DNA of 64,000 nucleotides from Streblospio benedicti (Eukaryota > Annelida > Polychaeta > Spionida > Spionidae): positions 51,224,352 to 51,288,351 of the forward strand of contig CM032664.1 in assembly GCA_019095985.1 (NCBI GenBank), given 5' to 3'. Below are positions 1-64,000 of this stretch, in pieces. Each line of letters begins with the position of its first letter. The first letter of the stretch is position 1. A program made the translations under genes and the position numbers. The notes under the pieces are model-generated. The model made no database searches. It saw only the letters and a program-made list of their open reading frames with translations, and was not told where the DNA came from.

Positions 1-950
1 GTGTCAATCCCCAGGTAAAAAGTCCACGACTATGTAAATACGGATATATTCTTGAGACACATCGGTGGGGACCACGTCCTGGATGCCGACATGGAGGGGG
101 TGCAATCTATTCGTTTTAAAGATGCCTTCCCTGCTTGCAACAGTTCACTGCAGCCAAGGAATGCCAACATCATATTAGGACCGCACAGATCCGTCCAAAT
201 ACGCTTCTCCAACAAAATTTGCCAGAAAGAAAAAAAAAAAATAATGGTTCAGTGTTCTGTTAGCTTCTCTAAGGATTGTCGTACCTTGTAAGATACAAAA
301 ATTCCTGCAACTGTCAAAATGAAGTTTTATAAAAATCCTCACGAATCTTAGTTGAGAACGTTTCATAACTGGTATGATTTTTCATAATAAAGATGGCTGA
401 TAGTGTATCGTAGATTTGTTACATAAAGTGCACGTGGGGGAAGAATGATACCAGGGGTCCAGTTTTCCGTGCTAAAATTCGTTTGATGGTTTCCTAGTAC
501 AATCAGTTGTAACACAATCAGTTGTAATGACGATGTTTGCTCATCCCGCTCTCCGCGCACACCCCGGCCAAGGCTGCAGCATCAGTCACGCCACAGTCTG
601 TTCGTAATGGTCCCGCTTTTTCTATTTACTTCAAGTGCAGATAGATTGTGCTGGCAATTCTCATCAACCATTAAGTGGAGTTTCCAAACCTGGTTAAAAT
701 GTGAAATGTCTGCATCCGGTGTAAAACTATACAAAAATGCTACAATTTAAATCCTGGATTGAACATTTCTGCCTGCCATTTCAGTGTGGAGTGTGAGATC
801 TTGTGGACTTAGCTTGCTCTTTACTTAATCCGACTTATGACTGTCCTCTGGGTGTGAAGGTGCTTTTGTAAAACCCACAACACCTGCACGACAAGGGAAC
901 TTAAAAACTGAAAACCGTACTTGAAAATATACAATCAATCAGACAGAGTC
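1..950. other. No recognisable gene
   Basis: AT-rich sequence with only short open frames on both strands and no protein family, RNA gene or repeat structure that I recognise. It precedes the tandem repeat at 981. Confidence 0.5.
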
Positions 951-980
951 TATCTGTCAACTCTCAAAACAGCACACCCC

Positions 981-1190
981 AAATATCTGAGAAAAATGTC
1001 ACATAACGTACCAATATCTGAGAAAATGTGACATAATATACCAATATCTGAGAAAAAATGTAATGTGACATAATATATCAATATCTGAGAAAAATGTGAC
1101 ACTATAACAATATCTGAGAAAAATGTGACATAAATATACTTAAAATGTGAAAAGGACACCCAGAATATACCAAAAATGTGAAAAAGGTCA
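981..1190 (+). repeat. AT-rich tandem repeat, unit near ATATCTGAGAAAAATGTGAC
   Basis: The core ATATCTGAGAAAA followed by TGTGACAT recurs five times with 30-45 bp spacing between 981 and 1135, then decays into GTGAAAA variants up to about 1190. A reverse-complement version of the same core lies at 27060-27260. It adjoins the Harbinger transposase fossil and may be its non-coding flank, but that link is inference. Confidence 0.7.
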
Positions 1191-1224
1191 CCCTGTTTCG
1201 GGGCAAGTCCATACTCACTGCGGT

Positions 1225-1850
1225 GATGTGAGACCCCCCGCCCCACACCCTGAGTTCTTCATCTTGTCCAGGGACAGTCTTTAAACTCGCGTTGGTGGAA
1301 TAGAACAACTGGCAGTCAAATGGATGACCAATGCCTCTCAGGTCAGTATACACGAACTTGTTATCGGTGTCGACCAGAGCCATGGGCACAATGGAAAAGA
1401 AATCCTTATAGTTGTGATATAGACTTACTGACTTCGGAGGCTTTGGTAATAGTGTGCCTAGAGCATATGGGACTTGACGCTTTGCACGGAATTCTTCAGC
1501 TATTGCTCTCCAGCCGTCTTCGTCCTGCTGTAGACTCATCACATAATCTGCAAACTCTTCATGGATGGCATCACACACGACAGGAGAAATTGCAGCAATC
1601 GTGTACCCGGCTAACACGGAAATCAATTGCCAAAGTGGTGTACAAATCCGTGGTGGCCAGATGGTGGAGGATGACTGCAAGCTTCCGTGGTGGTGTATGG
1701 GCCAATCTGAAGTTTGTGTCTTGCTTCTCAAGGGGAGGATTTCTTCAAATATATCTGGTGATATTCGCAAGAAGTTACAGTAGCTGTGGGAATCAAGTTG
1801 GCAAAATGACCACTCTGCGATCTTCGTTCAACACATCACAATAGATGCAC
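1225..1850 (-). pseudogene. PIF/Harbinger-type DDE transposase fossil (HARBI1-like)
   Basis: Translated on the minus strand, the stretch reads like the C-terminal half of a Harbinger/HARBI1 nuclease. Recognisable pieces in order are MRISPDIFEEI, VVCDAIHEEFADYV, DGWRAIAEEF, a Tyr-His-Asn-Tyr-Lys-Asp-Phe-Phe-Ser stretch (family: HNYKGFFSIV), then MALVDTDNKFVY and DCQLFYS. The family's first catalytic block, usually LDGKH after LGA, is missing: here the frame reads ALGTLLPKPPK. One catalytic Asp is therefore gone and the copy cannot be active. The 222-residue frame is shorter than the usual 350-400. No terminal inverted repeats were identified. Its upstream side is interrupted by the Penelope-like insertion starting near 1867. 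Family assignment is firm; subfamily is not. Confidence 0.75.
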
Positions 1851-1854
1851 CCAC

Positions 1855-1866
1855 CACCTTTTTCTT
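1855..1866. repeat. Left 12-bp target-site duplication of the Penelope-like insertion
   Basis: CACCTTTTTCTT occurs here and again, identical and in the same orientation, at 2794-2805, exactly abutting the right inverted arm. The most economical reading is a target-site duplication made by insertion of the 1867-2793 element. Confidence 0.65.
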
Positions 1867-2793
1867 CACAGAATGTAAGCTTGTATTGGGTTCCATTATA
1901 TAAACATACTGAAATTATATAGATACCTATAGGAACCAGTCATTTTTGTCTTTGGCAAGACTTTCACTCTTATCGCAAGAGCTTTGTCGGGCCTAATGAA
2001 ATGATCCTCTCACTGAGTCACATGACCATCACGGATTTGGCTATCATGTGACAGCAGAGCTGTGTACACGGGGGGGGGGTAGGTCATAGCCGGTGTCGCG
2101 GTTCATCCAGGGTCGGCGCTCTCGGATTTCGATGGCCTCACGGATCTTCCTGCGCAGCTCCATTTCCTCGTGTGCTACTACTTTAAAGTCACTGGGGCTG
2201 ATCATGTGTCCTGTATCTTTGATATGGTCCCCAATTGCCGTAGGAACACGTTTCGGGTTTAAGTGTTCCTTGACTTTGGTGTTCAGGGTCCTGCCTGTCT
2301 CACCAAAATACGTCTCCTGACACTGAGGGCAGTTGACCTCATAGATGATGCCACACTTGGCACTGTCTGGAGACTTGTCCTTGGGAGAAGGTAGTATTGA
2401 CTTGATGGTGTTGACCGGCTTGTGGTATGTATTGATCCCATATTCCCGGAAAATGTTACTCAGTTTTTCGGAGAGTCCTCTCAGGTTAGGAAGGCACACT
2501 GGAATCTTCCCCGTCGCTTCTTTGGAGACGTCGTCTGTGGGCGTTTTTTTTTGGGCTTGGGTAATTTGAAGATCCATGGTTGATATCCATTATTCTGGAG
2601 CACTGCTTTCACATGGTCTTTCTCTCTGGCCTGGTTCTCAGGAGTAGTCACTAGGTTATCAGCACGGTGGAGCAAGGTGAGACTCAGTGAGAGGATCATT
2701 TCATTAGGCCCCACGAAGCTCTTGCGATAAGAGCGAAAGTCTTGCCAAAGACAAAAATGACTGTTTCCTATAGGTATCTATATAATTTCAGTA
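1867..2793 (-). mobile_element. 5'-truncated Penelope-like retroelement with terminal inverted repeats
   Basis: A 927-bp insertion bounded by 12-bp direct repeats. Arms of 113 bp at 1907-2019 and 2681-2793 are near-identical inverted copies of each other (a few mismatches). The right arm touches the target duplication, while the left arm is separated from it by about 40 bp, an asymmetry also seen in the second copy at 34.3 kb. The interior codes on the minus strand for the end of a Penelope-like ORF: the linker after the reverse transcriptase, then the GIY-YIG endonuclease. The reverse transcriptase itself is absent. The reading frame has about one break. Confidence 0.8.
2044..2577 (-). pseudogene. 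GIY-YIG endonuclease domain of a Penelope-like element
   Basis: The 177-residue frame contains KCGIIYEVNCPQC, a GIY-type start with a CxxC pair, then ETYFGETGRTL (the YIG position followed by the conserved Arg), KEHL, DHIKDTGH and ELRRKIREAIEIRERRP, whose Glu lies in the usual second half of the nuclease. This order (GIY, CxxC, YxG-ETGR, xHxxxTGH, REAIEI, NRDxGYDLP) is the signature of the C-terminal endonuclease of Penelope-like elements, which nicks the target to prime reverse transcription. Bacterial GIY-YIG repair enzymes lack the CxxC and REAIEI parts. The domain looks nearly complete, but the element is truncated upstream and so a dead copy. Confidence 0.85.
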
Positions 2794-3024
2794 CACCTTT
2801 TTCTTATGTAGCGCTTTCGTCTGCGCCACAAAAGATTCAATCGTATCACCAATTTGTGAAGTGGGCCGATTAAGGTGAATTCTTCACTGATTGCCTTGAC
2901 TCACCCCATAATCACACCATCTCGGCCCATCTCGCGTCTAATTAGGCAACATCAGGTGCTTATACATGCTATAGCAAAATTATACTCAGGGCGGTTAGGC
3001 CCGCTTAGTGTTTTTTATCAGGGA

Positions 3025-3760
3025 GGTATGGCACCAGTAGATGGAAAGCTTTAGAACAGTTGAATCTCTATTGCATTCAGTCTATTCTTGGCTGTAATTG
3101 GCTGACTTAAGAGGGAAGAGTCTGGAGGAGAGACTGCCCGAGCGGGACACAGTACGTCTAACACCCAACTAGTGTTGGGGCGAATGATTCACGGAAGAAG
3201 TATGGCCGATGTCTATATTTCAGACGCAATGATGCTGAGTGCAGTTTACTTCAGCCCGTTTGGCAAAAGTCTGAACGAGTGCAGCCTAGCCCGAGTACGG
3301 AAGAGCACGGGCAAGTGGTCGATTTTTGTGGGAATTCACAATCTGCCACAATCGGCTCTATGTTAATAAGCGGTAAAACGGGGGTATTAGACGTCAGAAA
3401 AAAACCCATCACGTTAGTCGGTGTAATGTACAGTTTAAGATGAACCTCACACTGCCGGTGATAAGTAAAACTAGATTTAGATTAAGTTTGATATTTCAAA
3501 AAGATAAACTTACACCTAATTATGTAAAATAACTAACATTTTATTTCACCATACTTCTAACAATTTCTATACACTGTAGCCGTTCAATACTCGTATGGTA
3601 TTATTGGTATGGGTTTTATGCTCACATTTTATACACATTTTATTTGATTTTGTCACTATTAAAAGTTCTTAAGTTATGTTTCATGTGACAAAATGCAATA
3701 ATCGCACGTCAAGAGTGTAGTGATTTACATCACTTTTAGTGTCACAGTTTTATTACATAT
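3025..3760 (+). repeat. Dispersed repeat R1 (paralogous to 13360-14095)
   Basis: About 700 bp align along their length with 13360-14095 in the same orientation. Shared landmarks include GTTGAATCTC, GGAATTCACAATC, TAACATTTTATT, ACTATTAAAAGTTC and a conserved end GTGATTTACATCACTTTT followed by AGTGTCACAGTTTT. Divergence is considerable, with indels. No protein coding is recognised, so this is either a non-autonomous element or part of a segmental duplication. Confidence 0.75.
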
Positions 3761-4440
3761 ACTTCAGTACTGGGGCTCTATTGGGGACTACCTTCAAGTG
3801 GTCTTAACAGACAAGTGGTCAAAATATGAAGGTCCATTGTGATGGTCTTCTTATTGTCCGACAATGACAATTTCTCATGTATGTCACTATTAGGCCACTC
3901 ATGGGTCCGGCTTCATGTGGTCTTAATTGAGATGCGGTTTCTTTATGAAGTGTCATGTTGCCTCTATGAGTTAGAGTTGAGACTGTAAGAAAGAGTCTTA
4001 TTACAGGGGCTTCAATATAAAGGTGCTTAATTGGAGTGGTTCTACCACGTTATACCATATCATATGTTGGTATATGTGGAACAAAGTTTGCGTATGTGTT
4101 ATGTTATCCAATACGGATCATACATGGGCTATACCAGAATCTGTAATAGATATGAAATTATTCAAAGTCACAAATGTTTCAATTTATTATAATGTAATAT
4201 CATTGTAATATAATGCATATCTAATCATTGCACGTTATCTCAAAAATCCATCTGTTGAATTGACGGTTGGAAAGTTATGCAGGATGCCACATCAATATCT
4301 ACTAGCTGAAAAATATTTTTTGCAGACACGTTTTAGTGCAACATTTCATTGCGTCAATGCAATGAGTGCACTTTAATGGCATCTCAAGATGGTGCCTCGC
4401 AATATAGGACCAGCGTGCTGTCCCGCACCAGCAGACCTCG
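3760..4440. other. Upstream region of the C1q gene
   Basis: AT-rich DNA with no ORF or repeat I recognise. Close to the gene, at about 4384, CAAGATGGTGCC resembles a YY1-type motif, and AATATAGG near 4400 is a weak TATA-like candidate about 50 bp ahead of the start codon. Neither is proven to be functional. Confidence 0.3.
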
Positions 4441-4442
4441 CG

Positions 4443-4456
4443 GGCCGCCACCATGC
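4443..4456 (+). promoter_or_regulatory. Kozak context of the C1q start codon
   Basis: GGCCGCCACCATGC matches the optimal metazoan initiation context (purine at -3, GCC repeats). This, together with the signal peptide that follows at once, decides the start. The +4 base is C rather than G. Confidence 0.7.
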
Positions 4457-7400
4457 TTCTGACCGCCGCCATACTCAGTGGTAAGCAAGTCACTTCAATG
4501 TGTCTATTTTAACATTATTCTAAATAAGTTCATCCCCCACATACTGCATATAGGGTATCTTCAGTTTTAAATTGTTTTATTTGCAAACTGAATCATGCAA
4601 TCTTACGACGAGCACGACACGATGATGAATGTTAGAAAACAACAAAGTTCAATTTAATTATCTTCTTGTTATCAGTTTTAGCTGCTTGCGGAGAAAGTCA
4701 ATTTGAAAACGGCCAAATCAGTATTCCGATATGCACCTACTGTGGTAAGCTAATTTTTCACAATATGATCAGAGTACTTGTAAAGTTGTAACATAAAATA
4801 TTACTTGTATGATCATGTTTCACATGTATTACCATTGAATGTGGTAATACGAACAACAAGTCATGTACATGCAAAAGTAAGACTTTTGGAATATTGACTG
4901 ATGCGTAGCAATGGGAACCATATTCAAAGAAAGCATACATAAATCTGCTTCTATAGCTATCACAAGTTGTAAAATACATGGCATTAAACATTACAAAATT
5001 GAAAATATGAATTGTTTCTTTCACAGCATGCCAACCCTTAACTGGTGAACTATCCATGTGTGCTCCATATATGTGTAAGTAGATTTCAACAACATATATT
5101 CATTCTACCAATATAAACCCAGTCTTCGAGTAAAAATGTTGAACTTAGCATATCATGAGCGTGTCATTCACTTTTAAGTTGCAAATATCAATATCCAGTG
5201 TTGGAATCTGAGTACTGTCAAGTAAATAGATCAATTTTTGCGCCATGTACATTTTCCATAATGATGAAATCTAAACTAGCGTCAACAATAAGTGAAGTAT
5301 GGTTATCATAAACCAGTTGATACAGTTCAATGTAGGAAACTACAGAAAATACAACCTCTTCATTCATACACGTGTGCTAAAGCTTCATTCCTCCCTCAGT
5401 GACGGACTTGCAGCTGAAGGGAGAGAAAGGCCAAAAAGGTCAAAAGGGGAACGCTGGTCTCAGAGGCTTGAAGGGCTACAAAGGTATGGAATAACCCGGG
5501 TCTAGGTTTACAGGTGAGCTGGTTGAATGTATTTGAGATTGTAGGCAACCAGGTACTTCAAACCAACAACTCAACATTGCAGTTTTCTATCTCGAACCCC
5601 TGACAAAACATTTCTTTAGTCGTATATAGCACACCATGCAATCTGTTTTGTGCGTGTGTGACTGGTTTTGGTGTGGGTAAAAAGCAGTTCTGCTGTGGTA
5701 GTTGACGGGAAGTTTTTATATAATAATTCAGTTATGTACAAGATAATTTGACAGACAAGAAGTAGTCCTTGTTTGCATTGAGAATGGGAATGTATCTGCT
5801 AATACAACATGTGTCTCCTCATGTCATGACCCAGTATGAATGCTAACGGCTGCACAAAAGTAGAAATCCAGGTCACCTTAAATAGCTATTTTCGAGCTAT
5901 TGGAGACATCCAAACAAGACCAGGCTAAGTTTAAGTATTAGGTTGTTGGTGCTCAACCAGTATGCATCCATCTAGTCCTATCTGTATAGTCCAATACAAC
6001 CGTAGAATAATGACATTGATAAAAGTTTGGATAAATTACTTCTGCTACAATAGGAATGTGCGAGGTATAGAACACACATTTTGAACAGGTAAAACTTGTG
6101 TTTGTCAAAGTCATTTCCCGGAAACATGTCACATAACTGTCTCAGGTGATAGAAATTAGACCATAGATTGGCCAGTGAATAATTGTATGAACGGAATAAA
6201 GAACAGGATTTGGCATAATAAAAATAACACCAAAAATGTGATTCAATGTGCAGACATAAACAATGTGTAAACCCTATATACATTAGCCTTGGTCATTTGG
6301 TTAGATTTATATGAAGTAATTGAATCTTATAAGCTTCATGTTCAAATTTGGCCAGAAATGACAAACACCAAACCTTGGTATTTCTGGAAGAGCATTTTAA
6401 AAGCATTTTACTGCCTTTCTATCAACAGAAGGGAAATCTTTGCTGATAGGTAAGCTTGTATATTGCTGCATATTTCTGTCGGTGTTCCATTGAGAATGTT
6501 GATTTTCCAGGAAATAGCCATGACAACCTATTCTAAAGGACATGAAAGTGGAATGTAGTAAGAGGTCATCGCGATTTTTACTAAGCTGGTTATAGTAAGT
6601 AAAAGTGTTCCCTTCTCTACGCATTCACGAATGTATATTGTTCTCAATGCACAACATCCAAACTGATTGAAGAACCTAATGTTTTCTATCTGAGAAGAAA
6701 TGCAACGAGTATGACTCCTGTTCATAAAATATAGTCGCCAAAAACGGATTTTTACCCACACGAAAACCAGTCGCACGCCAAAACTTGAAACAGTTTGCAT
6801 GGGGTGAGTAATTATGTTTTGCTTTGGGCAAATATGTCTATTTTAATAGTAGGATCAATGTGACTGTGTTAGATTACTTTGAGGATTGATGCATTACTTA
6901 TTCAATTTTGATCCTAACAATGGGCGTTTAGCATATTGAGGTTCCTTCAAGGAAGCTTACGGAAAACATTCAGGTCATAATTAAAATTCAAACAAACTTT
7001 GATAATAACATAGGAAGGAAGAAACCTGAAAGTCAAAAGTCTCATTACTGTTTCAGGCGAGGAGACCGATGTGATCGGTCCACCGGGACCACCCGGGCAG
7101 AAGGGGCAGAAGGGCCAGCGCGGGAGTCGGGGCCAGAGAGGTGCGCGTGGCCGAAGGGGGTACAAGGGCTACCAGGGAAATACTGGCGTCACAGGACCAC
7201 CAGGAGGCTGTGAAGACTGTAAGAGCTAATCTTCTTTCACATCGTACATTGTCAATGGCATGCTGATAGTTTTTAAACGTGTACATGATATTAAACATTA
7301 AAAGCTAATCGAACTTTTAAACCGTATAGTTATATTTCTCAAAATCTTCATTGTAGGCACCCACCCAAAGCACTCTTTCTCCGTAACCTCAAAGTGGAAT

Positions 7401-9267
7401 TTCAACTTTGATCTAACCACCATACATTTTGATGAAGAACTATTTGCATATCCCCCTCCGTGGGTATACTTTACAAGTACGACTACAAGCTTACTTTAAG
7501 TTTGTTTGATAATAAGTAATAAATATGTTTTGAAATTTCTTGTAAACATGCTTAGGATATGTTAGACAGTAAAATATAACCAATTTACATTAACATATAT
7601 TTGACCCGGCCTCCAAAATGGTCTAACTGCCGTTAAATGAAAATACAGTAAATCATAACCAACTAAACAATGCATTTGATGGCTTACAAGCCCTTCTACC
7701 CTCATTGTCATCATGACATCACAGGCTGACGGTGAAACTAGAGAGCTTTAAAATGACACCACACTTTTCTCTCCATCACCATCGTAGCCCGGACCCCGCC
7801 ACGGCAAAGTTGGGCCGAGGGTGAGGTCACGTGCCACCGCGAACCAGACGCGAATGTGAACACTTTCTTTTTCGGCCACTTGTAAACGAATCTAGTAGTA
7901 ACAGCGAACGGTATGTGCTCTTCAAGCTGGTTATATTGGTGTCAGTCCCATCACCCTATACCAATGAATAAGACATTCATGATTCCCGAGCATGCTTACA
8001 ATTTACCCTAGCAGCTGGACCATTTTCAGGTGGACGATAAATAATAACTGGTCACGAGTTATATGGGGTATCTTTTACGATCTTACAGTTTGGAGTAAAC
8101 GATAGAATATTTTTTTAGAATTTACAGTGAATGTCTGATACTTTTGCAAAAAGAAAAACTAGGTTCCAAGTGTATGAAAAACATATCGCCATTGGTGCAA
8201 CATTGGTTCATGACCAATAAAATCGTTCACGGTAGCCAAAAATTTGAACGATATTTATCAAGCACATTAAGCTCAAATTTCCCAGCTTGAACAATCTTCT
8301 TCATAAGAACACACACTTATATATTGCCTAAAACTGCCATTCTTGGTGTCCTCAAACATGTTATTTTTGCAGTGACTGGCGAGTTCTTTGTACAGCTGAA
8401 TGGTGTCTACTCGTGCACACTCACGCTCACCTGCTCTGTCCTCGAATTCCCCCCCAGCGGCGGGCCACTTGTGGAAGTAGTGCGCACATTTTGGTGGCGC
8501 TTTGGACCAGAACAAACCATGCTTGTGGTTTTCCTCGGTGGCACCAAACAACAGACCACAACTGTACTTGTTGATGCCTTCGCTGGTGACACAGTAAGTT
8601 GCTAAGTTTGAGTGTTGTCATCATGATGGTCGTAGTCATGGTGAGTGGTGGTTGTTCCCCACCCACCCAATGTGAAAACCTGGATTTATCATTGAGCCCC
8701 TCCCCATGGAAATTGTGTTCATTTGCCAACAAATGTGTTAGTAATAGATACGTTTAAACCAGAAATTACAAAATCACATGTTTCATGTTGACTTATGCTA
8801 ATCAGCTTTATTTTAATGATGTTAATTTGCATATTGGTATGATATTCCAACATGCCGATCAAAATGAGGTATCACATGTTATTATAGGTTGAAGGTTGAG
8901 CGGGCTATGCAAAAATATGGTTTATCAATATTTCTTATGAATTTACAAAAGTTGCCATAGCAACGGATTTATATCTCCGGTCCCCATGGAATCAATTAGT
9001 TTTCATAAATTAGAGTGTATGCCGGTCATTTTGATATATGTTTGATATATGCTGCAAAATGTGGTGCCGCCGAGAGGGTCTGTCTTTCAGATTTCCCCTC
9101 TCTGATCTGCAGCAATACTACTTTACACAACATGACTAGCTGTGTGTCACCTGTTTCAGGTGTACGTGAAGTCGACAGGAACCGGCGTAGACACGCAGAA
9201 GACGGCGGGCACCAACCGCTTCTCCTGCTACTTCATCCACAGTAATTATGGGCCACCACTTGATTGA
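4453..9267 (+). CDS. Secreted collagen-stalk C1q-domain protein, 8 coding exons, 279 aa
   Basis: Exons: 4453-4480, 4676-4744, 5027-5074, 5400-5483, 7057-7218, 7357-7476, 8373-8593, 9160-9267; all introns are GT-AG and phases match (phase 1 to the last junction, which is phase 0). The ATG sits in an ideal GCCGCCACCATG context. Residues 1-17 form a signal peptide (MLLTAAILSVLAACGES). Cys29, 32, 34 and 44 form a cluster likely to crosslink subunits. Seven Gly-X-Y triplets (56-76), a short break and 14 more (84-125) form the collagen stalk. From about 138 the C1q jelly-roll follows: FSVTSKW, IHFDEEL, YFTMTGEFFVQLNGVYS, GDTVYVKS, and the terminal NRFSCYFIH. Members trimerise and act as secreted pattern-recognition or matrix proteins; the ligand here is unknown. 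The short stalk is more like C1q/TNF-related proteins than complement C1q. The reading of domains is firm; the role in immunity is inference. Confidence 0.9.
7788..7820 (+). other. Optional 33-nt microexon candidate in the C1q gene
   Basis: A GC-rich segment with a TCGTAG acceptor before it and a good GTGAGG donor after it, phase 1 at both ends. It could be spliced between exons 6 and 7 without changing frame, adding 11 residues (TRTPPRQSWAE) in the loop ahead of TGEFFVQL. Skipping it gives a C1q domain whose YFTMTGEF block aligns residue for residue with the family's YDPSTGRF, so I leave it out of the main model. Confidence 0.3.
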
Positions 9268-9317
9268 AGTGTGATATGCAGACAAAAGCAATGAAGTGTA
9301 CATAGATTGTAACATAC

Positions 9318-9323
9318 AATAAA
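9318..9323 (+). promoter_or_regulatory. Polyadenylation signal of the C1q gene
   Basis: AATAAA, 51 bp after the stop codon at 9265-9267, in the only A-rich stretch directly downstream. This implies a very short 3' UTR. Confidence 0.6.
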
Positions 9324-9394
9324 AAAGAAACTGCTTGCATCAACAATACAATATTTTGTATTTTGCTTTAGGCATTCATATAATAGCTGTGTCA

Positions 9395-9750
9395 TTTATA
9401 ATTAAGAAGGAAAATGTAAAGTTTTAACAAACAAACATTATGATGTATTGGTAACGAAGTTGACATTCTATTGACAATTAGCCAAAGTTTCAAATTGAAG
9501 TGACGATCACTATGCAAGTCACACATCCAGGCCTACATTGTATGGTTGGTGAAAATCTCTTACAAGAAGTCTTTTACTTAGGCTGTAGGCCTCTGCCGTG
9601 TCTATATGCGGTTTAAGTTAATCTATAAGCTAATATATAATTAAAATCAATAATCTACGCGATATTGAAACATATGTGACTATCAAAGACCAGTTATTGT
9701 ACTTTTATAACAGTGAGATATAAGAGTGGGCGTTACTCTGGCTTTACAAG
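9395..9750 (+). repeat. Repeat block A (paralogous to 14666-15032)
   Basis: About 350 bp align in the same orientation with 14666-15032. Shared runs include TTCTATTGACAATTAG, GTGACGATCACTATGCAAGT, CACACATC, TGGTTGGTGAAA, GTGACTATCAAAGA and CAGTGAGATAT. No coding is recognised. The block starts about 70 bp after the polyadenylation signal of the C1q gene. Confidence 0.75.
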
Positions 9751-10299
9751 AATGACACCTTTTCTGGAGTCCAAATGAAAGAGAATATCATTCTTGATCT
9801 TGACAAATGCTGTCTCTGTACTATGTTTAGCGTTGAAGGTAGACTGCATTGGGCAAAGGCAGTTATTTTTTTCATATGGGACATGAACAGGTGAATTTCA
9901 TGTCATATAAACTTTTTATGCCGCATAAATAGTACTTGTTGTTTTGAATATATTTTTTATATGGTTTTCATTTCTTCAAATTAATCAGTTCTGGTTTAGT
10001 ACCCACAGCCCAATGTTTTGTAAACAAAGGGGAATTTGTGTAACATCCAGCCTTAATAACTATTTCCGACAAGCGAATTTCATCTGGCACTGGCGCAGAT
10101 ATAAAGGCTAAAGTCCTGTTATTAGTTGAACCTCCCAATGTCAATCCACTCGTTTTTCCTCTGTTTTAATTTATTTTAATTTTCTCACAAACGCGTGTTT
10201 ATGATTGTGCCATTTCATCAACATGTGAAGAAAATAGAAAAATAAAATTTTAAGTGAAATTGTCAGAGGAGGTGGTTGCTGTTCATGTCCCTTTAAAGC

Positions 10300-10640
10300 T
10301 GGTGTAGTATGCTGCTCTTTCAGAAGCTTCGAGGTAAAAGCCAGATTGGATACTGGCCGATAATTTGTACAATTGATGTACCAAGGTTAGACATTTTTAA
10401 ACTCTCTGACATACTTCAGTGCCCTAGGAGATATACTTTTGAGAGACTTATTAATAATTTGAGTCGTTTCAGGAAGCAGAGGATTAACAATCTTCTTTAG
10501 AAGCCAAGTTGGTAGCGGATCTTGTCCACGTGACTTAGTGGGTGAATTTGCAACAAGCCAATGAGCTTCTAGTGGGGGTCATGTATTGGTAGGACCAAAG
10601 GGAGATTCAATGTTTGTAATACCCATGTGCTGTATTCTTG
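10300..10640 (-). pseudogene. CR1-like LINE reverse-transcriptase fragment
   Basis: On the minus strand the sequence reads SPTKSRGQDPLPTWLLKKI, then NPLLPETTQIINKSL and, after a garbled stretch, NYRPVSNLAFTSKLLKE. That is the order and spacing of reverse-transcriptase motifs just before the finger/palm in CR1/L2-type LINEs (family: DPIPTWLLK ... NYRPVSNL). The piece ends before the catalytic YADD region, and a stop interrupts it. It is a short fossil in the opposite orientation to the LINE tail that follows at 10745. Confidence 0.75.
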
Positions 10641-10744
10641 AAGGGGGTAGCGAGATACTCTATTTACTTTGACAGTTGATACACAAATGGTGCAGCGGAA
10701 TCGAGGGTGTTCTCAAACCTTATCCTGACTATATGTCCAAGGTG

Positions 10745-11397
10745 TAAGCCTAATCAAGGAGGTCAACAGAAGGTGAACGTGAACACAAGTTAGAGGTTGT
10801 GACAGAGTTTTGATACTTAGGTGACATGTTGTCCAGTGGTGGAGGTTGTGATTAAGCTGCAACTGTCAGATGCAAAATTGCATTGGGTAAATTTCGTAAG
10901 TTCCTGCCAAACCAACATGGCACATTCCTTTATCTTCAAGAGGTAGAGTGTAATCCATCTGTGTACGCCGTGCATCATACGTCTAAGACATGGGTAACAT
11001 CTTCCAGTAATGTAGAGCAAACAAGAAGAAATGACAGAGCTATGATGATGGATGTGCGGTGTGGCGTCTGACAATGATATCAGTACAGATAGCCTTCTGT
11101 AGAAATTGTGCATCACAGATATTGAAAGTGCTTCGTAAAGGGAGACTGAGATTGCTACGTTAGGTTGAGCACAGCTCTGGCTGGATTAGCAAAGTAAGAA
11201 AACTTGAAATAAAAGGAAGGATAGGAAAGGGAAGACCAAAACAGACTTGGGATGCGGTCTTGTAGAAAGATCGGACATGGGTCTCATAGATCCTGGTGAC
11301 CGAAAAGCTTGGCGAGGATGATTGAGATGTAGACTGGGCAGCTAGGCCACACCCTCTAAATGAGGAATGATCAGGGCCTGCTCAAATAAACTTAGGA

Positions 11398-11442
<45 letters not shown>
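10745..11442 (+). pseudogene. LINE 3' end with GATT simple-repeat tail
   Basis: Degraded + strand coding for the C-terminal region found after the reverse transcriptase in many invertebrate LINEs: YLGDMLSSGGG, RCKIALGKFRKFLP, TWVTSSSNVEQTRRNDRAMM, then in shifted frames KLCITDIES, KGRIGKGRPKQTWD and DRTWVS. Several stops and frame changes are present. The sequence ends in about eleven GATT units (11401-11442), typical of the 3' microsatellite tail left by target-primed reverse transcription. It is 5'-truncated, with no endonuclease domain. Confidence 0.75.
11401..11442 (+). repeat. (GATT)n microsatellite, LINE 3' tail
   Basis: About 10.5 perfect GATT units directly after the LINE C-terminal remnant; see the preceding element. 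Confidence 0.85.
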
Positions 11443-11445
<3 letters not shown>

Positions 11446-11811
11446 TCTATTTTCATAATTCAATTTGTAATTACCTGATTTCAGCTGCAATAACATCGTT
11501 GAACTCACGGTTTGGAAAGTGTCAGTTTGAGTACTGGTAGGTTTTGGTACTTAAAACTTGTCTGTTTAAAAAACACTGCTTAAATCATTGCATATGAATC
11601 TGGCAGTTGATAGTTTCATGTCTTTGAATTCTAGTCGTGGCTTGCTTTCTTATTGTATAGTCTGAGTTGTATAGTCACAGGCAGGGACTCATCATCCATG
11701 CTTGGAACAAAGAAATACCTGTGCCATGAAATGAGTCATGAACATATTCCACCATTGAAACAACATATAGCAAGATCATCATTTTAAGGTGCATTTGTTT
11801 AGGCTCAATGT

Positions 11812-12036
11812 GTGAATAGAATACAAAGTCTGCCCTCTCCTACGCAATGGGGCTGGAAACACTGTACTGGCACGAGTCCACTATGGACAACTTTACCACC
11901 AGCAAGCAATTCTGTACAGGAGTTATTATGTTGTGGATGCAAAAAGGATTGCAATGTAATGTGCAAGTGTAAAAAAGCTAACTTAGAATGCACAGCTTTA
12001 TGTTTTTGTGATGGGAGTGCAACTGCAACTGACTGA
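11812..12036 (+). pseudogene. Cys-rich C-terminal domain (CXC-like) of a dispersed, mobile-like ORF
   Basis: A 74-residue frame with QSLPSPTQWGWKH, SPLWTTLPPAS and then a cysteine array ELLCCGCKKDCN, MCKCKKANLECT, ALCFC. A tail of this pattern (WGW, PxWTTLPxA, LLRCGCKKxC, CKCxxAxLxCTxLC) recurs in multicopy uncharacterised proteins of cnidarians and other marine invertebrates, from memory; its function is unknown to me. Here only the tail survives and the upstream body is not visible. The context, followed at once by inverted-repeat arms, suggests a mobile-element relic rather than a host gene. Confidence 0.5.
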
Positions 12037-12181
12037 ATATCTAGCTTAATAATCCATAACGGGAACCTACAGGCCGAAAAGTCAAAATCACTTCTGCAGA
12101 GAAGTGATAACACCTTTGGGGCCAGAAGCTGACAGAAGTGTGTCATTTTCTCTATGTTGACAGCATTAAATTGGGAGCGTG

Positions 12182-12813
12182 GCGTTGGAACAGATGCTTC
12201 TGTTTCATGCTTCCATTGCTTCAGAAAACGGCAGTGGCGGCCCGGTCTCATCTGTCAACTATAATCCTCCCAGAAAAGACTAGGCCAGAGCTAAGGTAAA
12301 AGACATTGGAATGCTGCAAATGCAAGAGGAAGCCACCAGACAGCCCCGAAAAGCGTGTAGATTGTGTGGATTGGTGCCACATAAGACGAAAAATAAAAAA
12401 TTTGGCCCATTCCGCGCCGAACCAGCCAAATCACGCACCAGATCACGCACATTCCACCCTGAAATGACAAATCGGTTTTTTTTGGAGGATCTGGAGTTAG
12501 GATCGGCCATGTGAAATGGGGGCCTTAACTGATTACCTATCCTCCATTTTCACATAGCCGATGCTAGGTTCACATGCTCAAGAATACGCCAGAAGATTAG
12601 TCACTTCCTGGTGGGTCATGGTCATTTTGGGTTCAAATTCGGAGTGGTCTGGCTGATTCTGTTAGGAATGGGGCACTTCTGGTTTTCTGAGTATTTTTTG
12701 CTTAACTGTTGCTTTGGGAGGATGTATAGTTGACAGATGAAAAGGAAAGTGCCGCCACCGCCGTTACAATCTGAAGCAATGAATGCACGAAACAGAAGCA
12801 TCTGTTCCAACAT
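12182..12813. repeat. Inverted repeat pair flanking a 440-bp centre
   Basis: The arm at 12182-12274 (starting GCGTTGGAACAGATGCTTCT) reappears inverted at 12716-12813, aligned over about 95 bp including TCATCTGTCAACTATA and ATCCTCCCA. Between them, an internal inverted motif CACATAGCCGATGCT (about 12554) pairs with GATCGGCCATGTG near 12500, and again with GCATCGGCTATGTG at 13277. This looks like overlapping inverted copies of one element. Confidence 0.65.
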
Positions 12814-12849
12814 CATCGGTTCCAACATTTGGGTTGTTCACAATGCTCC

Positions 12850-13360
12850 ATGATTAATGCTGTCTTCCTGGAGGAAATGACACATTTCTACCTGGTTCTG
12901 GCCCCCAAATCGTATTCACGTCTCTGGAGAAGTGATTTTGATTCTTTCGGCTTGTGGGCTTCCGATTTGGATTATTGAGTTGTTGATTTGGATCTTGTTT
13001 TTGCTTTTCTGGGTCGTCCGTGGGGCTAACTTGATCATCATTTAGGTCTTTCTGCTTAAGATGTGACATTGCTGACGATGTTCATGAAGACGTCCGCGTA
13101 TTTGGTGTGCTATTTCCGAATGGTTCCATGAGCCTGCTTTTTCATCCAGTCCATCAGAAAGGTCATTGACTACTAGTCACGTCGATCACATACGTGTTGG
13201 CCACGAAATATGCAGACGAGGCAACATAAAAAGGATGACAAATTTGTTTTCTCATTTCTTGCCTCCTTGAAGAAAGCATCGGCTATGTGAAAGGGGGGGG
13301 TATCATATATTCCTTTGTTTTGTTTAATGTAAACTTTCAAAGGTCTCCGCCGCCGCGGGC
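12850..13360. other. Tail of the composite repeat region, no gene seen
   Basis: Contains the third copy of the GCATCGGCTATGTG motif (13277) and a G tract, then the TTTAATGTAAACTTTC segment that is also present near 16508. The open frames here have no recognisable product. Confidence 0.4.
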
Positions 13361-14095
13361 CAATATGGTACCACACGACAGAACGATTTCAAATAGTTGA
13401 ATCTCAATTGTTTTCGGAGCATCCATTCTCTATAGTATATACTCGGCCGGAATCATCCGGCGTTAGAGGGAAGATTCTGAAAGATAGGCCACTCAAGCAG
13501 GGAACACTACGGCCGAAACCGAACAAGTGCCGGGACGATTGAAAGCCGATATAAAATGATATAAGTTTAAAATGTTTGAAGTTGCAAGAAACATTGAACA
13601 TTGCGGCAGATTGACGGGACTCGCACGGCAGAAATCGATACAGTGGCTTCAGCACGTCTGGACGAGTGCAGCCGGAGTACGGAATAGTTGTTATGTGGGA
13701 AGTGGTTGATTTGGGATTGGAATTCACAATCGGCTACAATCGGCTCCATGTTAATGGGGTATTAGAAGTCAGACGAACCATCACTGTACTGTACATTTTT
13801 AGAAAGACCATCACATTACTGTTGATAAGAACTTAGTTTGATTTTTCACAAATTAGACGTAGAGCTAACGATGTAAAATAGCACTAACATTTTATTACAC
13901 CATACTTATGACAATTGCTATAAAAACTGTATCCGTTCGATGATGGTATGAGTTTTATATTCGCATTTCAAAAATACATTTTTATTTGACTTTGTAACTA
14001 TTAAAAGTTCGTAAGTTACATTTCATGTGACAAAATGCATTAACTGCACGTAAAGAATGTCGTGATTTACATCACTTTTAGTGTCACAGTTTTGA
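13360..14095 (+). repeat. Dispersed repeat R2 (paralogous to 3025-3760)
   Basis: Same orientation and order of landmarks as R1, including the end GTGATTTACATCACTTTT before AGTGTCACAGTTTT. It diverges after TTTT at about 14093, which fixes the 3' boundary of the shared unit. It is followed by SINE sequence. Confidence 0.75.
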
Positions 14096-14144
14096 ATCCT
14101 TGGTCTTCAGGATTGTGTAGCATTGCATATAAAGATTTTACAGT

Positions 14145-14372
14145 TCCAAAAGCTAAGAAATTGAAGTCCCAAGCAGCGAACTGTTTACAAAGGTTAAAAC
14201 GGCTAAACAGTTGGGTTCGAATCCCACTGGTCTCAACACCCATCTTTTCAAAGGGGCATATATGGTCTGTTATCATCTCAACACAGAGGTCGTGGGTTCG
14301 AATCCCACATGGTCTCACAATTTTGGGGTCGTGAGTTCGAGTTTCATAAGGGCCACCCACTTGATATAGTAA
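14145..14372 (+). mobile_element. tRNA-derived SINE cluster
   Basis: Three copies of a tRNA-like B-box occur within 130 bp: GGGTTCGAATCCCACT at 14214, GGGTTCGAATCCCACA at 14295, and a diverged GAGTTCGAGTTTC near 14333. The matching A-box parts are weak and no cloverleaf with a full acceptor stem can be drawn, so these are not tRNA genes. The segments CCCAAGCAGCGAACTGT, ATCATCTCAACACAGAGGTC and GGGGTCGTGAGTTCGA are shared with the cluster at 30.95-31.5 kb. Confidence 0.7.
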
Positions 14373-14501
14373 ACCGGAAGTTTAAAGTTGTACAACCTGT
14401 CTTCAGCTATGTCTAAGGTTGGTAGAAATATGCTTGCTGAAAAGATGTGTGGGAGTTTGAAAATCTATTCGCAATAACCGGTAAAACACACACACACACA
14501 A

Positions 14502-14555
14502 CCAGTCAGCCAGCCAGCCAGCCAGGCAGCCAGCCAGGCAGCCAGGCAGCCACCC
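14502..14555 (+). repeat. (CAGC/CAGG)n microsatellite
   Basis: Imperfect 4-bp repeat of CAGC with CAGG variants, adjoining the CA tract that follows. Confidence 0.85.
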
Positions 14556-14585
14556 AGAAAGACACAGACATACACAGACATACAC

Positions 14586-14593
14586 ACAGACAC

Positions 14594-14659
<66 letters not shown>

Positions 14660-14660
14660 A
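14586..14660 (+). repeat. (CA)n microsatellite
   Basis: Nearly perfect CA dinucleotide tract of about 35 units. The long cysteine/valine-rich frames that it opens on both strands are artefacts of the repeat. Confidence 0.95.
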
Positions 14661-14665
14661 AATCA

Positions 14666-15032
14666 GTTATGAATAAGAGGCAAAATGTTAAGCTTTAAAT
14701 AACAACCATTGTAATGCGTTAGTAGCGAAGTTGATATTCTATTGACAATTAGTCGTAGTTTCAAATTCATGTGACGATCACTATGCAAGTCACACATCTA
14801 GACCTATGGTTGGTGAAATATCTTACTTTTACTTAGGCTATGGGCCGCCACATGCCTATATTCGGTTTACATTAATCTGTCAGCTATTATATGATCAACA
14901 TCAAATACCTATGTGGTATTCAAACATGAGTGACTATCAAAGAGAAGTGAAACACTATACTGTATTAGCTTACCAGTAAATTTTACTTTTGATACAGTGA
15001 GATATGTGGGTGGGTGTTACTTTGGCTCGTAT
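14666..15032 (+). repeat. Repeat block B (paralogous to 9395-9750)
   Basis: Starts directly after the CA tract and aligns with block A through to the shared CAGTGAGATAT, followed by a GTTACT(T/C)TGGCT end. Similarity is high enough to read by eye, with several small indels. Confidence 0.75.
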
Positions 15033-16900
15033 GTGTAGCTTCGGAAGTACTGCAGGTTGTGTGTATATCTGTTTTCTGCTTCCTCAACTAAATTGGGGGT
15101 ATTTTTGTTATCCACAACCCTGTCAGAGCATTCTCTTAACAGTAAGACGACCCGTATACTACTGTATTGCCGGATGGCAATCGCTGACACTAGCCACCAG
15201 CCACCTCCTTTTCAAGTGACATACACTCAAAACACACACACCTACTTGACAGATGCTCGGTTTGTATGGGCGATAATGCAACTTCCCTCATCAAAATGTG
15301 TTATGCATTAAACATTCACTAAACGGACTGATGAGGGATAAAAAAAACAATAATCACTGCAATCATATTTTATATTAAATTAACTTATATATTCCCCGGG
15401 TTCAAAGTTTCTAAAAGCTGTATACCAAAAATAAAGTATTGCATATACACCACAATCACAGATTTTGCTTCACACTAAAAATATCCTGGGTAACAAGAGT
15501 GTTTAATCACAGTCGATTCATGAAGTACAACGGCGGCATGATGACCTGAGAGTGGCACAAACTCGCCATTAATTATGATAGACAAGAGGAGGTCCATTCC
15601 CCCTCAGTGACAAGCCTAACACGGTAACAATATCCAGGTTTACGGAGAGCTCGCACCTCGGGCGGCAGTAATAGGGGCCTGAATGGGTGTCAAATGGAAT
15701 ATCAGTCATGTCAATGGGCGCTTATTACTATTGACGCCCGGATAACGGGGCTTTGTGTCAAGTGTAGGTACACGCTTGTGTTTCAGGGTCTTTCTGTTGC
15801 GATATTTTTGGTTTCCTCTGCACAGCACGAGTAATAGTGATGACACAAAAAGTGGATTTTAATGTAGGTTTCATATGGGAGGTAATAGAGGGTTTGTAGT
15901 TTCTGTCTTGAATCTGTAGAGACTAAGTTGGAATTTTGTTAGTTAGATATTTGAATAGTAATCAAATTAGTATCCATCGATACAGAAAAAGTGGAAGATA
16001 GCCTAAAAAATGAGATCATCTGTTGCGCTGTGAAGCAACACAACTTTCGTAAGTATTGGAGTTTATTTCCGCTTTGTCCAGAAACAGTGGTGTTTTTTTT
16101 ACACACACCATTGTATGGTCGACAGTAAATTCACATGAAAAATAAAATGCTCGAAAATATGTGCATGCTGCTTGTATAGTTTTCAAGATTACCTGAAATC
16201 TTAGATACGTTTGCCCACGTTTTACAGATTGGTTGCGCACGGAAAGCTAATTCACTGCTATGATAATATTCAAGTAAATTTATCCAATATTCGTGGATAG
16301 ATTATTAAAGAAAAAGCTTGCAGGTGCACGTGTTCACATTATGATGCATGATGATCTTGGGAATCGTGTATGCACAGTAGGTCTTCTGGGACACGTAACA
16401 ATAAACTGATGTTGAGTTGCTGGGATAACTTCTCATTTGAAAGGAACCTCGGCTGAATTCACTAATTGAATACCTTACTGCATAATGTTATATATCCTTT
16501 CGTTTTATTTAATGTAAACTCTCGAACAAAGCTCAATGCATTACTTTGATAGTATGTGATTTGCCTTTTCTTTTTATAGGGAGAGGCACATTTGGGACGT
16601 GCAGCTTACCCGTGGTTAGCCCGGTTGCTCGCTTTGTGGACAATGTACAGCCCTTTAGCGTGCGATGGTTTAGATCGGCTAGCTGTCGTAGTATCAATAT
16701 GATAAGGGACAACGACGTTTTGTCGGAGCCTTTAGTGGTCATGTGCCTCATGAGCGAAGTTTTCATAAACTGGCTGAAGCCAAGTCGATTGAGCACGGAT
16801 AATACATTTTAGAAAATATGACATCGAAATAAGACATAATTTTATTATTATACACAGACTTTAGCATAGTACCTTCTTTGCTACAACGATATGCATGTAT
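15033..16900. other. Non-coding stretch with one GC-richer island
   Basis: No gene is recognised. The part 15515-15795 is GC-richer than its surroundings, has few stop-free frames, and contains homeodomain-type CCATTAATTATG and GCGCTTATTACTATTGAC; it may be a conserved non-coding element, which only a cross-species alignment can show. A fragment of the TTTAATGTAAACT repeat lies at 16508. Confidence 0.3.
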
Positions 16901-16914
16901 GCGAAATTCGTAGG

Positions 16915-17365
16915 CTAAGTCAAAAGTGCTCAGAGAGCACAGCGTCGCTATAACAACGTTGACTTATGGGCAATAAAGATGTTAAGTAAAATGTTGTGGA
17001 AATCTTGATTAAAAGTACACAATTACAATGCATGTAATCAGCCACAAATACTCTGTATGCGACTGTCTATTAATATTGGCTTCGTCATGCTAAATAGTGA
17101 TCTTGTAGTAGCAAACTACACCAAGTAGACTTTTGCTGCTGTTGCAATATTGATCCGCGATTGTGCATTAATACTAGTAAGAATGTCGAAAATGGACCAT
17201 AAAAGGCCTTGTGGAAAGCACACTTTAATTGGGCAAGTGCACAATATTGAGTCACTTTGTTGTCTCCTCATACCACATAGTTGTGTAAAGTTTGAACAAA
17301 ATCGGTTTATCAGTAAATGCTCTAGCTTATCAGGAGACAAACATACACAAATACCTATAGTTAGT
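16915..17365 (-). repeat. Dispersed repeat family D, copy 1 (inverted)
   Basis: In reverse complement it reads ACTGATAAACCGATTTTG, CAAACTTTACACAA, CCAATTAAAGTGTGCTTTCC and then CATCTTTATTGCCC, GTCAACGTTGTTATAGCGAC, CTCTCTGAGCACTTTT. The same modules in the same order occur at 19165-19650 and 56930-57630. Non-coding; terminal repeats were not found. Confidence 0.7.
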
Positions 17366-17867
17366 TAGTTACAAACGAACAAAACGCAAGGCTTTGCTTC
17401 AGCAGCTGAAACGATGCAGTTAAGTCTAGATGTATAACATGTATAATGTAGAGCATTTGTTAATGTTTCATCTGCATATCGTCTACTTAGACGAAATTAC
17501 ATGTATATATGAAACAGACTGTAGTATCACATATTTTCCGAGAACAATGAAATTACATGAAAATCCAATTAATTTTCCAAAATGATGTGCCTGTTATTCG
17601 AGTGCGTTTTACGTAGAAGACACATCGGGGACACCACTATAATTGTTTGTTTGTCATTTGGAGCGACAACTAATTACATTTTTCTGACGAAGGGCACTTG
17701 TGTGTGATCGAAGATTAATCGAGGAATGCTTGCAGCTGCTCCAACAGACTATATACATGATAGCTTTATAAATCTTTTTTCTGATTCTTTCCTATGAGTG
17801 TTTACCGTAGTGGTAAATGCTCTGATTACATCGTCGTTAGTGTTTGAGATTCACATTGCTTGTCTGT

Positions 17868-17982
17868 GCCATGAACCCCAGCATCATGGGAGGGTGTGTG
17901 TGGTATGTCAGCTACAATGATTACAAACTCTATACCATACAAACCATACATACACCCTTCTATGATGCTGGGGTCCATGGTG
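17868..17982. repeat. Foldback (hairpin) element
   Basis: CATGAACCCCAGCATCAT and following GGGAGGGTGTGTGTGG pair with the inverted ATGATGCTGGGGTCCATG region ending near 17980. The arms are about 40 bp with a short AT-rich loop. It resembles a MITE-like foldback; no target duplication was assigned. Confidence 0.6.
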
Positions 17983-18104
17983 TGTGCAAACGTACTTTTG
18001 GAAGTAATAAAACACAGACACTTAAGATGCCAACGTCCGTTACACATATAAGCACTTACATTGATGCATTGCCTTTTCGGTTTGTAAAAATATATTTGAC
18101 TAAT

Positions 18105-18320
18105 TAAGCTGCCGCTTCCTGAGCCTTTTCACACACGCTGGCTAATTAATTACAGCCATGCATCAATCTGAAGTAGAGACTAACGCGTGCAGACAGTGAA
18201 GATCACGTCGCCCAATGACTCCGACATCTCCCTTGATTGAGGAGAGACCTTGGCAGCTCTGACGGTAGCTACTCATGCATGAAGGTCTCCTCCACGTTTT
18301 GGCGTGACAGGAGACGTGGG
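18105..18320. other. GC-richer non-coding island
   Basis: Contains CTAATTAATTACAGCC and a local palindromic pair GGAGAGACCTTGG / GAAGGTCTCCTCC. It stands out from the flanking AT-rich DNA, but has no ORF. A possible regulatory element; weak support. Confidence 0.2.
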
Positions 18321-18909
18321 ATATTTTTAATGTCACTCTAGTCTAAATGTAAATTGGGGATTAAGTGTAAAATTGAATGTGATGTCAAGCTTTAAAACGT
18401 GCAATCATATATTGCCTAGTTTCTCGGTAACAAAAAATGAGTGTTGATAGAGATATGGGGCAGGTTCACGGTGACCTTAAGCTATTAAATGAGAATAGAT
18501 GAGGCTCTATTCTGGAGGGATATTTCGGAGTGGATGTGTGCGTAGGCAGGTGTTTTATCTGTGGTAGAAGTCTGATGCATTGTTTTAAAACTGTGAATTT
18601 GAAACTTTTTGAATGGTCATCCCCTTTGGACAATGCAGTACTGAGTTCGCTGGTAAGATATCATGGTATTAGCATAGCAGCTGATAGCTGTGGTAAAAAC
18701 ACTTCATTATTATACGCAAAATTATTAAGATGTGTATTAGTGTCAACCAGACCGGTGGCTTGACTAGAAAAGTTTCAGTGCACCATATCAATTCATACAA
18801 ATAGACACAAATTCATTATTATTTAAATAAATATACATTAGTTGTCAGCGTGCATAATAGTAGTACAGCGTGCGTGGATGTTAGATGCTTTCTAAACATG
18901 GTTGAAGTA

Positions 18910-18990
18910 CAAATCTTTATCTTCCACGAGCAACGTTATTCCAGCGACACTGTGGTCTCTGAGCACTTTCGATCTAGTTATCTTTGTTTC
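18910..18990 (+). repeat. Dispersed repeat family D, partial copy
   Basis: Only the module with ATCTTTATC, ACGAGCAACGTT and CTCTGAGCACTTTCG is present, lying just ahead of the fuller copy at 19165. Confidence 0.55.
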
Positions 18991-19164
18991 TATATACATG
19001 TGTATGCAGTTTTTACTCAGTTTATATCAATATTCCCGTATGTTCACCCGTGCTTACATACTTATGGTGTTGATGAGTAGCTATTGTGGCCACTTGGGAC
19101 CGATTGGTAATTGCGACGCTTCAGCTGCTGAGGCAAAGTCTTATGTTTCGTTTGTTTGTAACTG

Positions 19165-19650
19165 ACTATGTATGTTTGTATGTATGCCTCTGGAAAAGCT
19201 AGAGCGTTTACTGATAAACCAATTTCGTCCAAACTTTACTTAACTTTGAGGTACGAGTCGACACCAAAGTGATTCAATTTTTGACACTTTGTCAATTAAA
19301 ATGTGCTTTCCACAGAGCCATTTAAAGTCCATTTTCGTCCATTTTCGTCATTCTTTCTAGTATTGAATGCACAATGAAAACCGATATCACAGCCAGCAGC
19401 AAATGTCTATTTGGTCCCGTTTGCTCTGTGCTGATGGGCTGGGATATCGTTCCACTTGGTATGGAAGAGTCACTATTATTATTCGACATTGGTGGCGCAC
19501 ATATCATTTGTGGCTGATTACATACATGTACATACTAAATGTGAATTTTTATTCAAGATTTTCATAAAGTTTATAGTAAACAGTCAACATTGTTCTAGCG
19601 GCGCTGTGCTCTCTGAACACCTTTGATCTAGTTATTGCCGATTTACTGAC
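19165..19650 (+). repeat. Dispersed repeat family D, copy 2
   Basis: Modules in order: GCTAGAGCGTTTACTGATAA, CAAACTTTACTTAACTTTG, CAATTAAAATGTGCTTTCCA, then about 250 bp later CAACATTGTTCTAGCGGCG and CTCTCTGAACACCTTTGATC. Same order as the copies at 16.9 kb (inverted) and 56.9 kb. Confidence 0.7.
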
Positions 19651-20279
19651 GCTAACCGAAATCTCTTGTCATATTTGAGAGTATGACCACGGGCACAGGG
19701 TTATTATGATATGAAATGGTCACGAAGCACTATGGATGGTAGTATAACGCATATGATTTTTACATAATTATGAAAAGCACCTTGCACATCACTGAGATCT
19801 AGGCAATAATGTGCCCACATCTAATACACGAACATAGGAAAAGATGGTGTAATGCCTCTGAACAAGCGGTTTCATGGCATTCAAAGATGTTGTTTTCTTG
19901 ATAAACTATCCGAAAAGGCCCGTGTAATGAGGAATATTATGCAGATTTTATTGAGATAGGCAGATATTTGCAACTGTTTAGCGTTTTTCCTCGCATGCTG
20001 TCACATCAACCACATCACAACAGGTCGTTTGTATGTTAAAAGTGGTGAGCTCGGCACGAATGTACTTTGCCCCAGTCTGACATTCAAGAACGGTGAACAC
20101 GAATAAGGCGTGGCACTTTCTATGCGTGGGTGTATTCTCCAAAATTCACACTGAAACTTGTATTCGGGTACATTCGGGTTCGTGGTGTGTGTGACGATCA
20201 AGTCTCAGCGTGCCAATCATTCATGGCAAATCAATGCTGATTTTGTACAATCTATCAAAAGGCCCACGCAGCCACATAC

Positions 20280-20640
20280 TCAAGACCCATGAATATGCGA
20301 AGGATTCTAAATACCCCGGATCACGTGTGGGTAACTCACAGAAAGGCATGACAAGCTGTAAGTGGAATGTCCCAAATCTGAAACCAAAACTGAAGAAAAG
20401 ATTTCCATTACGACTATATGGAAGTGAAAGTTGTTCTATGACGAAAGCCAAGGTAAAAGATGCAATGGCACATATGCACGCACACTGTATGAACGCTCTA
20501 GGCATTCAATGGACCCGGAGGCTACACATTACCAAGCAGCTTTATGGTAAGCTTCCATCGTTGGGTGACATATATAGAAAACGCCAGTTGGTGGGATGGT
20601 TTCGCCATTTTACTGATAATTCCCGAAGATACTAAGTAAT
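20280..20640 (+). pseudogene. LINE C-terminal remnant
   Basis: The + strand frame reads KYPGSRVGNSQKGMT, then FPLRLYGSESCSMTKAKVK, AMAHMHAHCMNALGIQW, HITKQLYGKLPSL and RKRQLVGWFRHF. This is the stretch after the reverse transcriptase palm in many invertebrate LINEs (family: KYLGS, LLYGSESWTMT, YTRMLR, ITNxxLYGxLPxLS, RRLRLAGHCFR). Divergence is strong, and the enzyme core and 3' tail are not visible. Confidence 0.7.
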
Positions 20641-22730
20641 TTCTCACAAGTATAAACCCACACACATTTGTGTCATATCGTTAACTGTGCGACTGGGGCT
20701 CAGGCCCACCACGCAGCATGATACTAACATTCCACAGCATAATGCAGTTTCATCCACATTGTCAGTAGACGGGGATTTATAATATAAGGGGTCAAGATAT
20801 TACACATCCGTCGTTTGTGGTCTTATTCCCCAGCCACACATCCCCTGTTTCTACATCCCTCTGTTTCAACTTTTCCACTTCCTCGGAACCCCCATTATTC
20901 AATACTGACCACAACAATTCCTCTCTAAGAGTACATGTATGTGAACAATAGTTTCGCTGTCATATATGTCGTCACAACAGACAGTTGTGGTGGTGATAAC
21001 TCTGCCTCATCATATTGTGTGTCACTAATTGAGCGGCATCGTTATCACATTAGGCCGAGGGTGCGATCACTCAGTCACAGTATGATCTAACTGGCGGATA
21101 ATGGCTGAGCCGGACCATTACCCGCGGACAGGGCAGGGCTTACGCTGGACCTTGGGGCAGCTTATGCTTGGCATGTGATAGAGGGGTTTGGGGAGGCTAA
21201 AATGGAGCTCTAATACCTTGAATGTACTGTGAAGTAGAACAGTCTATTTTGATAATAGTTTTGCTCTCGCTCTGAATTTCTAAGTAATAAACGTGCAAGA
21301 AATGAGAAGAACTATCTCACCTCCTGTGGACTTTAACAGAACGAGAAGCGTGGGTTACATCAAAGTCCACACGAAATGAGATTTCGTCATCAGATGTTAC
21401 TACTTTCAACAGAAGCTGATTTGGTGATGACAATATTCTTGTTACAGAAATATAGCACAACGTGGTGTTGGGTTTCCATGAATGCAGCATATATTTATAT
21501 ATATTCCTAATACACGGTGTCGGTGTTGAACATCTAATACTTTTCACTGTTGTCTGACAATCTGCTGCCATATCTTACAAATTCAAGGCTAATTAGAGTG
21601 TCATTTCCAAATTGACTGATACCAATTTCCACCGAGTGATTTACGCAGCTTTTACAGCATCTGTCTACCAATCTCTGTCATGAGATCTCGCAATGTCTCA
21701 CGCCATCTACCCATTGCCATAAAATATTGCAGTTTTTTTCCACCACAGATTCCCATATTGTTTTGACGGCTAATCACGTGACTAACATCTGAGCCTTGTG
21801 ATTATGAGTGTGGTATATCATGGGCAAGGCCAGTGTATCAATGTGTGTATTTCTGGAAATGAGTACAACAGTATAAAGAAATTTACCCACTCAGATGCTC
21901 TTTTCGGTCTCTGCAAGTGATATCTGACTGACATAGAACGAATACATAGTGGGTCTATAAGGAGGTGGGGTGTGGGAAACAAGGCCGAAAAAGATGGATG
22001 CAGGAAAAGTTTAAAAAAGAGGAATGTAGGCTTTCAAGGAAGTTCAAAGTGTGAGCAAAGCCCGAAAATGTGTGGGATGTAGGGAAAAGACCGAACAATA
22101 AGGATTGTTGGGAATCAGCCAAGACAATTAGATATTTGGGATTTCACGACCCTTTATAACCCCAACATATAGTGCAGCGAACGTTGGGAGAACATGCTTT
22201 AATGGTCTAAACACCTATCACCCAGTTTTAACATGTCATCACGTACACGTACACATTGCCACTTTTACCAAGGATAACATACATCTAAATGTGTGAAAAT
22301 TGCATCACCTAACAAAATGCCATTACACATTAAACATTTAGAATGTGAGTTTGAGAGACACTCACCCCTGAGCACTGGCAGAAAATAGATAAAGAACCGT
22401 TGCATTTTTTTACTCACATTTAGCAGCCAAATCTGGCGTGATGATGATTAAGGGCACATCACTGGGTATTAAAGCTTAACCGGTTAATGCAACATGAGTG
22501 TAGGTGGGCAATTCACCACGTCAAGTACACGGAGGTTCTTCGTGAGTGGGATTACCCTAACATTGAATGTGAAAAGGGTTGATTTTGGAATCCATTCGTG
22601 GACATTAAGCAAACATAGGCGTGTCACTGTAATCATATTATGCCTTCTAAAAAACTTTAGATACCAAGATATTTAAATGTCATTGTACGTGAAACCACCG
22701 GCAACGTAGCAAAGATCTCAATGTATTTCT
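20641..22730. other. No recognisable gene
   Basis: Mostly AT-rich with a GC-richer portion at 21040-21190 that contains GGCGGATAATGGCTGAGCC and nothing coding. No repeat family was matched within the window. Confidence 0.4.

Positions 22731-22787
<57 letters not shown>
22731..22787 (+). repeat. (CAG)n trinucleotide tract, about 19 units
   Basis: Perfect AGC/CAG repeat with one final variant (AGA). No flanking reading frame or splice sites support it being coding. Confidence 0.95.
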
Positions 22788-22790
<3 letters not shown>

Positions 22791-25700
22791 TAGTATCAAA
22801 CTTCATCTCTTATTATGACCAATGTATACTAACGGGTCTGCTAACTTGGCGTTTTCTAAGAGTTATAAAAAGGCCCATATGTGGTAACGTGCAACAATGC
22901 GCCGTGTGAACTTGTAACCGAAGCCTTCTTATGACATGCTAAAATGTATCATGTATTTATATGGGTTCTAATAAAAGCCACATTGCAAAGGAATGATAAA
23001 CAACGGTTCCAAATACACGTACACCGTTTTGAAAAAGCAGCACTTAGTGAGATATAAATCGTTGTGACACATCTAAATCTTGTTCTTATGTTTCTAATGG
23101 AAAAGGCTGGTTTCAGGTTTATATTGCTTCTCACTCTAATAATGTATACACAAGAAGTCCCTTAGTAGCAGTCCATTAGTTAATCATATAATGCATGCGT
23201 GAACGTGGCTTTATCTTTGTTCGGGTTCTCCGTAGTGATGAGCCCTTCGATTAAGATAAGTGGCCAGTTCTCAGTGACCATTATGTTGAGCCTGTGACGA
23301 ACATGGCAAACTGTAGTTCACCATGAAGACAACGTGCGTGACTAGATAGATACCTACGCTGTTCACTGGTCATGTCTTGCGGGTGTTCAACAAAACACCG
23401 CGGTATCAGGTGCAGTACAGTGCGAAAAAATCATCACACTTTGGGTGCAGACCAAAGTGCTAGCCGTGGTGCCCTTGTTTCGAGGTGTTTATTGGATAAG
23501 ACTTGCACGTGGCAGACGAGCCCACGCACGGCTCGCACTGACACAAAGCTGACGGGCCAGTCATTAATTTTTTAAGATGAGAAGAACACTTAGCATAAAA
23601 TCCAGTCAAAGGCAAGTTCGAGTCTTTAGAATATTTGAAGGACATTGACTATTCGCTCGAGTAACCTATAATTACCGGAGTTGTTCCTCAGGTAGAGGAC
23701 TTGCAAATACAGTAGATCGTACTTACAACAAATGCAGCGATTTGATGTGCTTGGACTCAAGTATGTTTGTAAAAGATTAAATGTACTTAGACTTGTACTC
23801 AATTACAATTCAAAGGTACTTATATATGACGATGTGGTCATAATCTGTGTCTAGCTTTGTTGCTAACATCATTCTACATATTTTAGAATAAAAAATGCAC
23901 CGATGTGTACATAATGCATCTGCAATCTAACTAAATGGTAAGTAAATATCTACTTCCTTGTAAATTCACAGTTTTAAACTTGAAGGGACTTTAGAAGGGA
24001 ATGTTTCCTGTGTACACTTAACCACAATGCATTTGAAACAAATAGAAATGGTAACAAAGTGGGTGGACCATATCATTTAATTTCATTACACCTTGCTGGC
24101 CTGCTCTTAAGACAATGGAAAATATTCGTTAGATTCTCCCACTTGCAAGCATTTACCATGAAAACATAGTTATAGTCTGTCTCTTTATTCTTTATCATTT
24201 ATACCATAGAATTAGAAGTTTTCGTGAACATGTGAATTTGTACTCCGTGGGTCAAGACAAAGAGAAAACATACAAAGAAAGAACAATTAGGTAGGGGTGT
24301 GAGACTTCTTGTTCCCTTATACCCCCACCTACCTGATGTGAATATATGGTTGTAATATGACAATAATTGAAGCACTAAAGATATGAGTTTTTATGTTGCG
24401 TTATGTTAAACAATCAATCATCATACTTGGTAATTGGACTCAAGTACAATTAAAGTACTTGTACTTGGACCGAAGTATACACGTGCAAAGTACTTGGGCT
24501 GGGCTTGAGTCCATAATGGATTTAGGCACAACTCTGGTAATTACTAATTACCACAGACCAAGAGAGAGGTGTACACAGAAGGCACGTGGTTTGGGAACTC
24601 TCATTAATTATGAGGGTGGGAGGGTGGTCAGATTAAGGGGAGTTGAGGAATTTCAGTGCAAGGACTTTGAGTGGGGGCGGGGTATCACATTTGCATGCAA
24701 GAGAATGGAAATGGGGGCAAAAATCCGTGCATTATGTTTAAAGTAAAGCATTCAAACAAGATGATTTTTTTGCGCGCTTTGCGCAGGCATCACAAACATT
24801 AAATCTAAAACTTATAAATATGATTCTAATATTACTTGCAGACAAATAGTAAAAACAAAAACAAACAAATAACTATAAAACAGAATATCTTTGATACAGT
24901 TTTATTCTTTCAACAATGCTGATGTGTGATGAAAACGATGGATTAAGTACTGAAAAAATGCTGTTCGTGTTGTTCCCAATGACGATGATACAAGAGAGGT
25001 CAGTGAAGATTCAGATAATAGTTCAGATGAAACTGACACGGTTGATAGTGATGATGACCATATCACTGTTCAACCTACCGTATATTAACATCAAGATCGG
25101 GACGTGTATAACATAAAAACAAAATGCTAACATGCTATACAACTGGTGATCACTGGTGAAATTCAAATGGTTGTACTGAAGATGTGTTCAAAGTAGATAC
25201 AGTTTATATTTTCATGTAGTCTTTTATCAAATTCCAAATCAAGTGCTGTGTTGCATTCACTATGCAATGAAGGGGAAGGAGGGATTGCCATGCACAAAAT
25301 GTGAGGGGGGGGGGGGGATAAATTTTGAGTGCACAACTTCCAAGGAGGGGGGGGGGGTGTAAATTTCAGCGAAAGCGAATGACACAAATCCTAGCTACCA
25401 AAGGTTCACCAAATAAGCCTGATTCGTTTGGCAGAGTTGGGAGCACAACATACAAAGGAATGAAGGAGACACTACCCTAGTCAATGCTTACGGAACTGCT
25501 AAATTCCATGGATTAACTTGACACAGGGTGTTAGCAACGTGAGAAGTACTAAACATGTAACTGATAACAACACTACTGTTGAAGGATAACTAGGGCCTTA
25601 CCGCGACCCTGCTCATATTGCATCATGTGACATATCTTTATACTTAGCTTTAACACCTGAGCACAGCCCTTTTATATTTCCTGCCGACAGTTATGCGTAA

Positions 25701-26870
25701 GTCATATCTAGATTCTGTACAATTGTATGGTGTACGCGCGCAGACTGGCTGTAGTATGTTATGTATCATCTGTAGTGGTCCTTGATCCTTCTGTCGAAGT
25801 GAGAGTGTACTTGTCAGTCTCAGTAACAAGGGCTTTCAATCATCATTGAACGCAAGCATTGGCAAACACGTATACACATACAGGCAGGTAGTATGTAGAC
25901 AGCACGCATTATAGGTTATTTGAATACTACATGTATGTGAGTATAAACAACAGCGTGTTTTATTATGTAGTGAACACCTCACAGAACAAGAGTTACAACC
26001 GAAGACCGAATCACTTACTAATGTACAAAATAATGCAGTTGAAACACTGGCTCATGCCCAACATGATGTAAAGATGTAAATATACGTTACTTATTTTTGA
26101 TAACGTAAAAAACAAACTTGGACCGGTATATGTATGTGTACATGTACGTATCATTAAACATGCCATACGTGCACATGTATCATTAAGATGGCAATAAAAT
26201 AGGTGTAAACCAATATGTGAGTGACGTGTGGCCGCAGACTGCAACCGGTTCGTGGTGCAAGGCGGCGGCGGCGGGCAGCAGATAATTACGATGAGTCGGT
26301 GGCTTCCTGCAGGGCCCGGCTCTATAGTTACACAGCAATCACCCGTAAGCGGTTATTACCACGAACACGCGTACCTCCACGAGACCTTATCATTACTGGA
26401 GAAAAAGAGAACTGGACACAGCATGGACCTTGTCAGTTGTGTAACACGTTTCTTCTGCAGTTTTTGTTTTATAGAATAGATCTACCAACTGTTATTGTTG
26501 TCACGGTATTGTTGTCATGCAGTTATCTTATAAACTTGTTATTAAGGGTTGTAACACAAGCAGCCTATACATATATTGCTGCTTGCTAAATCATCGTGCG
26601 AAATTACATACATATACTTCTGCATATTGAGCTGTATGTTTGCACACAGTGAGGCTACGACTGTTCAATACGTCGGCTAGTGTCTTTTCTCGGGTACATA
26701 GATTCCATTCTGCTTCTTAAGGACTATGAGTTGTACAATCGCAACACAGTGCTATGCTGACCGCCAAACGACTTTACTATTATGTACCAAGATATAGGCA
26801 GTATAACCTTCATAAACCCAATTAATAAACTGCACTGTTGGTGAGTTATAGGATAACTTGGCACAAAAAC
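22788..26870. other. Mostly non-coding; possible non-autonomous transposon at 23735-24520
   Basis: GGACTCAAGTA motifs with clusters of AAGTACTT-like words occur near 23752-23820 and again near 24435-24520, partly in inverted arrangement, as the ends of a non-autonomous DNA element would be; I could not define the termini. Two poly-G tracts lie at 25305-25317 and 25347-25357. A GC-rich patch at 26225-26330 contains a (CGG)n stretch. No gene was recognised. Confidence 0.35.
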
Positions 26871-26873
26871 TGA

Positions 26874-26874
<1 letters not shown>

Positions 26875-26954
<80 letters not shown>
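26875..26954 (+). repeat. (CAG)n trinucleotide tract, about 26 units
   Basis: An 80-bp essentially perfect (GCA/CAG)n run, ending in GCGCGG. It lies about 2.3 kb before the receptor's first coding exon and is not in any supported exon. Confidence 0.95.
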
Positions 26955-26955
<1 letters not shown>

Positions 26956-27059
26956 CGGTTTACGCTACGTGCTGGGCGGTGTACGGGAGTCGTGTGTGTG
27001 GTGTGTGAATACGCCTGGCCCTGAATAATTCATAACATTCACATTTATAGCCACAGTGA

Positions 27060-27260
27060 GTTTTTATAGGTATTACTCCATTTATCCAGAGTGTCTTTTC
27101 CACATTACGGTATATTCCTGTGTGTCTTTTTCACATTTCATAGTATATTAGTGTCACATTTCTCTCAGATAATGGTATTTTATGTAACATTTTTCTCAGA
27201 TAGTGGCATTTTATGTCACATCTTTTTCTCAGATATAGTTAGATGGTAGGTCACCTCGTC
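27060..27260 (-). repeat. Inverted copy of the ATATCTGAGAAAA tandem repeat
   Basis: Read in reverse complement, ATCTGAGAAAAA-TGTGACATAAAAT units repeat three to four times, followed by GTGAAAAAGACAC as in the 981-1190 array. The two arrays are 26 kb apart in opposite orientation. Confidence 0.65.
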
Positions 27261-27539
27261 TCAAAAGTAGGTATATTGGTGGGTGTCACATTCAATCTGT
27301 CCGTGGGACGTCCGTACCACCGTACCCCGACCCCGCCCTCTCCCACCTGAGACAAACATCTGCACGGTGTGCATGATTTTCCTGAAAGCGTACACGGATT
27401 TACAATCGACGTTCGGCCACTTTTACATGTTATTATTTGTTCAAACACTCATCATTCTCAATGTCAAAACGATAACTTTAAAGCCCCATGTCAACAGCTA
27501 AAAGCCTCGTTCTAGTGACAGCACGTGTGAGAGTGAGCG

Positions 27540-27725
27540 ACAATAGGCGATGAGTCTACAGGAAGGGCTCGTATAAAGATGGCGCGGGCGAGCAAACGGC
27601 GGAAGTGGCGGCACGTACAGTTGATTCTTGCTACTTTTAGTGGTACAATCAATACGGGCGGGATATCTTCCTTTTTTGGAATAGCGCAAATTGTTTTGCT
27701 AGAACATTCTTACACTATTTCTTGA
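27540..27725 (+). other. Promoter-like patch with small ORF (TATA-like, AAGATGGCG)
   Basis: A CpG-rich island has GTATAAAG immediately followed by an ATG in AAGATGGCGCGGG context, close to the TISU/YY1 initiator consensus. The ATG opens a 48-codon frame (27579-27725) that starts MARASKRRKWRHVQLI. It also has a possible GTACAG donor after 12 codons. It could be an upstream promoter or first exon, or a chance arrangement; no homolog is recognised. Confidence 0.25.
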
Positions 27726-28011
27726 AGTTCCAATTTACTGCATCTTAGTTTGAAGATTTATATTCAATGTGTTTGGAGTAGCACACCATATTGTTTTATT
27801 GCATATTTATATGTTTCAAAATTTGTTTTGAAACAATTACTTCAGTAACATGATAGGTTGGTAATGATATTGATTTCAGAATTAATTAATTGCATAATCT
27901 GTCTGGACAATGAGAACTATTACAAATCCAAAAAAATAGAAATGTTACCGTAGCGTATCAAGCAATTTCATCGGATTCCTTCTGATAATATTACAGATTG
28001 ATTCTATGATA

Positions 28012-28160
28012 CATCCAGTGTTTTAACCTTACATCGAAACTTCCGGTCTTGCCATCTGAAGGACATCAGGTAGCGCCACTTCGTGCAAAACCGTCTTTCT
28101 TCAGATGGTCTCCAGTTGACAAGACCGAAAATTTCCATGTCAGTTTCAACACTGGAATTG
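28012..28160. repeat. Foldback element
   Basis: CCGGTCTTGCCATCTGAAG on the left pairs with inverted CTTCAGATGG and GACAAGACCG on the right; outer parts (CCAGTGTTTTAAC and GTTTCAACACTGG) also pair. Arms are about 55 bp with a 25-30 bp loop. MITE-like. Confidence 0.65.
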
Positions 28161-29230
28161 GTCATGAATCACTCTGTAATATGTCACCGTAGACGGCTAA
28201 TAGGCCTATCACCTTTACTAATATTTGAATAAAAACCCAATACTTCAATTATTAAAAATCACAGTAATGAAATCATGTCGTGAATATTAAAATGTGTTTT
28301 ACAGTAATACGAATACCATAATTTACATAAAATGACGTGCAATAAATAAATCGAGCTATTTTTGCAAATCACGCACCATATATGTATCGGATAACGATAT
28401 AGAATCAACTGAAAACTGGAAGTAGGTGACTCTCGTGCCATTTATATAGGGATATTATGAGTATAATTTGTGCAGCTGTTTCAAATGTCTCTATATGATT
28501 TGGCGATATAATTGCCCGTGAACCAAACCAAACACCACGTGTTTCACGTAGCTGCTGACGAGCCTGTGGGACGGGTGACAAACTCTGGACGGACTTTGAT
28601 CTAAATATCTCAAAACAAATCGTCTTAACCCGACAACAACCACGTGGTTTGTACGATGAGTTGCCAGCAAATGAAATTTCCACTAAACTCATCAAAGTTG
28701 CCCCTTGATCAAATATTTAGCAGTCTGCAGATTGGTGTTTGAATTCAATCTGTGATAATGATATAAGGTGCTCGCACCGTGAGTGTGCAATAACACACAA
28801 ACACAGCATGGGCGATGCGAAGTGAGGATAAACTTACCAACGAGGTACATCATGGATTACAAAGTGGATATCATCACGGGGGTTCACCCTGGATAAACAT
28901 AGACTCCTGTTGGCTAGTGTTAAAATTATCACACACGCCATATCTGTGTGATATCCAGTGTAAGGAAGCGGAATATTTTATTCTGGTGAACTACAAACTG
29001 CATTGCAATCCCATTCATAATCAGTGCACAAACACGCACACGTGTATCAGGGAAAAACGCTCTGATAGATTGTGGGATGTTAAATTAGCACCCTTATAAC
29101 CCCACCGCCACTGGATACGGAAGTGTACTGTAAGTGGCGGAAAGGCAACACCACCCAATTTACAATATCATTCCAACAGTAATCCACGATAAAGGACAAC
29201 CTCTCCGGCGGCGGCGGCGGCACTGTTGCC

Positions 29231-29239
29231 ATGCCGTGA
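29231..29239 (+). promoter_or_regulatory. Two-codon upstream ORF in the receptor 5' UTR
   Basis: ATGCCGTGA begins 26 bp ahead of the receptor's start codon, out of frame with it. It also has a purine-poor context (GTTGCCATGC). If the transcript starts upstream, it could dampen initiation. A (CGG)5-6 tract lies just before it (29200-29220). Confidence 0.35.
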
Positions 29240-29256
29240 GGCTGCACGGGGCTGCC

Positions 29257-29402
29257 ATGCGGAGGTGCGCGGTGGTCCTCGGGGGTGGCGGTGGCACCGT
29301 GGAGGGCGTGCTGCTCCTCATGCTCAGTGTCCTTATCCGCGGCTACAGCCATCAGCTCATCAACGGCACCGTGGAGACGGCGGCAAACGACACTCTGTAC
29401 AG
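29257..29402 (+). CDS. Receptor exon 1: start codon and signal peptide
   Basis: First ATG of the frame used, followed by a Gly-rich stretch (residues 9-13) and a hydrophobic core [13 protein letters not shown] ending at about Gly29, then two N-glycosylation sequons, NGT at 36 and NDT at 44. The exon ends TAC-AG before GTGGGT, phase 2, and so fits only an exon beginning with one leftover base, as exon 2 does (AG + C gives Ser49). Linkage to the downstream receptor exons rests on this phase match, strand and lack of another gene between; transcripts have not been seen. Confidence 0.65.
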
Positions 29403-32400
29403 GTGGGTGGGTGCGCGCTTCTGGGTGGTGATCGCAAATATGCCAGTAGATCACAGTAGTTACATTGGCATTCTCAGTAGTTCGTGGCAAGGGTCCATGA
29501 TTCAAACGCGCATCTGCCTCGCGACCCTGATGGTCTAGGATACAGTGTTTCCAGCAGAAATTAAAATAAAATGACTGGACGTGGACGGAAACTTTGCCAC
29601 CTCTAAATCTGCAATGGCAATTTCGTACACATAGTTATGTCAATCATAGACACATCGCGGTAATTAATACGCACAGAAAGGTATTTCGCGTTGGCAGTGT
29701 ATACATGCCCAGCCTAAGAAAGCTTGGGCGGTGTAGTTGTTGTAATAGTGTAGCTATGTAAGCGTTTGGTATACAAGGTCCATGCCAGCGGTTGTTGTTC
29801 AACCTTCGTGCATATACGAGACTGACGTCTTATTACGTCGACCAAGCCAAGCCGGCCCTCTAGGCAGACGGAATCTGACCGCCTCTCAACGTGTCACGCT
29901 CGACACTTTGACGTAAGTTCATGAATAAATGACAGTGACATGTCCAATGGAGCTCTGTTGCATAACCACAAATACTTAGGTCCAGTAATATACAAGTATA
30001 TGGGTATAGGGGTACACATCAGCAATCTCATATCCCCTAGTTGCTGTCATGATAAGAAAAGGAAAAAAACCCCACCTAACTCCTAAATATAAAATCGCTG
30101 TGAACGTCTGCCCAGAATCCATGTACACGACTAATACGTGACTGAATCCAACTATCGGATTTTATTGCAATCAGCGAAGCCCGGATGTAGTTAAGTGGAA
30201 GCTTTTACTTCAAGAGATTTGAGCTACATGTGTATATATGGTTTAACTTTGCTATCCATGAGACTATTTTGAGAGAAACTTACTGGTAGAGATTTGCCAA
30301 GCTTGTCTACTATTTTAGTTGATTTCTTTTTACTTCGATTACCACACATATCGCACGTGGTAACAACACATAATCCACCAACCTGCGTTAAAATACACAC
30401 CATTGTAATCTTGCCTTTGAACAATGAAACCAATACACGCTTTCTGTCCATCCTAATGATTCTCATTATAGTTAGAGGGCCTCCTCATTACAAGACACAA
30501 AGCCCATTAAGTGCGCAGGCACGTTTCTAGTATCTGGTCGTGTCTCTTTGATTTACGCACAGCCATGGCTGTCTCATGATGAAGGGTGCAGTCGGAAACT
30601 TCAAACGCACCCTCATATTAGCAGCCTCCTTGTCACATATTGCACTTGACTTTCACATCGTCTGTACAGAGATGGCTTAAAGCTAAACAACTGCGGTTGT
30701 TGGTTTGAGCACATGATGGATGATTTTGTCATAGGGTATCACTAGCTTTTATGATAGATAATCATTGAACCAGGCATTTTTTTGTGTAACTCAATAGAAC
30801 CAATTACGTAAGCCTACATTTAATTACCAAACTTGATTGAGAACATTGTGTTCTCATGAACGTATTGGCGTATACTACATACGTTCAAGGGCACGCCTGG
30901 GGACATTGTGTTCTCGTTTTCGCAAAATTCACCGATGACGGTCTGTGATCCAACTCTACTCTCACCGTTATGCCAAGTTTTTAATTCTACTCTCACTGTT
31001 ATGCCAAGCAATATCCTACCACTGTATTGACATAGCTGAAGACATAGCTGCATATGACTTAATCAAGTGGCCCTGACGGGACTCAAACTCACGACCCCAA
31101 GGATGTGAAACCAGAATGACACCACCAATGAGCTGTTAAAAGGTTACACGGACGAACCGTTGTTTTTGTAACCCCCATACATACTTGGTCAGTTATCATC
31201 TCAACCCAGAGGTCGTAGTTTCGAATCCCACCTAATGACGGAATTATTTGGTAGGTCTAATGTTCCAGCCGTGTTAAGGTCCGTGATTCTATGAAACTGT
31301 ATATAATTATATTTTCCCGAAGTTTGCTTGTGAATTCAACTCTACTCTCACTATTATGCCAAGCAAGCTCCTACCACTGTATTGACATAGCTGATACAGA
31401 CATAGCTTCCCTTTGGCTATATCAAGTGGCCCTGACGGGAATCGAACTCACGACCCCAAGGTTATGACACCACAAAATTATACCATCATCCCAAGCAGCG
31501 AGCTGTGATCCATTTCAGCAACCTGAGTGATGACGCCGTGTTCTACCACGCCACGGGGCTGGCGCTGCACCACGAGGAGTCCGTCACGGCGGCGGCGGCG
31601 GCGGCAGTGACGTCAGAGAGCCCGGCGGCGGCGGGTGTGGGTGACGTGGAGCTGTACCCGGCGCCGGACCCGCCGCTCGTGGAGTTCTCGTGCGACGGCT
31701 GCAACAGGTAGGCATGGGGACGCTGCCGGGTGGCGGTGGTAGTGAGAGCTTAAAACAAAGCACAAATGTGGTGATAGTTACAGTGAACATTTAGAGTTTT
31801 GCTAAGTGAATTGCATCGTGGGTTTCACGCCTTTACCATTCACACAGCCTTCAAAATCCGATGTCCATGGTATAAGTGATAAGTAATAAGCCTGAATAGA
31901 TACTGATGAGTGAGTTGAGGCACATTGTTCTTTAATCTTGGAGATTTGCGCACCCATCAGTACACAATTACATTGATGTCAGGCATACATGTATATAACC
32001 TCACCAGGGTAAATGATGTTAAACTGTTGAAATGCAAAAAGTACATGAAGATTCATTGTAACAGGAAGTGTTCATTATATATTGTTTGTTATAGAGATCA
32101 TATTACAATCATGGCTTAAATGTCAATGTTCAATGTATGGGTAAGCGAAAGAAGACATAGACACGCACATGTCATCAGTAATATAATATCAGCCATATGC
32201 AATGTTTTCGTGGCACAAACCAGCTTGAATGTTATACTGATTACTTAGGTTTCTTACCTGCAGCATGAATATTGCACCTCTCATACTCTGAACCAAGGAA
32301 ATAGTGTACATTAACCTGCTGATTTCTCATAAAACAGCACAATAAGTGTGCATTCATTATTATAATAATAGCACCAGGGTAATCATCGATGATAAAGCGT

Positions 32401-35400
32401 AACCACACGTGAGGTGCCAGTCACCTCATAATGTATAATGGCAACAAATGTAAAAATGCTTATCTTATAGAAATACAGAATGGCCTATACGTACTCAACG
32501 GTTTCACATTAGCATAGAAAAATTGCAACATGGATTGTAATGCAACACAAATGCAAAAACATTCCACCCACTAAAGCATTGAAGCCTGAAAACAAATCTG
32601 TGACTCCATTTGTCACAGCTCACAAACATTAAATGCCACTATAGGCTTCATATATTTTCTTGCGTAAACAAATTACCTACCAGGATGTCTACAAACTCGC
32701 TACATTTCGTTGCGGACGATGTTGATTAGCACTTTCGAGCACAGTCAGCGAGTCCCAATGTTTGTTTACATCTAGAGACACACACCGACCTACCGTAGGT
32801 AGGAAGTCCCTGCATTCTGAAGGTCCTGTGTGGGGGGTGGGGTGGGGGTGGGGTGTCCGGGTGTCTCTAGATGTAAAGAAACATTGGGACCCAGTTGCTG
32901 AGCTCGGGAGCCTTATAAATGGCAAAACAAGTAAGTGACAGCCCTTAATTGTGTCTTATACATTACCAACATTATGTTGCCTCACTGCACCAGGCAACTG
33001 GAGCCATTTTACATGGCAGGTCATGATGAATATCAATTTACAGATAAACATTATGTTTAAAAACATGTGACATCCAGGTTAACCGTGAGTCAATATCAGG
33101 ATGCTACATGTACACGTAACGATCGTAGATTGTGTTGTGATGTAGTAAACAAACAAATGCCATTGCTGTTCTTTGTTGTATGAGTCCTCCTATATTTAGG
33201 AGCTTATTAATATCTTTAATGTTCAATCCAATCATTTTGATTCCACCAGTGAGGATGGTAGCCAGCCCATGCGTGGTATTCAACAGCAGTCTGAACTATA
33301 TTAGATAGGGTGCAACTATTGTAGCCCCATAATTCATATCACAGAATCTCCTGATATTCCAATACACAGCGTTAGTGTCCATGTTGTGGCAACCTGTTAC
33401 ATTATAATATCCCCATCATTAACTCATCTCAGCAGATCTATCAGTGGTTTCACTTATTGTTTCAACAATCACCCCACTTCCCTGAAATTTTTGGCCTTTT
33501 CCCCCGCGTCCTTATTTTTTCACCCCCCCCCCCCTCACATCTCACTTCCATATAAACCCGCCGCATGATAACGGCCGGTCCCATTCGGAACCTCGCATGC
33601 TAGTTACAGAAGGTATGATGCGCACGTCACACCGGGAAATAGCTCCATGCGCAGACGACTCGTTAGGCCGCCTTGACCGGGAAAATCACTTTACGCGCAA
33701 GGTCGGCGCTCCATTGTTTGATCAGCGTTCATTAGTCCACATTAGTTCAATAAAACATGATCGTGTGGCAGTAGCCACTGGACATTGCATCGTATAACTG
33801 TTAGTCCATGTATGTAATGTGTGTATTCACTTTACTGTGTGCATCGACACACCATTCACAAATGTTCGATGTCAATTGACAGCAGTGCATGTATTTAGCG
33901 GAGAAAAATGTAACAAAAACATTCATACGACTCATTCATGCGTAATTAACAAGCTAGTCCCTGTAATCACATAGAAAACAAGGGTTGTTGGAGACTACAG
34001 GCATGTTGACATTTGAGTAACGATGCTCAAACTCGTAACTACGGTTGGAGACATGTGCTGTTCCGGTACAAAGCTTCGTTCTCACGGGTTTTCCCATCCC
34101 GAAGAGTGCCTTATCTGTGTATGCAGAAGTAGTGGCTGTTAAAATATTATTTTAAAAAGGTACATTCACTTTGTTTTGCCATTTTCCCAGTATGCAATGA
34201 TGTGGGGTTTTAATTTTCTATATCCATGCTACGGTATAGACACGAATTAGTCACGAATTAAGTGAAGTACCTAAAATACTACCAGCCTATACCATATAAT
34301 ATCAAAACATTTGGTTGAGATTTGATGACACTACCACTTACATTTTTACTTGGTTGCTTTCACCATCACGGGACCTTCAACATGGCGACTTTTCTGTCTG
34401 ACGTCAGGAGGTCTTGGAATTCCCGTCAGACAGCAGATGGAGGAGGGTCGGGGGGATGCTCTTGCCTTGGTTGAGGTTTAGCTGCGGTTGGTGCTTGTAG
34501 ATCTCTATTGCTTCTAAGATCTTCCTTCGGTGCAGCTAAACCTCAACCAAGGCAAGAGCATCCCCCGACCCTCCTCCATCTGCTGTCTGACGGGAATTCC
34601 ATCTGTCAGACGAAGCGCCATGTGAAGTCATCAAGAAAGACCAGAAGAAGTCACTTCTGTTGAAGGTCCCGTGATGGTGACTGCAACGTTAAGTCAATGT
34701 AAAAATGTAAGTGGTAGTGTCATCAATTCTCAACCAAATGGATATTCCTACTACTAAAAACAGTCTTCATAAAGATAATATCAAAACATTGCAGTAATTT
34801 ACATCATGAATACATAAAAATGATGACGTAAGTAATTTATTAGCGACGTGGACTTATAAAAATTGTGAGTTGTGAACCTGTCCGCTATTATTCAGTGTCA
34901 AACCCAACATCAACTATACACTAACACTTTCCTCTCTTTCAAGACCTTGGTTATTCGTGTTTACAACCATCTCAAAGTACAACTTTATCAATTTTTCATA
35001 ATATCCTTGGCATTTGCCTCACCGTGATTGTGTCATGGCGACGTTTATGATACGCCGTTATGTATTTTAAATGACATAGGTGTCACGTGCGAAATATATT
35101 GTTTTAATATCAGTTTGTGATGTTGCTTAAAAGTGAGCTTGTACCGGCAGGCTGAAAAATACTGTGAATATGAGCTACAGGCACCTAGGCCTGTGATTCA
35201 TGTTTGGTGGAACATTGGATGTCATATCACCGTGTAAGTGTGATATAGTGACTCTTACTTTAATGCCAAATGGGCAGTTGAGTCATGTAGCATATGACGT
35301 TTTACATAAACGTCTATTTGCAACGGGCATGTAGTCCCATTACTAATAGAACAAATACACTCTAATAGACGTCCAATGCCAAGCACATTACACGTGTGCG

Positions 35401-38400
35401 TGAAGCAAGGTAGACCATAAATTACCCTGTCTTAACACATTAGGCCTACCTCTTACTCGCTTTCTATCGTGTGATTATCAACTCTGATCTATATCTTAAG
35501 TCACTGAATAGACTATAGCGGGCATTTCTTAAAAAAGAGATCTAGATAAGGAGATCCCCTAACCGGTGGTAGAGCAGGCAGCATCCCATCTCATTTTGTT
35601 CTGTAGATGGTGAGGCCTTCTGAAAATACACGTACATGTACGTACTCAAAATATTTGGTGTGAACATGCCTCAAGTTGTATGTCTCCATATAAGCCTCCA
35701 TGTGCACGCATCCCTGTGTGAGATACACATTTCAATTAATAACTTGGAATCTAAAGCACCTAGAATCATGAAACTTTGGACACATATAGTAGATACAAGT
35801 CTCAAAATGTCAATACATTTTGTGTTCACCGAATTTCAAGATGGTCGCCGTTTTCTTTAGTAATCTTTTTAATTTCATTTCAAAATGATTTCTTCATAAA
35901 CTCCTATGAGTGGTATAGCAAGCTATTTAATGTACAAATTTGTTCAGTAGGTAGTAGGGCATCAGAAAAATACTGAATAGGTGAAATAGGTGTGTGGGAA
36001 CATATGGAAAACTAACTGTTTCCATTGTTTTCTATGTAAGCATACACAATGAAATGGCAAAATACACTTAGTCACAACTTGGCGGATACAACACATAGAC
36101 TCATAAACTGTGTGCTTATTTAGAAGATAATACTATCAAACGTTTGTATGGTTTTGTTTTGATATTTTTGAATATGGCCGCCGTAATTCAAGATGGCCGC
36201 CAATTTAATGTAATACAATGTATGTCTATTATCTCTCACAGAAGTCCTTTGAAATAGGCCATTGGGTGGTAGAACAAGCTACATGTTATCTCATTTTGTT
36301 TAGCAAGTATTCAGGCCTTATAAAACTATGGATATGATGGAATATATTGATGCAAACATATAGAAAGAAAACTAGCTATTTACATGGTAACCTATATAGG
36401 CTTATATATTTTGTGAGGCGAACACTTATTGATAACTTACTTTCAACTACACCTAAATGTCATCAAAATTTGAACATATGAAGAAACTATCAGTATCTAA
36501 ATTTCACTATACTTTGTGATTAAAATCATTCACAATGGCTGCCGTGATTCAAGATGGCCGCCATCTAAAACCCGAAAGTTTAATATCTGTACAAGAAGTT
36601 CTTTAAAAATACCCTAATCAAGAGGTTATTATTGTTTATACCGAAAGATTCAACCTTCCTACACTGGTTTCTAGACATTCATGATTAACACAGTTGCTTG
36701 GTAACCTGAAACCACTCAGCAGATATAGCGAATCTGTCAATGTAACAATATCATAATTTATTCTATGTCATGAATCACAATTCTATATATGAAGACAATA
36801 TGGTGCCCGTGGGTGGCAATACAACAGGAATATCGTCTTGAAAAAAAAAGTGAACTAAGAAACTTCATTTCATTAAATCATATTTTAATAAGAACATATG
36901 TTTCTATAGACTTGAAGTAACAGTGGCTACTGAAAAGGGTCGTACCGTACCAAAAATCAGGGAAGGCAATCCATCTTTTGCAAGGAGCGGTATGCTCACT
37001 TTGTAATGTCACATGCATGACAATAAAACCCAGAGCACTCCTTATTTATTAATAGTTTTTTGTAATAAAAGAGTCAATTTTCGCCCAGCTGCAATCTACA
37101 AATTAATTTCGTGCCCATTGTATAATTGTTTGCTTCTGATGAATGGCAGAAATGAAGAAAATGGAGCGTGTTAAATTGGAAAGGTTTATCATGATAAACG
37201 GACGATTGCATGTGCACATCAAATATAGATGCATTACTTGGAATTGCTGTGAAACGTATTCCAAATGATGTAATATGTCCGCAGATATTATCTGGAGGAA
37301 ATATGTTAATCACGACGTAATAGGTTATGGTATGGATATAAGGCCTCATTTATAGGTACACTATATTTGACAAGCTGATGAGGTCTAATTGAATTGGAGA
37401 ATAGAATGATGAACTATGCGGAAGTTACTCACATCACTGCGACGATTATTACACCAGTCACGGGCAAAATGACCGACGACATGGCGGCTCACACACCGTG
37501 ATCAGCGCCTTGTATGGTCGTGTACACAGCGACGGTGCGGGGGCTACTCGTGCAAGAGACCCGTGTGTAGCTGCTGGAAGGGGGACTTAGTGAGATAATA
37601 ATGTCAATATAACATGAAGTCCATTGCTACTTGTATATACGGAGGCATGAACTGATATAGCATTTCGATGAACTGGCGTATTCATGTCATTCGGGACATC
37701 ATCTACAAAACTAGATTATATAAATTGTTATATTATATAAATTGATTGAGAACAACTCACACCGTCCATTTTTATTTTCAGTCAGTTATCTCCTGACTTT
37801 ATGATTGCTTGCCAAGCCCACAGAGTATGGATCAGAAAAAAACCACGTGATTATGAATCATGCAGGCCATTCCGAGAACAACATTATAGTAATTATCGTG
37901 CTCTTTTCTGTCACAATAAATCAGTTCAATAATGCACATGGCCATTATCGTACTATGGCCGATATTGGAAGAGACATAAAGTACACATACGCCATCCAGT
38001 ACAAGTTCAAGCTTCATGGTTCTTGCATCCAACCCTGCAATAAAACCATGATTTATCAGATGTATTGGACTCCAAATGAGAGCAGTCAGAACTGGATCAG
38101 TTTTGTTATACCACATGCATTTGCATGAACTCGTTTGTCAGCTCTGAATGGTAAATAATGTAATAGTACAGAAATAGTTTACCCTAAAATGTGTTTCTTG
38201 TCTTTTACCTACAATCTGAAAAGTTACTTGTAATGTAGCGCTATATGAAAAAAACACCCAGTGCGGCGGTGATCATTAATTGCAAGTTGTTAGTATCATT
38301 GATACACAGATTGGTTGATACTTGATAGAATGTTCTCTTACGCGTGATCTTGAGAATTAATTAGATGACGGCCTCCATTACACAAAACAAATTACTTTCT

Positions 38401-41400
38401 GTCTAGAAAAAAATGCAACGTGATTTCTACTGTGCTTTCATTCACTGCGTTTGGTAAATACCAGTTATGATATATATCAAATACGTGTCTGCAAATATGG
38501 CTATTAAAACATTTTTCTGTAACACAAGTTATGTGTCAATAACAATTTGCTTAGTACAGTACATGCACCTCACCAAGGGGACATACCACTATTTATGATA
38601 CACCTCACCATACACAACAGTCCACTGTCCTGTGTAAATGTTAGTAGTATATCGCTCCTGGTGAAATTTTCTTGCTTTCCTTGCCATGCTACCACTAACA
38701 TGCATGCTAAGAAGAAAAAAGGTTGCACTGTCAACTCTGAAACGGTGCTAGTGGAATGTAGATGCAGACGGGTACCGGGTGCGTCAAAATACTAGTATGC
38801 TTCCAATGGAGATGACGCCGCCAGTCGCTTGGTCAGCCGCCCGCAATGGCCTTTATTCGGGAGGCAATCTGGAAATGGTCTTATCGTTTTATGCGCTATA
38901 AATATTGAATGGACAATTCCTGATCAAGCAAACAGTGTTGTCACTACGCACAGCCCTAGCCCTCTATGTGGCTCATGTTATGCCAAAGTACGGGAGTCGC
39001 GATGTTAATATTAAGGGGATTGTTGAGCTGCTTTGTATATTCAGTAGGTGTTAAGAGAAGAGATCACAAAATGTTGTCCCTTTTGATTTTCCCCTCTTTG
39101 ATAGGCACGTGTATATAATTCTTATGTTCGCAAATCGTGTTGACTATTCTTCAAATTATTGTTTTTTTGAAAATATTTTGAATGTTACTGTTTTAACCGA
39201 AAAGCAAAACGTTTAGGTTCATATATGAGAAGTTAGAGACACCATAACCTTTTCAAAGAAAAGGAGTCTTTGTCTACTGATAATTACCCGTGTCGTCATA
39301 CCCTTCAAATATCAGAAATTGATATGTAGAGAAAGTTATAAAGCATTTTACATTTTGACATGGGGATCAATACGAGATATTGGCAATGACCTACAATATA
39401 TTTTCAAATTTATGTTAAAAGTTTTTTTTTTATAAACATCGAACATGAAAAATTAAGGGTGTGACAACTTAGATGAATATTTGAAATAAATATTTTGTCT
39501 GTAACTCTATATTTATTTGTGTACATATAGTTTCGTGTGTATGTTCATCAACGAGTCATACTCAAATATATTTTGTAAAAAAATAATGCGAAGTAGTTTA
39601 GAAGTTATCTACCATTAGGATATAGGGTGTCTATATCCGTATTTTACACATATTTGGAGTAATGGGCATGAACAAAATTCAGTGAGCTTCCGCCTTAACT
39701 GTCATAGAAAGCTTCAGTGAACTTAGATATGTGTCTCGGTGTCAGTAACTTTATTCATTGCCATCTAGGCGATGCAATTATTGTATTTTCAACAACAATA
39801 TCATAATATCAATTGTAATTGATAACAATATCAACAACAAAACAACAACAGATCATTGGACATTCATCTTTTCTCTGTCTGGAGGATTTTCTAATCCAAG
39901 AACACAGTTTGCATGATGTTCGAGATTTTCTGTTTCTCTTTCCCCACGGAGTTGTTACAATCCCAGAGATATACATCTTATAGTATTTACAGGAGAATTT
40001 GATTTTCTCATATGCTTACCCCGAGAGCAGGTCCCAATTGTGTTAACAATTGATACAATTTGTGCATCACGCAACCCAACTGCATATACAGCCGTCTCAT
40101 GGAAATCTGTACAACTCAGTGTGTGGAACATTAGAACATATGATGTAAAAGGAGGCAACAGACGATAATGAATAAAATCACATAGAGCGATTGTGTGTCT
40201 TTGAAAAAGAAATGAACTATTGTACTTCAAAAAAGACAGAATGATGATTTGGAACGTCTGTGTTTGACTATCAACACACTGATAAAAAGGTGGGAACATA
40301 TATTTACATTCATTGAATCAAGTTCTGACTAGTGTATACACCAGTGATGCATGATGGGGTAGTTACAGCTCAAAATAACAAAATCATTTAAAAAATCATA
40401 ATATCACGGGAAAGACAATATGCTCAGAAGACGAATATTACTAGTAATCTGCACGATGATTCACGTAACGCCACAAATCGCTTACTAAGAAATATTCATG
40501 CTGTATAAGCTTCTACAAAATCAGCAGATACTCCCGTGAAAGTCCAGCAATTTAATAAAGTGATGGATTCGTGTTCAAATTAAATAGTAACAATGAACAA
40601 TGGATTATGTCAGTGTACATGTTTTAGTGCGAATACACGATGTTAACATTGAGGCAGAGTGCTCACGAAGAAACAATTTAAATTAAAAGATGATATTTAC
40701 TCCTACGTATTAGAACACAAGACCGTATCAGGTCCCTATTTCAGACGTATGCTCGTCGATCGGTTCCTAATTCAGTTGAAATAAAATTCAGTTACAATAT
40801 TCACGATCAATCACGTTTGACGCTGGTTAATACAGACATAGGAAGAAGTAAAATGACAAGTGCATGTAATACAATAGCGTTATGGCAGATCTTGTGGTGT
40901 ATGTTTTTCAGGTACGTGTGTGGAAGGGGTGGGAGCCTATCGAACCATGTGAACCTCGCTTTTAGAGTAGACATCTCCACTCTCCACTGTTACTCTTGTG
41001 TGGGTACGAGCGTCCAACAAAAGAAATTTTGCGCACCTTGGATATACATTAAACACAAGGTTATCAAACGCTTGAACAACAAGATTTAATTCTACAGCAA
41101 CACACCCACTTTCAATTTGGTATATAACAGAGAATTAAAAAAACCGCACAGTTTAAGTTTCCATTCCACGTATATGTCATTTAGGCTTAGCCATAGCTTG
41201 ACACAATCATTACTTCATTAAAAAGCTTGACGTAGAGAGTAATATAACAGTGCTTTCATTTTCCTTAGGTAAATCCCCATCAGTCTGAGAGAAATCTTTT
41301 ATGTCAGAAATGAAAGAAACATACTTAACCCATCATGACATTTCATGATAACAATTTGATTTTGAGAGTGTTACTTTCCTTTTAGCATTATAATCTCCTA

Positions 41401-44400
41401 TTGCAGACGTAAATCATTAACGACTGATTTCCCAGAAATGCGCGTAGTGATGATTGCATCTTTGTTCCTCATTCAGTGACATCTATTAATCTGTGAACAA
41501 GCGGTCTGATTTGTACAAGACATTGCAAACAAAAATGCATCTATTGACAATGCAAATGTACACTGGGAATAAGTCACGATGCGCACTGAAGAGTATTCAG
41601 TGTTACAGAACACATGCCTGTCAGGCAGACATCATATGGGCCTCGTGTGTTTCCGTAGATTCTAAAGAATGTTTCAATATGTGTATCACCAAGCGCATAT
41701 GCACTACATGATATGCCCATATAATACATTTGAAACAGCCTGTAGTCAACAGTGTCGACGCCGTATCTTCACGGGATTTAATGTAAACCACTTGAGCGGA
41801 AGGCATAAGATGGGGTCTCATTAAAAGAACATTTCGTTTGTACGTTGTAATGAAATCTATATGGTTTAAGGTTGATATTTCAAAGAAACCCCACACCTAG
41901 CCCCAATGGCATGCATGAGCGGTTCTTTTCAAGCTTCGTGCCAGGCAGGTGTGAACACCCTTCAATTGGTGGCATGTGATAAGGACCAGGATACCCATGA
42001 TGTGGCTGATACATAAGGCGTATGCTCTTTATCCAGTCTACAATTGTTATCACACGGTCACACAACTGCACACGTCCATGTGGCAGCCTGGTACACTATG
42101 ATTGCTGAGCTGCCTATCTCAGCTGCCAATCTCTGCTCCAGCTGTCTGCTAATCCGGTGCTATGGGCACATACTGTACTTACTACAGGCTTACCCTGTTC
42201 ACAATCGCTCACACCTATCAGAGATTGCAGCACTATGGTATTTGCGTCATCTTTATATATCATGGTGATGGATTAGATAACGTCTACGGTTGTGGCTCCA
42301 TGACTTCTTGAGGGGTTTAAAAAGGACACCAAAATTATTATGAACTAGATCATTTGTATACTATTGTGACGCCGCCAATACAAAGCAGAGCGATAGTTTG
42401 AATCATCTTTCGTATAGCTGCGCACATATGTTTTGTAGTATGACGTTACTGCTGTGTTATAAAATACTAGTATGTCATTCTTAACTGCTATATGCGTGAA
42501 TCATCCCAAACAAGTTTCAATATCCGAGTAAATTTGGTGCATGCACTGCAATATAGCTCAATCGAATTATTACATGATATAATACTCTCTCTGCACGCCT
42601 GAACACCCGGGCTCCAGTGAGAAAGCTGCGTGGTATTTGTAAGGTCACACCCCACAGCCCTAGGTAATTCCCAGAAATAGGGTAATGTAACTGTAAATAT
42701 TATACTGCACGTTTGACCTTTATAAACTCTGGTAAAGCGGTACTGAGACAATGACTTTTGGGAGAAGATCCATGAAGCATTCCCGACGTGTAAGAACTGT
42801 GGATAGTGCCCTAGTGTCTATTATTTTTCATCACAGTGCATAGTAGGACCAGACCTCTGGTGGTTGTCAACGACCGCCCCGTGGAGATGACCAGAAGCTA
42901 AGCACGCACCCAGGGGCGGCCCGGCAGAGGGACACACGGTAATGGGTGAACGGGCCGGCTGTAGAGGGTGATTACATTACTTAAGCACACGCCGCACTAG
43001 CACACAGAGAGCAGGTGTTGCAAGATCAAGGTGCACCAACGTGTCCCTTGGAAGTACACGTTAAACGTAATGTAGCATTTCAGAATTAGCCCAATGATAA
43101 TACGAGATTATAGGAAGTTGGCGTGTCAGGAGAGGAGAGTACATCGTGCAAACACACGTGCTTCATGGTAGTTATCTCGCTTCAGGGAAGACAAACACGC
43201 ACCTAATTGAAGCAATGCTATAACTGTATTATTGTATTTATACACATTACATTTATCAAATACAGCCGGAAAGAATGATTTGCAAAAGTATTTTATCTGC
43301 TTGCATAATGCTGCATAGTTTGTATAAAGCAAAAGTGCTCATTAATTTCCACAAAAATATACACTTGGGAGAAATTTGAAAATTGTAACGTCATGTCAAT
43401 CCTGTTGCCGGAACACCGGCAGACTGATCAAGAGCGCAGAGCTCCCGAAGGCCATTCGCTAAAAAAAAACTTACAATACTATAGTTATAAATAGATTTTA
43501 ATCACAATTTTAATTATTGCAACATATTGTATCCAAACTCGTCTGTCATCTCCACCCAAAGCGTGTGTGGTGAAACTTGGAGCATATGAAACCGATATCA
43601 ATACGGATAGAGACATCAGCGAGAGGAACCTCCGTAACGATTAGTGCTGTACCGTGGTATCTGCCGGTGAAACCAGTTGTCCAAGGGTATGCGAGTCTAA
43701 TTAATTAGGGAACATCGACTACAATTATCACTAATAATTGTTGTTTTCTGGGTGACAAAATTTTGTGCGCGCTGCGCATGGTGCTGACGTAACATTCATA
43801 ATGTCATCACCATCAAAAGTGATTGTTTTGCGAGTATTGCATTATGTTGTTTGATTGTATTAAATGCCAGAAGAAGACCTAATTGATGTGATGACAAAAG
43901 AAAGTCTATTACACCGATGATCCTCCATCTATAAAGTAAGCATACCTTGGCCGTCCACTGCCCTGGTGACTGCACCCACTCGTAAGCCAGACACATTAGG
44001 CAATGTAATTGAATGTTTTGTTTGGAAAATGGGTCACGTGATTGCGATCACGTGAAGGGGCGTGATGAGCGCCTCGTCCCAGCCACGAGCTACCAGTTTG
44101 CACTTAATTCACAATTAAATGACTTCCCGGCTAATTGGAGAAAGCCATTTGTTGTAACCGCGGGCGTTGCCTGATTGCGGGATGTCACTAGTGTCTGTAG
44201 GCTAGTCTGATAAATTTATGTTTGAAATATTTGCTGTAATATATATCTTATTTTTGTGTTACATAACACATGAGACCGTATAGATTTCATGTGATTATAT
44301 GCATCGTAGTCAAAATCGTGCAGGCATGTAATTCAAATAGACAATGAAAAATGTGCCCTGGGGAGAAGTCGTATGTATTCGTGACATTTAGAAATCTCTC

Positions 44401-47400
44401 CCAATATCCTGTAACTGAGAATTTAAGTGTAAAATATACGCAGCCGACTGTACAAATCAGCTCGTATTAGATTGTGTGTGTGTGTTTTTTTTGCTCAGGC
44501 GAACCCCGACACTAATGCCTCTAATGGCTTGATAGGAAAAAGTCGTATGGTAGGCCTAAGCATGACCCAAGCGAAAGTAATGCGGGTGCCGATTGGCAAA
44601 CCTGGACCAGTTTACTTTTTATTCTTTGAAAAACCCTAGATATGTTGGTATTGTGATTTGGCTATTTATTGAATTTGCATAGTTGAACTATCTTTATTGA
44701 AAAAGAATATGTATGCTAGTATTGCCCATTCATTAGAAAATAACTATCTTAGAAAATAAAAATACTTGTACAGAGTTGGTACGTTGGGGTTACGGGAAAA
44801 GGGTATGTTGCATTACCGTTTATATAAAAAAAAGAGAGAATTGGTGCAGTGGTTAGTTGTGCCATGTATCTTGCAAAACAAAGAAGCCTAGTAAAGTAAA
44901 GTCAACTGACTGCAATTGATGCAATACAAGCAAATGCGAACTCTATTGCAGAAACCATTCAATAAGTCAAGAAAGGGCGCCTTTATGGCCCGCTCAGTTG
45001 CCCTGGTTATAAAGCGGAACGACTTGTGCTCTATCCGGACTAAACTCGGGTTCTCGGCGGTCTATACTGTTGTAGTTGGTGTGGTGTACTGACCGGCACA
45101 TCAACACAGGTATAATGACCCAAGATGTGCGTCACAAAACACTAGTGTGTGCTGCGTAATCCTAGTGCTCTGAGGAATACAACGACGTCTTGTGTCACGA
45201 GAGGTTTTGCTCTTTAGGGGTTCAATTGCCAGTCATTCTTTGTGATAACGTAAATATGACTGCCCATTATACTCGATTTCCTATTAACCATTATCCTAAG
45301 AGACCACTGCAAACCATTGTAAACTGCATTATTGTTCAATTGATAACCGTTACTGACAGAGACTTTGCTCATGTAGTACACGTATTAAACCATGGGTCTC
45401 AATGACATGTCATTAGTGTAAAATATGTGTTAATGTGTGAAGCAGTTATTTTACGTGATTTGATTCTTCCATTGGGCCTGATATTGGATAACAACATTTA
45501 TCATCACAAAATAAGTGGGGGCCAATCTGTGTTATATGTGCGTTTATTACACACTGGCGCCAATGATGAAACCCAACCCTCGATCTTCAAGAGTTAGAAG
45601 TCCTGTAGTTTGCTTACCCTTGTACAAATACATGATCTGTACATCCATACGCACAATTACCAAATATTAGCACCGCAGACATCATGTTAACTGTCTTTTA
45701 TGCGTACAGATATCTCAGCACCAAGCATCACACCGTCCTGCACCAATCACTGCCTTGTCCTGACACCCGCCCAGTAACCACACCGGGGAATACCCACATC
45801 TTATTGCCAATAATCACGCCTCCTGCCACACAAGGATTAGGCGTCTCTTGGATCAGTGCCGACGAGTGAACGGTAATGTGTGGGTTAGTGGAGCCACTTG
45901 GCTAAGTGAGCTTAACTTCACGTCTCACACATCATTGTCTCATACTAGCCCTCATAAGGAAGCTCAACTTAATTATTCGTAAAAAAGGTCTGGTGAAGCA
46001 TCCCATTTTCATAAAGGTTTAGCCTGATAAATCCCGGTCACCACCGTTGCTGGTCGAGGGTTTGAAACATTTGCATAAGACTGCTGCTGTCTGGGGATTC
46101 TGTATAAATTTTGTTTTGGGTGGCAGACGACCATTTGACCCACACAACCCCTTGTAATTTGTCTGCAGCTCAAAATTTACTTTCCCGCCTGTGTTTTTGG
46201 AGGTTTTCGTGGGGTAGAATGAACGAGAGTCACATTATACGGCGTTAATAATTTAAAGTTCTATTTAAGTGCTTTTGAGATTGAAGATCTGCGAACAAGT
46301 TATGATCTGTCCTCCATGATGACTTCAGCCCTGTGAGACTAAAACACGGCCACTGCTGTCGTTGTCCGTTCTGTCAACGATTTGTGTGTGCACATATTTT
46401 GCCTTACCAAGAATGTGTTTATGTTATATTATCGAAGTTCTGCTATCGGTAACCACCGGTCCAGTCCTTATGTATCTATGCGTATGGCACCATACGAAGT
46501 TACACGATGACATTGGAGACCATGCCATAAAACCCCATTCAGTTAAAGGATACAACCTTGTCATCCCTAACCCATATGCCAAATAGCAGTAAATCCAAAC
46601 ATAATCAGAACAAGGCCAACTTAACACCAGCACCCCCGAGAAATATTCAAATAGCCTCTTATTTCATATCAAAAGAGCGTCAGACAAAAAGAGCATCACT
46701 ATATTAACGCTCGGGGGCGATAATACGAGGAGTTTTATGATGATGATGGCCATTAACACGTGGATTCTCGTGCTCTATTGTACAATAGAGGGCTCGTAAA
46801 CTAGCGCGGGTGTAGCGCGCTGTGCCATCAATCTGTGCTGCTGTCTAAACACTTGTTCTTAGCAGACTCATTTATAAATGTGCGTGAACATTGACCACTT
46901 GAGAAGGGACTTTTGCAGTTGGGGGCGGCATCATGACATTATGATTAGTTTTGTCAGTTACAAAACCAATTCGTGCTCTTAAATCCTGATGAATCACACA
47001 TTAGAACATAAGATAACCAATAGTTTTCTAAAACAAATTGCCATGAGTACAGTTCTGTGGTAAATATACCTATACTCAATTTAATAGGGATTATTGACTT
47101 TGAAGTTGCCGATAGTATGGCAGTGACTCCTATATGGTTAACGTTATGTACAGTTGGTTGCCCATTAATTGAAAATAAAAGAGCATAATAAAGTTGATTT
47201 TTTCTGGACAGTGATCTCTGTAACTCATGTTTAAAGCCCACCATAGAGCCACCAAATGTCATTACGTTTTCAGAAGTTACCCTCTCGGGGATACTCATTG
47301 TCAGCCAGACTTAAAGGCATACCGTTAAAAAATAGCGTAAAGCCGAGTTCATGAGCATTCAGAAGATTTATAACGGAGGTATATATGGCGTTATCGTCCT

Positions 47401-50400
47401 ATCTAAACGAATTCAAGTCTATTACAAATGTAGTTCCCCATTCCTGTAGATGATGTAAGTGTTCACTCGGGTGTTATATTCCAAATACAAAGTCGCTTGA
47501 TCAATTGTATGAGTTAGTCTTTAGGCTGATCCCTTTTATAAAAATCTATCAACCCAGGACCTCATTGTTATGAGTTATATAGCACCAGTGTAGAGTAATG
47601 ATAAAACGTATTTCTACCCTATAAGAACATTTCCCACGTGCACGAGCTAGTAAGAGGTCCTCATACCATCAATGATTGAGCCACTAACCTCATTCCAGGA
47701 AGTTTTCACACAGACACACATAGAAGCAAAATTATGTAACATAACGCAGGATCAAGCATGATAACACTGACATTGCCCTTCTTTGCGAAGACCGATGCAC
47801 ACACTACTTCATGCAATCAATACAATGAACGGTGTATTGCAGGACCGAAGACTGTGCATAATCACCATAGTGCTCTGTCAATTATACCGTATACTGCAAT
47901 TCTCATCTCCTGGCCAGTTAATAAACTCACAGTGCTAATCATCATAGAGAGGCCATTGTGTTTCCACAACTAGAGTCACACATCCAGATAATAGGAGTGT
48001 GGATTTTATTGTTTGCCTAACCCACATCCATTGACCACGACACAATACCCTCGAGTGGGGGTGCCTTTCCTGTTAGCACCACTTCCATGGATTCTGGCAC
48101 TCAAAAAGCATTAGGAAATTATTAGGGCGTTGGTATCAATCTCACAGCTTTCTTCGATTTGTATAGAACTAGCCAACGTTATACTGCTGACCGACGAAAG
48201 TGATATAGAGAGAATGATGCAAGTTCATTGATTATGACCTACTACAACTGATTTTGTGACCAAGGTGTTGTAGTGGTCACTTTTGCTATTAGCCGGATGT
48301 GTTAAACGACTGTTTAATGTACACCAACAAGATATGAAGAGTAGAGTTTCCAAGGCCGCCCTAATGTATCCTCAATCCACTTGTGACTATCACACATGGA
48401 TGAAACACAACGCTGAATTCGGCGTGAGGGAATAGGTATGTGTTTATATCCTGTATTATAGCACGGCAGCTGGCCGACATTGCGTCCATAGTCCACGCCC
48501 TAAGTGCAAGTGCACTTACATATTAATCCGCGTTGGTGGGAAAGCAAGTCAAGTGTTTTATATGCTAAAACCATTCTATATCCACACACTGACACATTTT
48601 ACAATTGTCAACATGGGATTGCTATTTACACAAAAGTATATATTGCCACCTCAGGTCGATGATGTCGGCGGAGAAGCTGCTCATCAAGGGCCTCATGCAG
48701 AACTACGACGACATCGGGCGCAACGGCCGGCCCGTCTACAACATATCGCAGAGCATCGACGTCGAGTTCGGGCTGGGCCTCATCCAGATGGACCTGGACG
48801 AGTACTACAAGATCCTCAAGATGAGCATGTGGAGCAGATACGTGAGTCAATCATTGCTTGGGTATTGCTTGGTCATTGTAACTTGTTCGTAAAAGATTAT
48901 ATTTTCCTCTCATGGCCCTTTAGTCTGGGGAACATGATGACTTGCACGTCCATCAAACTGCAGCACATTTATACATATAGATATATATTCATGTATGTGC
49001 ATGCGGTTCATTACCACATATATTTTATTGCATATGGTAATGTGCATAATATAATAGTAAATTATAGTAATATACATACTCCTTCGCCACTCCCATGGTG
49101 CAGAGGGCCATGGCTGCATGTGCACATGTAATTGCATCTTGCACTATCGCCTCTGCAATGCTCTTAAATGCTGCCTACGCTGACACCTTTAAAGCTTAAA
49201 AGCTGGATCATGGAGTGACTCGGGGTTGTCGCATGCTGAGCATAAAAGCTGAGGAATATGTCACCGAGTCTTCCTTCCACTCTACCGTCCTTTCGTGTCA
49301 CATTACCCTGATTGCCAGCGGGCACCACTGGGTAATGGAAAAGGCGTCATCCTTGCCGTGTGTACGTTCGTCACGAGGCCATCAGAGTGGCACATTGTTT
49401 CTACCCATCTGACTAGCTGGGCCAGTTCTACATATCACTGGTCTATTTTTTTCTAGTGCGTCCCATATTTTTGGAAATTTGCAATGTCACCACAACTGCA
49501 ATGTCAGTTGATGCTGTAAACTCTACAACTCACTGCTCTATTTGTCTGACCTTAAAACAAGTGCATTCTAATGAAAGTCTAGGTGTATGTTATGCATGGA
49601 TTATGTTGTTGCTTTGGGGAAATTGTAGCAATTACTTGTATTTAAAAGACAATTATCTTCTTCAGGCAGCGGATATCTTTTCGGCACTGTACGATACACA
49701 CGTATTTTCCCTCTGGAAACGTTGCTTATTAACTTCGCCTTTATCAAGCAGAGACACGTAGGCGTACTAAAGAGTACTAAGCTCCACAAGGATTCCAAGA
49801 CTGACAAATTGCAATTGTCATTGTCAAAGATGGTGTCGAAATGAAATTGTGGATGGGCGTTGGGAATGAATCTTAAGCACTGTCATTTCAGCATGATTGA
49901 ACCATTGCGCACTGACAATAGGGAGACGCAAAGCTTCCTGTTGCTAACGCGAACTCCAAATTGTAGGAATTATGATGTGATTAAAACAGAAATGAAATTT
50001 ATGCGCATTCATCTAAATGAGACACACAAAGACACACCAGTAATTGCACATTATCTACACACATTGAACCTACAGGTCCAATTGAAAAGACATGAAATCA
50101 GGGGTGTAATTGGAACTCCTGAACGTGTAGGGCGCTTTCATAACATGACAATTCAAAATGTAGCTGGCTATTGTGAATGCTCATGCTCCATGCCAGATTT
50201 CGCCTACGCAGCAACAGCACAAGACTTAGACAACCAAAACGTGTGTCTCGCTTGGAATTTTAAATAACGATGTGCATAAAACACGCCCGTATTACCACTT
50301 CCCCTGTAAGTCGTCACATGCAACTGGCAACATTACTGCTGTAATAAATGTGTTTCATCATGTTTGTCCATTCTGCGAGATTGCGCCGTCTAACAGCCTG

Positions 50401-53400
50401 GGCGGTAAAGCGCACTCCCGGTTATTGCAAAACTCTCAGTAAGTGGTCGTTACCCGCACGAGTCCAAGTGTGTATCCTCATTTACTTCGCATAATCTTGT
50501 TCTTAGTGCTGTGTGTTCCTTCCTGATATTCTTACTTGCATATATGTATGTTCCAGTTGAGTTTCTTGATAAATTAATATGGCTATGATGAGGCTTCGCT
50601 AATGGGAGCCCCTCACTGAAGACCATTTTCTTTATTTCCTTTTGGTGTCCCAAACAACGAGCTTTTTATGTATATTTTTATGTAGTTTTACTTGATTCAA
50701 CAGTGAAACAGTGTTGCCAGTAGAGTAATTAGCATATCAAACAAGTAAGCAAACCTGCTTCTCCCCACTTCAGAAATGGCGGGACGAATACCTTCGCTGG
50801 GACCCGCTCAAGTTCAACGGCGTGGAGAAGATCCGCCTGAACCCCGACCTGGTGTGGGTGCCGGACATCATGCTCTACAACACGTGAGTGCTGCAAACAG
50901 CCACTGCCTTGTTCAATGTCTGTACTTCGCCTAGATATACGTAACTTGATCAGGCACTAATTTGTATCGTAGATAACGTGTTTCGCTGTATACAGATTAT
51001 ATGATTAGAAGCTACCAATGAGATTTATATTTTATTAATACTTTCCGAACGTTCAGTCTAATATTTTTCTATTTTCTCAATGTTCTCAAATGGAAAACTA
51101 TTTTTCATATATAAAATGTTTTCAATTATCACCCAAGAACTCCTACACCTTATCAAAAATCATTCACACACTTTTATCGTATTGTGAATGTCTTCAAAAT
51201 ATTTACAGAATATATAATCTGCAGTATAATGCAGTTCAAAGGAGTAAGGGACAAAAATTTGAAACTTTAAAGAACGGTACACTTTAAACCGTAAATCGTT
51301 ATAAAGGCCTTCCGCCTGACATTACGTTAAATCTGACACCGTAACTACCACCTATTTGTACTTGTACATGTACATGCGTGGGCACAGACGTTGCCATTTG
51401 TGAAAATAGTTGGCTGTTGACGTGCATGCTATACATTAATTTATGCTTACGCAACAAACTACTAATTTTCACATAACCTCTAGTATCAAGAGCGCCGCCC
51501 TTTTCACTGGCATTTGGCCATCGCAGGCCTTTGTCATCGCCATCTTGGCATATCACCCCGCTGTGGCACCGCTGCACCCGTCAGACACCCTGACATTTGG
51601 GGCCAACAACTGAAGAACCCCACAATGGCACTTTAATATATAATGACAATGGTGCCGTACTTTGTGCTCTGTACATCACAACATCTTCCCCTTACATTAT
51701 GTTTGTGTTGTTGTTTTTTCAATACCAGAAGTGGGAGCGCATTTTCAAATGGCAGACTACGCAGGAAATTATGTAAACCAAGACCTTTCACGCTGGATGG
51801 CTAGTAACGGGTTTACTTTTTTTATTTTGCTACACAGCCGATTGTTGCTCACATTATAGCCATCATTCAGTATCAGTTCAAATACAAATCCACGAAAACT
51901 GCTAGTCAGGCGGGGGTCGTCCTTTGCTGGACGTCTGTCTGCGAATATGCTACAAGCCAGAACACGACATCCGCCTTGTCCATGGCACTTCAATTACTTC
52001 TGTGTGTACATCTACATGGCCTTTATATGGTACATAAAAATCTTCTTGGTCTAAATTTAAACATGGTGTGTAAATTTGAATTTATAAAGTCTATATTCTT
52101 TTGTAAACGAATCTCTTTGTGTTTAATGCAAGAAAAGTCTCTTTTCTCTGATCACAAAGAGACCACATCGAGTACAATAATTTGCCAGGAAAGAAATACA
52201 AATGATTATTTATTGCTCATGCGCTTTACTTGCAATTCTTATAGACATTAGCCAACGAAGACACAGGGGAAAGAAATATACCTCTAACTGTCAACACCCA
52301 TTCACCACAAATTTTAAAGGCCCTTTCATCAATTGATGTAGAGATGTAACTTACGAGCTGTGCAATAGGGAACTGCTCTGCTGCTGCGCCACAATACAAA
52401 TTGAAGCTGTACATTACTGGTTATGTCCCGTTTTGTAATAAATAAGACTCCCGGTGAATAGGACACAGGCGAAACACGATGCCGGCAAAAAAACACAAGT
52501 TTTCATATGAGTGCAAACGGGCCAACATGCTGTGAACGCCACACAAAATGAAGCTATAAAGCACTTGTTAAGTTTGTTGTGGCCATGGACATAGTTTATG
52601 TGTTAATTATTTGATGAACTCTGTTCAAGAGCTTGATACAACTAGCCATAAGACACACTGCTTTCGACAACAAGACAGTGAGTTGTTACAAGTCAATTAT
52701 CACATATGTCTAGTAACGGCAGTTAGCCTTAATAATGTTGATAAAAAAAACATCACCATCACCACCACTTGTCTACGTTCGTGCCCCGCTAGCGCCGATC
52801 CGTACGACCGCGCCCGCAACGTGCTGGCCATCATCAAGTACGACGGCACGGTGCTGTGGGTGCCGCACCAGATCTTCAAGTCGTCCTGCTCCATCGACGT
52901 CACCAACTTCCCCTTCGACAACCAGACGTGCCACATGTGGTTCGGCTCGTGGACGCACAGCAAGGTACGGCGGTAGCCGCGGAGGCCCGCGGTCTGTAGC
53001 CACTGGTTTGCAAAGTTTGATTGCAGACACTTTTAAGAGAGGAGGAATATGTTATGAATCATATTTGGCACTTTACATGATGATGCTTTGGGAGCTTGAA
53101 TCTATATGATACATACACTCTGCTAGTAGTGTAATGTTTTAAGCTGTTGAGCTCGTTTGCTTAAAGCTTATGGTGTCATGTTTTACAAAGATATTCTCAA
53201 AATTTATTAAACATCTATTGAAAAACAAATTCCGGATGACGTTGTGTAGTTGTTTTTATTCACTTAGTGTATAATTATAATTTGCATGTTTTTGTTAAAG
53301 GTAACTAAGCCACAGCTTTACATAGTACATCATCTTCTCACCTACAGGATGAAGTGGATGTGCACATGGCTTTCAAGGAAGGAATCGACCTCTCCACCTT

Positions 53401-56219
53401 CCAGTCAGACTACAAGGTGGGTAGTTGCAGCATTGTGCGCGCATATCTTAAACTCTCATATACATAGTATGTCTGAATAGTACAACTGGCATGAAGTGAA
53501 CATTGTGTCAGTGCTGAGAAGCTATGACCTTATTTTATCAGTGATACAAGGAGAATTGCATACGTGCCAGTAAAACTGGGGTATCAACTTTACACAAGTT
53601 TTATACTTTCAAGTACTGTTGGCGCTTGAGCACTTATATACACAATCCAATGTACATTGCATCCTAACAGTGAATGACTGCATCTTCAAATTCAAATTCA
53701 ACTTGATCCCTAGCTATGAAAAAATAATACATCCGCATTCCACTAGCGTCATGCAACCTCTAAACGCACACGTTTACAAAGACCACTTCCCTTCCATCTC
53801 CAGGAGTCGAGCGAGTGGGACATCACGGGCACGATCGCCGAGAAGCGCGTGATGCCGTCCGCCAACGAGACGCCCAACTACGCCGTGCTCACGTTCCAGC
53901 TGAACATGAAGCGCAAGCTCACCTTCTCCTCGTACATCCTCACACTGCCCTGTGTCTTCCTCGCTTGCCTCACGCTGGTCGTCTTCTGGCTGCCGCCCGA
54001 CCGGCCCGACAGGACGGCTCTCGGTGAGTGCATGTAGTGGGTCACTGGTGCACATAGATTTTCTGAACTGACGGTATAGGGGTGAGGGGTGCAGTAAGAG
54101 GATTTTATTTTCTGCAAAGGCTTATGGAGATGCCAATAATAGCATGGTAATAACAGTTATTTGTTCTTACTGATATGGAGGGATGAGAGTGGTATGAATA
54201 ATGGGATTTTGTAGGTTTGCAGTTCCCTATCTTGCTTGCCCATTGTCATAGTTCTGTCATGCAAACTGAAAACTATTGCTGGTATACATCCAACCTGCTG
54301 TTGATCTACCTTTCTCAAGACCATGTGCGGGTCCTCTCATTTTGTCACGATAAACTAATGATGTACTGATATGTTTACAGCAATGAGCATCTTCGCCAGC
54401 TTCCTGATGCTCTTGCTCATCCTGGTTGAGTCGTCACCCCCTACTGCCTCATCGGTACCCGTTCTAGGTAACTTTGCCAGGATATTGTCGCACAACATCT
54501 ATTTATGTGAAATAGTCCGTCGATCGAGATGGAGATTGGCAATGGTATATTACAACTTCTACCCTATGTAAATTCTTACATTTCAAAACAGGCTTTCATA
54601 TTCTTCTGGAGAAGCCACTTTCATGTAGTCATTCACATAGTCAATTACAACAAGACACAAGCAGACCTTCTGGAATGACGGGCTGATCTAGAGCATTAGG
54701 AGGAAGGGCGCGTCGATTCAGTGGAGTCTAGCGTGCGTTGTGATAATACTGTCACGCATATGACTCTGGGTTCAGCAGAAAGGGAATGCTTATGTTTCAA
54801 AACGAAAAATACGTAGATAAATTAGTTTGTTTAGTGTTAAGAAGACCTGTTAATATAACAGTTACGGTGAGAATACTCATCAAACCTATGATCAAATAAC
54901 ACTACATCAGAACTCTCCTAGTTGAGACGACAAGATGATACTCATTTCAATATCCTGTACGGCCATCGGCCCTTTCGGAAATAAAGATTGAAGTATAAGG
55001 TTTCTCATGCCGTGTTTACTTACAACATATTCTGAATGTACAATAATTTGTATTTATGTGATAGCTATGCTTTTTTTCCAGGCGTGTACTATTGTTTTAA
55101 CATGGTGATCATCATGCTGTCTGTGTTCCTGTCCTCTCTCGTCGTCAATATCTGCCGCGCTGGGGAAAGTGGGCGACGGGTCCCAAGGTGGCTCAAGTTT
55201 GTGAGTATTTCTCACACTTATTCAAGCTCCTATTATATAGTTGGCATTTTGTCCGGATCGAGAGTCATAAAAAACGATTTTCTAAGGAGAAAATATATTG
55301 TTGACATATCCATCAGGTACCATGTCATCCAAATTATTTTGTTTACCTGCCGTCCAACTAGCAACTGATTTCAAAGCAATGTTTCAAATTGATTATTCGG
55401 ACAAGCTGTCTATCTCACCATGATATACATTGTACTTGTAATCATTGTTCTTTACTTCACTCCCAGATCACACTACGCTGCCTTTCGCGTTTCCTGCTCA
55501 TGCACCAGAACACTCTGTACTTTGATGCCGACATTCACAACCTCAATTACAACATGGAATCTGCAGACAGACTTGACAGTGTGACACCGCTCTTCACCGG
55601 GCACCCCATTCTACGCCGGCGCAGCAACCGCAGAGACACAGTGCCAATGCCTCAGCAGCGCGACAACAACAATGGTGCATCGACGTCATCCAACCAGTCT
55701 CAGACCTGGCTTGACTGCTTTGGTACTAAGCAATACCGCCGCAGCAGCAGTGAGGAGTACTTCGAAATGACGCACAAAGAAGGTATCAATAAAAAACAGC
55801 TGCGGACAAACGGGTCCGTATCAAACCCAGGGAGGGCAATAAATGATAACTACTTAGTGTCACAGCCAGCAACATACCCACTGCTCAAGCGCCAGGATAA
55901 TATGGACCACAATGGCCCTAACATCGGCTCCACCTCCAATGGAAACTTTGACCCATCGTCATCAGTAGACACAGATGATGTGAGCGGTAGTGGTTGCTGT
56001 GGAGCAGGATCAGTGGATGAGCAGCTCTGTGAGATGAAAGATTCTCTGAGGAGTCTGCGGCAAACATTGGCAATGCGAGTTGGTGCTGACTCGGCACTGC
56101 GTGGACTGTGCCGCCAATGGAAGGATGTGGCGCTAGTACTTGATCGCTGCTTCTTCATCATGTACATCATCATCATTATTGTGTCACTGTGCGTGCTGTT
56201 CCCCAGGCCAAAGTACTGA
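29257..56219 (+). CDS. Cys-loop (nicotinic acetylcholine receptor-like) non-alpha subunit, 10 coding exons, 683 aa
   Basis: Exons: 29257-29402, 31519-31707, 48655-48841, 50774-50883, 52793-52964, 53348-53416, 53804-54023, 54381-54467, 55082-55200, 55467-56219; every junction is GT-AG and in phase. Order: signal peptide (1-30), extension (31-115), ligand-binding domain from about 116, M1 (333-354), M2 (361-381), M3 (395-417), a long cytoplasmic loop (about 418-650) and M4 near the C-terminus. The Cys loop is C243-C257 with 13 residues between, including FPFDNQTC. Trp176 (loop D), Trp202/Tyr209 (loop A) and Trp264 (loop B) are present; loop C has no Cys pair. Such proteins form pentameric ligand-gated channels at the cell surface. 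Lack of the vicinal Cys marks a non-alpha subunit, so a partner is likely needed to bind ligand. Ligand and ion selectivity are not determined by the sequence alone. Confidence 0.9.
30950..31515. mobile_element. SINE cluster abutting receptor exon 2
   Basis: Two copies of a unit running from TACTCTCACTGTTATGCCAA through CCACTGTATTGACATAGCTG to GTGGCCCTGACGGGA and CGAACTCACGACCCCAAGG lie at 30983-31112 and 31337-31474; a third short copy starts at 30952. In reverse complement they carry a tRNA-like B-box, GAGTTCGATTCCCGT. Between them, 31190-31240 is a + strand B-box segment (TTTCGAATCCCACC) like the one at 14.28 kb. The segment CCCAAGCAGCGAGCTGT (31491-31507), shared with 14170, ends only 11 bp before the exon's splice acceptor. 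Confidence 0.7.
31519..31707 (+). CDS. Receptor exon 2: Ala-rich N-terminal extension
   Basis: 63 codons in phase 2 on both sides, from [14 protein letters not shown] through a six-Ala tract (GCG repeats), [18 protein letters not shown], to FSCDGCN. GC content far exceeds the surrounding DNA. The donor CAGGTAGGC is good and the acceptor CATTTCAG has a modest pyrimidine tract derived partly from SINE sequence just upstream. The next exon must start with one base of a split codon, which exon 3 does (AG + G gives Arg112). Such an extension is not usual in the family. Confidence 0.7.
32741..32903. repeat. Foldback element with GT-rich loop
   Basis: Arms of about 41 bp: AGTCCCAATGTTTGTTTACA and TCTAGAGACAC pair with GTGTCTCTAGATGTAAAG and AAACATTGGGAC in inverted order. 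The loop contains a 13-bp palindrome CTACCGTAGGTAG and a GGGGTGGG-rich strand. MITE-like. Confidence 0.75.
34296..34790. mobile_element. Penelope-like element fragment in head-to-head inverted copies
   Basis: Arms at about 34309-34486 and 34530-34741 pair over roughly 180 bp, sharing for instance CATCACGGGACCTTCAAC, CCGTCAGACAGCAGATGG, CTTGCCTTGGTTGAGG. Around the small loop, + strand reverse complement (34500-34530) reads [14 protein letters not shown], the end of a Penelope-like GIY-YIG endonuclease (REAIEIxKxxP). 16-bp direct repeats ATAATATCAAAACATT at 34296-34311 and 34775-34790 flank it, consistent with a target-site duplication. As in the 1.9-kb copy, one arm meets the duplication directly, and the other leaves a 35-bp gap. 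Confidence 0.75.
35565..36620 (+). repeat. Three diverged tandem units of about 355 bp
   Basis: Units begin near 35565, 35908 and 36264, each with GG/AGTGGTA(T/G)AG-CA followed by a CTCATTTTGTT-like stretch, and each ends with an AAGATGG(C/T)CGCC motif at 35838, 36190 and 36551 (spacings 352 and 361 bp). Divergence is high, so the array is old. Non-coding and inside intron 2. Confidence 0.7.
44034..44055 (+). promoter_or_regulatory. Paired CACGTG E-boxes
   Basis: TCACGTGA occurs at 44034-44041 and 44048-44055, separated by six bases, in an almost palindromic block. Next to it (44105-44150) lie TTAATTCACAATTAAAT and CTAATTGG, homeodomain-type words. Such a cluster would suit an enhancer for bHLH-zip factors, but it has no experimental support and could be chance. 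Confidence 0.3.
48655..48841 (+). CDS. Receptor exon 3: N-terminal helix and first beta strands
   Basis: Encodes [15 protein letters not shown], the alpha-1 helix that opens the Cys-loop receptor extracellular domain, the sequon NIS, then [14 protein letters not shown] and MSMWSRY, the first strands. The exon starts with one base of Arg112 and ends in phase 0. This is where ordinary family members begin shortly after the signal peptide, which measures the length of the extra N-terminal segment. Confidence 0.9.
49860..50267 (+). other. 135-codon open frame inside receptor intron 3
   Basis: The longest unexplained open frame on this side of the gene, [15 protein letters not shown] to [13 protein letters not shown]. 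It is on the same strand as the receptor, has no recognisable domain, no signal peptide, and average intronic base composition. I think it is chance or a diverged mobile remnant. Confidence 0.2.
50774..52964 (+). CDS. Receptor exons 4 and 5: loops D, A, Cys loop and loop B
   Basis: 50774-50883 gives [11 protein letters not shown] and [12 protein letters not shown] (loop D Trp176, loop A). 52793-52964 gives [24 protein letters not shown], the Cys loop (C243 to C257) and GSWTHSK with Trp264 of loop B. The junction splits a Thr codon (AC + C). GC-rich third codon positions contrast sharply with the intron. Confidence 0.95.
53348..54023 (+). CDS. Receptor exons 6 and 7: loop F, loop C and M1
   Basis: 53348-53416 gives [18 protein letters not shown]. 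53804-54023 gives [29 protein letters not shown] (loop C, with Asn-Glu-Thr sequon and no cysteines) and M1, [15 protein letters not shown] to VVFWLP, with the family's conserved Pro-Cys. The alpha hallmark YxCC is absent, and loop C retains one Tyr (317) near the second aromatic position. Confidence 0.95.
54381..55200 (+). CDS. Receptor exons 8 and 9: M2 pore helix and M3
   Basis: 54381-54467 gives M2 and the M2-M3 linker: [20 protein letters not shown]. Setting the conserved Glu381 as 20', position 9' is Ala370 rather than the usual gate Leu, 2' is Ala363 and -1' is Asp360. 55082-55200 gives M3, [19 protein letters not shown], then [11 protein letters not shown]. The acidic -1' and 20' positions favour cation permeation by analogy only. 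Confidence 0.9.
55467..56219 (+). CDS. Receptor exon 10: cytoplasmic loop, MA helix, M4 and stop
   Basis: A single 251-codon exon: [15 protein letters not shown], a Ser/Gln/Asn-rich disordered loop, then [17 protein letters not shown] and [15 protein letters not shown], the amphipathic MA helix and pre-M4 signature (family: EDWKYVAMVIDR), followed by M4 with five Ile in a row, ending PRPKY and TGA. The loop has short potential Ser/Thr phosphorylation sites. Confidence 0.95.
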   Translation: MTLRCLSRFLLMHQNTLYFDADIHNLNYNMESADRLDSVTPLFTGHPILRRRSNRRDTVPMPQQRDNNNGASTSSNQSQTWLDCFGTKQYRRSSSEEYFEMTHKEGINKKQLRTNGSVSNPGRAINDNYLVSQPATYPLLKRQDNMDHNGPNIGSTSNGNFDPSSSVDTDDVSGSGCCGAGSVDEQLCEMKDSLRSLRQTLAMRVGADSALRGLCRQWKDVALVLDRCFFIMYIIIIIVSLCVLFPRPKY

Positions 56220-56512
56220 GTGAGGTATTATAGTACTAGACACATACTGTACACTACTACTGTCAATAGAAAAAAAACACTTAGAAAGAAACAAACCTGG
56301 AGGCTATAGTGTTATATTTCATCATGTACTGCGTCATCGTCATTTTCACCTTTCTGAGTATGCTCATGTGAAAAAGGTTTGAAAAAGGAAGTGTAGTTTT
56401 TGCTCATTTATTGTCTCCAGCATTCCGATCCCAGACTTTGGTATGGAGTGAGAACGGTTTCAGTCTGTGGTTCTTCTTCTTGTAAAATGCAAAAGTTTCT
56501 TCTCTGTGTCAC

Positions 56513-56518
56513 AATAAA
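56513..56518 (+). promoter_or_regulatory. Polyadenylation signal of the receptor gene
   Basis: AATAAA about 290 bp after the stop, in CACAATAAATCG, with a T-rich and GT-rich stretch downstream. No other canonical hexamer lies between it and the stop. Confidence 0.65.
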
Positions 56519-56929
56519 TCGTTGTTTAAAAATACTGGTTTTGTGATGTGGGTGCTTTTACGATGAGTTTTTTTTAACAATTGACAGTAAATATCCAAAC
56601 CGTTGTCAAAGTTTGTTTGTTGGAATTTTCATACCTTATTTCTGATCCTAATGTGTATTGTTTACAAAATATTCTAATATGCTTGCCGTAGAGAACAGGG
56701 CGAGAGAAGACTATAATTGGTTTGCATAGCACAATTACAAATAACTTTACAAAAAACCGCGATAAAAGAGAATCGCCATTGACCATCAGATATTCCCTTA
56801 GTTTGTTTGAATGTAACAGTCATCACATCATAACTTCTTGATACACAAAGATTAAATAGATAAAATAAAATATGATGTGCTTAAGTTTCTTGCGTAGCTT
56901 CAGCTTTTCGTGTGTTGATTTCGTTTCTA

Positions 56930-57630
56930 TCTAACTATGTAATCATGTCTCTGTAAGCTACACGTAGAGCCTTTAGTAATGAACCGATCTTATTCAAACT
57001 TTACACAAACCATGTTGTATGGCGCAACATAAGTGATTTGATTTTTGGGCACTTTGCCAATTAAAGTGTGCTTTCTATAGGACCATTTTAGCATTGTCAG
57101 TAATGGCTTTGATAAAACTATAAAGAAAACGTTAAAACTTTATACAATGTGTGCATGCCCATGCCTAGTGGACATCAGGTGTTCAATTTTTAAAATTTGC
57201 TCAATTAACGTTTGTCTAGCAGAGAGCCATATTAAGTCAATATTTTAACCCCCCGATTTGTGCACATTATCACTAGAATAACGCTGACTCATAGGCAGTA
57301 GATATTTAATTATCAGCCATGTTTGGAAAGCACCCGCACTCCAATATCACACTAGTACATGATACCAACTGTAAATGCATTCAACCCAAAATATTTTGTA
57401 TGTGGCGTGTTGGCATAGATAGAAGCACATTTGTATCATTTGTATAAAAGCCCATACCCTAGATTGATTGAGGTTAATCTTTGTTACTTTGGACGTTTTC
57501 CTGCTTCAATGTTTTAATTGCAAAGTAAACATGGCTGCTAAGAGTTAACATCTTTATTGCCCACGAGTCAACGTTGTTCTATCGACGATGTGCTATCTGA
57601 GCACTTTTGTATCTGGTTTGGAATTCATAC
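56930..57630 (+). repeat. Dispersed repeat family D, copy 3
   Basis: Begins about 420 bp past the receptor's polyadenylation signal: AACCGATCTTATTCAAAC, CCAATTAAAGTGTGCTTTCT, later ACGAGTCAACGTTGTTCT and CTATCTGAGCACTTTTG. Same module order as the 19-kb copy, with roughly 200 bp more between modules. Confidence 0.7.
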
Positions 57631-58269
57631 TTTGATATTATTACATGCCATATACAAATCTGATAAAAGGACGCGAAATGCACCTTTGAACCACAATAAG
57701 GAAGAGAAGCTAGTTTCTATGTGCTGGGGGGTACAAATAAGGCTAAGATTTCCTTGTTATTGGTATGGTATAATTGAATATCAGGCCAGTCATGTTAAAA
57801 TGCGTATGCTCATAGTGTACACAGTCGGACAGTGAGATTGTTTTATCTCCAGTATTATTGTGCCACATTTTGTATGTGCATGTATGTCGTGAATGAGGTA
57901 CCTCTGTGTTCACGCTATGTTCCATCCTATTTGTCTTTGATTGGTTATATGTTAATATTTGTTAAATTGTAATGGTCACGGAATCTATGTTACTATAGTA
58001 CAATTGATTATGATTTCAAATGTTGGATCAACGTCATGTATTTTTTTCAGTGCAGCCTGTGTATTCTATATGTGCATCAAGTAAACTGAATATAGTATCA
58101 GGTTATATGTGTGTTTATATAGTGTGTATGAGGGTATTGAGAGCGGTTTTATCTTTGACATATCGTTCTTGTTCAGATTGCATTTATACGTTATACTGTA
58201 AAAAAAACTTTGCGGGATTGTTTGTCATGGTGAATTAAAATTTTAAGACATGCTTTGGTCATGTTTCTG

Positions 58270-58870
58270 TTTCATACATTAGTAGTAGTTTATTTATTTA
58301 CGTGTCACCTGATAAAATAAATCATAAAATACATCAATTCTAAATTGAATCATCAGCTGGTTATAAATCCTACAAGACACATTACTTGTCATTAAAATAA
58401 TCATTAAGTAAAATCCCCTACTTTTTAATAGAATAAATATACGCATTCTTGTCAAATAACAATCTCTAATAAAAGCTCATACCTTACATATCAAATTAGT
58501 ATAATTCATAAAATATTGTAGTTGTTTAACAAAACATTTTGCATTGATATTAGGATAAAACATATGAACATGTTGCATACAAAACACTACGAGTACAGGC
58601 ATAAAGAGGACATTTAAACAAAAAATGAATTTCATCTTCAATCTAGTTTTCATTACAACATGGGCAAATTTTACTTTCTACAGTTTTGTGCTGAAATCTT
58701 CCAGTTTAAACGTTAATTGGCATTGTATTTGACCTCAACTGACATATAAAAGATCTGCAAGATTTTGCCACATTTTTACCAACATACTAGTAAAGCGAGT
58801 ACAATAACTATCTTTTAATTGTGTATGTAACCGAAGTTTTGATCGTCTGTCGTTCGCCTCCTTCCTCTAT
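58270..58870 (-). pseudogene. LINE C-terminal end with zinc-knuckle-like motif
   Basis: Minus-strand translation gives GRFQHKTVESKICPCCNEN and IEDEIHFLFKCPLYACTRSV, the CxxC...H...C tail after the reverse transcriptase in a common class of animal LINEs (family: RxxxxExRxCxxCxxxxIEDExHFLxxCPxY). A stop and a frame change interrupt it, and the degraded rest continues as INAKCFVKQLQYFMNYTN. The upstream enzyme is missing, and an A-rich end lies near 58290 in this orientation. Confidence 0.75.
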
Positions 58871-61800
58871 AACATCATGTGCCATTAGTTTATTTTTTTT
58901 AACTATTTTTATTACATATAAGTTGGCATTATATATTAGTCAAGAAATAGACATATTTAGAAAAATAGTTGCATTAAAAGAGTACAACCACTAAGCAAGG
59001 GATGGATGGGGCACTTAATAGTAATTAACAATTTACAATCGACACATTAGCGTTATCAATAATATTTGAACATCCAGCAACATGTTTACTATTTGAACCA
59101 TGCTCTTTCTCTAACAAGATTTACCTCCATATGATTGCATTTCTAATGGTTGGATTTATTAATTGGAGCGCATTTTCACAACAGAGTTCCACTCTGGATT
59201 ATGCCAATGGGAGTCTGTCGTACTCAAAATGATTTTTAAGAAACTGGAACAAAATGTTTTGTGACTAGGACACCTTACATGTACACTCGAACTAGCACTG
59301 CTGTGCACTTCATTGAATCTCCATGATATGCATTTACAAAGGAAATAGTGTTCAGGTATTATATACACTTTCCAGACAATTTGATTGTGCCCGAATATTC
59401 AGCGAATAACCAGCATCATACGGCGCTTCCTGGCTCCGCCTGGAGGGGACCATGTAAATTGGCTGCATTATGCGCAGATCATCATGCAATGTTTACATAA
59501 TATCGCCCAGTATAGATACACCTTTAAAAGATGCACGAGATGAAGCATGTTATTCTTAGACCTTATTAAAACAACCTGCATGTCATTCTTGTTTTGTCTC
59601 TGCTGAAAGTGCTATTTTTAAAAGACGATTCATGCAATTTTAGCCAGCTAAATATCAATTTGATGGGTTCAACACTGGTCGAAACTGGCAGTGTCACATA
59701 CGTTTAAATCTACCATGGCTTCGGTGTGCTTTGTATGTTATCACAATGCCTGTTCCCGATGGCACCACTACATTCATCATGCTATTTTGATGCCACTTTT
59801 TTTCAGAATCAACATACCCTACATAATTAGATTGTATGCAGTAACACCATAATTTGTATCACCGTAAAACCTTTAGAATCAATTCCATTCCTACCCGTTT
59901 CCTGATATTTTTCATATCATGAAACTGTAAATGTATATTGATAACGTAGGTCATGGGCACTTGTAAAGTGGCAGGTTAAATAAGATATAGAATTATTGCA
60001 TGGCCGTCGCAATTGTTTATATAGTATCTAATTTTGCATTTTAGACTCATTTTAGAATCTTTCCTGCTCGCACACTATTCATTGTTTTCTTAATGGTCCA
60101 TCACCCAATCAATAATCACGTTTCAGCGCGCGTTAATTAAAGATACAATAGCATTTGCAGCGTCGTTCGTCCTAAACACACGTTAATGGTCAAAGTGGCG
60201 CAAACTGAGCTGTTATAAATCACGACGTATGGGCCATCTGAGCACTCTGGCCGTAATGAGGCAAGTGGTTTGTGGTTTTACTGTTATGGTGGGTAGATAG
60301 TGGCGCTTTCGCGTGATGTATTCGTAGTTTCAATTGCGTGTTCAAGGACACTGATCCCTTGGGGCGCATTGATGATATCGTTTTAAAGAATGCGATCTTA
60401 ACATGGGATTTCATAATGAGTAGAGTTCATTTCAAATTTTCGGAATAGTCAGCCGGTATTTTAAAAGACAAGCATATCGCACGAACAATGTTTCTACTAC
60501 AAGGAGGCTTTTTCTGATTTGAACAAATTCGGGGTATTGTAGGACAGCGAGCGCATCTATCAGAAGACTTTTTAGAGAATACTGGCGGATGTTCGTAAGT
60601 AATGGCCTAATTGTTTCCCATCATGTCTAGATTTGTTCCATTAATGTTCCATTAATGCTACTTTACATGTTAATTGAACAATTCTAAAATGTATCAAGTC
60701 ATTTTCCTCACAATAATTGGCATTCTTGCACAGGCAAGATATTGAAATGTGGCAATCATTGGAGAAATTACAACTACAAATTCATAAATGAGATATTTCT
60801 GACATTGTTATTAAAAAAATGCAGTGATACATAAACCCAGGCTTCGGCTAATCAGCCCATTTCGGTGTCATTGAGACGCATGTGGGTTGACACTTCAATC
60901 TTTATCAAATGTGGAATTTGATTTATAAACTTCTACAGAGATGCTAGTTCCTTGTAATTTATGTTTATGGGCGTGGTACCGAAATTCATACTACATGTAT
61001 TTGGTGTTTTGAAACTTTGTTCCCTTATGTGTGTCTATAGTACTATGCGATACAAGTTCAATATGCTGACCCACACCGGTCAAAGTTGTACCTCGCCTGG
61101 GGGCCTTGTACTTATCCGACAAGTGGACGGGCACACGAGAGACTCGAAATAGAACCCCTTCTTTCTTGGTCACCTGTCAACGTATATGGAACCCGCCCCC
61201 TCTCCTACTTCAAACAACATCTGCACTTCAAACGCACTTCTTTAGTATGTTTAGAATTTACATTTTACGGCAGCTATACAATTTCTGGATGTGCGATAAC
61301 ATACTTCAACGTTAAATATAACTTGTTACAATTTACGTTGATAACATTTTAAATGCTGCAGTCTAACATGGCGGCCTAGATGTGCAGTAAGTATACATTA
61401 CAACATGAAATGAGCCTGTAATTGACACAAATAAAAAATACATAGTCTTTTAATTAGGTTGAAAGCATTATACAAGAGTAACAAGACATAGGCTTAAGTT
61501 AAAAGAATATAAAATGCAATATGCCGAGAGTGCCTCTGAATAATTCAGCACTAAGGAGAACTCTTATGAACCTTTTTGGCCTTGCTGGCCACTTTCTTGC
61601 CAATCCACATCAACGAAGCTTATTTCTCACGTGGTTAGTAAACATGAAGATATAACTCAAACAACAAATTATAACATTGTATGCTACACAAGGACAATAT
61701 TGTATATCATTACCATTTTCTCCTCTTGAATCTTTCAAGACCTCTGTGTTTCTGATGTGTATTATGACAGTGATTATTGTATATGACGTGTGTAAACCTT

Positions 61801-64000
61801 TGCGCACGTCTACATAGCTTTGCGGCCCTTGCCTCACCATTACCTCGGTTAGGTTAACATCTTTCTAGTGTACCGCCGTATGTGATAACTTGTTGTTCGA
61901 TTAGTATGTAGCAAAAATGGCTAGATTGGCTCATGTAGGCATACACATCAATACTCCTCTGGAATCATCAGAAAAAACAACAACTCAACACTAGATTCCT
62001 TATTGATATTCACTGCACGTATCATATTAAACCTGTCCTTGGCAACACGTCACTTCATTGAATAGATGCAAGCAATGAATGCACACCATGCACACAACCA
62101 CACTCATTTGTGTACGACGGAAAGAGGATTCCTCGGGCGCGACCGCCATGCAAAGTACAATGTACCATGGGCTCAAGCATCATGAGAGCTGGGTGGGGGT
62201 ATGTACACTACTATGATTGACAAACATTTTACCATACACCTTAACATGTATATTAATTAGATAAAGGTAGCGAACAGCACTGCGACTATGGGAGCAATGA
62301 TATTCGTTTTGGAGTTAATTTACGAAACATAACTGGAATAAGAGCAATGGCTGACAATGCTTGTTTTGCCGTCCTCCTAAGATAAAAGTTCATATTCCAA
62401 GAATCCGAATATTGCCATAACCTGGATCACGTGGACACCATGAACATGCCACAGCGTAAACCCCTCGGAGCATTGTGTTTGGAACTGGCTATAACACTGA
62501 CTTTCATACGGAGACCTGGGTTGTCCGACATTATCCTGCCAATGCCAAATAGAAGTATACTTCTTGATCACATTTCATCTTGAGGAAGAGGCCGGTAGAT
62601 GCTATTGCAAAGTCCTCGACCCAGCCACTCCTCCACAGACAGCCTTTCATCTGCCAGCAACGTTGATGCCTGCGTCCTTCACTTCCCATACAATGACCTT
62701 TTGTGGCCATCCGAAGTGCACTTTATCACTTAGCACGTGCCATCTTACATTGGTGTTAATATGCGGAATCAATCATGGTCCCGGACTAGTATTTAGTTCA
62801 CTTAACTAACTTATAGACGCTTTCAGAATTTCTATATTGAATAAAATACCTTAGCACAAAATGAAAAAAATGTTAGCGTGAACGGGTCCGAACGACACAG
62901 AGATAACCAGAGAAATCAGATCTTTTTGTACTACCTTTCGGCTCATGCCACCAGCCCAAAGTATAATCTACTTGTGGCGTGAACCTTGTGCAAGGGGTTT
63001 CAGAGTTTGTGTTTATATTAGTGCTGCGTCAAGAACATAATACAATAAAAGGTTATTCAAAATAGCAGTACGCTTAAATTTAAGATTACTAAGTGTGTTA
63101 AACATACAAATATATTTCTTATGAAAATTCGTCTGAATTTGTTAGATATATATAACAACTTGTTGGTGGATTGGAAAACTCTATAATAACTCTATAAAGC
63201 AAACAAGTAAACGGCAAAAAGCATACATGCAATACGACTGCAATTCCTGCTAGGTAGAAAAAACACACATCTCAACTCCAAAGGAATTAATTTAGCTAGT
63301 AACATATAAAGTTCAAGTAGTTGTTTGCCTAACATAGGTTTACATGCTAAAGTCAACAGATACGTATAGGTAGTAGCAAACCGGCCCTATATAAGCCCTG
63401 TAGAATTGCTGAATAAGATAACATTTCTTGAAAGGTTCTTTGACAAAAAGTTGCCTGTGTAATCAAAAGCTAGCATACATGTATGCATGTACTGAGATTC
63501 CCTGACGGCAAGCAATGTCCTTGCTATTTCAATCATCATAATTTGTTGATTAGGGCTTTTGGGCATTCTTTTTACTTTCGGTTTCATGGCGCATTAATTT
63601 TTCAACTCGTCACCCTTTCAGAGACGTCATAAGTTTGGACTCCATTTCAAATTTCGAGAACTTCCAAATTCCTGGGTGTTCCATTCTTACTATATGGTTT
63701 GTGTATCATAGTGGGCTTGATTTCATCAGTACAGTGCATTGTAGGAGGAGGGTTCGTTGTGGATCTTCACTAACACAACCGATGGCTTGAAAATGGTCAT
63801 CACGATTAATTCTACAAGTTGTAATATTTTGTTATCATGCATTGAATTGTGCAGCATGTGGTAATTTTGAATGAGAGATATCATAACATGTTTAAAATCT
63901 TACTTAAGATTAATCAAATTTGGTAATTAAATCTTAGATGAACATCGTAATTCACGTTATCAATCTAGCACTCTCAACATAATCAAAAGCTAATGCGCTG
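58871..64000. other. Downstream intergenic stretch
   Basis: AT-rich with short open frames only. A GC-richer patch at 60110-60420 (GCGCGCGTTAATTAAAGA, later GTGGCGCTTTCGCGTGATG) and another at 59400-59490 (TTATGCGCAGATCATCATGC) have no coding frame and may be regulatory. A 62564-62809 frame and its reverse have no match that I can defend. Confidence 0.45.

Follow-up and report, generated by a model that had tools for sequence, protein, structure and literature searches.

The window (the whole 64-kb stretch of DNA that was analysed) contains a single Cys-loop receptor gene on the forward strand (29257-56219), with ten exons and GT-AG boundaries at every intron. Splice sites were read by eye and the exons were joined by script, giving a nine-exon model of 620 residues; addition of a tenth exon (31519-31707) extends it to 683 residues with the phase preserved and the join in frame, which is exactly the length given in the first-pass annotation. 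Exon 1 (29257-29402) carries the start codon, the signal peptide and the start of the N-terminal segment and ends at a GT donor. An in-frame stop at 29131 lies upstream of the start codon, and residues 5-23 form a signal-peptide-like hydrophobic segment. Exon 3 (48655-48841) extends from the N-terminal helix to loop D (Trp171) and is matched by Pfam PF02931 and, in tblastn, by human alpha-7 and alpha-4. Loop A is encoded by the 110-bp exon 4 (50774-50883; tblastn E-values of 1e-7 to 8e-10 against human subunits), and loop E, the Cys loop and the loop B Trp by exon 5 (52793-52964; tblastn E-values down to 6e-15), while exon 6 (53348-53416), covering the loop F region, is placed by splice sites and frame. 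Exon 7 (53804-54023), again recognised by tblastn with human subunits, encodes loop C (53849-53881), M1, a Pro-Asp-Arg filter and M2 through 3'. Exon 8 (54381-54467) encodes M2 from 4' to 20' and the M2-M3 loop, exon 9 (55082-55200) M3 (55087-55152) and the start of the intracellular domain, and exon 10 (55467-56219) the intracellular loop, MA helix (56016-56147), M4 (56148-56201) and the stop. In the 620-residue model the PF02932 match reaches residue 610, and MA and M4 align with those of alpha-4 and alpha-6.

The probable exon 2 (31519-31707) encodes a 63-residue Ala-rich N-terminal insert, running from phase 2 to phase 2 between a TTTCAG acceptor and a GTAGGC donor, and its GC content is 0.72 as against 0.44 in the flanks. 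It is plausibly real on splice sites and coding-like composition rather than on homology, and may be optional. It precedes the ligand-binding domain, away from the pore, and M2 is the same in the model that omits it.

An intron interrupts M2 at the 4' codon, the remaining residues being encoded by exon 8, of 87 bp. In size and boundaries, this exon and the 110-bp loop A exon presumably match exons 8 and 4 of CHRNA7. A single very large exon 5 is found instead in the vertebrate genes for alpha-2 to alpha-6 and beta-2 to beta-5 (PMC6354393). Its nine introns and intron-rich layout set the gene apart from the intronless copies that arose by retroposition in molluscs. Insect alpha-6 genes have TM2 residues in an exon 8 of their own, which is alternatively spliced (PMC2064938). 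A comparable alternative exon restoring Leu at 9', where this gene encodes Ala, was considered and rejected: tblastn with the gene's own protein revealed no second copy of the M2 exon in the window, a search that a strongly diverged copy could escape. The same search found no tandem or neighbouring paralogue in the window.

Several other features were observed upstream of the gene. An open frame on the forward strand (7014-7226) encodes a collagen triple-helix repeat (Pfam PF01391, E=8e-9) and is probably one exon of an unrelated upstream gene. Two minisatellites (982-1193 and 27143-27235), situated 26 kb apart on opposite strands, share a near-identical unit of 29-31 bp (TATCTGAGAAAAATGTGACATAA and its complement), which suggests a repeat carried by a mobile element. 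On the reverse strand, a 181-codon open frame (2047-2589) containing CGIIYEVNCPQCQETYFGETGRTL resembles by eye the GIY-YIG end of Penelope-like retroelements, and a 241-codon open frame (1105-1827) resembles by eye a HARBI1-type transposase remnant; the Pfam search gave no match for either. A perfect GCA repeat of about 26 copies (26875-26954) is open in three frames (poly-Ala, poly-Ser and poly-Gln) and a second array, of AGC, is seen at 22731-22790, with no gene evidence around either of them. Rfam and tRNA scans returned no matches.

The architecture of the predicted protein, with a signal peptide and four transmembrane segments, is that of a Cys-loop pentameric ligand-gated ion channel, and Pfam searches over its full length detected Neur_chan_LBD (PF02931, E=9.8e-52) and Neur_chan_memb (PF02932, E=1.5e-25). 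The Cys loop (52887-52931) spans C243 to C257 with 13 intervening residues and includes the FPxD motif. The nAChR-like fold recognised in the first-pass annotation is thus borne out by the spliced model, in which the 13-residue Cys loop, the MA helix and M4 all occur, as does a Trp in each of loops A, B and D. The nearest solved structures are nAChR alpha-6, alpha-4, alpha-3, beta-2, alpha-7 and muscle subunits along with 8bx5, an 'acetylcholine receptor' which we take to be Alpo4; 5-HT3A follows after these. The bit scores against PDB (236 for alpha-6, up to 232 for alpha-4, 202 each for beta-2 and alpha-7, and at most 155 for 5-HT3A) are a similarity ranking and not a tree. Within the core that could be aligned, the protein is 36% identical to alpha-6 and alpha-4, 34% to alpha-7, 33% to beta-2 and 26% to 5-HT3A. 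For these comparisons, the reference sequences of alpha-7, beta-2 and 5-HT3A were checked against PDB chains, those of alpha-7 and beta-2 being identical over the full query, and the alpha-4 and alpha-6 sequences were taken from the PDB alignment. No GABA receptor, glycine receptor or other anion channel occurred among the best 60 PDB matches, and no relatives were found in viral contigs, prokaryotic genome contigs or plasmids. On these sequence comparisons, the protein is an nAChR-like subunit and not a GABA, glycine or 5-HT3 receptor. The gene is a divergent member of the very large known invertebrate nAChR-like family, and not a new kind of protein.

Much of the classical binding site is recognisable. 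Loop A (WVPDIMLYN), loop B (GSWTHS), Trp171 of loop D and the second loop C Tyr (Tyr317) are retained, so that four of the five aromatic-box residues (loop A Tyr, loop B Trp, second loop C Tyr and loop D Trp) are in place and the first loop C Tyr is lost. Instead of YxCC, loop C reads S310-A-N312-E313, with Ser310 for the first Tyr and Asn312-Glu313 at the positions of the vicinal Cys, which upholds the earlier assignment of the subunit as non-alpha. At the tip of loop C (53849-53881), an N-glycosylation sequon, NET, begins at the first vicinal-Cys position (Asn312); if used, it would hinder the classical principal binding face. The retained residues suggest a subunit able to form a complementary face, though no standard principal one. 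The loss of Cys-Cys and of the first Tyr, together with the NxT sequon at the same place, counts against the reading preferred below, and the loss of a principal-face loop C could equally be read as the mark of an orphan, non-cholinergic subunit responding to another ligand, like the cephalopod chemotactile receptors and, as is thought, Alpo4. Alpo4, also devoid of the Cys pair, is unresponsive to acetylcholine and serotonin, and terpenes activate the cephalopod receptors (PMC10338036). We nevertheless regard an orphan role as unlikely, as four of the five aromatic-box residues persist and a non-alpha subunit with alpha partners requires no principal face of its own.

In the pore, the protein departs from the reference subunits. 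In the numbering of the 683-residue spliced model, M2 has Asp360 at -1', Ala363 at 2', Ala370 at 9' and Glu381 at 20', precisely as first annotated, and the 9' codon is GCC (54395-54397). Alpha-4, alpha-6, alpha-7, beta-2 and 5-HT3A, the five reference subunits in our alignment, have Leu, the classical residue, at 9'. An error in the M2 register was also considered, and is ruled out by the alignment of M1-M3, which is free of gaps against the PDB chains of alpha-1, alpha-6 and alpha-7. Positions 8', 11', 12', 13' and 14' are changed as well with respect to the reference subunits, and the remodelled M2 has Phe8', Phe11', Leu12' and Met13', with Leu16' and Ile17' present. Two base substitutions separate a Leu codon from one for Ala (CTN to GCN), and since the rest of M2 is remodelled too, the 9' Ala is not a point error; the changes at these five positions, along with the two-base change at 9', indicate that the pore was remodelled as a unit. 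The roughly 19 kb separating exons 1 and 3 (introns of 2.1 and 16.9 kb when exon 2 is included) might raise the suspicion of a decaying or non-functional copy, or of Ala9' as an assembly error. However, all exons are open and GC-rich relative to their flanks, the splice sites are all canonical, structural residues are retained throughout and the replacement of Leu took two base changes, so we consider such an explanation very improbable.

The selectivity filter is a hybrid, Pro(-2')-Asp(-1')-Arg(0'), with a further Asp at -4'. Sequence features of cation channels are seen in the acidic -1' residue (Asp), the hydrophobic 13' residue (Met) and an M1-M2 linker of the same length as in alpha-7. 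Judged from the residues present, with acidic rings at -4', -1' and 20' and a hydrophobic side chain at 13', the pore is probably cation-selective, and Asp at -1' is expected to preserve this selectivity (PMC9874803). Schistosome nAChR subunits with SDR and GDR filters may likewise remain cation-selective, as the charge is kept (PMC9874803). Against a cation-selective reading, anion channels share the -2' Pro and the 2' Ala, and Pro -2', Arg 0' and Ala 2' are all known from such channels (PMC4569296). These three residues would suit a member or derivative of the clade of acetylcholine-gated nicotinic chloride channels known from molluscs and flatworms, which has Pro-Ala before M2; Asp would replace the Ala, and the subunit might lend a mixed or altered selectivity to these channels. 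Pro-Ala subunits of schistosomes and Lymnaea do form a clade within the cation-selective nAChRs (PMC4055736), but the filter here has Pro-Asp and not Pro-Ala. Moreover, Asp -1', Glu 20', Asp -4' and Met 13' are cation features, the linker length equals that of cation channels, and acidic residues introduced at -1' abolish anion selectivity, according to work cited in PMC9874803. Membership of, or descent from, the chloride clade appears unlikely to us, though a relation to it is a serious rival reading.

The reading we prefer, and hold to be somewhat probable, is that of a non-alpha subunit of a cation-selective heteromer, weakened at 9' and gated higher in the pore. Such a subunit would co-assemble in a heteropentamer with alpha-type subunits, which would supply loop C and the ligand, and would either form the complementary side through Trp171 (loop D) and its loop E face or occupy an accessory position. 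The negative rings formed by -4' Asp, -1' Asp and 20' Glu, together with Met13', would keep the pore cation-selective despite Pro at -2'. With Ala9', the leucine girdle would be missing from this subunit, leaving Met13', Leu16' and Ile17' as the main closed-state barrier, and Phe8' and Phe11' may pack into the space behind the helix. An upper gate, formed by Met16', is already known from the structure of the lophotrochozoan Alpo4 (PMC10338036). Unless compensated, Ala9' would lower the closed-state barrier, as in engineered hypersensitive Leu9'Ala receptors, and each copy in the pentamer would favour the open state, so that the receptor would be more sensitive to agonist and desensitize more slowly. 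Published work on Leu9' mutants takes the replacement to stabilise the open state, and sensitivity rises with the number of mutated subunits; at this position the effect of Ser is strong and that of Ala more modest (PMC10216253). The earlier expectation that a 9' replacement alters gating agrees with these published mutants. The effect of Ala9' is not directly transferable, however, because the published Leu9' receptors are normal elsewhere in M2 and here 8', 11', 12', 13' and 14' differ.

Comparison with known receptors shows how the gene combines shared and divergent features. With the vertebrate nAChR subunits alpha-4, alpha-6, alpha-7 and beta-2 it shares domain architecture, the C-13-C Cys loop, the aromatics of loops A, B and D, the MA helix, M4 and the acidic rings at -4', -1' and 20' (beta-2 has Lys at 20'). 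The identity is about 33-36%, however, and the differences include Ala in place of Leu at 9', Pro-Asp-Arg in place of Gly-Glu-Lys, Phe at 8' and 11', Leu at 12' and Met at 13', besides a longer loop F, the N-terminal insert and the absence of the vicinal Cys. In oyster, the Cys pair is present in only 33 of the 132 nAChRs, so that 99 of 132 are non-alpha (Jiao et al. 2019, PMC6896357). By the same source, the expanded lophotrochozoan nAChR genes are likewise mostly non-alpha and highly diverse, but many of them are intronless and arranged in tandem arrays, whereas the present gene has nine introns and no neighbouring copy in the window. The polychaete Alpo4 and Alpo3-like receptors are also nAChR-like without the vicinal Cys pair, and in Alpo4 an upper gate replaces the usual arrangement; Alpo4 has Leu 9', Glu -1' and Met 16', as against Ala 9', Asp -1' and Met 13' here (PMC10338036). 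The schistosome subunits Smp_337330 (SDR) and Smp_012000 (GDR) have Asp at -1' and Arg at 0' as here, but no Pro at -2' (PMC9874803). The nAChR-type nicotinic chloride subunits of Lymnaea and Schistosoma share the filter Pro, with Ala beside it where this protein has Asp (PMC4055736).

The M2 motif strings MSIFASF and VESTPP gave no match in a literature search, and no description of a natural Ala at 9' was found in the literature searched. The first-pass annotation proposed that the subunit may belong to a lineage lost in vertebrates and insects. A circumstantial pointer comes from the SDR and GDR motifs ahead of M2 in schistosome nAChR subunits, by which Asp-Arg filters are known from flatworms (PMC9874803). 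Some lophotrochozoan subunits may have similar M2 sequences. If this likeness is right, the gene would be nothing unusual within a lineage for which sequences already exist. A bolder proposal, to which we attach little likelihood, is that of a conserved lineage which fixed the gain-of-function Leu9'Ala change together with the hybrid Pro-Asp-Arg filter; its gate would lie above 9', the receptor would be constitutively primed or very sensitive, and its sequence would be intermediate between cation nAChRs and nicotinic chloride channels.

Hypersensitive nicotinic receptors are often engineered at Leu9'. The value of a natural Ala9' subunit as a test case for the position of the gate and the evolution of the filter depends on conservation of the residue among orthologues and on expression of the subunit. 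With its remodelled neighbours, such a subunit would show pore closure without a leucine girdle in a Cys-loop channel.
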